64,000 nucleotides of DNA, taken from contig NZ_CP043930.1 of NCBI RefSeq assembly GCF_009720525.1, positions 1,178,001 through 1,242,000 on the forward strand, written 5' to 3'. The position numbers were made by a program, and so were the translations under genes. The stretch comes from Gimesia benthica. Its GTDB lineage: Bacteria; Planctomycetota; Planctomycetia; Planctomycetales; Planctomycetaceae. Numbering within the stretch: position 1 is the stretch's first letter; each line of letters starts with the position of its first letter. Positions 1 through 64,000 of the stretch are shown piece after piece. Below the pieces are notes generated by a model. That model had not been told where the DNA came from and ran no database searches. It saw only the letters and a list, made by a program, of their open reading frames with translations.

Positions 1-1
1 A

Positions 2-3000
2 CTTTTACTGATTCTAAGCTTGACTTCCCACCATGCGTGCCCACTGCATGCCGATGAGGCAGCGCCAGTCGCCAGATGGGATTTCTCGACTGAAGAATCG
101 ACTTCCTTATCCATTCATGGCAACGTGACCCGCGATCAGGCCGGTCCTGTTCCGCCTGAGTTTCCAGACTTCACAAAAGATAACACGGCGGTCCACCTTG
201 ATGGTAAGGGGGCATACATTGCTGTCCAAGATCCCGGGGACAAAAGTATTTTCGACTTTACTAATGGCGATACCATTACAGTTGAAGCTTGGGTTAAGGT
301 TGAGAAAATTCGAAATGGACAGCCGATGTATGTCATCGGGAAAGGACGGACTCACTCTCCGCATGTTGCGCCTGACAATCAGAACTGGGCACTGCGCGTG
401 GTTGGTGCCGGAGATGCCGTGAAACTCGGCTTCTTATTCGCAACACCTGCCTCCCCCGGTTCCAAAGGCCCCAACTGGCATCGCTGGACATCAAAATCAG
501 GATTTGCCGTAGTAACCGGCTGGCATCATATCGCGGTGACTTATCGATTTGGTCAACCCGATTCTATTCAAGGCTGGATTGACGGTCGACCCACTGACGG
601 CATATGGGATCTGCAGGGAGCAACCAAAGTGGCTCCCGTAGTTGATAACGATCAGATCTGGATCGGATCATCCATGGGCGGCAATACCAGCAACAGCTTT
701 AACGGCTGGCTGGATACGATTGCAGTCTATCGAACCAGATTAAGTAACAACGTCATCGCATCGCATTTCCATCGACTCGGCGGCCCGCGCACCGTGGGAC
801 CTGCGCCCGAAATCATGCCCGAGATTTCCAATGTTCCACCGGGGCAGGTTCTGGTCACATTTTCCGAAAGCATGCCCGCCTCTGACCGCTGGTTGAATGA
901 AGGCGAGAAATGGCCAAAGGAAACCTCCCGCTGGCTGGGGAATGAATTTCTGCTCCCGCGAATTCCATTGCGTTATGATGCCTGGGGCATTCGATCCAGT
1001 TGGAAAGCGCCGCTGCTGGTTCGCATGGCTGCAGATGTGGAACTGGAGCCAGGAAAACATCGGCTCTTACTGAGAGCTCGTGCTCTGGGGCGATTATGGA
1101 TTGACGGCAAGGTTGTGGCACGCACAAAAGCGCTCACATATCGTCCTCCCAATGGTGAAGAACCAATCACGCCACTGGCCGAGCCCCCGTTGCCCGGTGT
1201 CCGAGTGAAGGGGTATCGGATGCAGGAAGTCTTTGGAGAGATAACAATCCCTGATGATGATAAAGGCAAAACCCGACTCTGTCGCGTGGTGCTGGAACTG
1301 GTAACCGGTGGAAAGAACCTGCGCACTGAAACAGGTGAAGTCTGCGTGGCAATTCAGACGGACAACGGAAAATCCTATGCAGTCATTCGACCTCAACACC
1401 AGGATGCGCTTCCCCTAACCGACGCCGCCATTAATCCCGTGTTGTCACAAATAGAGGCTGCGATCTCTCGACTGGAAGACGAGACCCGACTGAAGGCAGC
1501 TACGAGTCAGGATGACTTCTGGGAGACACGACATGCTGCCGCCCGAGCATGGGCGTCACAACACCCTGCTCCGGAAATTCCCACCGTTGCGGATTCTGCG
1601 ATCAACCACCCGATTGATCGCTTCCTGGTCAGCAAGATTGACAAAGCACTCTTAGAATCTTCGGCCACCGATCGCAGTCAGGCAGAACACTTTCACAAAA
1701 CAATTCTGCCACTCCTGCAAGAGAATTGCTTCCGCTGCCATGGAGACAAAGATAAAGGCGGATTAAGACTGAACACCAGAGAGAATGCATTGAAGGCAGG
1801 CGATTCCGAAATCCCGGCGATTGTTCCCGGTGATATTTCAGCCAGTGAGCTAGTGGAACGCATTCGAGCACAAGACGAAAGCATTCGTATGCCTCCGACT
1901 GGAAATGGCCTGAGCAAGCAACAGATCGCAGAACTGGAGAAGTGGATTCAACAGGGGGCGATCTGGCCTGCCGTTCCACTGGAGGCCTCCGAAGTGGCGT
2001 TGGCCCCCGTCATCAACGACGAAGCATTTCTGCGGAGGATTTATCTCGATACCGTGGGAGTCCCGCCGACCTTGGCTGAAGTTCGGCAGTTTCTGGAAGA
2101 TTTCGATCCGGACAAACGCAACCAACTGATTGACCGGCTGCTGGAAGACGACCGCCTTGCTGACCATTGGGTCAGTTATTGGATGGATTTACTGGCTGAG
2201 AATCCGACCTTACTGAATGCCTCGCTGAACAGCACAGGCCCCTTTCGCTGGTTTCTGTATGATGCCTTACGCGATAATAAATCATTCGACAGAATCGTGA
2301 CGGAACTTTTACTGATGCGCGGCAGTCCGCATGAAGGTGGCAGCGCCGGTTTTGCAATTGCTGCAGAAAATGATTCGCCTTTTGCTGCCAAAGGGCATAT
2401 CATCGCGTCCGCATTTCTGGGAATCGAACTTCAGTGTGCACGCTGCCACGACTCCCCCTATCACAGCACGACTCAGCGCGATTTATTCTCACTGGCTGCG
2501 ATGCTGAACCGTAAACCTCTGACGGTCCCCTCGACCAGCCGCGTGCCTGATGCATTCTTTGAAAAGAAAGCCAGAGAGTCTCTGATTCGGGTCACTTTGA
2601 AGCCGGACGAAACGATTCAGCCAGACTGGCCGTTTGCTAGTGTTACCGGAGCCGTTGATGGTCCGAAAATTGACAGGCTCATGTACAACCCACAGGACAC
2701 GCGGGAACGGTTAGCTGCGTTGATCACTGCACCGGAAAACAAACGTTTTGCCTATGTGGTCGTCAATCGTTTGTGGAAACAGCTAATCGGGACAGGAATG
2801 GTGGAGCCAGTTTATGACTGGGAAGGCCGCAAACCAAGTCATCCGAAGATGCTGGACTGGCTGTCACACCAGTTTATCAGTCATGACTATGATCTGAAGC
2901 ACGTCATTCGCCTGATTGTTACTTCTCAAGTTTACCAGCGAGAAGCGACTGGAAACAACGGAACGAAACCTGAAGCGCTGCGGTTCTTTACTGCTCCTGA

Positions 3001-3727
3001 GAAACGCCGACTGACTGCGGAACAGATTGTTGATGCCATGCATACCGCGACCGGAAAACAGTTGGACGTTGAAGAACTTACCTTTGTGCACGATGGTCAA
3101 CGAGACGTCAGCAATCGTCTGTCATTGGGACGCCCCAGCCGTGCCTGGATGTTTGCGGATTTAAAGAATGAGCGAGACCGGCCGAGCCTCTCTCTGCCTT
3201 ATGCCCGTACCGTCACTGATGTTCTGGAGGCGTTCGGCTGGACTGGATCTCGTCAGAAACCGATCATGCATCGCGAAACGGAGCCGAATGTACTGCAACC
3301 GGGAGTATTGGCGAACGGTACTCTTTCCATGAACCTCATTCGTGTGTCAGATCAAAGTGAGTTGGCCCAGTTGGCTGTCGACAGCAGGAAGTCTGAGGAA
3401 ATCATTGAAGCGTTATATCTTCGTTTTCTATGTCGTCACCCAAACCAGGAAGAACTGAATACATTCAGTAACGCATTGGCTCAAGGGTTTGATTCCCGTC
3501 TGCTGCCGGCAGACGAAATCGTGCCTGTTCAAGAACCATCTCCCTTACCGCAGGTGACCTGGTTTAACCACTTGCGACCGGAAGCTAATACTATCCAGCA
3601 GAAGGTGGAGCGACGTGTCCGTAAGGGGCCACCAGCCGATCCGCGTTTACGTCCCGAATGGCGGGAAGTTTATGAAGACATTATCTGGAGTCTGATGAAT
3701 CATCGGGAATTTGTCTGGGTTCCTTAG
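2..3727 (+). CDS. Secreted LamG / cytochrome c (PSCyt1) / DUF1549 / DUF1553 protein, 5' end cut by window edge
   Basis: The frame is open to the first base of the window and reads LLLILSLTSHHACPLHADEA, which looks like the end of a signal peptide. The TTG at 20 is therefore unlikely to be the true start, and the gene probably begins left of the window. Numbering from 20, a LamG/concanavalin-like domain covers about residues 50-245, followed by a PA14-like stretch (about 265-370). The PSCyt1 cytochrome c domain carries CFRCH at 570-574, then come DUF1549 (about 665-860, with a second CxxCH, CARCH, at 806-810) and DUF1553 (about 890-1225). These planctomycete proteins are thought to be periplasmic or extracellular and to take part in polysaccharide breakdown, but the reaction is not established. 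The DUF1501 gene follows after 84 nt on the same strand, the usual arrangement for this pair. Confidence 0.93.
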   Translation, partial: LLLILSLTSHHACPLHADEAAPVARWDFSTEESTSLSIHGNVTRDQAGPVPPEFPDFTKDNTAVHLDGKGAYIAVQDPGDKSIFDFTNGDTITVEAWVKVEKIRNGQPMYVIGKGRTHSPHVAPDNQNWALRVVGAGDAVKLGFLFATPASPGSKGPNWHRWTSKSGFAVVTGWHHIAVTYRFGQPDSIQGWIDGRPTDGIWDLQGATKVAPVVDNDQIWIGSSMGGNTSNSFNGWLDTIAVYRTRLSNNVIASHFHRLGGPRTVGPAPEIMPEISNVPPGQVLVTFSESMPASDRWLNEGEKWPKETSRWLGNEFLLPRIPLRYDAWGIRSSWKAPLLVRMAADVELEPGKHRLLLRARALGRLWIDGKVVARTKALTYRPPNGEEPITPLAEPPLPGVRVKGYRMQEVFGEITIPDDDKGKTRLCRVVLELVTGGKNLRTETGEVCVAIQTDNGKSYAVIRPQHQDALPLTDAAINPVLSQIEAAISRLEDETRLKAATSQDDFWETRHAAARAWASQHPAPEIPTVADSAINHPIDRFLVSKIDKALLESSATDRSQAEHFHKTILPLLQENCFRCHGDKDKGGLRLNTRENALKAGDSEIPAIVPGDISASELVERIRAQDESIRMPPTGNGLSKQQIAELEKWIQQGAIWPAVPLEASEVALAPVINDEAFLRRIYLDTVGVPPTLAEVRQFLEDFDPDKRNQLIDRLLEDDRLADHWVSYWMDLLAENPTLLNASLNSTGPFRWFLYDALRDNKSFDRIVTELLLMRGSPHEGGSAGFAIAAENDSPFAAKGHIIASAFLGIELQCARCHDSPYHSTTQRDLFSLAAMLNRKPLTVPSTSRVPDAFFEKKARESLIRVTLKPDETIQPDWPFASVTGAVDGPKIDRLMYNPQDTRERLAALITAPENKRFAYVVVNRLWKQLIGTGMVEPVYDWEGRKPSHPKMLDWLSHQFISHDYDLKHVIRLIVTSQVYQREATGNNGTKPEALRFFTAPEKRRLTAEQIVDAMHTATGKQLDVEELTFVHDGQRDVSNRLSLGRPSRAWMFADLKNERDRPSLSLPYARTVTDVLEAFGWTGSRQKPIMHRETEPNVLQPGVLANGTLSMNLIRVSDQSELAQLAVDSRKSEEIIEALYLRFLCRHPNQEELNTFSNALAQGFDSRLLPADEIVPVQEPSPLPQVTWFNHLRPEANTIQQKVERRVRKGPPADPRLRPEWREVYEDIIWSLMNHREFVWVP

Positions 3728-3811
3728 CGATCTCTATTCATTTTCTCGACCTGTGAGATGTTTCTGAGTATTATTTCTTGATTTAACTGACCTCAAACAC
3801 GGCATTACGAG

Positions 3812-5125
3812 ATGCAATCATTAAAAAATCAATGTGCGGTACCCTCTTTCAATCGACGCGAGTGCCTGGCCGCGGGAGTGGCATTAGCGGGCGGACTGGC
3901 GACCTCAAAATTCAGTCTGGGTGAAACCTCATCAAAACTGATTCGCGGCAAAGCCGAGCATGTGATTTCGATCTGGCTTGGCGGGGGGATGGGACAGATT
4001 GACACCTTTGATCCCAAGCGAAAAGGAGATCCCAAGACCAGGAAGGCGGGAGCCTACTATGACTCAATCGATACCGCAGTGCCGGGTGTGCAACTTTGTG
4101 AGCATCTTAAGAAGCTGGCTCCCCTGATGGATCGTGTTACGGCTGTGCGAACGGTCAATCATGAATCGATAGACGAACATGCTGCCGCCACAAATCGCAT
4201 GCACACCGGTCGCTCTATTAGTGGTACAGTCACCTATCCCTCGCTTGGTTCGTTGGTAACCCACGAACGAGGCGCGGTCTCTGACGGCGCTCCTCCTTAT
4301 GTCTTAATCGGTTATCCGAATGTGACACGTGGTCCAGGCTTTCTAGGGGCCGGCCATGGCTATCTCTATTTGACCAATACCAATGAAGGTCCGGCAGGAT
4401 TGTCTCGACCAGATCATATCACATCTGACCGACAGGCGCGACGAGAATCATTCCTGGCTGTTTTACAGAAACAAGGAAAAGCAGCCAGCGAACAGAAAGT
4501 ACGCGACTATGAAGCCGCTATTCAACAAAGTTTGAAGCTGAGTGGGCCGGAATTTAATCAGGCCTTTCAACTGGATAAAGAGCCAGCAGAACTGCGAACA
4601 AGGTACGGTGGAGAATTTGGTCAGCGCTGTCTGTTAAGCCGCCGGCTTGTGGAACGAGGTGTTCGATTCATTGAAGTCTCGCATAACCTGAACTTTCTAA
4701 ACGGGGCTGGCTGGGATGTGCATTACGAGGGGATTTTGCAGCAGCACAAACTGATCCAGGAAATGGATACAGCAGTCGCAACCTTGATTTCCGATCTCGA
4801 ACAGAAAAAACTCCTGGATAAGACTCTGATCGTCATCACGACGGAATTTGGTCGTCCACCGGAATTTGACAGCGGCGGAGGACGGGGACATCAGGGAACC
4901 GCATTCAGCTGTGTTCTCGCCGGCGGCGGTCTGGCACACCGTGGCGCATGGGGAGTGACCGACGAGCTTTCCAAGAAAATCGTCGAAAACCCAGTGGATC
5001 TCCCAGATTTCTTTGCCACGATTCTCGCCTCTCTGGGGATCGACTACACGAAGAATCTCTATGCCAACGATAGACCCATTCCCATTACAGATGGCGGTCT
5101 ACCTGTCAAAGAACTGTTTGCATAG
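3812..5125 (+). CDS. DUF1501 domain protein with Tat signal
   Basis: This 437-residue protein belongs to the DUF1501 family, which has the alkaline phosphatase/sulfatase-like fold and nearly always accompanies DUF1549/DUF1553 proteins in planctomycetes. The N-terminus carries a twin-arginine signal, [15 protein letters not shown], with the arginines at residues 15-16, so it is predicted to be exported folded through the Tat system. Typical family segments include [13 protein letters not shown] near the start, IVITTEFGR around residue 345 and GRGHQG about 15 residues later. Length is normal for the family. The ATG at 3812 begins the signal peptide. It sits 84 nt after the DUF1553 gene and probably shares its transcript. 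Catalytic activity has not been shown for the family; a role beside the cytochrome-containing partner is inferred from their constant association. A second, dead DUF1501 copy lies at 42.6-43.2 kb. Confidence 0.92.
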
Positions 5126-5317
5126 CCTATAGCCCTGCTATTTGTCAGGACATTCGTTGGGTACAAAAAGACTGTCGCCCGTTAAGTCCCATAGCCTATT
5201 GATCTTTGAAAACAAAATCTGGTGCAAGAACTGACGTGAAGGACTGTTGGTTGCGACCTTTTCGAAGAAAACGCACGTACGGTCAGCATGAAGAAATCAC
5301 TTGCTTATTGATTTGAT

Positions 5318-6379
5318 CTACGCCGCAATCCGCTTATACGACTTGATCAGCCCGCCGAGATGTTCCTCGCAATGGATCTCATTAAGCTTGATCACCTCGA
5401 ATTCCGGCGGTTGATTGGCACAACAGGGCGGCAGATGTTCTCGTGAGCTGTGCGCTCGATGTTTGTTGTAATAGTCAACGAATTCCGAAACTAGATAATC
5501 GAGATGCGTCTTGCCAAATGCGATGAAATGATTCAGGGCTTCGTATTTAATCGTTTGCACAAACCTTTCGACCCGGGCATTCAGATTGGGAGATCGGATC
5601 GGTAGCCTCTTCGGCTGGATGCCTTTGTTCTTTAGAAACTGCTTGAACCTAATTGAGAACTTCGTGTCTCGATCATGGATCAGGCAGGTTGGCCTCTCAT
5701 CCCGGTTGGCAACGTGGTTTACAAATGCTTCTGCCTGTTTCGTGACTCAGGCAGAAGCCGGACTTCGCGTTGAGGGTGTCACAAAGACTTCACGCGTCTC
5801 AAGATGCATGAAAACTAACACATATAAATCGACTAGCCCCCGCGGTGTCACGGCTCGTTTCGTAAAGAAATCACATGCCCAGAGCGTTTTCGAATGAGTT
5901 TTGAGAAACTGGTCCCAGGTGCCGGTACTTCGTTTCGGACTCGGCTCGATCCCTGCTTCCTTGACGATATTTTTCACCGTCTGACGACAGATCCGGGAAA
6001 TGCCGAGTTTCCTAAGTTCACCCAGGATGCGAGTGTAGCCGAACCCCGTTTCACGGGCGATCTTGAGAACAAGTTCTCGCAGTACGGCACTCTTTCCTGA
6101 CCGACCAATGAGCTTTTTCTTCCGGCTTCGTTTCTCTTCCCGTACCCAGCGATGGAAGGTGCCGGGAGTGACGATCGTGATCAGTTCGTTGATCGCCGTT
6201 CCGAGCGGCTTGCCATATTTCAGGAGCTGCGCACGTTCGTGAGGTTTTGTATGAATCTCTCCAGGGATACGGTCCCGCAGAATCCGGTTCTCATTTTTCA
6301 AATAGAGGACGTATTTAGCCAACAGGCTGTCGGAAGCAGTAGCGATCAATGTCAGCAGTGGATGAAAAAGTTGAATCAT
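5318..6379 (-). pseudogene. DDE integrase-core transposase with one in-frame TGA
   Basis: Read on the minus strand this is one continuous frame of 353 codons interrupted only by TGA at 5747-5749, in the context SPASA-stop-VTKQAEAF. The frame stays open through all 62 codons between the stop and the next possible start, so the damage is a single substitution, most simply TGG to TGA. The upstream part has a helix-turn-helix region (about residues 70-170) and the first core aspartate in LWACDFF; the downstream part has HDRDTKF and NARVERF, completing a DDE triad, then the C-terminal region with DYYNKHRAHSS. The family is the integrase-core type common in planctomycetes, IS481/IS3-like. I could not identify terminal inverted repeats. 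Readthrough cannot be excluded, but an inactive copy is most likely. Confidence 0.85.
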
Positions 6380-6576
6380 GGTGGTAAAATGGGTCTCGGT
6401 AGTAACATGCTGTAAAATAAGGAGATGTCATTTTATTTGTCCCCCACTGAGACACAGTTCACATTCGATGGACGACCTATTTCCGTGCTCTGCGGAACCT
6501 TCTACGACGGCAGGGCCGCACAGTTGACGTAGCTCACCTTAGATACCGGTGTCGCGGCTGTCTTAAGCTATTCCAG

Positions 6577-6630
6577 AAAAGTTCGAAAGCCTTGAGTCAC
6601 CTCAAAATCACCGTAGAGGCTCGAACTTTT
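6577..6630. repeat. Nested inverted repeat (hairpin)
   Basis: Arms AAAAGTTCGA (6577-6586) and TCGAACTTTT (6621-6630) match perfectly and extend inward through GCCT/AGGC (6589-6592 with 6617-6620) after a 2-nt bulge. The loop contains a smaller inverted repeat, TTGAG (6592-6596) with CTCAA (6601-6605). It lies in the gene-free stretch between the dead transposase and the coiled-coil protein gene, close to that gene's 3' end. It could be a terminator, an IS end or a structured RNA; nothing visible decides between these. Confidence 0.5.
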
Positions 6631-6661
6631 GTAAGCTCCTTTCGTTTCACGGCTCCCAGAA

Positions 6662-6745
6662 TCAGCCCAAGTAAAAGTCTTTAAGAAGAGGGTTTTGTAT
6701 GTGACGGGGCAGGTCAATGACCACCTTGGCTGCCTTGCCTGGCAT
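6662..6745 (-). pseudogene. Possible N-terminal relic of an IS630-type transposase
   Basis: On the minus strand an ATG at 6745 opens a 27-codon frame starting MPGKAAKVVI and ending at TGA 6662-6664. MPGKAAKV is, as I recall it, the N-terminal signature of an IS630-type transposase found in planctomycetes; after VVI the similarity is lost, which suggests a deletion or fusion. The rest of 6380-6864 holds no gene I can support: the 83-codon minus frame at 6568-6819 overlaps the hairpin at 6577-6630 and resembles nothing recognisable. Weak evidence based on about ten residues. Confidence 0.25.
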
Positions 6746-6864
6746 AAGAGACCTCCCGGTCTCAGTTGAGAAACTGTAAATTCTCGGAAGTCTGCCACAA
6801 AACTCCGATTCCATGCCACACCGATTGGCGGATCGACATCTAGTCTCTCGTGGCTCCAGCCTCG

Positions 6865-7761
6865 CTACTCGCCCTTCTTTGCCGTCGCCAGTCGTGCTTG
6901 TGAATCCGCCAAATCGAATTGTCGCTGGGCCGTTTCGTATGCTCCGAGTGCCCCGGACCGCGAACGCTGTACTGCCTGTTGATCAAGTTGCACCAATGTC
7001 TGAAGCTTTTTCTGGTACTCGCTCATCTTGCCATTCGCAAAGGCCAATTCAGCCTCCAAGTCGATCGTTACACGTTTGAGATCGGCAATGGCTATTGGCG
7101 ACAATCTGCCGTAGGACGCCTGCAATTCTTCCTGATTTAAGGCGACTAGGATTCCGAGGTATTTGATCACGCTCTCTTTATCGTCGTTGACGACTGCCAA
7201 TTCGTAATAGGCTTGGGCCAGTTCTTTCTGCGACCGGCGTAATGTGGCCCGGTCGATCTGTTTTTGTGCGAAGAGCCGAGCGTTTGCTTCCGCCGATATT
7301 TTCACAGTCGCAGTCAATTGACCCAATGCGCGGATTTGCGCCTGCTTGTCCCCTGATGCATTCGCGAGACGCACGCGGCGATAAACCGCTTCTTGTTCAA
7401 TGATCGCCAGTTGAGCCGCGCTGATCGCTCCTTGAGCGGCCGCGTTACGCGATTGCTGCAAAGCGGCATTGTCCTGCTCGACCAAAAACCGCAATTGTGC
7501 GACCACTTCGCGTTGGTTTCCTTCTGCTTCAGCCAACAGAATCTTCGATTCAGCCAATGCCTCGCGGACTTCCCGCACCTTGTCTGGAGAAACGCCACCG
7601 GCATCGTAAAAACGAAGCAAGTCCGACAACGCCTTCTCGGTTCTTGTAACCGCAGTCCGGGCATAACGCACGAGTGCATCATTCTGGCGACCTGTTTGGG
7701 AATACGCAGTCGAAGTCAGCAACAAAACAACACAAACAAAGAATAATCCAACAGCACGCAT
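6865..7761 (-). CDS. Secreted alpha-helical coiled-coil protein of unknown function
   Basis: A 298-residue protein with a clear signal peptide (residues 1-21, MRAVGLFFVCVVLLLTSTAYS, likely cut before QTG). The mature part is almost entirely predicted helix, rich in Ala, Gln, Glu, Arg and Leu with heptad-like spacing. Segments such as AAQGAISAAQLAIIEQEAVY resemble the hairpin helices of TolC-like outer-membrane factors or HlyD-type adaptor proteins, but there is no beta-barrel or lipoyl domain, so it is not a full member of either family. It is best described as a periplasmic coiled-coil protein. The ATG start at 7761 has TTAGGA upstream. Only 11 nt separate the start codon from the end of an IS3 orfB relic, so any promoter must lie in or beyond that relic. 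Confidence 0.75.
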   Translation of the reverse strand: MRAVGLFFVCVVLLLTSTAYSQTGRQNDALVRYARTAVTRTEKALSDLLRFYDAGGVSPDKVREVREALAESKILLAEAEGNQREVVAQLRFLVEQDNAALQQSRNAAAQGAISAAQLAIIEQEAVYRRVRLANASGDKQAQIRALGQLTATVKISAEANARLFAQKQIDRATLRRSQKELAQAYYELAVVNDDKESVIKYLGILVALNQEELQASYGRLSPIAIADLKRVTIDLEAELAFANGKMSEYQKKLQTLVQLDQQAVQRSRSGALGAYETAQRQFDLADSQARLATAKKGE

Positions 7762-7772
7762 GGTGACGATTC

Positions 7773-8005
7773 CTAATCAAGTGACATTGCCCCGATCTTA
7801 GTACCAGCCTGAGTGAGAGAATCGGGGTTCATGGGGCCGGTGTTCTTCTGGAGTGAGGCCGTAGGCTGAACGGAAGAAGAACACTGCGCGTCAAATGCCG
7901 CAGGGGTCTGGTAATCCAATGCACTATGCAATCTAAGATGGTTGTAGTCAAGCCACCAGTGAGCTTCCGCCACGCTAAGGAACAACTCGCAGTTGACCTC
8001 CTCCC
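7773..8005 (-). pseudogene. IS3-family OrfB (integrase) C-terminal fragment
   Basis: On the minus strand the frame reads NREEVNCELFLSVAEAHW, then WLDYNHLRLHSALDYQTPAAF. This matches the end of IS3-family OrfB transposases, where a DYN..RPHSAL.Y.TPAEF block closes the integrase core. The catalytic part is missing and the block upstream of DYN is shortened, so this is a remnant. It directly adjoins the coiled-coil protein gene on the same strand. Other IS3 relics lie at 12.7 kb and 54.9 kb. Confidence 0.75.
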
Positions 8006-8429
8006 GATTTCTGTGGTTTCACAACCAGGTCAGACTGCAGGAGAGGTTATACTCTGCAAGCGGGACGGTTGAGAGATTTTATAAACGTTCGTTATTGCGA
8101 ACATCTGCTAAATTACGCTCGATGAACACCTAGTCGTGCTGAACTGAATCCGTTCTTCCCATATTCGAATTCAAAACACCGTTTCCCCGTAAAGAAGGAC
8201 GAAAACCGGAATATCATTGAAAGTACTCAATAGTACCACCACGAGTTCCAGCAGCATCTATCACCTATAAAGATAGACCAACTCCAGACAGAAATAATTT
8301 TACTGTAGATCTTTTTCTGTCATAGACCAACGTACGGACAAATCGGAAAATGACAGTGCCATTCAGCCCTGCCCCCTTTAATAATCTCTCGCAATGATCA
8401 GACGATCTTTTAGACTACATATCCAAATC
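8006..8429. other. Intergenic, no gene seen
   Basis: About 420 nt with stops in all frames. The part nearest 8006 may be a further degraded piece of the IS3 element, but I cannot align it with confidence. No RNA gene or strong repeat was seen. Confidence 0.5.
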
Positions 8430-8966
8430 CTAACGATCTTTTACCTTGTTCAGCAGATCCGCAAGTTCCTCCGTTGTGCCTGCCAGCGTGTTGCCCCCCA
8501 CTATGCCATGACAACCGGACCATGCAGACATAGATTTCCTCCCGCTAAGGGCCAGTATTTCGGGTTTCAGCTTGTAGCCCACAAACTTGTCCCATCCAAT
8601 ACTGATCACAATGAATTGCCCCTCAATGTCGTCCCATCGCCAGGAATCTCTTTGAAATAGTTTCTCGAAAACAAACCCATCCTCTGTAACAATGACTCGT
8701 GGGCGACCTCTGATCATAGCGACCAACTGTAAAAGAATGCTCACCGAGACTGCTGATAGACATGCGACTACAGTCCAGCTGCCTACTCCCAAAAGACCGA
8801 TTGAGATGCAAAGAATTCCGAAGACCATCAACAGGTTGCCGACCAGCAACACTTTGAGTCGCTTTGAAAGTGTAGATGGAATTATTGTTACCATCGAAAA
8901 TCTCCATTTAGCTGCGGTTCCACGAAAGTCGGATGAACAGTAAATCGTTTTCTCGGCATTTTTCAT
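8430..8966 (-). CDS. Small membrane protein with PH-like C-terminal half, unknown function
   Basis: This 178-residue frame contains two adjacent hydrophobic helices (about residues 38-58 and 64-88) followed by a soluble region with alternating beta character (VIVTEDGFVFEKLFQRDSW, FVGYKLKPEILAL). That layout, two TM helices then a PH-like domain, is seen in several bacterial families of unknown role; I do not recognise a specific one. Two starts are possible: ATG 8966 with AGGGAG very close upstream, or the ATG at codon 25 with GGAG seven bases upstream; the latter would put the first TM helix nearer the N-terminus. It stands alone, with about 100 nt to the divergent promoter at 9070. Confidence 0.65.
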   Translation of the reverse strand: MKNAEKTIYCSSDFRGTAAKWRFSMVTIIPSTLSKRLKVLLVGNLLMVFGILCISIGLLGVGSWTVVACLSAVSVSILLQLVAMIRGRPRVIVTEDGFVFEKLFQRDSWRWDDIEGQFIVISIGWDKFVGYKLKPEILALSGRKSMSAWSGCHGIVGGNTLAGTTEELADLLNKVKDR

Positions 8967-9069
8967 ACTCCCTAAACTATGTCCAAAATTGAAATGTTAC
9001 CACATTTCAGGTGGACTCGGTTAAGGGGGCTAGGTCACGGTGATTAACGCTGACTCAATTTGCAATACC

Positions 9070-9099
9070 TTGAAGTGAGTTGTTCCCAGCCATTATAAT
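9070..9099 (+). promoter_or_regulatory. Sigma70-like promoter TTGAAG-N18-TATAAT
   Basis: TTGAAG at 9070-9075 and a perfect TATAAT at 9094-9099 are separated by 18 nt, about 100 nt upstream of the start of the dehydrogenase remnant at 9198. Planctomycete promoters are poorly characterised, so the call rests on the match to the general bacterial consensus. If active, it would transcribe a broken gene. Confidence 0.4.
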
Positions 9100-9197
9100 T
9101 CTTGTATAGATGCAAGCTTCCCAGATTCATTGAAACTACAATATATTATTTCCAGGTCTCCGAAATAATATCAGAAACCAAGCCTACCGGAATCATT

Positions 9198-9690
9198 ATG
9201 AAATACTCGTTCTTCCTGCCATTTGCGCTCATTATTGCATCGCTCACTCTGACGACTGATCACGACTGCCATGCTCAGGAAACAATCAGTCGCAAAGTGA
9301 CCAAAGAGGACATGCCACGCATTCCATCCACTGCACCGGACAAGGCTCTGGATACATTCAAACTAGCCAAAGGCTTTACACTGGAAATGGTGGCTGCGGA
9401 GCCAAGTGTCGGGGATCCCGTGGACGCCTGCTTTGACGAACATGGTCGCATGTTTGTCGCGGAAATGCATGGGTATCCCTTTTCTCAAGAGCCGACCAAG
9501 CTGAACCCGGAGAGGGGGCAAAAAGTACGCCGGCATCATTCGCATGCTGCAAGATGGCGATGGTCGCTTGGACAAGAGTGTTGTCTTTGCTGACCAGAGC
9601 AGCTGGCCGACGTCTGTCTGCTGTTACGATGGCGGCGTGTTTGTGTTTCGGTCGCGCGCTGGACAGACAGCCATGAGCTTTCGTGTCTGA
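9198..9690 (+). pseudogene. Frameshifted, 3'-truncated PVC-type membrane-bound dehydrogenase remnant
   Basis: The frame starting at ATG 9198 encodes a signal peptide (MKYSFFLPFALIIASL, ending near CHAQ) and then LDTFKLAKGFTLEMVAAEPS and DACFDEHGRMFVAEMHGYP, the N-terminal pattern of the large membrane-bound dehydrogenase domain proteins (PVC N-terminal domain, usually about 1,000 residues, often with a heme c domain). Around 9511-9518 the frame shifts inside GAGAGGGGGC: the next frame continues sensibly as GKKYAGIIRMLQDGDGRLDK and later CCYDGGVFVF, then stops at 9688-9690. A one-base insertion explains the shift. Everything after about residue 150 is missing, so the gene is dead. An apparently good promoter remains at 9070-9099. 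The right edge abuts the leftward P450 unit. Confidence 0.8.
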
Positions 9691-9721
9691 CTGGACCCGA
9701 TTCAGTCCATTCAACTATCGA

Positions 9722-10012
9722 TTACGCCCGGACAATCAAATCGGAGTGATGTACTTTCAGTCGAATTAACAGTGGAAGTGCCAGGACACAGAACAATCCT
9801 GCACACCCCCAGGCGGCATGGCGATTCTTGGCAACGGCGTAGGCACTACATCCCCAGAGGTAGGTCGCGGTACCAAGCAGGTACGGCCCCAGAAACACCA
9901 GTGTTTCTGTCGGCTCAACCAGATTGATCAGGAATACGGCCGGGCTGCCGAACTTCAGGATCAGTCCACAAGTGATGATCCACCAGGCACGCTTTCGATT
10001 TTTAGGATCCAT
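9722..10012 (-). CDS. Small three-helix membrane protein, unknown function
   Basis: The 96-residue product beginning MDPKNRKRAWW has three hydrophobic segments (about 10-30, 36-54 and 67-84) and a conserved-looking loop AYAVAKNRHAAWGCAG. I chose the internal ATG at 10012 because GGAG lies eight bases upstream; an upstream frame adding 11 residues lacks such a site. It is the third gene, 51 nt after the short-chain dehydrogenase, in the leftward P450-SDR unit and is probably cotranscribed. A frameshifted paralogue lies at 54.5 kb and shares the AYAVAKNRHAAWGCAG block, so this is a real family within this genome. No function can be assigned. Confidence 0.7.
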   Translation of the reverse strand: MDPKNRKRAWWIITCGLILKFGSPAVFLINLVEPTETLVFLGPYLLGTATYLWGCSAYAVAKNRHAAWGCAGLFCVLALPLLIRLKVHHSDLIVRA

Positions 10013-10063
10013 TTTCTTGACTCCAGATAAGGCTGGTTTATGCAATTGTTATTTACCGGCTGT

Positions 10064-10933
10064 TCAGGCAGCCCGCTGCCCCCCGCTTTCGGTAAGCAAC
10101 TCAGGTGAAGGATGTAATTCACATGCTGTCTTCGAATGTCGTTTTTTGGGTCGTCGCCTCATTACTTTCAGAAATAATGACGGCATCATACGCTTGCAGA
10201 ACCAGAGAAATTTTGCCAAAGGCGTCACAACCACAAGCGGCTGATTCTTCTGGATGGCTCGAACTGCTTTGGCTGCGACCGTTTCAGGTGTCGTTGTGAG
10301 CCAGGCAGGTGGAGTGCGAACCTGACGCGAACTTCCGATACGAGGTGAGTTCTGAAAAATCTGGGTATTTACAAACCCGGGACACAATGCTGTCACCCCC
10401 AGAGTACTGCGACCATATTCTGCCAGCAGGGATTCACTAAGTCCCAGCAAGCCAAACTTACTAATGTTGTAAGCCGTGAGTTTACTGCCGGCAACCAGAC
10501 TCGCTAAACTCCCGACATTTAAAATATGGGATTCGCTCTGCGACAGCAAAGTTGGCAGTAGTTGGCGAGTCAACTCGATCGGCGCCAGTAAGTTGACACC
10601 CAGCAGCTGGTTCCATTGCTGCTCTGTCATCTCATCGGTGGGGCCATAGCAGGCGATCCCGGCGTTGTTGACCAGAATATCGAGCCCCCCCCACTCCGAA
10701 AGCAGGTCTTTCAGGCAGTCTGTGATCTGAGTCGTATCGGAAAGGTCGCAGTATCTCCCAATCACTGCCACGCCTGCATCCTTCGCCTGTTCGACGACGG
10801 GCAACAGGCCAGCCTCGTCGATATCCAGCAAATAGACATTGACGCCTTCTCGCGCCAGACTCATCGCAATTTCACGGCCAATCCCCGCAGCGGCTCCGGT
10901 AATCAGAGCCCTCTTTCCATTTAAAATTTTCAT
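10064..10933 (-). CDS. Short-chain dehydrogenase/reductase (SDR)
   Basis: A classical SDR of 289 residues. The NAD(P)-binding Rossmann motif TGAAAGIG is at residues 12-19, NNAG at 89-92, and the catalytic Ser142, Tyr155 and Lys159 (YNISK) are all present. Asp37 after the second strand (LLDID) suggests preference for NAD over NADP. The C-terminus is extended by about 40 residues rich in Arg and Lys after a hydrophobic stretch (LAKFLWFCKRMMPSLFL), so peripheral membrane contact is possible. The start ATG overlaps the stop of the P450 gene as TGATG, implying translational coupling. The pairing suggests the two enzymes act in sequence, for example hydroxylation followed by oxidation of an alcohol on a lipid or terpenoid; the substrate is unknown. 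Confidence 0.93.
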   Translation of the reverse strand: MKILNGKRALITGAAAGIGREIAMSLAREGVNVYLLDIDEAGLLPVVEQAKDAGVAVIGRYCDLSDTTQITDCLKDLLSEWGGLDILVNNAGIACYGPTDEMTEQQWNQLLGVNLLAPIELTRQLLPTLLSQSESHILNVGSLASLVAGSKLTAYNISKFGLLGLSESLLAEYGRSTLGVTALCPGFVNTQIFQNSPRIGSSRQVRTPPAWLTTTPETVAAKAVRAIQKNQPLVVVTPLAKFLWFCKRMMPSLFLKVMRRRPKKRHSKTACELHPSPELLTESGGQRAA

Positions 10934-12504
10934 CAGGCAGCATCTCCATACGTGTTGACTGATTTAGAAATGTTTGATTTGCCATACTTGATCGAGGGAA
11001 AGCCTGTTTTACCTGATTCTGCTCTTGTAAAGTCAACCATCTCATGAATATTCCCCTTCACAGGGACAGCTGCGAACTTTCGGTCTTGCTGATGGACACG
11101 CATTGCAATACCGCTTTTCGGGCTCAGCGTCAGCTTAACCATTCGATCGATTCGAGATTGCGGTACCACTGCTAATCGAAACGCCTGCAGAATCATTGCT
11201 AGACTGATCTTGATAATCGTCATCCCCAGTGTGTATCCCAGGCAACTTCGAGGCCCCGCCCCAAATGGGAAATATTCATAAGTATTGGGCTTGATCGTAA
11301 ACCACCGCAGCGGATCAAATCGGTTCGGCTCCGTAAAAAGATCCGACATATGGTGTGTGACATACTGACTACACATGACTCTATCACCTGGGCGGACCCG
11401 GACACCACCCAGTTCTGCCTCTTTGCGGGCGACTCGATAGGTAATTGGAACGGGTGGCAAGATTCGCATGGCTTCCTTGATCGAGGCATCTAGTAAGGGT
11501 AGCTGGTCTAATTGTCGGATCGTTGGCGCATCACCGGCCAGAACGTGGTGTAATTCATCGAATAATTCACCCATAATAATTGGGTGTTGAGCCAGCAGAA
11601 AGAGTGTCCAGGTCATTGCATTCGCGACAGTTTCAAAACTGGCTACGAATAGAAATGTAGCTGGACCAATCAGGTCAGGAATCAATTCAGAGTCGGAGTC
11701 GCCCTGATAGGCGCGGACCATCATCTCCAGAACGTCTGAGCGGGCAGCAATCGATGCCTGTCGTTTATCCAGCATTTCCTGAATCGTTGCGGTGATCTCC
11801 TCTCCACGCCGGATTAAATCGCGATAGGGAGTTCCCGGCAAATTTAATCGAAGCGAAGCTGGCGATACATAACTCTGTTGCATAAACAGTTGAAGAGACT
11901 CACCCAATGCGCGGGAGTCTTCCAGAGATTCACGTCCAAACAGCAACCGGCAGGACAGGTTTCCAGATAAGGTACGCATCTGCTCCCAGATTTCAACTTC
12001 CTGCCCGTCAGACCAGCGACCTATGAGTTCGTTCGTCAAGGCCACAATATCGGACTGATACTCCTGGACGGCATGCTTTTGAAATGCAGGAAAAACAGTT
12101 TTTCGCAGGGACCTCTGCTGGTTAACTTGGGGCACATTGAAACCAACGCGAATCCGATTCAGCCCGGAGTCCCGCGGGCCACGAATACCGACCGAACCTA
12201 GACGAAACGTCTTCTCATCCTGGAGGATTCGACGGTTGTTATCCGGTCCAAATCCAACGACAAATTTACGCTGTTTTCGTCTGTAAGGAACCGGGGATCC
12301 TACGGCGAATATCTGGCCGTATGTGCGATGCATCTCAGCGCAACATGAGAGTGGATCACGGAAAAAATGAGTGTACCAGGGTAACGCTTTGAAACCTTTG
12401 AGGACTTGAGGATGATCGCTGATTGCAGACAAAACGGTGTCCCTCTGTGTTTTATCACGAAATCTATACCACAAGCCCTGTAATGCTGCAGCAGTGTCGA
12501 TCAA
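10933..12504 (-). CDS. Cytochrome P450
   Basis: A 523-residue P450. The heme-binding signature FPFGAGPRSCLG places the axial cysteine at residue 421, the K-helix ExxR is present as EAMR, and the I-helix reads FVASFETVANA, with Glu-Thr in the oxygen-activation position. There is no N-terminal membrane anchor, so it is probably cytosolic like most bacterial P450s. The C-terminus runs about 60 residues beyond the usual end of the fold (HEMVDFTRAESGKTG onward), which is unusual. The start is TTG at 12504, since the first in-frame ATG is about 57 codons inside. No ferredoxin or reductase gene is nearby, so electrons must come from elsewhere. It leads a unit with the SDR and the small membrane protein. 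Confidence 0.93.
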   Translation of the reverse strand: MIDTAAALQGLWYRFRDKTQRDTVLSAISDHPQVLKGFKALPWYTHFFRDPLSCCAEMHRTYGQIFAVGSPVPYRRKQRKFVVGFGPDNNRRILQDEKTFRLGSVGIRGPRDSGLNRIRVGFNVPQVNQQRSLRKTVFPAFQKHAVQEYQSDIVALTNELIGRWSDGQEVEIWEQMRTLSGNLSCRLLFGRESLEDSRALGESLQLFMQQSYVSPASLRLNLPGTPYRDLIRRGEEITATIQEMLDKRQASIAARSDVLEMMVRAYQGDSDSELIPDLIGPATFLFVASFETVANAMTWTLFLLAQHPIIMGELFDELHHVLAGDAPTIRQLDQLPLLDASIKEAMRILPPVPITYRVARKEAELGGVRVRPGDRVMCSQYVTHHMSDLFTEPNRFDPLRWFTIKPNTYEYFPFGAGPRSCLGYTLGMTIIKISLAMILQAFRLAVVPQSRIDRMVKLTLSPKSGIAMRVHQQDRKFAAVPVKGNIHEMVDFTRAESGKTGFPSIKYGKSNISKSVNTYGDAA

Positions 12505-12726
12505 AGACTGTACCCAACCTTCTAATGCAAAAAGGTTTATATGTCTATCTTTTCGGATAAAAGTCAGTTAAACTTTATGGTTTTTTCCGATTGTCCTGAA
12601 TATCGTAAATAATTCTCAGAAACGAGTCAGGAAATTGCATAACCAATTTATGACCTGTCTCCTTTAACCGCTATCGGAATTTGATCAACTGTTCTGGCTT
12701 CTGGATAAATTGAGTAGGATGCAAAC

Positions 12727-12960
12727 ATGCCCACCAAACGTCTTTATCCGAACAGATCATTTCCAGACTACGTTATGCTGAAGTCCCTCTCGCCCTGGAG
12801 ACGATGATTCCCCTGATGTATATAAATCTGAGAATTCACCTGCAGGCATACGACAATAGACTTCGGGACTACGGCGGTTTTCGGATGGATCAGGCGAAAC
12901 TTCTCAACGAGTTGAAGAAAGATAATGCCGGCTCAACAAACTGCTGGCGGAATCGGAACA
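12727..12960 (+). pseudogene. IS3-family OrfA relic with several frameshifts
   Basis: Reading across frames on the plus strand gives MPTKRLYP, then EQIISRLRYAEVPLALETMI, then DYGGFRMDQAKLLNELKKDN and RLNKLLAESEQP. These are the successive segments of IS3-family OrfA: KR.(S/T)PEQII..LREAEV, then YGG...DQAK.LKEL..EN..LKKLLA. At least three indels separate them, so no product can be made. No adjoining OrfB was found. The same type of element left a relic at 54.9 kb, and a short segment around ATTCACCT is shared at nucleotide level. Bases 12505-12726 upstream hold no gene I can support. Confidence 0.75.
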
Positions 12961-12999
12961 GCCATGAAATCAACAATACATGAAATAGCGTAAACGGTT

Positions 13000-13683
13000 T
13001 CATTCGTGTGGACGGCCCGCTTCAACACCAATCGTATAAATGACAGGAGTACGGCTTTTGTAACCCTTACTCGCCCGAGACGTGGTGATGATGATGTTAA
13101 CAGTCTGGCGGTCTTCAAAAGAGTGCCAGTGTGAGAGGTTCACATCTTTTTCATTAGGTTGTTTAGTGTCAATCACAACTAAGTTATCTCGAATGATTCC
13201 ATAAGTCTTTGGATCGACCTCTCCGATGACCAGAGGCCAGCGGGGATGATTGGCCTGAGGGTTTATTTTTTCATCGCGGTTTTCAAGCCACCAGGTATCA
13301 CTGATGTTTCCAATCCAGTACGTACGGCCATTTGAGTGAGTGATTAGTTCAGACATCGAAGAGGGAGATAAGAAAAGTTCGCCATCAGAGTAGGCCCAGG
13401 GCTCTGGCTTACTCCACTTGTGTCCGCCATCTTTAGAGATGCTGATCCACTTCCTACTGGGTAGTTTGTTCGATGGATCTCTCTTACCTCCATTACTGCC
13501 TCGCATAATGCAGATGATGTTACCATCTGGCATTTGAGCCAGAGTCGGTTCATACAATCCGCGGACTGAGCGTTTACCATCATCTTCGATCGGTTCAGAC
13601 GACTCCCATTCAATATCGTTGTCTTCAGTCCAGCGTCCGATTAGGATTCTGGTTTGCAGCCAGTGCCAGCCCTCGCCGGGGTT
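13000..13683 (-). pseudogene. 5'-truncated sialidase-like (BNR/Asp-box) protein remnant
   Basis: On the minus strand the frame opens directly after an in-frame TAG (about 13684) with NPGEGWHWLQTRILIGRW, and continues through YEPTLAQMPDGNIICIMRG and the Asp-box SKDGGHKWS to a stop at 13000. This is the C-terminal part of a six-bladed sialidase-fold secreted protein. The first blades and the signal peptide are missing and no start with a ribosome-binding site is present, so I treat it as a remnant of about 225 codons. Family members release terminal sugars or bind glycans; some planctomycete members have no tested activity. An apparently complete, more divergent member lies at 53.3-54.5 kb. Confidence 0.7.
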
Positions 13684-13770
13684 CTAAAGATTTTTACCAA
13701 TAGTCCCAAGTACCACAGACTCGACTTTTAGTGCAAGTACAACGCTTTAGTGGCGTATCGTTGGGGCAGC

Positions 13771-16380
13771 TCATTCCGTTTTGAAATCGCTGGCAATTTT
13801 GCACTCCGGCAGGGCTTTCTGCAGAGCGGCGATGCCTTCTGGCGTGACTTGGGTCTGCTGTAGTTCGAGTTTCTCCAGTTGCTGCAGCCCGTAGAGATGT
13901 TTCAAGCCAGCATCGGTGACAGGTATGGCTATCAGACTTAGATCATTGAGTTTTTTTAAATTAGCGAGCTGCTCCAGGCCGGCATCAGTGATCCTGATAT
14001 TGTAAACTAATAATTCAACTAGATTTTTATGTCTGGCGATCTGTTTCAGACCGGCATCGGTGATGCCAGTCCCTCCCACATTGAGTACTTCCAGATCCCG
14101 CATCCCCTGCAGGTACATTATCCCCTCGTCCGTTATCTGACCATTTGTCACAGTGAGTACTTGCAAATCCCGCATCCCTTTCAGGTGCTTCAAACCCTCA
14201 TCTGTAATCTGATGATTTGCATGAATAAATAACTTCTCAAGTTTTGTCAGGCCTGTGAGATATCCCAGACCGGCATCATCAATTTGTGAACTGGATAGAT
14301 CTAGGGAAATAAGCTGTTCCAGCTCTCCGATACTCTGCAGAGCCGCGTGGCTAATAGACGATTTGTAGACTGCAATACTTATTAGGTTTAATTTTGTGAA
14401 ATATTTAAATCCGTCCCCAGTGATCGTCGAAAGATTCATCCGGAAATTTTGCATTTTCCCTAGATCACTGAAATGTTTTAGACCGTCTCCTTCGATCTTA
14501 AACTCATGCAGATTCAGTCCGTTTAAATTCTTAAGATATTTGAAATATTTAAGATCCTGTTCCTGTAATGAACTCCCATTGAGCCCTAAGTCGAAAAGGC
14601 AACTCAGGTTGGCCAGACGCTGCAGATCGTGGGCTGCGAAAGTGGCATCACCCAGGTCGATCAGTAAGAAGTCAACTGGTTGATCTGGAAAATCTTTGAT
14701 ACTGGTAACCAGAAGATTCTCTGCATTGATGGCGACAGCCCCTCCCACACTCAGTATCCACTCGACGATCTCCCGATCCGACATCGGAAATGGCATCACC
14801 GGGTCTGACTCTGCTGTGTCAGCAACAGCCAGCGGCACCAGGCGGACCTTGATGGTTTCTGTTTTACCCGACTTGACGGTGAACTGGCGGGTGAAGGTTT
14901 CGAAGCCCCCTTTGGTCACTTTGAGGGTGTGCGTTTTCGCATCGGCTGTGACCTGAATCGGTTCCTGGTTTTTCCCCGTGCTGATCGTGATTTTCTGTTC
15001 GTCATCCACAGAGACCATCGCACCGGCCGCTGCTGGCTGATCGACTTCCAGTATGACTGTCCCTGCGGGTGTCTCGAGTTTGAACACGATCCCTGCCATA
15101 AAGACGAATCCAGCCAGCGCCAGTCCTGCGATGACCCTGCCCCGTTTGCTCTTTGACTTCCGGGGGCGTTGTAGCGGCTGGAAGGCGGTTCCGTTCAGGG
15201 TGTTATTCAGAAAATCGGAAGTCGGGTTGGGGTCCTGTGTGCCTGCTTCGATTTCTCCGGCCGGCATGACAATTGTCGGGCTGGACTCCCCTTTTTGTGA
15301 CTGCAGGAACTTTTGCAGTTCCGGATCTGAAGGCTTCGAATTCATGGTTGAAGCAGGATTCAGCAGATCGCATTTTTCGATCGCGTCGATCACGGCCTGC
15401 ATCGACTGAAAACGGTCTTCCGGCAGCTTGGCGATCATCTTCTGATAGATGGCATCGACACTGGGGGGAACCTGCACATTTGCCGAAGTGAGAGAGGGAA
15501 TGGGCTGATCGCGATGGGCGAGGATGCGGTTGACGACCGTCTGTCCGCCATAGACCGAGTTACCGGTCAGTAAATAATAGAGCGTACAGCCCAGGCTGTA
15601 GATATCGGAGCGGTTGTCGGCAGTATGCGTACTCTGGGCCTGTTCAGGCGACATGTAATCAACGGTACCCATAACACTGCCCGATTGAGTCAGCGCGGTG
15701 GCCGGGTTCTCTTCATCCACTTCATCGATGCGGGCCAGGCCCATATCCAGGATCTTAATCGTCCCGTTATTGTCGAGCAGCATGTTGGAGGGTTTGATAT
15801 CGCGATGAATAATGCCTGCCTGGTGCGCGTACTCGAGACCTTTGGCCGCCTGCAGGATGTAGTCCAGTGCCTGCCCGACTGAAAGCACGCCCTGCTTTTT
15901 CACCAGCTCGGAGAGATCGGTGCCTGACACATATTCCATCACCAGATAGTGAGTATCGTCGACCTCGTCTGCATCGTATGCCGTGACGATATTAGGGTGA
16001 GACAGTTTCGCTGCCGCCTGGACCTCGCGCTGAAAGCGACGGATTACATGCTGATCCTCCGCCATTGCCGTCGGTAAAAGCTTGAGCGCGACCTCGCGTT
16101 GCATCCGACGATGCTTCGCCAGGTAGACGTCGCCCATGCCGCCTGAGCCGATCTTGTCCTGAATCACATAGTTCCCAAAGCGGAGCTTATCTCCCTGTCC
16201 CTGGTAGACCATCTGGGCCTGCAAGCGGGTGACTTTTTTGTGCTGGACCAGCAGCTTACCCAGGTCCTCGGCTAACTCTACAGGTGAGGACTGTGAATCC
16301 TGTAAAGCAGCAATTTCCTCCTCAGAAAGAACACCACTTTTCTCCAGCTGGGATATAAATTGTTCCAGAGTCATTGTCAT
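13771..16380 (-). CDS. Transmembrane Ser/Thr protein kinase with PEGA-like region and leucine-rich repeats
   Basis: The ATG at 16380 gives MTMTLEQF; a TTG three codons upstream is less likely. Residues 1-60 are a short helical domain. The kinase domain (about 68-338) has the glycine loop GSGGMGDVY at 78-86, Lys100 (EVALKLL), HRDIKPSN with Asp194, and DMG at 212-214 in place of DFG. A proline-rich linker leads to one TM helix (about 415-434). Outside the membrane there is a PEGA-like beta domain (VILEVDQPAA to TIKVRLVPL), then from about residue 550 leucine-rich repeats of the form ITDAGL..L..L..L. The kinase is probably cytoplasmic, with the repeats sensing an external partner. It is transcribed in the same direction as the giant gene but separated by about 300 nt, with a likely terminator between. 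Confidence 0.93.
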   Translation of the reverse strand: MTMTLEQFISQLEKSGVLSEEEIAALQDSQSSPVELAEDLGKLLVQHKKVTRLQAQMVYQGQGDKLRFGNYVIQDKIGSGGMGDVYLAKHRRMQREVALKLLPTAMAEDQHVIRRFQREVQAAAKLSHPNIVTAYDADEVDDTHYLVMEYVSGTDLSELVKKQGVLSVGQALDYILQAAKGLEYAHQAGIIHRDIKPSNMLLDNNGTIKILDMGLARIDEVDEENPATALTQSGSVMGTVDYMSPEQAQSTHTADNRSDIYSLGCTLYYLLTGNSVYGGQTVVNRILAHRDQPIPSLTSANVQVPPSVDAIYQKMIAKLPEDRFQSMQAVIDAIEKCDLLNPASTMNSKPSDPELQKFLQSQKGESSPTIVMPAGEIEAGTQDPNPTSDFLNNTLNGTAFQPLQRPRKSKSKRGRVIAGLALAGFVFMAGIVFKLETPAGTVILEVDQPAAAGAMVSVDDEQKITISTGKNQEPIQVTADAKTHTLKVTKGGFETFTRQFTVKSGKTETIKVRLVPLAVADTAESDPVMPFPMSDREIVEWILSVGGAVAINAENLLVTSIKDFPDQPVDFLLIDLGDATFAAHDLQRLANLSCLFDLGLNGSSLQEQDLKYFKYLKNLNGLNLHEFKIEGDGLKHFSDLGKMQNFRMNLSTITGDGFKYFTKLNLISIAVYKSSISHAALQSIGELEQLISLDLSSSQIDDAGLGYLTGLTKLEKLFIHANHQITDEGLKHLKGMRDLQVLTVTNGQITDEGIMYLQGMRDLEVLNVGGTGITDAGLKQIARHKNLVELLVYNIRITDAGLEQLANLKKLNDLSLIAIPVTDAGLKHLYGLQQLEKLELQQTQVTPEGIAALQKALPECKIASDFKTE

Positions 16381-16635
16381 GGCGGGCAAACTGGCTCAAT
16401 TGAGAAAGAAATAAATGGAGCAAGAGGGGTTAAACTACTAAAAACATGATTTTGGGCAAAGACCATTGGTTGGAGTGAGGCGGGTCAGTGAATCCTGTAT
16501 CCTCCAGCTGTGTTTATAAACTGAGCTTATTTTTCGTCTTACGAATGCTAAGTCTTATGGAAACAGCAGGCTTGTTGACGTTAATTCATGTTTCCCCATT
16601 TTAGTCAGCAACCACAGATGGCACAAATTAAATTC

Positions 16636-16675
16636 TCTCCAGTCTGGTAAACAGTAATTCTGGCCAGCATGGAGA
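16636..16675 (-). terminator. Candidate terminator downstream of the giant gene
   Basis: Imperfect inverted repeat: TCTCCAGTCTGG (16636-16647) and CCAGCATGGAGA (16664-16675), six plus four paired bases around a 2-nt mismatch. It begins 15 nt past the stop codon of the giant gene, and on the minus strand it is followed by a T-rich run (GAATTTAATTT). Position and form fit an intrinsic terminator, though the U-tract is weak. The remaining sequence to the kinase start at 16380 shows no gene. Confidence 0.4.
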
Positions 16676-16689
16676 ATGGAAACAAAGGA

Positions 16690-19600
16690 TTAAAATACCA
16701 GAAATCCGTTATCGTCTTTCAGGGATGCAAAAAAGTCATCGGACTCCTCTGACCAGTCTGCTAACTTTCGTTCGCCCGGATCCAGCACCGCTTCCATCAG
16801 TCCTTCTTCCTGATGTTCATAACCCAGCAGGTGCCCCAGTTCGTGACGAATTACTGTCCAGAGATCAATCAAACCAGCAGCCTCACTGTCAGGCAAGGCG
16901 ATTAACGACAGCTGGCTGTCATATTGAAACTCACTGTGATCCCAGGGCGTCTGATCAACAAACCAGCCATAGCCGGCCGCACTGGCATCCAGATAGATCG
17001 TGTCCCCTTCTACCCTGCCCAGTGTGTTCCCCGACAGATCGACAACCTCGACCTGAACCTGTGCCAGCTTCTGCTGTCCTTCCTCGGACAGTTTTGGTCG
17101 CATATCATCCACAGCACTCTGCAGAGCGGTCTGTGCCTGGTCTTGAGTCAAGATTTTTGTCGATTGCGGGGCATCGAGGAGCGATGAAACCTGCAGCTGC
17201 TGATCCCAATCCTGGGGGTAATTATTGGGATAAATCACTTCCTGCTGCTGCACTTTTGATTTATTGTAATTCGTGGCCAGTAAGATCAGGTCTCGAAAAG
17301 CGACGCGACCACTCCGGTTAAAGTCGCTGAACCAGGCATACTGTGAACTCGACTCCGCAGTGAAACTGTTGTAAACACTCGCAAACAGCAGCAGATCGCG
17401 GAAGCCGATCTGGTCATCATCATTCAGGTCATAGGGATTGGCCCAGATCACAGCAGCGGAATGATCCACGTTCGCGTTCTGGCTCACCCGCTCACTTCCC
17501 AGTCCGATCTGCGAATTCTGAATTTGGAAACCGAGATCATGCGGACCAATGCGTTGCCCCTCCAGATCCAGCAGAACGTTATCCTCGGCCAGTGATTCAA
17601 ATCGGATTCGTGCGAACAGCAGCAGCGTATTGATTCCCAGGTCCGTTAAATCGGTTGTCGCTGACAGACCTTCGACCAGACCGTCTTCGTCGTTGATCGT
17701 TCCGGACTGATTCTGGGAAAATGCTGCCCCGAATTCGATGCCGGTCGCTGAGGTCAGATCCGTCAGATACGCCAGGTCCAGCGAAACCGATGCGATCCCC
17801 TGGGAGTTCAGGTCTTCGGTACTCACCCAGAGTTCGAGCCAGTAACTGTCCCACTCACCCAGCCATTCCACCTCAGCGGACAAGGATTCCGTTTCTCCAT
17901 TCGCGTCAGTTACAGTTGGATTGTTCATGACCCGCAAGGAGACGGTTTCCAGCTCTCGCACTGTAACAACAAACGTTCGAGTCAATGTGGCATTGTCAGC
18001 GGTTGTCTCCAGATCACCATCCAGGCCACCATCTTCTACGATGACCGTAATTGTAGCGGTCCCCGTCTGATCAGCGACAGGAGTGAAGCTTAGACTGCCG
18101 GTTGCATCCGCCGACGAATAGTTGACCACCGGATTTGCAATTAACCCCGGATTATTGCTTTCCGCCGTGACACGCAAGGGCTGCACTTCGCCACCACCGG
18201 CGGTAATTCCACTCAATACCACCGTCTGCTCATGTGCATTCGTCCATAGCAAGAGATCGTCGAGATGATCCAGTTCGGGGTCATCATTCTGCGGGCTGAC
18301 GGTGATGTCGAATGTCAGCTCAATGGATCGGTTATCTCCCGTGGTCTCCAGCAGATGATCCGCACCTCCATCTGTTATCACGAGGGTAATCGTAGCGGTC
18401 CCGGTCTGCTCCGGCGCCGGTGTGAAAACCAGGCTGTCTGTGGTATCGCCGGCGAGATAGTTTATCTGGGGATTCGGAATCAGGGATGGCTGACTGCTCG
18501 TGGCCGTCACGCTTAACGGTTGGGATGTGCCTCCCGCAGTCGTAATCAGAGAGAGAGGAATCGTCTGTTCGCCAGCATCCTCATTGAGAATGAGATTGGG
18601 GAAATCTGAAAGCTGAATAAACAGGTCTCCGAAGTTGTCGATCATGATCGGCCCCTGGTATGAGTCGACCGTGATGTGATTGGCTTCGATATCGATGTCC
18701 GCATCACCTGCCCCACCGATTCCTGTTACCGTCTGCAAAAATAGACTGTCGCTCTGGATCAGGGTGTTTTCACTTGAAGAATTATCAAGAATCGCACCGC
18801 CTGTTGAAATCAGCCAGACATCCCCCGCTGTAATGATCTTTCCCAGTTGAATCGCGAGACCTGCAGTGAGCTGGACGGTATTTGCCGTAGCATCAATGAC
18901 ACCGGTTTCTGCAAAACGGATCAGAGAATCAGCCTGGATCGCAACCATGCCGCTGGTTGTCAGGGTGCCATCGATGTTAATCTCATTGGCATTCAGCTCC
19001 ACATTTCCAGGTCCAGAATCAATCGTATTCAGTGTCACCGAATCGTCGTTACCGGCGTTGATTGTCAGATTAGCCGTGAAAGTCGAATCGACCGGGTTGA
19101 CAATGATGGTATCCGATCCTGTACCGCCGAAGACTTCGGTATTGATTGTCAGCGTGCCAGTCGGATTTGTGAAGACAACCAATTCTCCGAGCGTGGAATC
19201 AATTTGAGTCTCACCATCCCCCGTATCGCCATCATCAGACAGCGTGATCGTCTCTGCATCGCCAGTGAAACTGAAGCTGCGATCGATCGCGGCAATCGTA
19301 TCCAGCACCGGTTCCAACCCCGTGTAGGTAATCGCTGCTGTCGTCTGGCCGTTATAGAAAATGCTGCCATCATTTTCGTTGATAAAACGATGTTCAACTG
19401 AAGTCGCTGTTCCACCGTAAATCTCCAGCATATCTTCCGTCGACTGCCCCCCTCCTTCGAACAGGACTCCTCCCAGAGGCGCAAACAGTCCTTCCGACGG
19501 ATGATTGATGACCAGCCGGTCATCTCCTTCCAGCCCCAGGAATGTCAGGTCTGACAGTTCCGTGAACACCACAACCGGCTCGTCATTGAATTGAAATGTT

Positions 19601-22600
19601 CCGGAGTTGGCACCAGTTGCATTGATCGTTAAGACATCGTCACCCGCTGTTCCTTTCAGTGTCAGGCTGCCGGCCAGAACGTGTGTATGCACTCCGATAT
19701 ATGTAATATCCTGATAGGAACCACTGAAAGAGATCTGCCCCTGATCCGTCCCACTTACAGTGTGCGTAGCAACTTCGCCTTGGGGAACATAATAAATCAA
19801 CTCATCATCCAGCGTCTCCGTCTGAGACCAATGATAGCCCTGAACTGTGATCTGAGAACTCAGACTGGGAACAATCTTATATAAATCCGCCTGGGAGTTG
19901 CCATAAACAAAAGTACGATAAGAGGATCCCAGTGTGATCAATTCCCCAGCCAGATCCAGCACACCTCCGAGTCCATCGGCACTGTCATAATTAATTTGGA
20001 AATAGATGTTATGTGCTGTCGTTTGTAGCAGGGCCTGTTCCTGAATTGTCACATCATCGTCGGAATATAGGGCAACATAGCCTGTCTCCGATTGCAGCGT
20101 CACCCCTGAGTGAACCAGAATATCTTCATCCGGACTGGCTACTGACGAGTCAAACGACCAAAGCAAGAGACTTTTATGAGCAGATACATTCTCGAGCACC
20201 TCCAGGCTCCCGACAGATCGAACTGAAACCCGCTCATTTGTGGATTCAACTCCCTCCAGTCCACTAACGCCCCCAATGATCAGATCACCGGTATTGGTGA
20301 TGTCAATGATCCCATAAGCAACTGCCTCCAGAGTTCCGACCTCAGTCCGCAGAAAATCACCAATGAGACCATTAACTGCAGACAAAATCGCTCGCGACGC
20401 TCTAATATTTACACTGTCAGTACCGTTAGCAATGTCACCAGTTTTAGAAGTGATCTCGACGGTCCCCGAACTGATCACTTCCATGAGCTCAATCGTATTC
20501 TCTGCCAGCAGCCTGAGATCTCCATCACCCGTATTGAGCGAACTGTTTGTATTCGGAAAATCAATTGTAATCGCGACAATATCCAGGTCGCCTGCCCCGC
20601 TTACAGCTCCTGCGATCTGGACCGTTTCTCCATAGATAGTGATCTCACCACTGCCCAGATTTAAACCGTCGCCCAGCATCACATTCAGATTCTGATTATC
20701 ATTGAGGATCGTAACATCCGCATGGAACCCTTCCCCCATGGAATTCAGAGTCATGAGCGGGTCATAGTTAGGATGACTTTCTACGCTCACCGACAGAGCT
20801 TCGGAGGGAGAACTGAATGTCAGCAATGTTCCATAATTGGAATCGATGGACGTCAGCCCTGATCCGGCGTCATTGACTGTCAAAGTCTGTGAGTTAATTG
20901 AACGGTAATTTAATTTGAGATTTTCCACAGTCCCCTGGTTGCGAACTTCTTCCAGATCAAAGTAACGGATCGCAGGAGTCGTTATTCCCTCATAGTAGAC
21001 AGTCCCCACACCTTCAAACAGAAACTCCATTTGAGCCTCTAAACTGTTACCACCCACAATTTCCAGAGTGTCGCCCAGTGTCTCTCCTTCACTGCCTCCC
21101 ACAAAGTTAATGCCACTGCCCGGTTGGAAGACCCCATCAACGGGATGATTGATTACCAGCTGATCATCTCCACTCAGACCAAAGAAGGTGAGACTTTCAA
21201 TATCAGCAAACGGGTTCACCTGACCGTCATTCAATTGCCAGGTACCGGAAGCAGCCCCTGTGGCATTGATGGTCAACACGTCATCACCGGTTGTGCCAGT
21301 CAACTGCAGGTGTGCATTATCCACTACGGGCGGCACTCCAGCATTGATTACGGTCTCAATCTCATAATATTCAATGTTCTGAAAACCATCCGAATAGCTG
21401 ATGACACCACTACCTGTAGTACTGCCAGCCGTATCTGTGCCGGTCACACCTTCCGGGGTGTAATAGTAGATGGTGTCGCCCGGAGAGGTTTCCGTTCCCG
21501 GTGCTCCACCTGCAATCCAGATCTGATTTTCCAGACCGGGATAAATATAGAATGAATCGGAAAGCGTTCCTCCAAATATGTTAACAAGATCATTACGCTC
21601 GACCAGTTGCCCCCTTAAATCGAGCCGTCCTCCCTCGCCGTCCAGAGCACTTGTACCAACCCGGAGATGAATATCACCCCCACTCAACAGGCTGTTATGC
21701 TCCAGCGTCAGATCATCGCTTGAGTACAGCTGAATAGAAGCATAATCCGACGCCTGTAATACAACCCCCGACTCAATCACCAGGTTGTGATCCGCACTCG
21801 CATTATCGACGGCTTCCATAGTATAAAGCCGAATATCTGAAGACCTGATGTCTTCCTTGACCGTCAACCCTCCATAGGTTCTAACACTAACCGCACCCGC
21901 CAGAGAGTTGATTCCTACCAGTTCGCTAATCCCACCGACAGTCAAATCCGTCAAGTTGATTAGGTCAACACCATAATAAGCATAGGCTTCCAGGAACCCA
22001 ATCTCTGTGCGCAGAGATCGAATCGCGGCCTTTTCCGAGATCAACACAGCTGAAGCGGCGGTAAAACTGTTACTCGCTCCCCCTCCCTGAATATCTCCAT
22101 CATGCGTCGTCACCTTGACGTCACCGGTGGTTCGCAGCCCCCCAACAATGATACGACCATCGGATTGCAGTTCGATGGTTCCCGCGCCCGCATCAATCTC
22201 ATAATCCCAGTCGGTAAACGAAATCGTACTTCCATGAATCGTAACATCACTCGTACTGCTGACATCACCAGCGACGGAGACTTCCCCCGCATCAACGATG
22301 AGCTTTGCCCCGCCCAGATCCAGGCCATTGTTCAAGATCACCGCTTCCTGTCTGTCCCGTCCCACCTGCAGGGTCCCGGTCATGCCTGAGCCCAGCGAAT
22401 TCAGTTGAATGGTGGCGGCTTCAGTGTCTCCCACAACGGCCAGAGTCCCTGTAAAACTGCCAACCAGCACAGAGGCGTTACCGGTCACTCGGGTCTGAAT
22501 ACCATCATCGGAGGACACCGTCAGACTGTCCCCGGTCAGAGTCGTCTCAGCAGTACCCATCTCTGAGACGATGGTAGGCACTCCCAGGTAACGAATGGTC

Positions 22601-25600
22601 GCCTCCGAGGCACCGTTAAAGTAGACCGCATTCTGACCTGCCACCAGGCGATGTTCTTCTGAAGTGGCATATCCTCCCTGAAGTTCCAGCACGTCCCCGG
22701 CCTGACCACCGGCATCGTACAAGACTCCATTCGCGGGATTGAAAATCATGCCATCAGGATTGTTGATCAGCAATCGATCGTCGCCCATCAATCCATAAAA
22801 GACCAGTTCATCGATACTGGAGAACGCCACTTCCGGGCCGGAGTTCAATTGCCAGGTTCCGGAATTGGCATCGGTGGCATTTATCGTGAGCACATCATCA
22901 CCGGCAGTTCCAACGATTTTTAACTGGCCGGAGAGTTGAGCAGGATCTCCCTGCTGCAGTGTTTCAACGTTGTTATAAATGATGTCTTTATAATCGCCCG
23001 TAAATGTAAGAGTACCATTTGCATCACTTGACGGAACCTGAGCTAATATGACTCCCTCGGGCAGCAGGTAATTCAGCGTATCACCGATCAGGTCTGGATT
23101 AGCAGGCGAATCAGCAAGTACACCAATATGGGAATTCAGGCTGGGGGTGATCCAGAAGGTATCAGCCTGCGTGCTTCCATAAAGGTAAGCACGATAAGAG
23201 GGGCTCTGAGTTACCAGATTTCCATCCAGATTGAGTACTCCTCCGACACCATCCGCACTTTGATAATTAACCCGTAAATAGATATTGGAAGAGAGAGTCT
23301 CAAGCGTCACCTGTTCCTCGATTATCAGGTCATCATCGGAATACAGGGCAACATAGTTTGTTTCGGAATGCAGCCTCACCCCTGAATGAACCAGGATATC
23401 TTCATCCAGGCTGGCTACTGACGAGTCCTGCGTCCAAAGCAACAGGTTCGTATAAGAGGATACGTTCTCCTTGACCTGCATACTCCCCAAAGACCGGACG
23501 ATCACGCGACCATAAGTCGATTCGATCCCTTCCAGTTCACTGATACCTCCGATAATCAGGTCTCCAGTATTGGTGAGGTCGATATAAGAGTATGCAACCA
23601 CTTCGAGATTTCCAAGCTCGGTCTCCAATCCGAGGACAGCATCATTTTCGGCAGACAGAATTGCTCGCGAAGCCGTTATATTATTCGCGCTACCATTGCC
23701 GTCATAGATCCCGCCAGTCAAAGAGGTGATCTCCACGTCCCCTTTGCTGATCACTTCCTTGAGTGTAATCGAACTCTCTGTCAGCAGTCGGAGATCGCCA
23801 TCACCTGTATTCAGGGAACTGTTTGGATTGGGAAACTCGATCGTAGTCGCGACAACATCCAGGTCGCCCTCTCCGGTGACAGTTCCTGCGACCTGGACGG
23901 TTTCCGCATCGATGGAGACATCGCCACTGCCCAGGTTTAGCCCATCACCCAGAGTGATGCTGGTATTTTTATCCCGATCATTAATAATCAAGTCAGCTGC
24001 GAACCCCGCTCCCAGGGAATTCAGATTGATCTGGTAATCATTCAGTGGTTGATTACCAAACTGCAGCGTCAGAGTCTCGATGGGCGAGATCAGTTTTAAC
24101 GGGGTGCCAAAAACGCAATCAAAGGCAGTCACACCTGCCCCGGCGTCACTGATTGTGAGTGGCTGTGTTCCCGGAAAGCTGTAATAGATCTGCTGATTTG
24201 TAACCGAAAGCTCAGAAGACAATTCTTCCAGATTGAAGTGATTGATCGCTGGTGCTGCCCCATTACCGTAAAAAATCCGGCCACGATTATCAGCAACGAA
24301 CTCAAACTCGCTGTCTTCAATCACACCCCCGATGATTTCCAGGGTGTCTCCCAGCGTCTCGCCCCCTGTACCACCACCATAGTTGATACCTCCCGCAGGG
24401 TGAAATACGCCATCGACCGGATTATGAATCACCAGCCGGTCATCACCTTCCAGACCAAAGAATGTGAAGCTTTCGATGTCATCAAAACTGACTACTGGCC
24501 CAGCATTTAATTGCCAGGTTCCGGAATTCGAATCCGTCGCGTTGACCGTCAAGACGTCATTGCCGGAAGTACCAGCGACTGAGATCCAGGCTGGATCTGG
24601 TTCAGGAGGCGTGCCTGCATTTTCGATCGTTTCTACATCGACATGCAGTATCTCCTGATAGCCTCCTGAAAAAGTGACTGTTCCCACGGTGGTACTGGAA
24701 CTGGACAACATGGCCGTGACACCTTCCGGGGTGTAATAATACAGCGTATCCGCCGGAGAAGTTGGATCGTTAGCATCAAGATAAATCCGGTTCCTCTGAC
24801 TGGGGCTAATGTAAAAGGAATCCGCCTGAGCCCCACCATAAATCCCCGCATATGAGCCCCCAAAAACGGTCAGTTCTCCCAGTAAATCCAGCCTCCCTCC
24901 ACTGGCATCATCACCTCCTCCAACATCAACGTTGAGATAGACACTGAACGAAGTCAGCAATGCATTCTGTTCGATCAGCAGGTCATCACATGATCTAAGA
25001 GAAATACTAGAGCCGCCCTGCAGGTACACTCCTGAATTTACAATCAGATTTCGATCAGCAGAGGGATTATCAAAATCCAGTGTTGAAAGAGTGATCCCGC
25101 CCAGTGAGATCAGATCTTCACTGACCTGCAGGTTGCCATAGTTATAGACACTGATCCCCCCCGCCAATGTTTCGATTCCCACCAGATCACTGATCCCACC
25201 AATGGTCAGGTCCCCGGTATTACTGATAGCGCCCCCATCATAGGCGATCACTTCCAGACGACTTAATTCTGTATACAGCTGATTGGAATAACCAACATTG
25301 CCTTGTTCTGCAGACATCACGGCAGAGTAAGCTTTGATCAGGGACGCCCCCGTGGTGACTCTACGAATATCTCCATTCAGCGAAGTCAGTACCACAGTTC
25401 CTGTCGTTGTCAGATTGCCAACGATCAGGTCTTCACTGGATATCAGTTCGATGTTTCCTGCACCGGCATCAATCCCACTGTTCGCATCTGCAAATGTAAT
25501 CGTGTTTGCTTCGATCTGAAGATCACCAGAACGCGTGACTTCACCGGTCACCTGCGCGGAACCTGCGCGGATTGTGAGATCTGCGCTGCCCAGATTCAGG

Positions 25601-28600
25601 CCATCGTTCAAGATCACAGTTTCCTGTTGGTTTCCACCGATCAGCAGCGTCCCCAACATTCCCGATCCCAGTGAATTGAGCTGAATCGTCGCGGATGGTG
25701 AGGTTCCCTCTACCGCCAGGAGACCAGAATAACTTGTAAAGAGCACTCCCGTATTTCCGGTGACTCGTGTTTGCACACCATCATCCGAGGAAACAGTTAG
25801 ACTCTCACCCACCACTGTGGTCGCCACGGCGTCGGTATCCGCGATGACAGTTCCGAGGCCCTGATAACGCACGGTGGGGTCCACAGAACCGTTGAAATAG
25901 ATCGCATTCTGGCCCTCGTCCAGCCGATGTTGCACGGACTGGACTGTCCCCCCTGCGAGTTCCAGTTCGTCCCCTGCCTGACCGCCAGCATCATACAGAA
26001 TTCCACCAGTCGGATTGAAAATCGCTCCATCGGGATGATTGATTACCAGCCGGTCATCGCCCGTCAGACCATAAAAGACCAGTTCATCGATATCGGAGAA
26101 CGCCACCTCCGGACCAGCGTTGAGCTGCCAGGTTCCGGCATTTTCATTTGTGGCGTTGATCGTGAGCACATCATCGGCGGCTGTTCCTTCAAATCTTAGC
26201 TTACGCGCCAGTTGATCAGGATTACTCTGCTCGAGTATTTCGATATCTGAATATTGAATGTTGTCATATCCGCCAGTGTACGAGATAGAGCCCTGGGACT
26301 CACTCGTGGAATTCTGAGTAGCGGTCTCTCCCTCCGGAACCATGTAAAACAGTGTGTCACCAACCAAGCCTGGAGAAGCAGGTTCGTTACCTTCGATCTC
26401 GATCAGAGCCCCTTGGCTGGGTGTAACCCGGAATGAGTCCGCCTGTGAACTACCTGTAATGTTAGTAACATAATTCGATCCAGAGGTGTTTACCTGCCCT
26501 ATTAAGTCCAGTATGCCTCCCACCCCATCTGTACTGTCGTAATTGACTCGTAGATTGATTTCAGTTTCAGACCAAAGCCGTGCCTGTTCTTCAATCTTCA
26601 GATCGTCAGCGGCATTTAAAGTGATAGAATTAAACTGCGTAGAAATAATTACATCTGACTTAACCTGAATATCTTCACTAAGACTGGCACTTGCAGAATC
26701 CTGTGTCCATAGCACGACAAAATCAAAAGCTCTGACATTTTCGCCTACTTGCATACCTCCCATAGTCTGTACCGAGACCCACTCATCAAATGATTGAATC
26801 CCCTGTAGATCACTGACTCCACCAATCACCAGATCACCGGTATTAATGATCTCAATGCTTCCTCGTGCAACCGCTTCCAGATATCCAATCTCCGTCTCCA
26901 GGGATAGAATCTCACCCTCATACTCAGCATCGAGAATTGCCTTAGAGGCTGAGATATTCGTAGCGCTGCCATTATTATCAATAATATCACCCTCAATGGT
27001 GGTAATATCGACGGTCCCCGTCGTCAATACATGTCCCAGGTAGATGCTTCTCTCTGCCTGCAGGCTAAGGTCGCCAGCACCGGTATCAAGCGAACTGTTG
27101 AGGTCAGTAAAATCAATTGTTGACGCCGAAATATCCAGATCGCCTTCGCGAGTCACGGCCCCAGCAATTTGAACGATTCCAGCCTGGATACTGACTTCCC
27201 CGCTCCCCAGGTCCAGTCCGTCATTGAGTATGACGGTTTCCTGTTTTTCACTACCTGCCTGAAAAGTCCCCGTCAATCCGGATCCCAAGGAATTCAGTTG
27301 TATGGACGCAGCTCCGGTATCCCCCGCGACTGATAACGTCCCCGTGAAACTCTCAAATACGACGGATGTGTTAGCCCCGGTCACATGAGTCTGAATGCCA
27401 TCATCAGAAGAGACTGTCAAATTGTCCCCGGTCAAAATCGTCTCAGCCGTATCCAGTTTAGAGAGAACCCTGGAGACTCCCAGATGGCGAATCGTAGCCT
27501 CAATACTTTCGTTAAAGTAGACCGCGTGCTGGCCTGCTACCAGACGATGCTCTTCTGAAGTTGCGAATCCCCCTGTGAGTTCCAGTTCGTCGTCCGCCTG
27601 ACCGCCGGCATCGTACAGAATTCCGCCCACCGGATTAAAAATCATCCCCTCAGGATGATTGATCACCAGCCGGTCATCACCAGTCAGACCATAAAAGGCG
27701 AGTTCGTCGATCGCAGAAAAAGCCACCGCTGGTCCGTCATTGAGCTGCCAGGTTCCGGAATTCACATCAGTCGCATTGATCGTGAGCACATCATCGCCGG
27801 CAGTTCCATCAATTCTCAACTGGCCAGCCAGTTGAGCAAGATCTCCTTCCTGCACAGTTTCAATACTCGTAAAATCGATGTATTGATAACTGCCTGAAAA
27901 TAAAATGATTCCATTGGAGACATTCGAAGGGGTTAAGGTGGCCGTCTCCCGGTCTGGAGTAAGGTAAATCAGTGTGTCTGCAATGAGATCAGGGGCTGCC
28001 GGATTATCTCCGTATACTACAATAACGGAATTTTGACTCGGTGCTATCAGGAAGGCATCGGCCTGAGGACTGCCAACAATCACTGCGCGATATATGGGAT
28101 CCAGGATCTTCAAATTCCCGACCAGATTCAAAACGCCTCCGACACCATCAGTACTTTGATAATTCACATGTAAATAGATGTGAGTACCAAGCGCCTCCAA
28201 CGTGGCCTGTTCCTCGACCGTGAGATCATCAGCAGAAAAGAGGGCAACATAATCGGTTTCCGATTGCAGCGTCACCCCTGAGTGAACCAGGATATCTTCA
28301 TCCAGGCTGGCTACTGACGAGTCCTGGGTCAAAAGCGTCAGACGTTCATAAGCAGATACATTCTCCTCTACCTTCATGCTTCCCACAGACTGGACGATGA
28401 CCCGCCCATAAGTCGATTCAACCCCTTTCAGTTCACTAACGCCCCCGATGATCAGGTCGCCGGTATTGGTGATGTCGATATTCCCATATGCCACCGCTTC
28501 CAGATTTCCGACCTCGGTCTCCAAAGAACTGATAGCACCGTTTTCGGCAGACAGAATTGCTCGCGAAGCCGTTATATTATTCGCGCTACCATTGCCGTCA

Positions 28601-31600
28601 TAGATGCCGCCAGTCAAAGAAGTGATCTCGACGTCCCCTGTGCTGATCACCTCCTGGAGCGTAATCGAATTCTCTGCCAAGAGGTTGAGATTACCATCAC
28701 CCGTGTTGAGGGAACTGTTTGGATTGGGAAACTCGATCGTGGTCGCCACAACATCCAGGTCTCCTTCCCCGCTGACGCTTCCTGCGATTTGGACAGTCTC
28801 TGCACTAATGGACACATTGCCACTGCCCATGTTTAGTCCATCTCCCAGAGTGATGCTGGTATTGTCATCCCGATCATCAATAATCAAGTCGGCACTGAAC
28901 CCCGCTCCCAGGGAATTCAGATTGATCTGGTAATCATTCAACGGTTGATTGCCATACTGCAGAGACAGTGTCTCGATCGGTGAAATTAATTTCAAAGGTG
29001 TGGCATAATCGGGATCAAAGGCGGTCATGCCTGCCCCGGCATCACTAATCGATAGAGGCCGTGGCCCTGGAAAGCTGTAATAGATCCGCTGATTTGTAAC
29101 CGAAAGTTCAGAAGACAGTTCTTCCAGATTTACATGATTGATTGCTGACGCAGCCATGCCTCCATAAAAAACCCGGCCTCGGTTATAATCAATGAACTGA
29201 AATTCGCTGTCTTCGATCGTCCCACCAATGATTTGCAGGCTATCGCCCAGTGTCTCGCCGCCTGTGCCTCCACCATAGTTGATGCCTCCTGCCGGATGAA
29301 ACACTCCATCGACCGGATTATTAATCACCAGCCTGTCATCACCTTCCAGACCAAAGAATGTGAAGCTTTCGATGTCATCAAAACTGACTACAGGCCCAGC
29401 ATTCAATTGCCAGGTTCCGGAATTCGAATCCGTCGCGTTGACCGTCAAGACGTCATTGCCGGAAGTACCAGCGACTGAGATCCAGGTGGGATCTGGTGCG
29501 GGGGGAGTGCCTGCATTTTCAATGTTTTCTACATCGACATGCAGTATCTCCTGATAGCCTCCTGAAAAAGTGACTGTTCCCACGTTGGTGCTGGAACTGG
29601 ACAATGTGGCTGTGACGCCTTCCGGGGTATAATAATACAGTGTATCCGCCGGAGAAGTTGGATCGTTAGCATCAAGATAAATCCGGTTCCTCTGACTGGG
29701 ATTGATATAAAAGGAATCCGCCTGAGCTCCACCATAAATTCGCGCTTGTTCGCCCCAAAAAACGGCCAGTTCACCCAGTAAATCCAACCTCCCGCCACTG
29801 GTATCATCACCTCCCCCTACATCAACGTTGAGATAGACCCTGTACGAAGTCAGCAATGCATTCTGTTCGATCAGCAGGTCATCACATGATACCAGCGACA
29901 TTCCAGAGCCGCTCTGCAGGAACACTCCCGAATCTACAATCAGATTTCGATCAGCAGAAGGATTATCAATATCCAGTGTGTACAGAGCCACCCCGCCCAG
30001 AGATATCAGATCTTCACTGACCTGCAGTTTGCCATAGTTATAGACACTGATCCCCCCCGCCAATGTTTCGATCCCCACCAGATCACTGATCCCACCAATG
30101 GTCAGGTCCCCGGTATTTCTGATAGCGACCCCATCAAAGGCTATAACTTCCAGGCGACTTAATTCTGTATACAGCTGATTGGAATAACCAACATTGCCTT
30201 GTTCCGCAGACATCACGGCAGAGAAAGCTTTGATCAGGGACGCCCCCGTGGTGACTCTACGAATATCACCAGTTAATGAAGTCAGTACCACAGTTCCCGT
30301 CGTTGTCAGGTTGCCAACAATCAGATCTTCACTGGAAATCAGCTCAATCCCTCCGGCACCGGCATCAATCCCACTATTCTCATCGGCAAACGTAATCATG
30401 GTCGCCTCGATCTGCAGATCACCGGAGCCTGTGACTTTACCGGTCACCTGCGCGGAACCGGCGTGGATCGTGAGATCCGCACTGCCCAGATTCAGGCCAT
30501 CGTTCAAGATCACAGTTTCCTGTTGGTTGCCACCGATCAGCAGCGTCCCCGACACTCCCGATCCCAGTGAATTGAGCTGTAGCGTCGCTGATGCCGAGGT
30601 CCCCTCTACCGCCAGGAGACCAGAATAACTCGTAAAGAGCACTCCCGTATTACCGGTGACTCGCGTTTGCACGCCATCATCTGATGAAACAGTTAGACTA
30701 TCCCCCACCACTGTGGTCGCCACAGCATCGGTGTCCACGATGACAGTTCCCACACCCAGATAACGCACGGTGGGGCCCACAGAACCGTTGAAATAGATCG
30801 CATTCTGTCCCTCGTTCAGCTGATGTTGTACGGACTGGACTGTCCCTCCTGTGAGTTCCAGTTCGTCGCCGGCCTGACCACCGGCATCGTACACGATTCC
30901 ATTCGCAGGATTGAAAATCATCCCCGCAGGATTATTGATCAGTAGTCGATCGTCGCCCGTCAATCCATAAAAAGCGAGCTCGTCAATCCCAGAAAATGCC
31001 ACCGCTGGTCCGTCATTCAACTGCCAGGTTCCAGAATTCGCATCAATCGCATTGATCGTGAGCACATCATCGCCGGCAGTTCCTTCAACTCTCAGCTGAT
31101 TGGCCAGCAACTGCAAATCAGCCTGCTGCAGAGTTTCGACTCCTGAATACTGAATGTCATCATAATCGCCTGTAAATGAAATCTTGCCAAACGTATCGCC
31201 CGACGGAATCACGGTCACAGTCTCTCCCTCCGGAGTGATGTAACTCAAGCTGTCTGTTATCAAATCAGGTGATGCAGGACTGTCTGCCAATACGCTGATG
31301 TGCGAATTCAGACTGGGGGCGATCCTAAATGAATCTGCCTGGGAACTGCCATAGACCGACGTGCGATAAAAGGGTCCCCAAGTGGTCGTCTGACCAGACA
31401 GATCCAGAACACCGCCAACTCCATCGGCACTGTCATAATTGACATTTAAACTGATGTAATAAGCAGGCGCCAGTATTTCAGCCAGTTCTTCGACAGTTAA
31501 GTCGTCGTCCGCATACAGAGCGACTTCGTCATTTGCGGCATGGATCGCTACACCTGACTTCACAACAATATCTTCATTCAGACTCGCCACCGCCGAATCC

Positions 31601-34600
31601 AGTGTGGTGAGCGAAACGCCATTATGGGCTGTTACATTTTCGTGGACTTCCAGTCGTCCCTGTGTCTCGACGATGACATCCCCGCCCGTCGATTCCACAC
31701 CATCCAGTACACCGATGCCACCAAGGATTAGATCTCCGGTGTTGCTGATTTCGATGCTCCCATCAGCCACGGCTTCGAGACGTCCCATCTCCGTCTCCAG
31801 GGTATTCCCAATGCTGCCGTTAACCGCAGACAGAATTGCCTGAGATGCCTTGATATTGTTCAGACTGTCGTTGCCGTCAGTGATGTCACCATTCAAGGAC
31901 GTGATCTCGACAGTCCCCGTGCTGATGACTTCCGTGAGATTGATTGTAGTCTCAGCTTGCAGCCTGAAATCACCGGCACCGGTATTGAGCATGCTGTTGG
32001 CGTAGGGAAAGTCAATCGTAGCTGTCACGATTTCCAGATCACCTGTCCCGGTGACAGATCCGAAAACCCGCACTCTTCCCGTATTGATCGTGACATCAGC
32101 ACTGTCCAGATACAGGCCATCTGTCAGGATCACGGTGTTGTTATTGTGTCGATCATTGATGACAAAGTTGGCATCGAACCCTGCACCCAGTGAATTCAGA
32201 TGAATATAATACTGGTCACCTTGCAGTGGTCTGTTTCCGTACTGTAAAGACAGTGTTTCGATGGGTGTCTCCAGCTTCAGTGGTGTGCCATAAGCAGTAT
32301 CAAAGGCAGTCTTACCTGCCCCGGCATCACTGATCGACAGAAGTGTGGCTGGAATATTGTAATAAAGCTGCTGCTCCGTGACAGACAACTCAGAGACCAG
32401 TTCTTCCAGATCGAAGTAATTAATGGCGGGAACAGCCAGTCCGCCATAAAAAACCCGGCCCCGATCCTCGGTCAGGAACTCAAATTCGCTGTCAGCAACA
32501 AATCCACCAATAATTTCCAGGGAATCGCCCAGCGTCTCCCCCCCCGTGCCTCCGATGTAATCAACACCTGCTGGCGGTTGAAATACTCCATCCACAGGAT
32601 TATTGATCACCAGACGGTCGTCACCTTCCAGCCCAAGAAAGGTAAAATTCTCAATGTCCGAGAAACTGTTTATCGGCCCATCATTCAGTTGCCAGGTACC
32701 TGAGTTTGCACTGATGGCGTTAATCGTGAGCACATCATCACCGGCTGTTCCAGTAACTCTTATATGGCCAGCCTGTTGCTGCAGATCATCCTGCTGCAGG
32801 GTTTCAACAAAATTATAAATGATGTCTTTGAAGCCCCCTGTGAATAAAACGCGACCATTCACATCATCTGACGGAACTAAAGTCGCACTCTCCCCCTCGG
32901 GAACAGAGTAAATCAGCTCATCTTCCAGCGTCTCAGTCTGTGACCAGGGAATGTAGCCTCGAACGATGACCCTGGAATTCAGGCTGGGGGCAATCTGATA
33001 TAAATCCGCCTGGGGGCTACCGTAAACCTGAGTGCTATAAGAGGGATTTTGAGTGATCAATTCCCCAGCCAGATCCAGCACACCTCCGAGTCCATCGGCA
33101 CTGTCATAATTAACATAAAAATAGATATTATGCGCGGTGGTTTGAAGCAGGGCCTGTTCCTGGACTGTCACATCATCGTCGGAATAGAGGCCAACATAGC
33201 CTGTCTCCGATTGCAGCGTCACCCCTGAGTGAACCAGAATATCTTCATCGAGACTGGCAATTTCCGAGTCCAGCGTCCGTAGCCCCAAATTTGCATAAGA
33301 GGACACATCCTCCTGTACCTCGATGCTTCCTAAAGACAGGACGATGACCCGGCCAGAAGTCGATTCAATCCCCTCCAGTTCACTGACTCCACCGATGATC
33401 AGGTCGCCGGTATTGGTGATGTCGATATCTCCAACTGCCACCGCTTCCAGATTTCCAACAGCCGTTTCCAGGGTATAACCGATGCGACCATTGACTGCAG
33501 ACAGAATTGCCCGCGAAGCCGCAATGTTGTTCGCGCTGTCATTGTTGTCAGTGATGTCACCTGTTAACGAAGTAATCTCGACGGTCCCCGTAGTGCTCAC
33601 TTCCCTGAGCTCAATCGTATTCTCTGCCAGCAGTCTGAGATCGCCATCACCGGTATTGAGGGAGCTGTTCGTATTAGCAAATTCAATGGTAGTCGCAACG
33701 ATCTCCAGATCACCGGCACCCGTTACAGCGCCTGCAATCTGGACCGTTTCCCCATAAATGGTAAAAGCACCACTGCCCAGATTCAGGGTATCCCCCAGAA
33801 CCACGGTCTCAGTCCCCGCGCTGTCGAGGATCTCAAAATCTGCAGTGAGACTGGCTCCCAGATCATTCAGGTTCAGCGTATTGATTCCGGCCCCTGCATC
33901 CAGCGTCAGTTTGCCGGTGAAGTCCTGGAAGGTAATGATTTCACCAGCCGTCGAATCTACACTGAGCTGGCCACTCGCGGGACTACTGACAGTGATCGTT
34001 TCGTCCGCATCACTGTAAACCAGCGTAACCTGCGGCGCATCGATGGAGGAAGTGATTGTTTCCAGCCCGGTATAGCTGATCAAATCGAGTCCGGAATCAT
34101 TTATTTGGACTTTGCCATCGTGTTCATTTTCAAAAAGATATTCAGCAGAACCCGCTATCCCGGTCACATCCAGACTGTCAAAACCGCCCCCCTCTCCGCC
34201 GTTGAAAATCACCTTCAATCCCACAGCCGCCAGGGAAGCATCCACACTCACTCGATCATCACCAGTACCGCCATTGATATAGATCTCCCGGGTGATCAGT
34301 GCGGACAGCGGAATTGTGAATTGATTCAGATTGACCTGATTTCCCTCGACAGGCGGAACCAGGCGATTGTTCGGATGAGTTACGACCAGCGCACCATCAC
34401 TCACGGAGAGACTGACCGCTGCATTTTGATTAGTCAGGCTATTGAAGACCAGACTACCGTCTATGAGATCCGCCTTGAGATCGATGATCGGCTGATATTC
34501 ATAGGCGTAGGCAACCCCTGTCTGAACTCCGTCGTGAGCATGATTTCGCCAGCCAGCGATAATTGTTCTGCCACTGATGGCAATGCTTTCGGTGAAAGAG

Positions 34601-37600
34601 GTTTCATTCAGATTCGGATCCAAGGCATAGAGTTGCGCAACATCAGGAGATTCCCAACCATTCCAGCCATCGTATAGATAGACAGATCCCGGATCAGCAG
34701 GATCACCAGAGTCTGGTCCACCGACGAGAATCACATCCCCACTGATCGCAACTCCCAGACCAAATCGATCCGGCTTTGTCTCACCAATGACTGCCAGGGA
34801 TTTAAGTACATCCCAGTTATCTGATTCCTGAATCAGATAAGCATCACCGATAGCGCCAATCACAGCGATCCCGTTCTCGATGCCCACAGAAGTACCAAAA
34901 TGGGAGCCTGTTTCGAAAGCGGTCAACATTTTGATCTCAGACCAGCTGTCATCTCCCGGACTCGCTGTTCCGCTGGTATCTCTGCTGAACAGGTAAACGG
35001 CACCATCCGAGTTATGATAGGGATCCCCCGCGATGATTGTGTTTTCATCTTCACTGATCGCAACGGATTCTCCAAGGAATGCAAAGTCGGTTGCATCAGA
35101 AGCCGTAAGTTTTCTGGTAGAGTAAGTGTTCCAGCCATCATCCGACATAAAGACATAAACGGCCCCTGCTCTTTTCGTTGTTTCATCCACATCGGCATTC
35201 GGGGCCCCCACCACAATTGTCTGTCCTTGCATCGCCAGACTGTGACCAAAGTTTGAAACAGACGGGCCGAAGCCCCTGGGAAAGGGATCCCCGAAGAGCC
35301 CGTCGGCAGGTTGCGTGAATGTCTGCTGATGCACCCAGGCATCATCCTCATGCCCTGGGTTGGCCCCCTCATTCAGCTGGTACAGATAAACAGAGCCGGC
35401 AAGGTCTCCATCGTCTGCATAAGGAGCAGCAATAATCAGCGTATCTCCGTCAATGGCAACAGATCTGCCAAAATCATAATAACCTAGTTCAACTCCATCT
35501 GTCGGGGCATAGATTGTCGAATGAAAATCCCAGGTGTCATCCGTCAGATTATCGGGGGTTTGATTTACATCATTCCGAACATACAGATAAACAACACCGT
35601 CGCGATTGTTATAAGACGCAGCTGCCACGACCATCCAGTCACCATCAACGGCAACCGCACTCCCCGTTTCATCACCTTCTGCCGGATTCGCTGCCGGATC
35701 AGGCAGGAGTTCTCCCTGGCTGATGATGGACGGAATGTCCACCTCAAATGTGGCCAGACTTGAATTCTCTGCGACAAATAGTTGAATGCTGCCATCATCG
35801 CCCACTTCGGAACCATTTAATTGAATCGAGTAGGTTCCGTTATCGGTAAGATCCCAGAAACCGCCGGGAGGCGTGACGGTATAGGTTACTGAAACCGGAC
35901 TCCCATCCACTCCCGAGTGTACGACGGCACTGGTCACTACCAGTGTGTCGTGGGGGCCGGTGACTGTGACATCATTAACGTCGATCGTGGAGATATCAAT
36001 GGCAGAGTCATCGCTAAATTCCACTGTAAAGGAGTATGAATCCAAACCATTTTCTGCCGTCTCGACCTGGGAAACGGAAGCACTGACAAACGGAGGTTGA
36101 TCGAACTGAAAATTTTGCAGCGAAGCGAGTTCTGCTTCCGTCAGGAACATAGCAGCCTCACCAGAGAATCCGGCACTGGTGACCAGCGCATTGGCAGCGG
36201 CCTCTGCATCAGCACGGTTCTCATCCAGAATGGTAAAATGGGCCAGCCTGACAGTCTCACCCGCGTTAACGGTCAGGTTGTAAGCCCAGACGATATTGTC
36301 CCCCACGACTTCGACTGTAGCAGGCACCAGCCCCCGCACGCTGTGAATGTAATGAATCAGAGCCGGAGTTCCGCTTCCGTCAGCATCATCGGTCCCGATC
36401 CATAAATCAGTCGGTTCGACAATCGTGTCGCCGTCAGAAGTATTGAAGACGATGGTCTCACGGTCACTGCCTAAATTACCGACGATTCGCACGGTTTCCG
36501 TGATTGCTGAAGCTGTGGGATTGTGGAACACATCAATGGTACGCGCGAAATCCTGATAACCGGTGTTGGGAACAGTTATTTCCCGATGGACGTCGAGACC
36601 GGAAAGTGATTGCACATTGGACACCACCGTGCGTCCCTCGCCCTCCCAATGCATCGCCATGGGAACATCACCCAGGCGGGTGAGACTGAGCTTATGCTGA
36701 GGAGTATAGTCGGAGGTACTCAACGTGGCAGATCCAGAAATTTTCCGTACCTGTAACTGCACCGTATCCCCGGCACTCAACTCTATAGCCTGTTCTAAAT
36801 TTAATTCGAAGGCTTGACTTCCGAAAACTTGCGGAATTGTAGTAATACGATTTTCACTGACTGCCCCATTGATGAGAAACCGATATTCGACCTGAGAATC
36901 ATAGTAGCTAAAAGAATAATAATACTGACCAGTTCTAGGATTGTAGCCAGTCACTTCCCACACCAATAAATTTTCAACACCAATTTCTCCGGTCAATCGA
37001 TACGCTCCTGACTGAGCGGCCGAAAGCGTGCCCACAGTTTGAAAACTTGTAGTCAATATACTGGAGTCTGATGATCCGCTCTCCTGCGTGGTGATCCCCG
37101 ATACACCTTCATACCGGATCAAACGGAGACGATGCCGAGGGATGAAGGACGAATTAGATAAGTAAACATTCCCGGAGATTTCCCTCACCTCTAAGTGCAC
37201 TCTATCCCCTGCACTCAATTCCACGGTATCAGCCAGATTCAACTCGAAATATTTGGATGATAGATTATCTGAAATATTGAAAATGCGAGATTCTCTCTGA
37301 CTCCCGTTAACCAGGATACGATATTCCAGTTGGGAAGTAGAAGTTGTATAATTTCGAACTCCTATTTCACCGGTCACACGGTACACACCCGATTCTGCAG
37401 CTGTCAGTGTCTCCACGGTGACAAAACTGGAACTCAGACTTTGAAAAGAGGTTGTTGTCGACTCAGCCACAGAGATTCCCGAAATCCCTTCCAGCCGGGT
37501 CAAACCGAGACGATGTAGGGGAGTAGAAGCAGACGTACTTAACCTGACAGATCCCGCATTTTCACGAACCCATAACTGCACAGAATCCCCGGCACTCAGT

Positions 37601-38538
37601 TCCAAGGTCTCTTCCAGGTTCAATTCGAAAGATTTGTCGTAAAGGCCATTCGGTATCGTCGAAACCCGGGATTCACCAAATTCATCATTGATCACCAGGC
37701 CATATTGAACCTGCGAAGCTGACGATGATAGACTACGAATTCCGATTTCGCCGGATATCTCATAAACCCCTGATTCATCGACTGTCAGAGTTCCTATAAC
37801 CAGATAACGGTAATCCAGACTCTGGCTGGCCGTTGATGTTGACTCCTGGAGAGTCGCACTCACTTGATAGTCTGCCATCGAAGGAGCATAATCGATCCCC
37901 CCCACCTGCAAACGGTTCAGACCATCAAACGCTCCATTCGATCCCTGGACCAGCTGCCCGGCACCAAATCCCAAAGACTCAGGATCAAGAGTGTACCCTT
38001 CCGGAGAATTCAGTCCCGTTGATGTCGCCCCCACCACAAAATCAGTCAGATATTCACCACCAAAAGAACCATCGCCGTCTCCATCCAGGGCATTACCGGC
38101 AACGTCGGTAATCGTATCCAGAACCGTCAAACGGTATATATCTTCAGACAAGGCAGCAAAATATAGCTTGGCTGTGTTGGTGTCGTTATTGTAGCTGGTA
38201 GAATCAACCGTAATGACAACATCATCTGCTGATCCCAGTAGACCGTCTACTCCTGCACGGACTAGAACGTAGTTGGCAGCGACGTCGGCCCCTTCGACTG
38301 TTTCACTGAAAGTCACTTTCAGTGAAGTCGCATCGAGATTTAAGGTCCCCGTATTGTCTGGTGATGCTCCTGTGATCGTCGTCAGCATGGTCCGATCTTC
38401 CAGAACTTCGACCGTGGAGATCTGATTGCTTAAGACCGTCTGCCAGTAACGCCGCAGAGCTCTGCGATCACGGGATCGAAAAACGGGGCGCTTACGCAGA
38501 CGGGAGGTGAGTGTTTTGAGCCAGTTAGTAAGCAGCAT
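16690..38538 (-). CDS. Giant (7,282-aa) secreted beta-repeat protein with cohesin-like, dockerin and C-terminal metzincin-like domains
   Basis: The ATG at 38538 has GAGGAG upstream. The basic N-terminus with VEVLEDRTMLT is the LEPR-like motif of planctomycete giant surface proteins. Order of domains: an SbsA/SwmB-type Ig-like domain (about 54-170); three tandem modules of about 130 residues (225-635); a seven-repeat FG-GAP propeller (about 940-1350); nine units of 538-556 residues alternating a GDDRLVIN-type block with FhaB-like beta-helix repeats (about 1500-6450); two cadherin-like Ig repeats (about 6640-6870); a cohesin-like domain; dockerin-like pairs DLNDDDQIGFRDLLLF and DFNRSGRVAFRDLILL; and a C-terminal domain with HELGHLLGYEH (His7232, His7236, His7242) and a downstream Met7248, the metzincin zinc signature. 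The frame is intact over 21.8 kb. Predicted extracellular, roles in adhesion or surface matrix; proteolysis is inferred from the motif only. Confidence 0.9.
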   Translation of the reverse strand: MLLTNWLKTLTSRLRKRPVFRSRDRRALRRYWQTVLSNQISTVEVLEDRTMLTTITGASPDNTGTLNLDATSLKVTFSETVEGADVAANYVLVRAGVDGLLGSADDVVITVDSTSYNNDTNTAKLYFAALSEDIYRLTVLDTITDVAGNALDGDGDGSFGGEYLTDFVVGATSTGLNSPEGYTLDPESLGFGAGQLVQGSNGAFDGLNRLQVGGIDYAPSMADYQVSATLQESTSTASQSLDYRYLVIGTLTVDESGVYEISGEIGIRSLSSSASQVQYGLVINDEFGESRVSTIPNGLYDKSFELNLEETLELSAGDSVQLWVRENAGSVRLSTSASTPLHRLGLTRLEGISGISVAESTTTSFQSLSSSFVTVETLTAAESGVYRVTGEIGVRNYTTSTSQLEYRILVNGSQRESRIFNISDNLSSKYFELNLADTVELSAGDRVHLEVREISGNVYLSNSSFIPRHRLRLIRYEGVSGITTQESGSSDSSILTTSFQTVGTLSAAQSGAYRLTGEIGVENLLVWEVTGYNPRTGQYYYSFSYYDSQVEYRFLINGAVSENRITTIPQVFGSQAFELNLEQAIELSAGDTVQLQVRKISGSATLSTSDYTPQHKLSLTRLGDVPMAMHWEGEGRTVVSNVQSLSGLDVHREITVPNTGYQDFARTIDVFHNPTASAITETVRIVGNLGSDRETIVFNTSDGDTIVEPTDLWIGTDDADGSGTPALIHYIHSVRGLVPATVEVVGDNIVWAYNLTVNAGETVRLAHFTILDENRADAEAAANALVTSAGFSGEAAMFLTEAELASLQNFQFDQPPFVSASVSQVETAENGLDSYSFTVEFSDDSAIDISTIDVNDVTVTGPHDTLVVTSAVVHSGVDGSPVSVTYTVTPPGGFWDLTDNGTYSIQLNGSEVGDDGSIQLFVAENSSLATFEVDIPSIISQGELLPDPAANPAEGDETGSAVAVDGDWMVVAAASYNNRDGVVYLYVRNDVNQTPDNLTDDTWDFHSTIYAPTDGVELGYYDFGRSVAIDGDTLIIAAPYADDGDLAGSVYLYQLNEGANPGHEDDAWVHQQTFTQPADGLFGDPFPRGFGPSVSNFGHSLAMQGQTIVVGAPNADVDETTKRAGAVYVFMSDDGWNTYSTRKLTASDATDFAFLGESVAISEDENTIIAGDPYHNSDGAVYLFSRDTSGTASPGDDSWSEIKMLTAFETGSHFGTSVGIENGIAVIGAIGDAYLIQESDNWDVLKSLAVIGETKPDRFGLGVAISGDVILVGGPDSGDPADPGSVYLYDGWNGWESPDVAQLYALDPNLNETSFTESIAISGRTIIAGWRNHAHDGVQTGVAYAYEYQPIIDLKADLIDGSLVFNSLTNQNAAVSLSVSDGALVVTHPNNRLVPPVEGNQVNLNQFTIPLSALITREIYINGGTGDDRVSVDASLAAVGLKVIFNGGEGGGFDSLDVTGIAGSAEYLFENEHDGKVQINDSGLDLISYTGLETITSSIDAPQVTLVYSDADETITVSSPASGQLSVDSTAGEIITFQDFTGKLTLDAGAGINTLNLNDLGASLTADFEILDSAGTETVVLGDTLNLGSGAFTIYGETVQIAGAVTGAGDLEIVATTIEFANTNSSLNTGDGDLRLLAENTIELREVSTTGTVEITSLTGDITDNNDSANNIAASRAILSAVNGRIGYTLETAVGNLEAVAVGDIDITNTGDLIIGGVSELEGIESTSGRVIVLSLGSIEVQEDVSSYANLGLRTLDSEIASLDEDILVHSGVTLQSETGYVGLYSDDDVTVQEQALLQTTAHNIYFYVNYDSADGLGGVLDLAGELITQNPSYSTQVYGSPQADLYQIAPSLNSRVIVRGYIPWSQTETLEDELIYSVPEGESATLVPSDDVNGRVLFTGGFKDIIYNFVETLQQDDLQQQAGHIRVTGTAGDDVLTINAISANSGTWQLNDGPINSFSDIENFTFLGLEGDDRLVINNPVDGVFQPPAGVDYIGGTGGETLGDSLEIIGGFVADSEFEFLTEDRGRVFYGGLAVPAINYFDLEELVSELSVTEQQLYYNIPATLLSISDAGAGKTAFDTAYGTPLKLETPIETLSLQYGNRPLQGDQYYIHLNSLGAGFDANFVINDRHNNNTVILTDGLYLDSADVTINTGRVRVFGSVTGTGDLEIVTATIDFPYANSMLNTGAGDFRLQAETTINLTEVISTGTVEITSLNGDITDGNDSLNNIKASQAILSAVNGSIGNTLETEMGRLEAVADGSIEISNTGDLILGGIGVLDGVESTGGDVIVETQGRLEVHENVTAHNGVSLTTLDSAVASLNEDIVVKSGVAIHAANDEVALYADDDLTVEELAEILAPAYYISLNVNYDSADGVGGVLDLSGQTTTWGPFYRTSVYGSSQADSFRIAPSLNSHISVLADSPASPDLITDSLSYITPEGETVTVIPSGDTFGKISFTGDYDDIQYSGVETLQQADLQLLANQLRVEGTAGDDVLTINAIDANSGTWQLNDGPAVAFSGIDELAFYGLTGDDRLLINNPAGMIFNPANGIVYDAGGQAGDELELTGGTVQSVQHQLNEGQNAIYFNGSVGPTVRYLGVGTVIVDTDAVATTVVGDSLTVSSDDGVQTRVTGNTGVLFTSYSGLLAVEGTSASATLQLNSLGSGVSGTLLIGGNQQETVILNDGLNLGSADLTIHAGSAQVTGKVTGSGDLQIEATMITFADENSGIDAGAGGIELISSEDLIVGNLTTTGTVVLTSLTGDIRRVTTGASLIKAFSAVMSAEQGNVGYSNQLYTELSRLEVIAFDGVAIRNTGDLTIGGISDLVGIETLAGGISVYNYGKLQVSEDLISLGGVALYTLDIDNPSADRNLIVDSGVFLQSGSGMSLVSCDDLLIEQNALLTSYRVYLNVDVGGGDDTSGGRLDLLGELAVFWGEQARIYGGAQADSFYINPSQRNRIYLDANDPTSPADTLYYYTPEGVTATLSSSSTNVGTVTFSGGYQEILHVDVENIENAGTPPAPDPTWISVAGTSGNDVLTVNATDSNSGTWQLNAGPVVSFDDIESFTFFGLEGDDRLVINNPVDGVFHPAGGINYGGGTGGETLGDSLQIIGGTIEDSEFQFIDYNRGRVFYGGMAASAINHVNLEELSSELSVTNQRIYYSFPGPRPLSISDAGAGMTAFDPDYATPLKLISPIETLSLQYGNQPLNDYQINLNSLGAGFSADLIIDDRDDNTSITLGDGLNMGSGNVSISAETVQIAGSVSGEGDLDVVATTIEFPNPNSSLNTGDGNLNLLAENSITLQEVISTGDVEITSLTGGIYDGNGSANNITASRAILSAENGAISSLETEVGNLEAVAYGNIDITNTGDLIIGGVSELKGVESTYGRVIVQSVGSMKVEENVSAYERLTLLTQDSSVASLDEDILVHSGVTLQSETDYVALFSADDLTVEEQATLEALGTHIYLHVNYQSTDGVGGVLNLVGNLKILDPIYRAVIVGSPQADAFLIAPSQNSVIVVYGDNPAAPDLIADTLIYLTPDRETATLTPSNVSNGIILFSGSYQYIDFTSIETVQEGDLAQLAGQLRIDGTAGDDVLTINATDVNSGTWQLNDGPAVAFSAIDELAFYGLTGDDRLVINHPEGMIFNPVGGILYDAGGQADDELELTGGFATSEEHRLVAGQHAVYFNESIEATIRHLGVSRVLSKLDTAETILTGDNLTVSSDDGIQTHVTGANTSVVFESFTGTLSVAGDTGAASIQLNSLGSGLTGTFQAGSEKQETVILNDGLDLGSGEVSIQAGIVQIAGAVTREGDLDISASTIDFTDLNSSLDTGAGDLSLQAERSIYLGHVLTTGTVDITTIEGDIIDNNGSATNISASKAILDAEYEGEILSLETEIGYLEAVARGSIEIINTGDLVIGGVSDLQGIQSFDEWVSVQTMGGMQVGENVRAFDFVVLWTQDSASASLSEDIQVKSDVIISTQFNSITLNAADDLKIEEQARLWSETEINLRVNYDSTDGVGGILDLIGQVNTSGSNYVTNITGSSQADSFRVTPSQGALIEIEGNEPASPGLVGDTLFYMVPEGETATQNSTSESQGSISYTGGYDNIQYSDIEILEQSNPDQLARKLRFEGTAADDVLTINATNENAGTWQLNAGPEVAFSDIDELVFYGLTGDDRLVINHPDGAIFNPTGGILYDAGGQAGDELELAGGTVQSVQHRLDEGQNAIYFNGSVDPTVRYQGLGTVIADTDAVATTVVGESLTVSSDDGVQTRVTGNTGVLFTSYSGLLAVEGTSPSATIQLNSLGSGMLGTLLIGGNQQETVILNDGLNLGSADLTIRAGSAQVTGEVTRSGDLQIEANTITFADANSGIDAGAGNIELISSEDLIVGNLTTTGTVVLTSLNGDIRRVTTGASLIKAYSAVMSAEQGNVGYSNQLYTELSRLEVIAYDGGAISNTGDLTIGGISDLVGIETLAGGISVYNYGNLQVSEDLISLGGITLSTLDFDNPSADRNLIVNSGVYLQGGSSISLRSCDDLLIEQNALLTSFSVYLNVDVGGGDDASGGRLDLLGELTVFGGSYAGIYGGAQADSFYISPSQRNRIYLDANDPTSPADTLYYYTPEGVTAMLSSSSTTVGTVTFSGGYQEILHVDVETIENAGTPPEPDPAWISVAGTSGNDVLTVNATDSNSGTWQLNAGPVVSFDDIESFTFFGLEGDDRLVIHNPVDGVFHPAGGINYGGGTGGETLGDTLEIIGGVIEDSEFEFVADNRGRIFYGNGAAPAINHFNLEELSSELSVTNQQIYYSFPGTQPLTISDAGAGVTAFDCVFGTPLKLISPIETLTLQFGNQPLNDYQINLNSLGAGFAADLIINDRDKNTSITLGDGLNLGSGDVSIDAETVQVAGTVTGEGDLDVVATTIEFPNPNSSLNTGDGDLRLLTESSITLKEVISKGDVEITSLTGGIYDGNGSANNITASRAILSAENDAVLGLETELGNLEVVAYSYIDLTNTGDLIIGGISELEGIESTYGRVIVRSLGSMQVKENVSSYTNLLLWTQDSSVASLDEDILVHSGVRLHSETNYVALYSDDDLIIEEQVTLETLSSNIYLRVNYQSADGVGGVLNLDGNLVTQSPSYRAYLYGSTQADTFWITPSLNSHIGVLADSPANPDLIGDTLNYLLPEGVILAQVPSSDANGTLTFTGDYKDIIYNNVETLQQGDPAQLSGQLKIVGTAGDDVLTINATDANSGTWQLNSGPEVAFSSIDELVFYGLMGDDRLLINNPDGMIFNPANGVLYDAGGQAGDVLELQGGYATSEEHRLVAGQNAVYFNGASEATIRYLGVPTIVSEMGTAETTLTGDSLTVSSDDGIQTRVTGNASVLVGSFTGTLAVVGDTEAATIQLNSLGSGMTGTLQVGRDRQEAVILNNGLDLGGAKLIVDAGEVSVAGDVSSTSDVTIHGSTISFTDWDYEIDAGAGTIELQSDGRIIVGGLRTTGDVKVTTHDGDIQGGGASNSFTAASAVLISEKAAIRSLRTEIGFLEAYAYYGVDLINLTDLTVGGISELVGINSLAGAVSVRTYGGLTVKEDIRSSDIRLYTMEAVDNASADHNLVIESGVVLQASDYASIQLYSSDDLTLEHNSLLSGGDIHLRVGTSALDGEGGRLDLRGQLVERNDLVNIFGGTLSDSFYIYPGLENQIWIAGGAPGTETSPGDTIYYYTPEGVTGTDTAGSTTGSGVISYSDGFQNIEYYEIETVINAGVPPVVDNAHLQLTGTTGDDVLTINATGAASGTWQLNDGQVNPFADIESLTFFGLSGDDQLVINHPVDGVFQPGSGINFVGGSEGETLGDTLEIVGGNSLEAQMEFLFEGVGTVYYEGITTPAIRYFDLEEVRNQGTVENLKLNYRSINSQTLTVNDAGSGLTSIDSNYGTLLTFSSPSEALSVSVESHPNYDPLMTLNSMGEGFHADVTILNDNQNLNVMLGDGLNLGSGEITIYGETVQIAGAVSGAGDLDIVAITIDFPNTNSSLNTGDGDLRLLAENTIELMEVISSGTVEITSKTGDIANGTDSVNIRASRAILSAVNGLIGDFLRTEVGTLEAVAYGIIDITNTGDLIIGGVSGLEGVESTNERVSVRSVGSLEVLENVSAHKSLLLWSFDSSVASPDEDILVHSGVTLQSETGYVALYSDDDVTIQEQALLQTTAHNIYFQINYDSADGLGGVLDLAGELITLGSSYRTFVYGNSQADLYKIVPSLSSQITVQGYHWSQTETLDDELIYYVPQGEVATHTVSGTDQGQISFSGSYQDITYIGVHTHVLAGSLTLKGTAGDDVLTINATGANSGTFQFNDEPVVVFTELSDLTFLGLEGDDRLVINHPSEGLFAPLGGVLFEGGGQSTEDMLEIYGGTATSVEHRFINENDGSIFYNGQTTAAITYTGLEPVLDTIAAIDRSFSFTGDAETITLSDDGDTGDGETQIDSTLGELVVFTNPTGTLTINTEVFGGTGSDTIIVNPVDSTFTANLTINAGNDDSVTLNTIDSGPGNVELNANEINIDGTLTTSGMVAIQADSLIRFAETGVIDATANTVQLTAGLAIQLGKIITAGDVWLISTGGAILDNSSSENTLIQSDSLFLQTVTGIGGAGDADIDIEANHITVDSYQGPIMIDNFGDLFIQLSDFPNLILNEDAGEQTIPLSLITTAGGTSQPLSVTATSSQPSLIPNPQINYLAGDTTDSLVFTPAPEQTGTATITLVITDGGADHLLETTGDNRSIELTFDITVSPQNDDPELDHLDDLLLWTNAHEQTVVLSGITAGGGEVQPLRVTAESNNPGLIANPVVNYSSADATGSLSFTPVADQTGTATITVIVEDGGLDGDLETTADNATLTRTFVVTVRELETVSLRVMNNPTVTDANGETESLSAEVEWLGEWDSYWLELWVSTEDLNSQGIASVSLDLAYLTDLTSATGIEFGAAFSQNQSGTINDEDGLVEGLSATTDLTDLGINTLLLFARIRFESLAEDNVLLDLEGQRIGPHDLGFQIQNSQIGLGSERVSQNANVDHSAAVIWANPYDLNDDDQIGFRDLLLFASVYNSFTAESSSQYAWFSDFNRSGRVAFRDLILLATNYNKSKVQQQEVIYPNNYPQDWDQQLQVSSLLDAPQSTKILTQDQAQTALQSAVDDMRPKLSEEGQQKLAQVQVEVVDLSGNTLGRVEGDTIYLDASAAGYGWFVDQTPWDHSEFQYDSQLSLIALPDSEAAGLIDLWTVIRHELGHLLGYEHQEEGLMEAVLDPGERKLADWSEESDDFFASLKDDNGFLVF
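19300..33900. repeat. Nine in-frame tandem units of about 1.63 kb inside the giant gene
   Basis: Each unit carries the block encoding DVLTINA...GTWQLN...GDDRLVIN. The shared GCCAGGT word (or its equivalent) starts at 19593, 21237, 22851, 24513, 26127, 27747, 29409, 31023 and 32691, so the spacings are 1644, 1614, 1662, 1614, 1620, 1662, 1614 and 1668 nt, all multiples of three. Two unit classes alternate in detail (GVFHPAGGINYGGG type and FNP.GGILYDAGG type). Outer limits are approximate. Confidence 0.85.
23651..31060. repeat. Higher-order duplication with a 4,896-nt period
   Basis: Bases about 23651-26164 recur at about 28547-31060 with an offset of exactly 4,896 nt at every point checked (23651/28547, 24511/29407, 26164/31060), and 22851/27747 share the same offset. 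Long stretches are nearly identical; for example the residues around VTVNATDSNSGTWQLNAGP-like blocks differ at very few positions. The period equals three units (1614+1620+1662) and 1,632 codons, so the repeat array has grown or been homogenised three units at a time. Confidence 0.8.
36640..37870. repeat. Three tandem modules of about 400 nt near the N-terminus of the giant protein
   Basis: Three successive copies encode the pattern ESGVYEISGEIGIR, SQVQYGLVIN, FELNLEETLELSAGD, SVQLWVRE and LHRLGLTRLEG (copy-specific variants ESGVYRVTGEIGV and QSGAYRLTGEIGV). Each ends in a short RLEGISGI-like link. The architecture recalls jelly-roll domains such as C1q/TNF-like folds, but I cannot assign the family from sequence alone. 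Confidence 0.65.
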
Positions 38539-39027
38539 CCTGCTAACTCCTCAGAGATAAATTGATTCAGCTTATTGTGTTGCAGAGGGAAAACATCCCG
38601 CTAGCGTGAGCCGCAATACGGGATACAGGGACTCAGAGAGGACTAAGTTTTCCGGTAATAAGGAGTGAGCGAGCGTGTTAGAAAACGTTGAGTCAAAAAC
38701 GAAGAGCGGTTGTGCAGCAAAGTAGGCAACGGCATTCAAATTTATCCTCTTATAATTCACAACTTCATTCTGATTTTGAAACTGTGGGCGGGTTTAATTC
38801 TTAAGGGATAGCAGCAGAAGTTAATTCATCTTTTGAAATGCGATAACATCCAATAATTATCATACGGATTGATCACCAGTTGATAGGCCGGCCCGCTGGC
38901 ACATAAGCATATATTTATACCTGAATATCATGCCTATTTTCCAGTTTTAATAGGTATTTCAACCGATTTTACGTAAACTGAAATCTGCATTATTATGGAG
39001 GGATTTCACTGTAGTGGCCTTTCTTAG
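38539..39027. other. Intergenic between giant gene and reverse-transcriptase relic
   Basis: About 490 nt separate the divergent giant gene and the RT relic. On the minus strand a TATAAG about 200 nt upstream of the giant gene start could be a -10 element, but no convincing -35 accompanies it. A GCCGGC palindrome lies near 38888. The 62-codon minus frame at 38572-38760 has no recognisable features. No retron-like msr-msd RNA could be drawn by eye. Confidence 0.4.
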
Positions 39028-40139
39028 GTACATTACCTTTGGCTCAAGAATGAAACCACTACCCTATTCACCAGAGAATTAGTAAAGGTTGCTCTCTCTA
39101 ATCCAGAATCAACAAAAATTGCTCTCAAAGGAGCACTCAAATCAATCATACTCTCTGATGCATGATCCCCCCTGCTGCCTAAGCTAAATCCAGCCCCAAA
39201 ACGCGGCATATACCCAAACCTGACGGCGGTCTGCGGGAACTCGAACTGCAGTGCATCCCCGACCGGCTCATTGCTTTCCGACTACACAGGGTACTCATGC
39301 CATTCTTCAATCAGTCACTGCCAGGGCCCACTCGCAGCAACTGGGCTCTTTATGCTGAGCTGGAACAGCAGATTGAAACCAGGAATCAATATTGCATTGT
39401 CACAGATGATATCGCAAACTGTTTTCCTTGGGCACCAATCGAACCCACTCTCGAGTGCCACCGACAAATCATCAACAATCCCGATTTACTCTGGCTGATT
39501 GAAACCGTGATCCGGGGACATAAAGGTCAGAACCGAACAACCGGGCTGTGCCAGGGATCACGCTACAGCCCGGCCGCATTGGAGTTCTTGCTCCACAACC
39601 ACCTCGACACTCTGCTTTCAGCCGAATACCGAGGATCTCGAACGTTATATCGATATGTAGACAACCTGCTTATCGTATGTAACAACGAGCACGACTGCCG
39701 CCAGGCCATCCAGTCTGCGGAAGAGCACCTTTCTGAACGGGGTTTCCAGCTCAAGCACAACGAAGGACCACCTGAGGACATCCGGGACAACACCCGAAGG
39801 AAGATCCTCGGAGTGATCCCGCGCTGGCAGAATGGGAAACTCCACTTCACCATACCAGAGGACGCCTTCCAGAAACTGGAAACCAGCCTCAATGCGGCAA
39901 CACTCAGCAGCCACCCACTATCACGCGTCCAAAACGTGACAAAAGACTGGCTGTCAGCTTATGGCCCTGCGTTAGTCGCCCAGACGGTACGAGATGTAGT
40001 CAACAAGGTAATCAACCTCTGCAGGAATTCGGGTTTTGTGGAAATCACTCACAGAAACCTGTCCCAGACCGCAGCGGAAGCCTACCAGAGATGGCAGGAA
40101 CTCCGTAGTACGGTCAGAACTTCTCCAGATAGAAACTGA
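39028..40139 (+). pseudogene. Decayed stand-alone reverse transcriptase
   Basis: From 39213 to 40139 the frame encodes RT motifs in order: PKPDGGLREL and PDRL (RT1), VTDDIANCF (motif A, Asp codons at 39405-39410), GLCQGSRYSPAALEF (motif B) and RYVDNLLIV (motif C, 39651 onward), then a thumb-like region. The YxDD box is YVDN, losing the second aspartate. The ATG at 39297 would start after RT1, so it is not the natural start. Upstream coding continues in the next frame (TLFTRELVKVALSNPES, and later PAPKRGIY), which joins PKPDGG by a one- or two-base change near 39212 and contains TGA at 39163-39165. The gene is therefore 5'-damaged. The family resembles bacterial RTs with QGGPLSPLL and RYADDLL motifs of unknown role, not classical retrons or DGRs. 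No maturase domain is present. Confidence 0.75.
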
Positions 40140-40141
40140 TT

Positions 40142-40255
40142 GAAAGAGAGCTTTCTCTGATGTCGTATGCTTTCCCTTATCCTGTTACTTGTCTTGTACA
40201 CTACCGTGTAGGTTTCGCAGCCTACTCCCCTGTAGGCGCAGAGGGTACCACCCTC
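40142..40255 (+). other. Cluster of hairpins 3' of the RT relic
   Basis: Three inverted repeats follow the RT stop: GAAAG-AGAG-CTTTC (40142-40155), GCCTAC-TCCCCT-GTAGGC (40220-40237), and GAGGGT-ACC-ACCCTC (40241-40255). A second GTAGG at 40208-40212 could pair alternatively with CCTAC at 40221-40225, giving a competing fold. The middle hairpin is flanked by CGCAG direct repeats. It may be a terminator region or the residue of a structured RNA linked to the RT; neither is shown. Confidence 0.4.
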
Positions 40256-40415
40256 ACTGTAAAATCAACTGAATTCTGGACTTAACCCTGAAAGGAACAG
40301 CAACGAATCATCGAAGTTTTTAAAGATAACAGCAACACATTTATCTGTGATTTACATCCCTAGTGAATTCTCTGGAAACAGAAAAGAAGAACCGAGGATG
40401 ACGTCTCCTGTTTGA

Positions 40416-40538
40416 GATTGGATTACGCTCCGCTGCCGCACGATCGACGCCGAGGGTAAAGCCCAGCCGTTACCACGTCCTTTCAGAAAATCGGGAAATG
40501 TTGGCATTGAAAAGAAGGATCTCGTGGTGAAAGCATAG
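40416..40538 (+). pseudogene. Possible C-terminal relic of a molybdopterin sulfite-oxidase-like protein
   Basis: Directly after an in-frame TGA the frame reads DWITLRCRTIDAEGKAQPLP, then RPFRKSGNVGIEKKDLVVKA and a stop. The pattern W..I..R..D..G..QP...RP resembles the end of the Mo-cofactor oxidoreductase dimerisation domain. It covers only 40 residues and has no start, so it would be a remnant. Low confidence. Confidence 0.25.
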
Positions 40539-40539
40539 C

Positions 40540-41043
40540 TCGCCTTACAGTAATTTCAGCCCGGTTTTCAGGGAATCGGGGTCCCGAAATCTCTCTCTTC
40601 ACTGCACATGCGGAGCAGATAAACTCACATCATCCCCTTAAATCCACCGTCGACTCACGAGGCTGTATCGGGGCCAGCATTCATTCACATGGATTTCACT
40701 CTGTCGTGCTCAGGGTTCCGATCGTGACATCACAGGTGCGGCTTCATGAGACGGACTGAATCTCACCATTTGATGAAAAATGAATTGCTCCGGCCTGCCC
40801 CATCAATATTGAAGTTTTTTTCTTCCCGAACTCCGGGCAGAAAAGTATCTTGTAATGAGACACTTTCCGATTGGAACTACTTCATAAAACGGATCAGCCA
40901 TGAATGTGTTGCCGACCATTCCGGACCACTCTCATCCAGCCAACGTCCTCAGGACCTGGACCTCGAATGACTTGTCACTCAGTTTGAAAGAGGCAGCCAC
41001 AGCCCTAATCAGTCCATTGATCTTTAATACTAGGTAATCAAGA
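40540..41043. other. Intergenic, no gene seen
   Basis: About 500 nt. The 74-codon plus frame at 40746-40970 shows no motif, no ribosome-binding site and an unremarkable composition, so I do not call it. No RNA gene or terminator stands out. Confidence 0.45.
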
Positions 41044-42474
41044 TTGCACCCCTTTAGTCTAATTCTACTCTTAGCAACTCAACTGATTATGCTGTATGCC
41101 ATCGTGGTTCTGGCGAAACGCCTGGGGGCGGATTTTTTCCATCATTTTGTGGGGGATGCCAAACCTGAGGACCTCGGTGCGATCCGATTTTGGGTTTTCA
41201 TGATCCTGGCCATGAACGTAGCCTGGGAAGACTTGCCCAGCGTGTCTCTTCTTCCCGCTCAACTCAGAACTGACATGGGTGTCATGTCCTGGCTGCACTT
41301 GCTCCCGGGGTGGGATACTATCTACGCCAGCTACACTAAACTCGTCATTCTGAAAACAGTGACACTCAGCTTACTTGTTCTGGCAATGCTTGGATTTAAA
41401 ACGCGGTTCTGCGTTCCCTGCGCGACGATCCTGGCCTTAATCCATGCTGGGATGCTTCGCGAATATTTCAATTTCTATCATACCGGCCTGGTACCGATTC
41501 TGGTTGGTATCGCGTTATCATTCATGCGTTGTGGAGAGGGACTGGCGTTAGATCAATACCTCTCCAGAAACAAAACGACGTCCACGAGTTTGCCTTTCGC
41601 CAGCTATGGCTGGTGCCGGTACCTCTGCTGGTCGATCATCGCCTCTGCATACGTAATGGCGGGTATCAGTAAACTTCGTAACGGCGGACCGGGCTGGTGG
41701 GATGGAGTCAACCTGAAACGCATCGTCATGACGGATACGCTCAACCCCATGCACTTCGAGTGGGGACTCGAGCACGAAATCACCCGTTTACCCCTCTTTG
41801 TTTTCTCAGTTCTGGGTATTTCAGCCGTTCTGGCCGAGTCACTTTATGGTCTGGTTCTGTTTTCTAAACGTGCGCGATTCGTTATCCCCCTGCTGACCGC
41901 CGCTATGCATCTGGGAATATTATTTTTCCAAGGGATTCTGTTCTTCGATCTCATTCTGATTCAAGCCGTCTTTTTCAATCTCAGTCAGTGGGTCCCTCAA
42001 GAATGGCTTGAGAAAACAACAGTAAAGCAGGATCTGCGGAATGACGTCCAACAAGGCCGACTACACCAGAAATACTTCAGCGTTTTTCTGTTCCTGATGC
42101 TGGGGCTCAGTATCTGCTGGCTGGCACGAATCGAGTTCTACCCCGCAACGGCAATGCAAATGTATAGCAACACGCAGGCTGATGGTGAAGTTACTTATAA
42201 AAAAGTCTGGGCCGTTTATGAAGACGGACACAGAGAAGAAGCACGACTCGAAAAATGGATTGGCGCTGTTGCTGATTCGCGCTACCGATTCGTATTCGAC
42301 AGAACCCCAGAGGCCCAGCGGGCATTTTTCGATCAGATGTTAACCATAGCAAACCGGGCCCCTCATAAGGGAAAGATCATTCGCTTCGATGTCGAGACCC
42401 ATCAATGGAACTTCCTCACTGATCCAGACGACTCCAATTTCGGCAGGGTTATCCACACCGCGAAATATCCCTGA
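41044..42474 (+). CDS. HTTM-family (vitamin K-dependent gamma-carboxylase-like) membrane protein
   Basis: A 476-residue polytopic protein with about eight to nine hydrophobic helices in the first 330 residues. The pattern GAIRFWVFMILA, FKTRFCVPCATILALIHAGML, YFNFYHTGLVPILVGIAL and VMAGISKLRNGGPGWWDG fits the HTTM domain, the bacterial relative of eukaryotic gamma-glutamyl carboxylase. Whether bacterial members carboxylate anything is generally unknown. The last 140 residues (after WVPQEWLEK) contain one more TM helix and a soluble tail with YKKVWAVYEDGHREEARL. The start is TTG 41044 with AGG nine bases upstream; the first ATG is at codon 17 inside the first helix. It has no obvious partner nearby. 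Confidence 0.8.
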   Translation: MHPFSLILLLATQLIMLYAIVVLAKRLGADFFHHFVGDAKPEDLGAIRFWVFMILAMNVAWEDLPSVSLLPAQLRTDMGVMSWLHLLPGWDTIYASYTKLVILKTVTLSLLVLAMLGFKTRFCVPCATILALIHAGMLREYFNFYHTGLVPILVGIALSFMRCGEGLALDQYLSRNKTTSTSLPFASYGWCRYLCWSIIASAYVMAGISKLRNGGPGWWDGVNLKRIVMTDTLNPMHFEWGLEHEITRLPLFVFSVLGISAVLAESLYGLVLFSKRARFVIPLLTAAMHLGILFFQGILFFDLILIQAVFFNLSQWVPQEWLEKTTVKQDLRNDVQQGRLHQKYFSVFLFLMLGLSICWLARIEFYPATAMQMYSNTQADGEVTYKKVWAVYEDGHREEARLEKWIGAVADSRYRFVFDRTPEAQRAFFDQMLTIANRAPHKGKIIRFDVETHQWNFLTDPDDSNFGRVIHTAKYP

Positions 42475-42617
42475 GGATTCACCAGGTAAAAGCCCCTGCA
42501 AACTATGGGAGCATCGAAGTCCGCCTCGCAGGGTCGGAGTCTGTTCTCCACACCGCCACAAAACAGAAACTGAACCCGGTCTCATCGCTGATCAGCCCCT
42601 GGAGGAAAACTGATAAC

Positions 42618-43192
42618 TCAAATCAGCTCTGGAATCGGCTGAGCGTGGTCGACCAGATACGTCGGACGTCCTGATAGATCAGTAACGGTAGCGGTATTCA
42701 CGTCAATTCCCAGATTATCATACAACGTGGCAAATATCTCGTTAAAACCAACCGGGCGATCTTCGACATATTCTGCGAAACGATTAGTGGAAGCAATCAC
42801 CTTGCCGGTTTTTATCCCTCCTCCTGCCAGCATGGCACACGAAACTTTCGGCTAATGGTCTCGCCCTACTTTAGGACTGATTCGAGGAATTCAGCCCAAT
42901 TCCCCCCAGACGACTACAGATACATCTTTCTCCATCCGCCGGTTGCATAGATCCTCCATCAGCGCAGTCAATCCCTGATCCAGCATCGGAAAATGTTCTT
43001 CTTCATGTTCGAAAATGGTTCCATGAGGTTTACCGTTCTGTTTATCACAACGTCCCAGACATTTTCGCGCGAGTTCTTGCACTTGGGAAAACCCCAGTCC
43101 ATTCGGCAATGAAACGCAGGGACCATTACCGCACGAAATGACTTTTCATGCTGCCTCGGCCATAGGAGAATGAAATCACCGGTTGAAATCAT
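42618..43192 (-). pseudogene. DUF1501 protein remnant with two nonsense codons
   Basis: The minus-strand frame reads EHFPMLDQGLTALMEDL, KDVSVVVWGELG-stop-IPRISPK, [20 protein letters not shown], then [14 protein letters not shown] and ends [10 protein letters not shown]. Intact DUF1501 proteins have WGEFGRTP and GRDHWP at those positions, so CGA became TGA and TGG became TAG, each by one change. The upstream part before EHFPML shifts frame near 43110. Only the C-terminal half of the family is present. A live DUF1501 gene lies at 3812-5125, but this copy is from a different subgroup (MKTG/TNR-type), so it is not a recent duplicate. Confidence 0.8.
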
Positions 43193-43233
43193 GAACGGTG
43201 AATTACTAACCTGCTAAATCCGTCCTGCCACTC

Positions 43234-44018
43234 TCACTCAATTACTGAACGCGAGTATTTCCTCACACATCCGAAAGCTCTAAGATCGATTTGACACCAT
43301 CCGTAATTTTCTCGCTGCGATACGCGATTCCTGCAGTTGCACCCGTATCGCACGGCCCCAACTTTCGGCTTTGCTGGATAAACGCGTGACCGTCGTCTCC
43401 GCCATTTGTGGATTCGGACCAGACGGTACCACGTCGACCGAGAAGCGAAGACCTTACCTATCCGTTCCGCCAGGCGTGCCAGTGTCCCGGTTGCCATATG
43501 ACCGTATTCTTCAGATGTGACCATTTCCTAAATCGTTCTCATTTATGCGACAGTGAGTATGCGACAGTGAGCTGATGCGGAGACGATCGAGGGCACGATG
43601 ACAGGTCATCCAGACCAATTTCCACTCACGATAGCGACCGTGCGACAGGCCGATCACACGCAGGACTGTTTTCAATGGAAAATACTTTCGCGAATATTCT
43701 ATGGCCTGCAGTACTCGGAGCTTTTGGGCTGCTTGTGGATGCCGAATTTGTGACAGCGTGAAGTGAATCACTTTCATGACGGTGATGATCAGACGCAGCA
43801 AAGCGATCAATCGAACGTTGCGACTATGCAGCGAGATCACTTCACACTGCAGTTCAGCCAGACTCATATCTAAAACGTCAATGGTGAATACGTCGGACAT
43901 GGTTTTCGTCAGCCAGCCTCGGGCCGTATATGTCGAGAGGCCACGTTGAATCGCGACTTCGATATTGCGGTGGATCGAACGAACTTTTTCAGACGATGGT
44001 CATAGATGCGTTGCTTGC
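43234..44018 (-). pseudogene. Truncated, multiply frameshifted HTH transposase
   Basis: Segments of one transposase family appear in order on the minus strand in several frames: RIYDHRLKKFVRS (about 44010-43970), then IEVAIQRGLSTYTARGWLTK, TIDVLDMSLAELQCEVISL, LLRLIITVMKV and PLKTVLRVIGLSHGRYREWK up to 43511, and after a frame change near 43511-43524 MVTSEEYGHMATGTLARLAE, STWYRLVRIHKWRRRRSRV and YPAKPKVG. The integrase core with its DDE residues, which should follow PAKPKVG, is missing; the frame instead runs into unrelated sequence and stops at 43234. The element is dead and 3'-deleted. It is a different family from the copy at 5318. Confidence 0.8.
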
Positions 44019-44218
44019 GCGTGCTTTTCTACTAGTCTGATTCTTGTAAATCAGGGCAGCTTTGGGAAAGGGGCATCGATATTTTACGAAATGAGAGTCA
44101 GAACTCGCGCCTAAATGTCGGTAATGTCATGATAAACAGCAGGCCATGTCCTACAAGGGCGAGAGGTTTGTTTTACTCCAGTCATGACGCAGCTGGCAAC
44201 GCGAACTCTCGCCAATCT

Positions 44219-47200
44219 CTATTGGCCGTCAGCTGCTTCCGAACCGGAATTGATCGACGGCTCCCCCCTGGCCCAGCTCCCTTCCTGCAGAAACCCCCAA
44301 TTCGACACCCGGTCAGTTTCAGCAGAGATTGCCCCCCAGAAAGCCTTGTCCGGCCACAAACGGACCCGGATACTGGTACCTTCTTTATTCAACTCAAGGT
44401 AGAGAGGGGTTGTTTCATGCAGCGTAAATTGTGATGTGAACTTGTTGCCATTGAAGTCGATCCCCGTTTCCTGCCAGGTACCATCGGGTTGTTTCTCGAA
44501 GTTGGAATGATTTACATAGTCTGGATTATCGATCCAGGCCTGTGACGTCTTCCATACGGTTCTATCTGCAACCGTATCCACCGACGTTTGCAGTCCGATC
44601 AGTTTTTGAAACTCATCCCGTCGATGGAGTACCTGAAGGTCTGGATCATTGCGCAGTTCAATCTTTTGCGCAAACCTGGAATTCTGTAAGCATTCAATGG
44701 CTAACTGGATACACTGCTCAGCTTTTACAGAAACTGTCGACTTCCCCTTTTCTCCTGTTGAAGACTGGAGCAGCTCTGCACAGCGGGCATAGGCACAGGC
44801 GGCGTTGAAACTGTTCGAAGTACTTTGGGGATTGAGGGTGCTTAGTTTTTCAGCTGCTTGCATCGCGTCATCATAATTCCCTCTTAGAGCAAGGTTGACT
44901 GCGCGATAATACAAAAGCAGCGGAGTTTTCTCTGCCTTCAGCAAAACATCTTTCCAATCACCAATCGCCAGCCTGTTCTGCTCAGCTTTCGTTTTCAATC
45001 GAATGAGAATCTCTCGACTCGCTCGGGCATAATCCTGTTGCATTTCCCGCTCAAGCATCTGATCGCAAGCTTGGATTGCCTCAGCAAAAGCCCGGACGGC
45101 CTCGTCAGGCAGTCCTGCTTCGAGGTATGACTGCCCCAGACGATCTGAGCTGACCTTCACTCCATCATAAGATGAAAATTCCTGAGATGCGACTGCGACA
45201 CACTGTCGGTGGAGTTTTTGGGCTTCGAGGAAGTTTTCAATTGCTTTTTCGATTTTTCCCTGTCGAAGAAACAATATCCCTGAATCGAAATGACAGAGTG
45301 CCAAATTCCTGATCCTCTTGAGATCATTCGGGTTCTCATTCCACAAACGTAGCATCGCCAACTGTCTGGCATGGAGCACTGCCCGCTCATATCTCAAGGG
45401 ACTATATCCGGAATTACTCAACACCTGTTGGATTTCCTCGAAACTGGCCCGGTCGCATCCGGCAACAAAACATTCTATCGCTTTCCTGCGAACTACATCC
45501 CTGCGATCAGCGGGGCAAGGAGTCAGGCAGGCAGAGTAGAGCAAAGCAAGATCGAAAAACTCCTGCGCTGTCTGTGAACCTGACTTGCGGGATAGATCTG
45601 CCAGCTGCAACATTTTTTCAAAATTACCGGATGCGATGATCACTTCAGGGTTCAGGACCAGATCGTACAGGTGTCCCTGCCAGAACAGTTTGGCCCATTG
45701 CTGAGCCTGTTGTCGTGCCTGATTTGAGACAGTCTTATCTGCCGCGATGGCAGATTGCAGATCTTCGAGCGAGAGACACTCTTTCCTCAAAGCATTCAGC
45801 AGGTACCGCGCCTGTAACTCGTTTCGTAATGATTCCGTCCAGAGTCTGGCATCCCAGATAAGCAATTCACCTCCTTCTCCGCTGGCATAAATTCGTTGAC
45901 CATCAGGATGGAAATCGATGCCGGCGTAGCTCGTGGGGAATGGAAATGCTAACGTTTCCTGTCCGGTTTTCAGATTCCAGATCTTAATAGTCCCGTCCAA
46001 ACTTGAGGAAGCGAGTCGGCTCGCATCCGAATTAAACGTGAGGGAATAGATAAACAAATTGTGTCCTTCCAGTGAATGGAGTCGCTCTCCGTTTTCCAGA
46101 TTCCAGACTTTCACAGTGGATCCCATTCCAGCTGCAAGTAGGGTTCCATCTTCACTGATGCTCAGCGATTTAGGATCGGCGCGGTTCTTTCCATCCAGTT
46201 CCCGGATCAACTCGCCAGTCTGTAAATCCCGGAGACGGAGTATCGCTTTTTTGTGGCAGGTGATGAACTGGTTTCTTTCTGGCACAACCACGAGCTGAGA
46301 GCCATATTCTGGATCTATATCATAGGAGCGTAGTTGCGTTCCGGATTCTAGATCCCATAATCTGACATCACCGCCCATATCTGTAGACAGCACATGTTTC
46401 CCATCTGCTGTCAGGCTGACACCAGTGACTGATTCCTGATGGCCTGTCAACGTATGAATCAGTTTACCGCTCTGGCTATTCCAGATTCGGACCGTCTTAT
46501 CATAGCCTCCTGAAACAAGGTACCCCCCATTCTGAATATCCAGAGAGAGCACGGCATGCTCATGTGCCTTCAGAATCTCCAGGATCTGTCCCGAATCGGC
46601 ATCACGAATGAGAATTACACCATCATTACCACCGGTAGCCACCCGGGACCCATCAGGACTCACTTTCAATGAACGAATCATTCCCTTATGTCCCGCCAGG
46701 GAAAGACGCTCGGGAGAAGCCTGTAGATCCCAGATCTTAAGTAGTCGATCCGGGCTGGCAGAAGCGAGTCGTCGGCCATCTGGGCTGAAGCTCAGTCTCA
46801 GAATCCCATAAACATGTCCCCGCAAGTCATTCTGAATTTCTCCCGTCTCAAAATCAGCCACGTAGACGCGATCATCTATACCCGAGTAAGCAATGAACTT
46901 CCCATCCGGACTGAATTCAACACAATACACCTCTGTGACAGTCTGAAATGAAGGAGAACGTTTTTTTCCGGAGATCGGATCCCAGACGAGAACACGATTA
47001 TCACGTCCCCCTGCCGCGACATATTTTCCCTGCGGATGAAAAGCCACTGCATTAACGGGCCCGAGGAAACCATTCAACGAGCGCACCTGTTTTCCGCCTT
47101 CCAGATCCCAGAGTCGAACGGCACTCTCATACCCGCCTGAAATCAGCTGTGTACCGTCAGGGCTGAAATCCACATCAGCCACTTCCGCAGTATGCCCCTT

Positions 47201-49414
47201 CAGGACTTTAATTTCGCTCCCTTGGGTTACATCCCAAAGTTTGATGAGCTTATCTTCTCCCGCTGATGCAAGTTGTGTTGAATCGGGACTGAACCTGATT
47301 CGCAGAACAGATCCCTGATGCGCCTGCAGTTCATGTAGCACTGCCTTTGAAGGCCAGGCGTGAATCACAGCTCGTCCGTCTTCACCACTGGAGGCATAAT
47401 ATTTCCCATCTGAGCTGAAGCAGACTGAAGTGACATCACCTGTATGAGACTTGAGTTCACTCACAACTTTGGTGGTCGCTGGATCATAAAATACGGCCCG
47501 TCCGTCACCATAGCCTACCGCGATGAGTCGCCCATCGGGACTGAAAGAGACTGCTTGCGAAATCATCCGTGGAATTTTGATCGTTTCCAGAGAGGCCTCT
47601 GTCAAGCGTTTGAAATAGTTCCATTCAAACCCTTTCAGGTCATCCCGGCTTTGATATCGCTCCAGAAGCTCATTTACTCGAGGCAGATTCGCCTGCTCCC
47701 AGGCTGCCTGGATCTGCAGCATATCTGCACCATATGCATTGCGTTCAGCTACCAACTGATTCTGTCGCGCTTCCCGGGCACTCTGTTTCGCCGCTTTAGC
47801 TTCCTGATCGGCACGGAGGGCTTCCTGTTTTGCCAGTTGAGCCGCCTTGTCGGCGCGTAACCGCTCCTGAGTCTCCATTTTTTCTGCCGCCACTGCCTTA
47901 TCGCGTTCCGATTTGATCCAGATCGCTGCCCCCGAAGCAAGAACAGCGACAATCAGACTGGCTGCCAGGCTGAGGACCTTGAAACGCTGTAAACGAGCCT
48001 GGCGGGACTCGCGTTCCACCTTCGCCTTGAGCACCTGATCCTTGAACTCTCTCTGATTGGACTCGCCTTCATCCAGCAAAGACAGACACAGATCATAATC
48101 CCCCTGTGACTCAGCGCAGTGAGCCCATTCAATCCGGGCCTGCTCGATCCTGTTCTGGCTCTCCAGATTCTCATCCCAAAGCTTAACAGCTTCCTCATAT
48201 CCAAAAAGGGCCCGCGAGAACTGGGAATAATCTCCCGTCTCATGGGCTGCCTTGAGGGCTAAATCAGCTCGCGACATCAGCTCGAGACTATCGCGGTGTT
48301 GCAGGAATTGACGCAGCGACTCTTGAAAGTCTTTCACAGACTGGAATCTCTCGTCGGGACGTGCTTTCATGGCCCGCAACGCGATCTCCAGCAGTTCGCC
48401 AGAAGTATCCAGTTGAGCAAGACGTTCGCGTGAACAGGGTAGGATTTCATTTCTGGAAGCTGCCAGCAGACACTTCTGAGCCGATGCTCCTCCATGCGGG
48501 GGATGTCCGGCCAGAATGCGATACAGGATCGCCCCCAGCAGATAGACATCACTCATTCGGCTCACCTGCTCGGGCGTATTGACCATTTCGGGAGGCATGT
48601 AAGCAGGCGTTCCAGAAACGGAAGTCGAGACAGAGGTGGACTGATCCAGAATAACAGCTAACCCCCAGTCAAGGACGAGCACCTCACCGAAGCCCCCGAT
48701 CATGATGTTGTCCGGCTTGAGGTCGCGATGGATGACGCCCTGAGAATGTGCGAATGCTACGGCATCACTGACGTTTAGCAGAATCTCCAGATTCTCGAGC
48801 AGGCTACATTCATCAATGACTGTTGACCAGGAGCTCCCCTGAATATTTTTCATCGAGTAGAACAGGTTTCCCTGATGAGTCTGCCCTACCTCGTAGATTG
48901 GTACAATATTGGGATGCTCCAGCTTACCCGTGACGCTGGCCTCTTTCAAAAACTCCCGCTGTACCAAGTCGCTAGACTGGCTGGAGCGAATTTGTTTGAC
49001 TGCAACATTCCGCCCGAGTGCAACCTGCTCAGCCAGATGAACCTGGCCCATCCCCCCTTCTCCTAACAGTTCCAGCACTCTGTAATCTATCTGCTGATTC
49101 CGTTCAGGAACGGGATGGTCTGGATCTTTAGACTGGATCTGGCGCTGGCCGATCGAAGAAGCATCGACACTGCTCTCTTGCGGTTTTTCATTCGAAGGTC
49201 GCAGACTGACCTCCGGTCCCTCCAGTTGCTCCGGATTTAAAAAATCGATCCTCGTGTTTAGCTCTGCTTCATTAATTCCCTGAATGGTTTCTTCCAGGAA
49301 CGAACGCAAATTAGACTGGTTCTCATCTTCCTCTGGTTCAGAATTCTGCATCTGATCAACCGGTGAAAATAAAGGTGACAGAGAGGTTACAATAACATGA
49401 GGCAAAAACACCAT
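44219..49414 (-). CDS. Transmembrane Ser/Thr protein kinase with 14 WD40 repeats and TPR-like tail
   Basis: A 1,731-residue protein numbered from ATG 49414; the ATG at 49351 (MQNSEPEED) is an equally plausible start. The kinase domain (about 112-375) has LGEGGMGQVHLAE, Lys140 (VAVKQ), HRDLKPDN (229-236), DWG at 249-251 instead of DFG, and MPPE in place of APE. A TPR-like helical stretch and one TM helix (about 480-500) follow, then an Ala/Gln/Arg-rich coiled coil (KAAQLAKQEALRADQEAKAA). Fourteen WD40 blades end in signatures such as IKLWDV, VRLWDL, LKIWDL and VKVWNL (about 590-1195), enough for two seven-bladed propellers. TPR-like repeats fill the C-terminus, capped by a small beta domain. 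The large extracytoplasmic repeat region probably binds proteins. The gene stands alone. Confidence 0.93.
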   Translation of the reverse strand: MVFLPHVIVTSLSPLFSPVDQMQNSEPEEDENQSNLRSFLEETIQGINEAELNTRIDFLNPEQLEGPEVSLRPSNEKPQESSVDASSIGQRQIQSKDPDHPVPERNQQIDYRVLELLGEGGMGQVHLAEQVALGRNVAVKQIRSSQSSDLVQREFLKEASVTGKLEHPNIVPIYEVGQTHQGNLFYSMKNIQGSSWSTVIDECSLLENLEILLNVSDAVAFAHSQGVIHRDLKPDNIMIGGFGEVLVLDWGLAVILDQSTSVSTSVSGTPAYMPPEMVNTPEQVSRMSDVYLLGAILYRILAGHPPHGGASAQKCLLAASRNEILPCSRERLAQLDTSGELLEIALRAMKARPDERFQSVKDFQESLRQFLQHRDSLELMSRADLALKAAHETGDYSQFSRALFGYEEAVKLWDENLESQNRIEQARIEWAHCAESQGDYDLCLSLLDEGESNQREFKDQVLKAKVERESRQARLQRFKVLSLAASLIVAVLASGAAIWIKSERDKAVAAEKMETQERLRADKAAQLAKQEALRADQEAKAAKQSAREARQNQLVAERNAYGADMLQIQAAWEQANLPRVNELLERYQSRDDLKGFEWNYFKRLTEASLETIKIPRMISQAVSFSPDGRLIAVGYGDGRAVFYDPATTKVVSELKSHTGDVTSVCFSSDGKYYASSGEDGRAVIHAWPSKAVLHELQAHQGSVLRIRFSPDSTQLASAGEDKLIKLWDVTQGSEIKVLKGHTAEVADVDFSPDGTQLISGGYESAVRLWDLEGGKQVRSLNGFLGPVNAVAFHPQGKYVAAGGRDNRVLVWDPISGKKRSPSFQTVTEVYCVEFSPDGKFIAYSGIDDRVYVADFETGEIQNDLRGHVYGILRLSFSPDGRRLASASPDRLLKIWDLQASPERLSLAGHKGMIRSLKVSPDGSRVATGGNDGVILIRDADSGQILEILKAHEHAVLSLDIQNGGYLVSGGYDKTVRIWNSQSGKLIHTLTGHQESVTGVSLTADGKHVLSTDMGGDVRLWDLESGTQLRSYDIDPEYGSQLVVVPERNQFITCHKKAILRLRDLQTGELIRELDGKNRADPKSLSISEDGTLLAAGMGSTVKVWNLENGERLHSLEGHNLFIYSLTFNSDASRLASSSLDGTIKIWNLKTGQETLAFPFPTSYAGIDFHPDGQRIYASGEGGELLIWDARLWTESLRNELQARYLLNALRKECLSLEDLQSAIAADKTVSNQARQQAQQWAKLFWQGHLYDLVLNPEVIIASGNFEKMLQLADLSRKSGSQTAQEFFDLALLYSACLTPCPADRRDVVRRKAIECFVAGCDRASFEEIQQVLSNSGYSPLRYERAVLHARQLAMLRLWNENPNDLKRIRNLALCHFDSGILFLRQGKIEKAIENFLEAQKLHRQCVAVASQEFSSYDGVKVSSDRLGQSYLEAGLPDEAVRAFAEAIQACDQMLEREMQQDYARASREILIRLKTKAEQNRLAIGDWKDVLLKAEKTPLLLYYRAVNLALRGNYDDAMQAAEKLSTLNPQSTSNSFNAACAYARCAELLQSSTGEKGKSTVSVKAEQCIQLAIECLQNSRFAQKIELRNDPDLQVLHRRDEFQKLIGLQTSVDTVADRTVWKTSQAWIDNPDYVNHSNFEKQPDGTWQETGIDFNGNKFTSQFTLHETTPLYLELNKEGTSIRVRLWPDKAFWGAISAETDRVSNWGFLQEGSWARGEPSINSGSEAADGQ

Positions 49415-49767
49415 AGGGCTGCATTGCGCGGGCCTTCAAAAAATCACATTATCAACAAATGATACTGCATTTTCTTCTCATGTCGAGTAAGCCCATTACC
49501 AGCCGACAGCGTATAGCCACATTCCAAAATGAACATTAGACCAGACGCCTTATTTCCCTTGCAGCTGTGGGTAAAACTCCAATAATTAATATAGCTGATG
49601 GCAAGCTTTCGATTTTGGGATGGCAATCTACAAAATATGCTTAACTGCATTACCTGTAATCACATTGTGAATATGATCTGATCGTGTCATTGACATCTGG
49701 CGGAATTTCGTTGACAAGTTAGTGTCAGGCAGCTGGTATTGATACGATGCATTGCAAAGGGATACTC

Positions 49768-50331
49768 ATGAAACAAACGGTGATTTTCGCAGCGATGTTA
49801 TTCTCGATCGCATCGCTATCCGTTGCCGATGAACGTAATCTTTTCACCTTCGATAAGCCTGGGTCTGCCAAACAGTGGCAAACCATCAATGATGGCGTGA
49901 TGGGCGGGCGTTCTGATGGTCGCTTCAAAATCAACGACGACAGAAACCTGGAGTTCTATGGTACATTGTCGCTGGAGAACAATGGTGGCTTTGCTTCAGT
50001 AAGAGCCAGGAACAGCAACCTCCTGCTGAAAGATGACGACGTCATCGTGGTTAGAATCAAAGGCGATGGTCGGGAGTATAAATTTAATGTTTATGACCAA
50101 CCGAACCTTGGTGGCTTCTCCTTTCGTCAGTCTTTCAAGACTAAGAAGAATGAGTGGATCGAGGTCGAGTTACCGGTCAGCAACTTCGTAGCGACCTGGA
50201 GAGGCCGAGTATATCCCGATCAGAAACTGGACCCCGCTAATGCCAGTGGTCTTGGTTTCCTATTGGGAGACAAGAAGGCTGGTGATTTCAAGCTGGAAGT
50301 CAAGTGGATCAAGGTGAAGAAATCTGAATGA
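49768..50331 (+). CDS. Secreted CIA30-like (NADH:ubiquinone oxidoreductase intermediate-associated protein 30) domain protein
   Basis: I chose the ATG at 49768 because it starts a signal peptide (MKQTVIFAAMLFSIASLSVA, cut before DE) and follows AAAGGG at normal spacing; an upstream ATG at 49747 only adds seven residues. The mature part has the CIA30 pattern: TFDKPGSAKQWQTINDGVMG, GGRSDGRF, then GGFASVRAR and VVRIKGDGREYKF, with LGFLLGDKKAGDFKLEV at the end. The fold is a carbohydrate-binding-like jelly roll. In mitochondria CIA30 assists complex I assembly; secreted bacterial homologues have no established role. It stands alone between the large kinase and a membrane protein on the opposite strand. 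Confidence 0.85.
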   Translation: MKQTVIFAAMLFSIASLSVADERNLFTFDKPGSAKQWQTINDGVMGGRSDGRFKINDDRNLEFYGTLSLENNGGFASVRARNSNLLLKDDDVIVVRIKGDGREYKFNVYDQPNLGGFSFRQSFKTKKNEWIEVELPVSNFVATWRGRVYPDQKLDPANASGLGFLLGDKKAGDFKLEVKWIKVKKSE

Positions 50332-50471
50332 CGTACCAGTTACAATTGGATGGCAATTACAGTATACGCCACATCCAGCCGATGTTGCTTTTCGTACCAG
50401 CAACGAGACAACCCGACTAACGCAGATCCCCCCAACCCTTCAAAACCCACGACGAATTAATATTCACAGAT

Positions 50472-51227
50472 CTATCTCCGCCTGAAGATCGTAGATAAGA
50501 GCATTCCGGCGATCCAAATCGCTTTCCGTTTGGATATCGAACATAAAAACATAACGATGATCCAAATCGCCAAGACAGGGACCGCCAACCAGTAACTGCA
50601 AAAGCCCCATTGAATGCCATAGTAGAACTGTAATCCGATCGCGTACCAGTTCAAAGCAACGAGTCCTAAATACGTTAGACGCGTTCCCCGCAAGGGCCCC
50701 AGTAACTCACTCATTTTTTTATCGGCTGCAGACGCTGTCACGGAGTAGGCATCATATTCTGGATCCCCAGGCTCCCAGTTAGAAACCCGTTCGCCAAGTT
50801 TGCTGCGTTTCTGGACCAGGGCAATAGTCTCGGTCAGCAAGTTTGCGATCTCTTGGTTTCCCGTACGCGCATTGACAGCCCGCAGCCGCATGATTCTCTC
50901 GAACACCTTAACGAACTGATAAACTGCGATTGAGATTAACCCAGTCATCGGGCCGATCAGATAGACCAGCCTGACGAGTACTGGAACTCCACTCACTTGA
51001 GTGGCTTGCTGGATTGGGACTGGAAAACACTCGCCTTTCAACGCACCAATTGCAGCGAGACCGTACAGCGGGGTGACTGCGACAAACGTCCAAGCAGCCC
51101 CGGAGTAGATCGCGGAAATGAACAGCGTGCTTATTGAAAGCGGCGTATTATACAACCATTGCAGTTGCTGCTCAGGCGTCACTTCTTCGAGGAGATCGTC
51201 ATTCGATGATTCAGAATTATTGTTCAT
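50472..51227 (-). CDS. Four- to five-helix membrane protein, unknown function
   Basis: A 251-residue protein with an acidic N-terminus (MNNNSESSNDDLLEEVTPEQ), hydrophobic segments near 33-60 and 84-107, a cytoplasmic-looking helical stretch (115-165, with KRSKLGERVSNWEPGDPEYD) and further hydrophobic segments near 183-200, 205-226 and 233-245, ending in IFRRR. I do not recognise a family. Composition matches its neighbours, and codon phase is kept throughout with no rare features, so it looks real. The spacing of about 145 nt to the rightward small gene implies divergent promoters between them. Confidence 0.65.
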   Translation of the reverse strand: MNNNSESSNDDLLEEVTPEQQLQWLYNTPLSISTLFISAIYSGAAWTFVAVTPLYGLAAIGALKGECFPVPIQQATQVSGVPVLVRLVYLIGPMTGLISIAVYQFVKVFERIMRLRAVNARTGNQEIANLLTETIALVQKRSKLGERVSNWEPGDPEYDAYSVTASAADKKMSELLGPLRGTRLTYLGLVALNWYAIGLQFYYGIQWGFCSYWLAVPVLAIWIIVMFLCSISKRKAIWIAGMLLSTIFRRR

Positions 51228-51310
51228 CTTTCAAACTCGCTGAGTGACTGGACGCGTAACGGCTTGGCACGTCAAGAAATATTTTTAGGCCCGAAACGAA
51301 ATTGAATCTC

Positions 51311-51334
51311 TATAATCACTAATATATAGTGATT
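51311..51334 (+). promoter_or_regulatory. TATAAT overlapping a perfect 8-bp inverted repeat (operator-like)
   Basis: TATAAT at 51311-51316 overlaps AATCACTA (51314-51321), which is perfectly repeated in reverse as TAGTGATT (51327-51334) after a 5-nt spacer. A palindrome over the -10 and presumed transcription start is a common repressor site layout. No clear -35 is present. The nearest gene is the small membrane protein starting at 51375; the leftward membrane protein at 51227 is also close. Confidence 0.4.
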
Positions 51335-51374
51335 GAGTTGTGACACTATAAGCTACATCAAAGGACGCAGATTA

Positions 51375-51581
51375 TTGAAGAAGTATATCCCGATACTGTT
51401 ATTAATGCCCTTTGTTTTTGGTCTTAAATTCGCTCTGGAGAGCGTCTTTCCGAGACTGCAGACAAAGTTCGGTGACAACAATACAGAGGCGGGAGTAATC
51501 TCTCTGTTTTCCTTCGTGATTCTGACAATGATCTACTCTCGCTGGATGAGACGAAAAAGCGGAGATGACCTGCCCCCTTAA
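51375..51581 (+). CDS. Small membrane protein, unknown function
   Basis: The TTG at 51375 is preferred because AAGGA lies eight bases upstream and it gives a sensible N-terminus, MKKYIPILLLMPFVFGLKFA; an upstream TTG at 51333 lies inside the palindrome and lacks a site. The 68-residue product has two hydrophobic helices (about 4-20 and 38-56) and a basic C-terminal end (RWMRRKSGDD). Nothing in it is recognisable. It precedes the sulfatase by 240 nt on the same strand but is probably separate. Confidence 0.5.
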   Translation: MKKYIPILLLMPFVFGLKFALESVFPRLQTKFGDNNTEAGVISLFSFVILTMIYSRWMRRKSGDDLPP

Positions 51582-51821
51582 CCGGTACCAGAACTTGATA
51601 TACTAATCAGGATTCTGAACTTCCCCCCAAATCTTGATACATGCGAAATGCGAGAATTATTGTTATCTTGTATTTTCGTATCCGTGACGCTGACCAAACG
51701 TATTGGACATGCTTGGAACCGAACGACTGTTGCAGAATCGCAGAAAAAGCCAAAGGCTGGCTCAGCTCTCTATAGCAATTCAAGTCCACAGCAGATGTTT
51801 TTTGAGAAGGATTTAGAGACT

Positions 51822-53279
51822 ATGTTCAGGCTCTGCTTTCAGGTTGTCATGATTGTTGTTACCAGCCTCCTAACGGCAGGCGACGTTATCGGACAGATCA
51901 GACGCCCGAATATCCTCCTGGCAATCTCTGATGATCAGTCTTGGATCCATGCCGGGGCTTACGGCAACAAAAATGTTAAGACTCCAGCCTTTGATCGGGT
52001 GGCGCGTGAAGGCGTGCTGTTTACTCACGCTTTCTGTTCGGCTCCGTCATGTACTCCATCGCGTGCAGCGCTGCTGACCGGTCAGGATTTCTGGCGACTG
52101 GAACAAGGTGCCAATCTGATGGGAACTTTGCCGAAAAAGTTCCCAGTCTATCCGGACTTGCTGGAAACGGCTGGCTACCAGATTGGCTATACGGGAAAAG
52201 GCTGGGCGCCGGGTGACGTTCGTGCCGGTGGCCGTACTCGGAATCCGGCCGGCCCATTATTTAACCACAGACAAGTCGGGTATGTCACGGCTTTTGGCGA
52301 ATTTCTGAAATCTAAACCAAAGGACAAACCATTCTGTTTCTGGTTTGGCAGCAGCGATCCGCATCGGCCATATGTGAAGGGATCAGGGAAACAGTCTGGT
52401 AAGAACCTCGCCGACATTTCGGTGCCCGATTTTTTACCAGACACACCAGAAGTCCGTAGTGACATTGCAGATTACCTGTTTGAAATCGAGCGGTTCGATC
52501 GTGACCTGGGCTTGATGCTGGAGATGCTGAAAAAAGAAGGTCAGCTTGAAAACACGTTGGTTGTTGTGACCAGCGACAACGGCATGCCTTTCCCGCGCGC
52601 GAAGACCTCACTTTACGATCATGGCACACGAATGCCGTTGGCTGTCCGCTGGCCGTCGAAAATTCCCGCCGGTCGTATCGTTGTTGATTTCGTCAACCTC
52701 ACCGACCTGGCACCCACATTTCTGGAAGCAGCCGGGGTGGACATTCCGTCGGAGATGACCGGGCACAGTTTGCTGAGCATGCTTACGTCAAAAAAATCGG
52801 GAGATGTCGAGTTGCTGCGTGATAAGGTTGTGTTCGGACGAGAACGACACGGCTGGAACCGCGACCCAAACATCGGCTATCCCTGCCGGGCCATCCGGAC
52901 GCGCGAATACCTTTATATTCGCAATTTTAAACCAGATCGCTTTCCGGGTTACGACATCGATGGTGGACCGACATTAGACTACCTCATGCAACATGCCAGC
53001 GAGAATTCTGTGAAGCCTTTGCATCGACTCTGGTTTCAACTGCGACCGGGTGAAGAACTGTATGACCTTCGTCAGGATCCATATCAAATGCAGAACCTTT
53101 ACAGCAATCCCGAATACACAAAGACCAGGGAGGAGCTGCGCACCGGACTGGAGACGATCCTGCGCCAGGGGGGAGACCCGCGCATCGTTGGAAATGGTGA
53201 CGTTTTCGACACATACCGCTACTTCTCTCGGCCGACTGGTAATTGGGGAAAATTGAGAACGCTGGAAGCTGTTAAGTAA
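51822..53279 (+). CDS. Secreted sulfatase (FGly type)
   Basis: The ATG at 51822 starts a signal peptide (MFRLCFQVVMIVVTSLLTAG); the frame is open for another 58 codons upstream, but that stretch is not signal-like. The protein (485 residues from this start) is a type I sulfatase: metal-binding Asp-Asp in AISDDQ (residues 37-38), the modification motif CTPSRAALLTG with Cys77 converted to formylglycine, and the later SDNGMPFP and RDPYQMQNLY segments. The usual maturase would be encoded elsewhere. Substrate is likely a sulfated polysaccharide, as planctomycetes carry many such genes, but it cannot be read from sequence. It is convergent with the sialidase-like gene 56 nt downstream. Confidence 0.93.
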   Translation: MFRLCFQVVMIVVTSLLTAGDVIGQIRRPNILLAISDDQSWIHAGAYGNKNVKTPAFDRVAREGVLFTHAFCSAPSCTPSRAALLTGQDFWRLEQGANLMGTLPKKFPVYPDLLETAGYQIGYTGKGWAPGDVRAGGRTRNPAGPLFNHRQVGYVTAFGEFLKSKPKDKPFCFWFGSSDPHRPYVKGSGKQSGKNLADISVPDFLPDTPEVRSDIADYLFEIERFDRDLGLMLEMLKKEGQLENTLVVVTSDNGMPFPRAKTSLYDHGTRMPLAVRWPSKIPAGRIVVDFVNLTDLAPTFLEAAGVDIPSEMTGHSLLSMLTSKKSGDVELLRDKVVFGRERHGWNRDPNIGYPCRAIRTREYLYIRNFKPDRFPGYDIDGGPTLDYLMQHASENSVKPLHRLWFQLRPGEELYDLRQDPYQMQNLYSNPEYTKTREELRTGLETILRQGGDPRIVGNGDVFDTYRYFSRPTGNWGKLRTLEAVK

Positions 53280-53335
53280 TTTCCATTTATTCAGATATGC
53301 GTTCGTTTTCTTTCTTATCACGTCACTTCTGATGA

Positions 53336-54475
53336 TCAAGGGCGAATACATTGCCAGTGAATGCTGGTGTCATTTTTCGACGGACCGGCATAAAAGACAA
53401 CCAGAAGTTCATCTTCAGGCAACAACGCTGTCGCAGGCAAACCAACAGCGAAATTGGACATTTCCTCCCAGGCACCAAGCATGTCGCCCGGCCACATCAT
53501 ATTTTGGGATGCTCCCTGCGAATGGAGTATTAATTCACTCTCAACTGGCCAATGATGTCCGTTATCTTTACTGGTACGAAGTTTGATCGCAGGGTTTTCT
53601 GTGCGATCTACATAAACCATAACTAGCCGACCATCTGATAAACGCACAGGAGCCGCCGGTTGACCAGGCACGTCAGTATCCCACAGTGTTGACCAATCGG
53701 CATAACTGGTTTCAGTCTTTCGCGCGTGTATATTGAGATACTCACCAGTCTCCCGGTCAAAAGTCCAGAATAAATCTAACAGTTCATTTTCACCGACCAG
53801 TGCTGGACGTTGATCCCAGTAAAACATCCTTAATGCCGGGTCATCACTTGTCACAATGTGATTTGACCAGGTGTGACCATCATCATCAGAAAGCAGCAAG
53901 ATTGAACGATGATGCCAGGGCGTCTTATCGAAATAGGGCTTATTGAGTTCCAGTTGGATTGCCAGCAGGTTGCGGTCCTCTGTATCGCTGAATTCAAGAA
54001 TCGGCCCTGTCAGCGGTGTAGGAACATGATCGAACTCACTGCTGACAAAAACCGGAGACGACCAGGTCAGGCCATCGTCTTCTGATCGACTCAGACAGAT
54101 TCGAGTATCCAGTAAACCCTCAGTCTCTTCATTGAAAAATGGCCGCGAGGGATCACGAGCATCCACCCAGCAGAGTGCAGATATGAGCGTGCCATCATTC
54201 AAGGCAGTGAGATATGCTGCGCGAAAACTGCCTGGAGTCAGATTGTCAAACTGAGGTGGCTCAAAAGGACTCATCGGCTCTGACCAGCTGGCCCCTCTAT
54301 CATCAGACCAGCAAATCAGCGGGTGTTGGCCCAGCAGTCCACTTTTTTCAGGGGCTGCCCGAAAACTCACCAACCAGCGTCCTGTCGCGGAGACGCACAC
54401 GCCCGGAAATGCGCAACTCTGGCGATCTGTCCCGAGATGAGACGGATAAACAATTCCCCGGTCGATAATCTGCAT
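53336..54475 (-). CDS. Sialidase-fold (BNR/Asp-box) protein
   Basis: A 379-residue protein with four Asp-boxes: SDDRGASWS (57-65), SEDDGLTWS (131-139), SDDDGHTWS (196-204) and SKDNGHHWP (302-310), spaced as in a six-bladed sialidase propeller. An arginine early in the sequence (DRGIVYPS or SFRAAP) could be part of an arginine triad, but I cannot align it safely, so enzymatic activity is uncertain. There is no signal peptide; the N-terminus MQIIDRGIVYP enters the fold at once, suggesting a cytoplasmic enzyme. Start ATG 54475 has GAAGA upstream. It lies tail-to-tail with the sulfatase, a pairing that would suit stepwise removal of groups from a glycan. Confidence 0.85.
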   Translation of the reverse strand: MQIIDRGIVYPSHLGTDRQSCAFPGVCVSATGRWLVSFRAAPEKSGLLGQHPLICWSDDRGASWSEPMSPFEPPQFDNLTPGSFRAAYLTALNDGTLISALCWVDARDPSRPFFNEETEGLLDTRICLSRSEDDGLTWSSPVFVSSEFDHVPTPLTGPILEFSDTEDRNLLAIQLELNKPYFDKTPWHHRSILLLSDDDGHTWSNHIVTSDDPALRMFYWDQRPALVGENELLDLFWTFDRETGEYLNIHARKTETSYADWSTLWDTDVPGQPAAPVRLSDGRLVMVYVDRTENPAIKLRTSKDNGHHWPVESELILHSQGASQNMMWPGDMLGAWEEMSNFAVGLPATALLPEDELLVVFYAGPSKNDTSIHWQCIRP

Positions 54476-54528
54476 GGTAGAGTTCTTCTTTTTGCACGTT
54501 ACTCACGATTGTCTGAGGCAGCACTCAT

Positions 54529-54729
54529 CTAAGATCGAGCGATCATGTCAGAGTGTTGTGCTTTCAGCCTAATTAAAAGTGGAATCGCCAGTATACATAA
54601 AAAACCTGCACAACCCCATGCGGCATGACGATTCTTTGCAACCGCATAAGCGCACAGCCCCAGAGACAGGTCACTGTACCGAGCAGGTAAGGCCCGAGAA
54701 AGACCAGTATTTGAGTTGGTTCTACCATT
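54529..54729 (-). pseudogene. Frameshifted paralogue of the small membrane protein at 9.7 kb
   Basis: Two frames on the minus strand together match the 96-residue protein at 9722-10012. The first reads MVEPTQILVFLGPYLLGTV and LWGC; the other continues AYAVAKNRHAAWGCAG, LCILAIPLLIRLK and HSDMIARS. The switch occurs near 54655-54660 and needs one base. The N-terminal helix before VEPT is missing, replaced after an in-frame stop. The copy lies just upstream of the sialidase-like gene with no P450 or SDR beside it, so the protein family is not restricted to that operon. Confidence 0.75.
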
Positions 54730-54910
54730 CTCTGCCAGGGTCACATCCGCCCCTGCCTTCTACAGAACAAATCTGATCAGCCGTTGATTGTTGGGGCCAT
54801 CTTCAACCAGGAGAACTCTACCGTTAATACCGTTCTGATCCTGAGTAGAAGTTTGTTGAGTCTTACCAAGACCTGAGAGACGACCATTCTTAGTCTGACA
54901 TTGGTCTGAG

Positions 54911-55318
54911 ATGCAGTCCAAAAGAGGCCACCACTACTCCGAAAACCGAAGTCCATCTCGCCCAAGGGGTAACAATTCCCTGATGTGTAAAAAATCAGGG
55001 AATTCACCTAAGAAAATGCACAGATGGAATCCCGATCACCGCGAATTGCCAATGAACCAGGCTGTATTCAGGAGAAAGGCTAAATCGAATCCTTCACCAG
55101 AATGCTGAGAGATGAATTGCCCAAGGGGTAAATCTTCGATACGTTATGGAAAGGCCAAGCAGCAGATCGAACGCTGAGGAAAAGATTACATCTCCATCAG
55201 GCCGGATAGTTCACTGGCTACAAAGCTCCGGTACCGGAAACGAAACTACTCTGCCAGCAAAACAACAAAACACTCAGTCTTGTGACTGGTGAGCAGATCA
55301 GAAGTGTTAATCTTTAAT
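54911..55318 (+). pseudogene. IS3-family relic: OrfA fragment plus OrfB C-terminal fragment
   Basis: An OrfA piece starts at ATG 54911 (SKRGHHYSE), continues after a frame change as TEVHLAQGVTIP-stop, and is lost by about 55070. From about 55085 a degraded OrfB end follows: LRDELPKG-stop-IFDTLW, then in the next frame KAKQQIER-stop-GKDYISIRPDSSL. Intact OrfB proteins have LRDELLNGEIFDTL..AK..IERWR.HYN..RPHSSLGY at these positions. The central part, including the whole integrase core, has been deleted. Remaining bases 54730-54910 and 55319-55475 show no gene. Confidence 0.7.
54974..55004. repeat. 11-bp perfect inverted repeat within the IS3 relic
   Basis: AATTCCCTGAT (54974-54984) and ATCAGGGAATT (54994-55004) are exact reverse complements with a 9-nt loop. 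No T-run follows on either strand, so it is not a standard terminator. It falls at the position homologous to GATTCCCCTGATGTATATAA in the other OrfA relic (12.8 kb), where the right arm is imperfect, so it may simply be a chance product of decay. Confidence 0.5.
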
Positions 55319-55475
55319 AATTCCTGAGACTCATGAGCCCGTTTACAGCAAGTTTCCAAAGTGTACTCACCTAACCGTTACGGAACAGCCACTTGAAGAA
55401 TTATTGACCTAAGACTGACAAGCAAGCGTCCTGAAACCACAGTACAGAAAACCGCATTCACTGCTACAGCAATCA

Positions 55476-57536
55476 ATGAAAATCACCATGAGAAAATTCT
55501 TTACTTTGATTATTCTGTCTTTTTCTGTTGTAGTCCAGGCTGTCGCTGGAATCGCGAAAGGTCAATCTCAAACTTCAAGGTGGCAGGAAAAAGCAAGTGA
55601 GCGACTCCGCGCAATTTATGAGCGCAACGAATTTCACGTTCCAGAAGTCAAGGCTGAGTGGCTGCCCGACAGCTCGGGATACAGGCTTCGGGAAACAGAT
55701 CCAGAAACGAAAAAGCGAGTTGTGGCTCTATACGATATTCGCTCCGGGAAACGCACCATAGTCGACGATGCGAAGCCGGAAAAGTTTTTATCACCGGATG
55801 GCCAACGCGCCCTGGAGATACACAAACGAAAAATCTTCGTGACTGATCGTGAAAGCAATAAACAAACACCGTTGACAGAGGACGGCGGCGATCGGGACAT
55901 TTCTTTTCGCGACCTTCGCTGGAGTCCGAGTGGTAATTATGTTTCGTTTGTTGAGGTTGACAGGACTGAAGTCAGACAGCGGTCTATCCTGGTACCGGAT
56001 GATCCGTCCTATCCCGGTGTTGCTCGACATCGATTTGCAAGAGTAGGCGGCAAACTGGAATCGCTTCGCGTTGGAATCGCTGACTCAACTGGCGAAAAAG
56101 TCCACTGGCTGCCAGTCGAAGTTCCGGATGAGGGCTTCTATCTAGGCCAGGTCGATTGGATTGGTAATTCCGACAAATTACTGATCGAAAAACTCAGTCG
56201 TTTCCGTGACAAACGTGAATTCTGGATCGCTGCAGTCAATGGAGAACTCACTCGCATCTACAGCGAAGTCAATGATGCCTGGGCCATTGGTAGCCATAGA
56301 ATCAATTCCGGGGCGAGATGGATTGATGATGGGAAAGCGTTTATTTTCATCAGCGAAAAAGATGGCTGGCGACACGCATGGCTGTGTTCGCGTGATCGAA
56401 AGAAGGAAACTAAACTCACACATGGTGAGTTCGATCTGATCGATCGTGCTCATGTCGATGAGGCTGGCGGTTGGTATTACTTCTATGCTTCCCCCGACAA
56501 TGCAACTCAAAAGTATCTGTATCGAGTCCCGCTGGACGGTACTGGAACTTTGGAACGAATTTCGCCGAAGGATCAGCCGGGCACCCACGACTATCAAATT
56601 TCGCCTGATGCGCACTGGGCCATTCATACCTACTCGCGACTGGATCTGCCCCCCATTGTCGAGGTCGTCCAATTGCCCGAACATAAGGTTATTCGCGTCA
56701 TCAATGATAACAGCGAACTGCGGGCAAAGATAAAACAAATGGTGCCCCGACCTTCCGAATTTGTTCAGATCGACATCGGAGACAGTGTGGTCATGGACGC
56801 CGTGATTACGAAGCCAGGTAATTTTAACGCATCAAAAAAGTACCCCGTGTTGGTCTACGTATATGGCGAACCTTATTTGCAAACAGTTCTCGATAAGTGG
56901 GGCGCCGCACAGATTGATTTTCACCGCGTTGTTGCAGACACAGGATACGTTGTGGTCTCGATCGACAATCGCGGCACAGCAGCACCCAAAGGTGCCGCTT
57001 GGCGACGTTCCGTATTTGGCTCGTTGGGTCCGCTGTCTACCGAAGATCAGGCGGCCGCTCTGAAGAAGCTTGCGGAAATGGAACCGTACATCGATCTGGA
57101 GCGAGTTGGTATTTGGGGGTGGAGTGGTGGTGGTTCCAACACGTTAAATGCCATGTTTCGCAAGCCGGATGTCTACCAAGTGGGTATCGCGGTCGTGCCC
57201 AAGCCACAACCATGGCTTTACAACGCCTGGTTTCAGGAAATCTACATGCGAACCCGCGAAGTCAACCCGGAAGGATACAGGCAATCCGCCCCCATCAACT
57301 TCGCTGAAGGCCTGAAAGGCAAACTGTTGATCGTCACTGGATCGGGTGAAACGAACACTCACATTCAAATCATTGAAGGTCTCGTTGATCGGCTGATCGA
57401 ACTTGGAAAGCCATTTGACTATATGGTGTATCCCAACCGCGATCACGGCCTTCGTGAAGGCCCAGGGACTGTCGTACATGTGCGCATGCTTATTCTCCGA
57501 TATCTGGTTGAAAATTTACCGCGGGGCCCACGATAA
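55476..57536 (+). CDS. Secreted S9 (dipeptidyl peptidase IV-like) peptidase
   Basis: A 686-residue protein with a signal peptide (residues 1-30, MKITMRKFFTLIILSFSVVV, cut near AKGQS). Residues about 55-420 form the beta-propeller domain of DPP IV-type enzymes (RWSPSGNYVSFVE, WIDDGKAFIFISEKDGWRH, YYFYASPDNATQ). The alpha/beta hydrolase domain follows with the nucleophile Ser550 in GWSGGG and His657 in NRDHGL. Where DPP IV has the acid in GTADDNVH, this protein has GSGETNTH, so Glu625 replaces the catalytic Asp. Glu works in some serine hydrolases, so activity remains possible. The ATG at 55476 or the one four codons later could start. It should act in the periplasm or outside, removing dipeptides from peptides. 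Confidence 0.9.
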   Translation: MKITMRKFFTLIILSFSVVVQAVAGIAKGQSQTSRWQEKASERLRAIYERNEFHVPEVKAEWLPDSSGYRLRETDPETKKRVVALYDIRSGKRTIVDDAKPEKFLSPDGQRALEIHKRKIFVTDRESNKQTPLTEDGGDRDISFRDLRWSPSGNYVSFVEVDRTEVRQRSILVPDDPSYPGVARHRFARVGGKLESLRVGIADSTGEKVHWLPVEVPDEGFYLGQVDWIGNSDKLLIEKLSRFRDKREFWIAAVNGELTRIYSEVNDAWAIGSHRINSGARWIDDGKAFIFISEKDGWRHAWLCSRDRKKETKLTHGEFDLIDRAHVDEAGGWYYFYASPDNATQKYLYRVPLDGTGTLERISPKDQPGTHDYQISPDAHWAIHTYSRLDLPPIVEVVQLPEHKVIRVINDNSELRAKIKQMVPRPSEFVQIDIGDSVVMDAVITKPGNFNASKKYPVLVYVYGEPYLQTVLDKWGAAQIDFHRVVADTGYVVVSIDNRGTAAPKGAAWRRSVFGSLGPLSTEDQAAALKKLAEMEPYIDLERVGIWGWSGGGSNTLNAMFRKPDVYQVGIAVVPKPQPWLYNAWFQEIYMRTREVNPEGYRQSAPINFAEGLKGKLLIVTGSGETNTHIQIIEGLVDRLIELGKPFDYMVYPNRDHGLREGPGTVVHVRMLILRYLVENLPRGPR

Positions 57537-58001
57537 AGCTGTTTTGACCTGCGCCCTTAACCCCGAGAATCTTAACCGTCTAAAGCTTCAGTTTCCGGCG
57601 TGACTACAGTTCGAATAGCCATTGAGCATACAGATCAATGACTGGTCAATCTTACAAAGCTGCCTGGCCCCATCGAATCGATTCATCCACTTTTCCAGAT
57701 AAGCATAGCCGTAATCTGCGTCTCATAAGAATTCGGAAGAGCCAATCCTGACATAGCGGAGAAGCACGCACCTTTCCCAACAATAAAACCAAGTACACCA
57801 ATGTCCCGTTTGGCACGCGGCAGCAATAGCTGGATCTGTATCAGCATGTACCGATTCACCTTGGTAACGATGTATTGATGTGGACAGCGGGTCCATCAAT
57901 CTTGCAGCATGTTACATCTTATTCAAGAGACAGCACTCTGAATTGCGACATCTACATTACCGTTGGACTTATCATCACACTCACAATTCATTTTCTGTTT
58001 T
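57537..58001. other. Intergenic, no gene seen
   Basis: About 465 nt between convergent genes. A short minus-strand stretch around 57690-57800 lacks stops but shows no motif. No terminator with a U-run was found. Confidence 0.45.
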
Positions 58002-59021
58002 CTACTGCTGCTTCATAGTCCGGAGTAATCTTAACCATCCCCAAAACAAGACGGTCAGTGACAGAACGCCCAGATAGTCGATGACGGGAATTCGCAATAC
58101 TTCATTTACCTTTGAAAAGCCTCGTTCACGATAAACCAGAAGTAAAGCCGTCAGGTAAAAAACGAGAATGACACCCCGTTTCATTCGACTCCAACCCAGA
58201 CCGTGCATTTGCGTAATTACAAAAATAGAGCCAAATCCAAACGCGAACATCGGCCATATACCACTGCCTTGCAGTCGGGCAACAACCACAGCGTGGATCA
58301 ACACAAGAACTTCCAGTATCAAAGTCCAATAGCGATTCGTATGAATCCGAGTGAAGAACAAGCATCCCTGTAATATGATCAGCAGCAGATAGAAAAATCC
58401 CCACAAATGCCCCGGAGTCGCTTCGGTCGGATGGAACCAGAAAGTATAGATTATGGCCCAGGAAAAATAATAACCGTGATATTTCTTCGCGAAAGACAAG
58501 ACCTCAGTTTGAATGGGGACTTTTACTCCAAAGAACAATCCCCGTCGGGGAGTTTCCATGAGTAGAACCCAGATCAATAAAACGGCAACTGAAACCAGCG
58601 ATGAAAAAACATGAGTATCCTGGGCCAGACCGTCATACCATAAATGCGTTTGAATAAGATGGAGTATGACAAAGACCGCATTGACGACTAACGCGATCAG
58701 ATTCAGCAGATGCGGCTGGTTCGAATAACGAATCCCACCAGATTCAACTGGTCGAACAGAAAGTTGTTGTGCTCTGTAAATAATCAAAAAATTTGCAAGC
58801 TGATGTAGTAGATAGCCGCCCCAGGCTGTGATTCGCCCCCACATTGTTGGTTCTGACAGCTTCCAGAAATACCAGCCGGCCCCCTGGTCAGGTAGATGTG
58901 GAACCTCACTTAGCCGGGGGCCCAGCAACCAGATCAAACAGACATAGGCAAGTATGAAGACAATACTTGCCGACATGATCAGATTGTGTGTTTGAGAAGA
59001 ATCAGGGTTATTGTCAGACAT
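58002..59021 (-). CDS. Polytopic membrane protein, unknown function
   Basis: A 339-residue protein with about nine hydrophobic helices spread over the whole length (for instance LIMSASIVFILAYVCLIWLL, HLLNLIALVVNAVFVILHLI, FSSLVSVAVLLIWVLLM and VIDYLGVLSLTVLFWGWL) and a short polar N-terminus. Possible functional residues include HLWYDGLAQDTH in the middle and FWFHPTEATPGHLWG, with several histidines near membrane faces. I do not recognise the family; the His-rich spacing could suit a heme or metal site, but that is speculation. It stands alone on the minus strand. Confidence 0.7.
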   Translation of the reverse strand: MSDNNPDSSQTHNLIMSASIVFILAYVCLIWLLGPRLSEVPHLPDQGAGWYFWKLSEPTMWGRITAWGGYLLHQLANFLIIYRAQQLSVRPVESGGIRYSNQPHLLNLIALVVNAVFVILHLIQTHLWYDGLAQDTHVFSSLVSVAVLLIWVLLMETPRRGLFFGVKVPIQTEVLSFAKKYHGYYFSWAIIYTFWFHPTEATPGHLWGFFYLLLIILQGCLFFTRIHTNRYWTLILEVLVLIHAVVVARLQGSGIWPMFAFGFGSIFVITQMHGLGWSRMKRGVILVFYLTALLLVYRERGFSKVNEVLRIPVIDYLGVLSLTVLFWGWLRLLRTMKQQ

Positions 59022-59077
59022 ATTTTTAATCGATTTTGAGGCAGGGTGGTAAGCGATGTATCATCAGAGAATTATTT

Positions 59078-59200
59078 TTATGCCGCCAGTTTGAGTTGAT
59101 CGCCCCGCTCATGCATCATTAAATGCCAAAGAATCTCATTGGATGTGTCCCCATAATTTGGCCAGTCATAGGAGTTAAACTTTAGTAACACCACCCTCAG
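59078..59200 (-). other. Coding-like tail of about 38 codons after the beta-lactamase-like gene
   Basis: Just past the stop of the gene at 59202 the next frame continues DAKLRVVLLKFNSYDWPNYG, then DTSNEILWHLMMHERGDQLK and stops at 59078-59080. It has natural amino-acid use and could be the former C-terminus of the same protein after another frameshift, or a separate DinB-like C-terminal fragment (HLMMHERGD). I cannot decide. Confidence 0.25.
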
Positions 59201-59201
59201 T

Positions 59202-60776
59202 TTAGCGTCCCCTTCCCTGCAACTCTCGCTCTGCTTCATCTTTCATTTCACTGAATTCTTCATCATCTGGTCTTAAGGCGATTGCCTTTTCTAAAATATT
59301 CATTGCCCTTGCAGCATATCCATTTTCCAGGCAGGCTTTGGATGCCTTTCTGAGTAACCAGACTTTACCGGGGGTCGCTTCTATGTCAAATTCCATGAGT
59401 CTCAGCCCATCCTCAACCCGTCCCTCTTTTATGAGCTGATTCGCCAATAGAAAATTTGCCCCCCCAAGCTGATTTTTTCCCTTTCAATTTAAACCACTCG
59501 AGTGCCTCTTCGATAGCATTAGCATTGATCATCTCATACATACGTTGATCTTGTGACTTTCGCACCTTTGCCGGCATTCTGTAAGGTTGCCCTGTCACGA
59601 TATGGTTTAGCTCAGTGCTTAATCTGACAACAGCATTCCATACATCAGAAGCTCCAAAGTGGTCCCCCTGGTTACAAAGCACGATCACAAAGGCATCATC
59701 ATCGATCAGTCGATTTTCTATAGATCGGAATCCGTTAATAGCTCCCCATGATTGATCACCTTAGTCCGCTTCCCGGTAACAGGATGAGTTCGCGTATAGA
59801 TTTGCCATCCATAACCATACACACTATGAGGTCGTCCACCTGCGGCTTTGACCTCTGGCACTTTACTGTTGGGTGTGAACATGAGATCTCGATACTTTTT
59901 GTTGAGAAGCACGTCGGTATATAAAGCCCGGTCCCAGAGGAACATGTCCTCAACGGTCGAATACAAGGCACCGGCAGCACCGGGAGTAGAATCCATTTCA
60001 ATATAATCAGCATTCTCAAAACCAAAAGGACCATTGATATAACCACAAGCCCGTTTTTTGATGATATCTCGATTCCGGTCATAACCACTGTCGTGCATGT
60101 TTAATGGTTTAAAAATACGCTCGTGCAAATTTTTTTCATAAGATTTGTGTGTCACCTTTTCAATTATTCTGCCAAGGATACAGTATCCTGCGTTGCAATA
60201 GCTGTAGATCGTTCCGGGTTCATGGATAAAATTGCCACTGCAATGTTGCTTGATAAATTCATCTTTTTCATATGACAGTCGCGAGATTTTGCTGCGATAA
60301 TCAAAGTCAGCTGTGAAATCTTTGATTCCGGATTGATGAGCCATCAAGTGGTGAATGGTGATTCTGTCACCGGTATCATTGCGGTAGTAATGCAGGTGAT
60401 CTGTAATTTTATCTTCCAGCTTGATTTTGTTTTCCTGAACCAGTTGCAGTACGAGCATTGAACAAAACTGCTTACTCACTGAAGCCAGTCTGTACCTGGT
60501 ATCAATAGTATTGGGCACTAACCATTCACGGTTGGCCATATCGAAGGCCCCCTTGTAGATCACCTGCCCCTTTTCAGCGACCAGAACGGCACCAGAAAAC
60601 AGACCAGTGTCTGCGGTCGCCTGGCAGAGTTTTTGTATGTCAGCTTTTTTATCAGTACTGACTCGATGATAACCTTTTGGCAGCGAGGATGACTCTGGCT
60701 CAGCATGGACCAGATGAAATTGTCCCAACAGCATAAATACCGATATCAGCCCTGATCGTACAGTTCTTATTTTCAC
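59202..60776 (-). pseudogene. Beta-lactamase-fold serine hydrolase with TPR-like tail, two compensating frameshifts
   Basis: The GTG at 60776 has AAGGA six bases upstream and starts a signal peptide ending near HAEPE. The S12 beta-lactamase fold follows, with the SxxK motif Ser99-Val-Ser-Lys102, and Tyr193-Cys-Asn195 as the YxN motif. At a C4 run (59744-59747) the frame breaks: INHGELLTDSDL-stop, whereas the other frame continues correctly as GAINGFRSIENRLIDDD. At C7 (59459-59465) the sequence returns to the original frame, giving FLLANQLIKEGRVEDGLRLM and NILEKAIALRPDDEEF, a TPR-like tail. One base lost and one gained restore phase. This is either real decay or two homopolymer sequencing errors; if errors, the protein is about 525 residues and intact. 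Family members act on D-Ala peptides or esters outside the cell. Confidence 0.8.
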
Positions 60777-61120
60777 AACGAATCCTTAATGAAAGGATAT
60801 GAAGTCCGAAACAAATAAATTCTTGACTTTCAATTAGCTTATGTCACCAAGAATTCAATTTGATTTTTAGAAGTCTCGTTTGAATACAAATACACTGGAT
60901 CAGTAGTGGTCTACTAGTAGTCGTTCGTCTTTTCATGACCTTTTCGTAAAGCCAGTCGATCGATTAAGCACTAACTTTTCTGTGAATAGGGAGACCCAAA
61001 TAAACTTCTCAGAGTTGTGTTGTCTAGGACTTCTGAAAACGAGGTTTGATTTTTAGCGTTTCACAGTGACATGCAAGAGAGAACATCTAGAGAATAATGA
61101 TCACCATCATGTCAACCATG
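60777..61120. other. Intergenic upstream of the beta-lactamase-like gene
   Basis: About 340 nt with no coding frame. It contains the ribosome-binding AAGGA for the GTG start and a 10-nt perfect palindrome CTACTAGTAG at 60911-60920. A minus-strand promoter is expected here, but no convincing -35/-10 pair was found. Confidence 0.45.
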
Positions 61121-61486
61121 CTACTCAGTAGAATGTTTGTCCTTGATGTCTCGTAGACAGTCTTTTTTCAGTAAAGCCACAACAGGAAGTATGGTGAATA
61201 AAGTTAAAATTGGAACGGAGACAAAACAAAGGAATGGTATACCCAGGATAAGATTACCCTTCATGATCAAAACTAAACTGAGACAAGCAAAAAGCAGTGT
61301 TGGAACAAATATCCAAAACACCACCATACCAACCCTTAGGTAAGTCTTATTTCGGTCATACTTGAATCGCATAAGCTTCCAAGATACGAACGGGTAACGT
61401 TTGAAATCAAAGTCACATTTCGGGCATTCCATAGCCCTAGCCCCTTTGTATTCTATTGTAGATTGGCAATTGGGGCAGATGGGCAT
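61121..61486 (-). CDS. Zinc-ribbon membrane protein, unknown function
   Basis: A 121-residue protein. The N-terminus is a zinc ribbon with Cys4, Cys7, Cys21 and Cys24 (CPNC and CPKC), followed by a basic amphipathic stretch and two TM helices (about 52-74 and 80-104), with a charged tail (KKDCLRDIKDKHSTE). Such proteins are common in planctomycetes and usually unannotated; the ribbon suggests binding of metal or a partner rather than catalysis. The gene is isolated. Confidence 0.7.
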   Translation of the reverse strand: MPICPNCQSTIEYKGARAMECPKCDFDFKRYPFVSWKLMRFKYDRNKTYLRVGMVVFWIFVPTLLFACLSLVLIMKGNLILGIPFLCFVSVPILTLFTILPVVALLKKDCLRDIKDKHSTE

Positions 61487-61797
61487 GAGCAGTCCAATTT
61501 GAATATTGATGACATCGCAGCGACAGAGTTTGACAAATTAAATGTCACTTACTACGAAATTAGAGTCTATCCAGAGCGTGTTTGACGATCTATCTTGAGT
61601 ATGAAATGGGACAACACCGAAGCTGCCGCAATTTTTCAGCTACTATTACGAGTCCTATGGTGGCGATGATATCCCTTTACTCTAATGTGGTTGCGGGACT
61701 TAAGATCACGAATTTCATGAGACTTAAACGCCGGTTACTGGCTGTCGATACGTTCTACTGATTTCGAAGGGAATGTATCATCATCTTTCGATATAGA
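61487..61797. other. Intergenic, no gene seen
   Basis: About 310 nt, AT-rich, with frequent stops in all frames. No RNA gene, repeat or clear promoter was recognised. Confidence 0.45.
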
Positions 61798-62286
61798 TTA
61801 GAACGAATTACCTGTACTTCCAGATGAAGTGCCAGTCGGTTCCTCCCGGGAATGGGATGTCATATTCTGTAGAATTCGACTCGCTATTACCCCTCCAGAA
61901 ACGGGGTAATTCTCCGTCCAAAGCGGTTGACCGTTGGAAAACAAAACATAAGAGGGACAAACATTAGCGCCGAGTGAACGAGCCAAAGCCTGGTTCGCAT
62001 TGAAATCCATGCGAGCTAATTCCACCCGGTCGTCAAGCAATTCCCGCAGTTGCTTCACCTCTGGTCGCATCTCATCACAGCGAAAACATCCGGTCATCAC
62101 GCTGAACTCGATCAACACAGGCCTGTCAGCGTTTTGCAGTAAATCTGTCAACTCACTTTCGCTGACCACTGGTAGAGAAATCAAATCAACGCCCCTAGAT
62201 TGAGAGGGAGTCGCGTTGCCACTACAGCCTGTTAAAAAAATCAAACCGCTGGTGATCAAAGACATTAAATGCACGTAATAGCTCAT
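61798..62286 (-). CDS. Thioredoxin-fold lipoprotein
   Basis: A 162-residue protein with a lipobox (IFLTGC, lipidated Cys21), so it should be anchored to a membrane. The thioredoxin fold follows, with the redox pair CFRC at Cys67 and Cys70 and the cis-proline Pro111 (VCPSYVLF). It resembles TlpA/DsbE- or thioredoxin-like proteins that reduce or isomerise disulfides outside the cytoplasm; the CFRC dipeptide is unusual. The C-terminal tail (EEPTGTSSGSTGNSF) is low complexity. The first ATG (62286) gives the longest signal; one at codon 8 is also possible. Neighbours give no hint of the client protein. Confidence 0.85.
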   Translation of the reverse strand: MSYYVHLMSLITSGLIFLTGCSGNATPSQSRGVDLISLPVVSESELTDLLQNADRPVLIEFSVMTGCFRCDEMRPEVKQLRELLDDRVELARMDFNANQALARSLGANVCPSYVLFSNGQPLWTENYPVSGGVIASRILQNMTSHSREEPTGTSSGSTGNSF

Positions 62287-62894
62287 AGGAGAAGATCTCG
62301 CCTTAACAACCAGTTCTGAATCAGCAGGATTCAGTTGTTTCTAAAAACCATTTTGGTCAGGTAAATAGATAGCAAACAGCCTGTAGGAATCGGGTACCTG
62401 ATATCAGGATCCCCCTACCCTTGCGGCGATGTGATTATAGTGATAGCAGCCTCGGAAACAATTCCCGCAATTTCTGGCAATTAGATATGCAGTTCCATGT
62501 GAATCAGTATCTGCCCCAGAACAACCAGGCAACAGAAGACTCAGCATACGAACACCTGGTCAACCGCATGCCGATGAGAAATACCCAGAAAAATCCTTTT
62601 AGCGATAGTCTACTTTCCTCGTCTGTAAAAAACTCAAGACGTGGAAATTTATCAGCCTGATTCAACAGCCCTTTTAAATTAATGTTTCTTATAAATTTTC
62701 TGAAAAACTCTTTGTCAGCCCTCTTGTGAGAGCCTGGGACAGGCCTAAAACAAAAATAAACCTGAGACCGAGTCTCAGTCCCATGTTCTTCTATAGGATT
62801 ATTTGTTCATAACCTCTTTCCATGACTCATATTCAGCATCATGAGTCAGATGGAATGAAAATCCAGCAATTACAGTTTGACGTAGAGGCTCCCC
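62287..62894. other. Intergenic upstream of the DUF1559 gene, with nested hairpin
   Basis: About 600 nt. A 7-bp perfect stem CTGAGAC-CGA-GTCTCAG (62762-62778) is enclosed by GGGAC (62736-62740) and GTCCC (62778-62782), giving a nested structure some 110 nt before the DUF1559 start. It could be a leader attenuator or an unassigned terminator. The 79-codon plus frame at 62421-62660 has no recognisable motif and I do not call it. Confidence 0.4.
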
Positions 62895-63875
62895 ATGCTC
62901 CCCCAGTCTTCAGTTTCTCACCAGCGACGTGGCTTCACATTGATTGAACTCCTGGTTGTGATCGCAATCATTGCGATCCTGATCGCGCTACTTTTGCCTG
63001 CAGTCCAGCAGGCCCGCGAGGCGGCCCGACGGACACAATGTAAAAATAATCTAAAGCAAATCGGGTTGGCACTCCACAATTACGAGGAATCTCACAGTGT
63101 ATTTCCACCCGGCTTCGTGAGTATCCCGACAGGCCCCTGGCCAGGGGGAGGTAATGATCCTGTACCCGAAATCGGGCCCGGCTGGAGTTTTTTTACCATG
63201 CTCCTGCCGTTTATGGATCAGGCAAATCTCTCGGAACAGATCGATTTCAATCTTCCAATTACCGACAGCATTAACGCTCCAGCACGGAGTTCGACGGTAA
63301 CGGCTTATCTCTGCCCGAGTGACACCACCCCTCAACAAATCAGCGTTTATCCAGCATCATTGAACATCAATGATCTGGCAGCCTGCAGTTACATTGGCTC
63401 ACTTGGGGGTGCCGATCCCACTAATACTTCAGGTTACACTGCCATGTATGAGCAACAACCCTTCAATGGCATGTTCCATCGTAATTCCGCAGTTCGAATG
63501 CGAGACATTACTGATGGAAGCTCAAACACATTCGGAATTGGTGAAAGGCAAAGTGCATTCGTCCCTAACGGCTGGGCTGGGGTAATTCCCACAGCGCAGA
63601 CCGTATTTTCTCAACAAGTCGCCACACAGCGTGGGCAGGCGGTGGGTGACACGGCACGGCCCGCGATAACGATGGCACTCGTTCATGTTCGATCTGGCGG
63701 CCCCAATTCTCCCACCGGTAGTCCAGGCGGTTACAACAGTCCTCACACAGGCGGAGCACATTTTCTGCTAATGGATGGTAGCGTGAGAATGATTGGTGAA
63801 AACGTCGATATCAATGTCTTCCGCTGGCTGGCAGCCCGGAATGACGGCCAGGTGATCGGCGGCGATTCTTTCTAA
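62895..63875 (+). CDS. DUF1559 pseudopilin-like protein
   Basis: A 326-residue member of the DUF1559 family that is expanded in planctomycetes. It has a type IV pilin-like leader: RRGFTLIELLVVIAIIAILI, with the prepilin peptidase site between Gly13 and Phe14 and Glu at +5 (residue 18). After the hydrophobic helix comes LLPAVQQAREAARRTQCKNN, then the beta-rich DUF1559 domain with NLKQIGLALHNYEESHSVFP and the H-X9-DG-type C-terminal signature HTGGAHFLLMDGSVR. The ATG at 62895 follows GAGG. These proteins are exported by a type II-secretion- or pilus-like system and are thought to form surface fibres; specific roles are unknown. Sequence after its stop (63876-64000) shows no gene. Confidence 0.93.
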   Translation: MLPQSSVSHQRRGFTLIELLVVIAIIAILIALLLPAVQQAREAARRTQCKNNLKQIGLALHNYEESHSVFPPGFVSIPTGPWPGGGNDPVPEIGPGWSFFTMLLPFMDQANLSEQIDFNLPITDSINAPARSSTVTAYLCPSDTTPQQISVYPASLNINDLAACSYIGSLGGADPTNTSGYTAMYEQQPFNGMFHRNSAVRMRDITDGSSNTFGIGERQSAFVPNGWAGVIPTAQTVFSQQVATQRGQAVGDTARPAITMALVHVRSGGPNSPTGSPGGYNSPHTGGAHFLLMDGSVRMIGENVDINVFRWLAARNDGQVIGGDSF

Positions 63876-64000
63876 AAATTCCGAATCTGGAGCTGCTTCC
63901 AACAATATCTAGTGAGACGCAGGCGATGGGCAATAGCTTTTTATGAGGAAGAGATACTGGCAAGATCAGCCAGTGTTCCTCTCCATTGATAGAAGCCAGC

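Follow-up and report, generated by a model that had tools for sequence, protein, structure and literature searches.

A recurring C-terminal cassette with predicted cohesin, dockerin and metzincin parts on large proteins of Gimesia

The last 426 residues of a giant protein of Gimesia benthica are, from their alignments and predicted structure, a portable C-terminal cassette made up of a putative cohesin fold, a two-loop dockerin, a short metzincin and a D-x-F-F tail. The encoding frame lies in a stretch of 64,000 nucleotides, here called the window, and its features are given below. The C-terminal domains described in a first-pass annotation of this DNA are real, but they had been taken as a feature of one chain, and the cassette is shared by many proteins. 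To our knowledge, the export, anchoring and assembly of giant proteins in planctomycetes are not settled, and a cassette of about 430 residues offers a small testable piece instead of 800-kDa chains.

16690..38538, minus strand: giant open reading frame, 7,282 aa, 767 kDa, pI 4.05, 3 Cys; ATG start, one open frame
38380..38538, minus strand: basic N-terminal segment, aa 1-53, ending in LEDRTML, a motif common to most cassette proteins examined
38071..38379, minus strand: Ig-like domain Big_5, aa 54-156; Pfam E 1.3e-6, over cut-off
37153..37473, minus strand: BclA_C stretch, the better of two, aa 356-462; E 2.6e-8, 34.2 bits, below the cut-off of 38
35380..35475, minus strand: FG-GAP_2, best of 7 stretches, aa 1022-1053; Pfam E 6e-42
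19642..32772, minus strand: repeat region, units of 538-556 aa, about aa 1923-6299; from markers and a MAFFT alignment
17437..17961, minus strand: predicted cohesin fold, aa 6860-7034; from the predicted structure
17278..17433, minus strand: putative dockerin with two Ca-loop repeats, aa 7036-7087; from Pfam Dockerin_1 and conserved Asp
16726..17160, minus strand: putative metzincin (matrixin-like) domain, aa 7127-7271; span of alignments to matrixins
16813..16845, minus strand: zinc motif HELGHLLGYEH, aa 7232-7242; from the sequence
16795..16797, minus strand: Met-turn Met7248; Met in 96 of 100 cassettes
16693..16740, minus strand: C-terminal tail with D-x-F-F, aa 7267-7282; D7267 and F7270 invariant in 100 cassettes

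The single intact frame reported earlier stands: it runs without interruption from its ATG through 7,282 codons, and GAGGAG lies shortly 5' of the start. An artefact or frame error was ruled out, given the intact frame and the like cassettes in homologues and same-genus genomes. The Ig-like start and the FG-GAP propeller of the first-pass annotation were recovered as Big_5 and as the seven FG-GAP_2 stretches, respectively. That annotation did not mention the BclA_C stretches, LEDRTML at the N-terminus, the D-x-F-F tail or the fact that the C-terminal end recurs. In Pfam searches with the whole protein, a cadherin-like piece and a matrixin scored below cut-off, and neither Cohesin nor Dockerin was matched in Pfam or NCBIfam. 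The first 851 residues gave no worthwhile sequence relative in the PDB. The three cysteines are found at positions 2885, 4517 and 4808. The N-terminus is basic and contains no hydrophobic stretch (maximum KD19 of 0.47 in the first 80 residues), so that a canonical signal peptide was rejected; we infer that the protein is secreted. Elsewhere in the window, a reverse transcriptase fragment (39297-40139, plus strand), closest to group II intron maturases and far below the model cut-off, a transposase fragment of IS3/IS481 type (5747-6379, minus strand; below cut-offs) and a protein kinase of 1,731 aa with WD40 propellers (44219-49414, minus strand) were observed. No Rfam family reached its gathering score across the window.

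The middle of the chain had been described as about 5,000 residues of beta-helix repeats. Nine markers, placed from aa 1933 to aa 6299 at intervals of 538-556 residues, bear out its repetitive nature, but a beta-helix found no confirmation in the Pfam or PDB sequence searches. No Pfam family passed its cut-off in aa 1501-3500, and DUF6252 was the only one to do so in aa 3501-5500. One repeat unit had no relative among PDB sequences at E<=0.1, an antibody chain appearing at E 0.23. The MAFFT alignment used to compare the units puts unit 2 at 87.5% identity with unit 5 and unit 3 at 77.4% with unit 6, so that a block of several units has probably undergone duplication. The middle region varies in length, for two proteins of Gimesia chilikensis whose cassettes are 88-89% identical to that of the window protein total only 4,738 and 4,743 aa. 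Regex counts of the markers in the homologues P0002 and P0003 are incomplete, as units with a differing marker were missed.

The cohesin-like, dockerin-like and metzincin assignments of the first-pass annotation all hold up in the closer analysis of the cassette. The predicted structure contains the cohesin jelly roll, followed by a putative dockerin with two Ca-loop repeats of F-hand type. Pfam Dockerin_1 scores the cassette of the window protein at E 0.017, below its cut-off, and matches 7 of 8 cassette members at E<=0.1. The candidate metzincin combines HExxHxxGxxH and a Met-turn with a predicted matrixin-like fold; Pfam M10 gives E 5.4e-4 and 20.3 bits against a cut-off of 24, and every one of the 8 members tested is matched at E<=0.1. 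The residues numbered earlier (His7232, Glu7233, His7236, His7242 and Met7248) are correct, and the distance of 34 residues to the end given for the motif fits Met7248, but His7232 stands 51 residues from the end. HExxH is present once in the 7,282 residues, at 7232, and a protein of this composition would be expected to contain the complete HExxHxxGxxH 7e-5 times. The model has a pLDDT of 92-95 at the residues joining the cohesin fold to the dockerin, and a low-confidence linker (model residues 258-269) between dockerin and zincin. A cysteine-switch propeptide is a feature of many, not all, matrixins; there is no cysteine in the cassette. Sorting of the PEP-CTERM or GlyGly-CTERM type features a C-terminal transmembrane helix. 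No such helix was found here, the highest KD19 near the end (1.23, aa 7212-7230) lying within the zincin.

Conservation was followed in 141 of 166 proteins, P0022-P0046 being omitted as partial matches. The motif HExxHxx[GADE]xxH lies 50-63 residues from the C-terminal end in 131 of them. The others comprise three proteins of an extended type (motif 230-232 residues from the end, with T, D or R at the position of the third His), one with Asp as third ligand, three that have lost the motif and three truncated at the 3' end. Of the 141, 135 show the pattern D.[FYL][FY] in the tail and 106 have LE[DESP]R.[LMV]L at the N-terminus. For column counts, P0019-P0021, P0166 and the three 3'-cut proteins were dropped, leaving 134, among which 100 share less than 85% identity. 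In these non-redundant cassettes, H7232 is kept in 98, E7233 in 99, H7236 in 97, H7242 in 98 and M7248 in 96, and the Asp at each of four dockerin positions and both D7267 and F7270 of the tail in all 100. P0152, P0162 and P0163, which have no zinc site, retain the tail. Because the zinc site is so strongly conserved, the zincin very likely has peptidase activity. The processing or release suggested in the first-pass annotation may follow, but neither a cut site nor a substrate was found. The best argument for an active enzyme is the catalytic Glu, present in 99 of the 100 cassettes. What speaks most against a protease and nothing more is that two tail residues outconserve the zinc site and outlast it in most zinc-less members.

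The cassette recurs within the genome. A search with the C-terminal 426 residues matched 14 places at E<=0.01, window included, and 13 at E<=1e-5. Besides the window, HExxHxxGxxH is kept at L003, L004, L005, L007 and L012; at L008, L009 and L011 the motif begins with HEIGH and differs at the third position, and L013 and L014 have HExxHxxGxxD. L006 is degenerate, its zinc site lost and its tail changed to D-x-F-L; L010 has lost the zincin and kept the tail as D-x-Y-F; L015 is a remnant without zinc motif. From the sequences of L006 and L010, the parts of the cassette are separable. Several cassette genes of the genome (loci L096, L099, L100, L104 and L106) are apparently split over two frames, through either assembly error or decay; for L100 and L106 at least, the counterparts in same-genus genomes are single frames of similar total length.

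Across the genus, the cassette was found at E<=1e-5 in all 17 genomes searched, with 5-19 copies each. At the same threshold, 2 of 8 further family members had weak matches, and 7 of 15 other genomes of the class matched, two genomes of one family having 11 and 9 copies. In a phylum sample of 294 genomes, for each of which the best 6 candidates were scored, 8 matched at E<=1e-30: 6 of the genus, the present one included, and the two with 11 and 9 copies. Several matches in two genomes of another family end after the dockerin, and no LEDRTLL match was found there. The zincin alone is wider, and loci of Accumulibacter, Rhodobacteraceae and others match across the zincin part only. Large Rhodobacteraceae proteins from Oceanicola and Histidinibacterium (L088 and L092) carry the same zincin with HEMGN replacing HExxH and a zinc ligand lost.

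The proteins that end in the cassette are diverse. Among those examined, their lengths are 832-7,962 aa, a range that reflects searches with candidates of 0.55-1.75 times the query length. Two protein searches, in which 725 and 7,990 candidates were scored, gave at least 46 relatives and the best 120 of at least 226, respectively. Differing precomputed Pfam families are found in the passengers, including FG-GAP_2, Calx-beta, choice-of-anchor Q/pectate-lyase-named families, DUF7453, lipase with RTX and PPIase, where some accessions are those we take to carry these names. In 16 protein pairs, some of them involving database fragments, the cassettes are at least 70% identical and the passengers have no BLAST hit. 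Loose single linkage gave only 5 passenger groups (80, 43, 8, 2 and 1 proteins), since families of repeats become linked to one another, and by this grouping of sequences the passengers are not all independent.

Many cassette proteins share their other end as well. The pattern LEDRT[hydrophobic]L had 11 matches in the own genome, and 10-16 in each of 11 other genus genomes, against 0-1 control hits per genome. The LEDRTLL motif lies upstream, on the same strand and within 26 kb, of 78 of the 90 cassettes listed in nine genomes, a list that includes 8 of the 13 of the own genome, where about 2 of 90 would be expected by arithmetic, and 70 of these 78 distances are shorter than the open frame. 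Counted from the motif, 78 of 121 are paired with a listed cassette and 43 have none among the cassettes listed; one own-genome motif in this count, LEDRRLL, came from a looser pattern. Two genomes (G028 and G037) have cassettes and no motif; conversely, three motifs in G030 and two in G024 occur without any cassette match, and the two of G020 equal its control count. The LEDRTLL gene adjoining L007 has a different C-terminal end. The coupling of motif and cassette is, on these pattern counts, strong and not absolute. The N-terminal model was built from cassette proteins and is hence biased; the pattern searches are unbiased. The LEPR-XLL model NF012209 matched 2 of 5 N-termini tested, one of them over cut-off. 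Two nearly identical ends, L102/L111 (G000:C1:2069287-2083705) and L096/L097/L110 (1396090-1410040), have the zincin (HExxHxxGxxD) and the tail without cohesin-dockerin, and each is preceded on its 5' side, at a distance of about 14 kb, by a LEDRTLL start; several frames lie in the interval.

The distribution of dockerins and cohesins bears on possible partners. At E<=0.01, Dockerin_1 matched 7 proteins of the own genome, all of them cassette proteins (L003, L004, L005, L007, L009, L010 and L011), at a single HMM threshold; the window protein, L006 and L008 have dockerins that this threshold did not pick up, and weak ones elsewhere may escape it as well. Cohesin PF00963 matched once at E<=1e-3, in the cassette protein L007. 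The 11 matches of M10 are 6 cassette zincins, L012 (a zincin end in a 148-aa frame), L013 and L014 (zincin-only ends) and two internal stretches of the L008 protein of 5,437 aa. A bank of dockerin-bearing enzymes gave no sign in the own genome with the Dockerin_1 HMM, which missed some cassette dockerins. Because all 7 dockerin matches fall in cassette proteins, these appear to be the likeliest coupling partners of one another, and the set of dockerin-bearing cassette proteins seems nearly closed, though it may be incomplete. The self-assembly suggested in the first-pass annotation is made more plausible, since the dockerin and cohesin matches lie within cassette proteins; equally, cohesin and dockerin could pair inside one chain. 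A cellulosome was considered and is not supported, the one cohesin and 7 dockerin matches of the own genome, by HMMs that missed known members, all being in cassette proteins.

We propose that the cassette is a shared surface-coupling and protease module, portable on many large Gimesia proteins and usually accompanied by an N-terminal LEDRTLL, a proposal about which our confidence is evenly poised. The cassette proteins would be exported, and dockerin and cohesin would couple them in a Ca-dependent manner, intra-chain or between siblings; coupling among cassette proteins is suggested because no partners outside the set were seen. The metzincin would be an active peptidase held at the junction, where it might mature the cassette proteins or cut nearby protein. 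The D-x-F-F tail would probably have its part in export or sorting and not in catalysis, since it mostly persists where the zinc site has been lost. The same parts could instead constitute an environmental protease, with a digestive zincin displayed on particle- or polysaccharide-binding adhesins and with cohesin and dockerin as spacers packed within the chain. The propeller, Calx-beta and hydrolase-type families among the passengers, the high pLDDT at the cohesin-dockerin join, which fits a packed dyad, and the matrixin fold, whose relatives are secreted proteases, agree with such a role. A digestive enzyme, however, needs neither a constant place at the chain end nor an invariant tail, and we regard this use as somewhat unlikely.

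The constant place agrees with self-maturation, in which the metzincin cuts its own or sibling chains, trimming the tail or freeing passengers, and cohesin-dockerin holds the fragments. Whatever the passenger, each chain end has one zincin, whose spacing from the C-terminus is nearly constant in 131 of 141 proteins; its zinc site is conserved as in an active enzyme, and the linker that joins dockerin to zincin may be exposed. However, no cut site was identified, and the survival of the tail after loss of the zinc site indicates that the tail is independent of an active zincin in the same chain. Self-maturation is unlikely as a separate account, and it overlaps with the shared module, which would allow for such substrates. 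The tail might also be read as part of a sorting signal only, with an export machinery recognizing the C-terminal end and the domain identities being relics. Homology at the extreme C-terminus of unlike proteins, as in C-terminal sorting systems, and two tail positions that outconserve the zinc ligands are in line with this, but zinc ligands, catalytic Glu and Ca ligands at 97-100% argue against relics and make it improbable. A more elaborate form of the shared module can be imagined for Gimesia as a two-ended display: LEDRTLL proteins would be exported and their C-termini joined by Ca-dependent cohesin-dockerin contacts into a shared surface layer, with one metzincin per junction maturing or releasing chains and an export machinery reading D-x-F-F. 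This form is doubtful at present. If the coupling of the shared module holds, cohesin-dockerin pairing would be extended from enzyme complexes to the family-wide joining of large proteins with their own protease.

No description of this cassette was found in the literature, as covered by titles and the beginnings of abstracts, subscription papers being mostly beyond reach. The available text of PMC5177795 reports giant genes in all 29 planctomycete genomes studied. The 'Matrixin' Pla52n_17500 of Stieleria varia, with 6,858 aa, resembles the window protein in being giant, from a planctomycete, annotated as matrixin and furnished with adhesion-type domains; the available part of PMC7717043 gives annotations alone, without the word dockerin, and the two are likened here by annotation. 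C-terminal sorting systems are the topic of PMC1569441 and PMC3237569. Karilysin, other matrixins and snapalysin share the zinc motif, the Met-turn and the predicted fold with the cassette zincin, whereas the latter falls below the Pfam M10 cut-off and, the cassette having no cysteine, has no Cys switch. LEPR-XLL (NF012209) is likewise a short motif, LE-x-R-x-x-L, that long proteins carry close to their N-terminus, but the model returned 0 families for the N-terminus of the window protein. The first two Foldseek matches came from the C-terminus of the Clostridium thermocellum cellulosome scaffoldin (3kcp and 4fl4), which has cohesin and dockerin in one chain; in the Gimesia cassette, by contrast, a protease follows the dockerin, and no dockerin-enzyme bank was seen. 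Cohesins and dockerins outside cellulosomes have been reported (PMC3035643, via the available text of PMC6461901). A further comparison is with the hypothetical 'planctosome' of freshwater planctomycetes, in which, according to the accessible part of PMC6461901, cohesin and dockerin occur alongside zinc peptidases and cellulose degradation is not implied. The parts of the 'planctosome' are distributed over separate proteins (an anchoring protein, an adaptor, and M12B and M14 peptidases), whereas in Gimesia they are brought together in one repeated C-terminal cassette.
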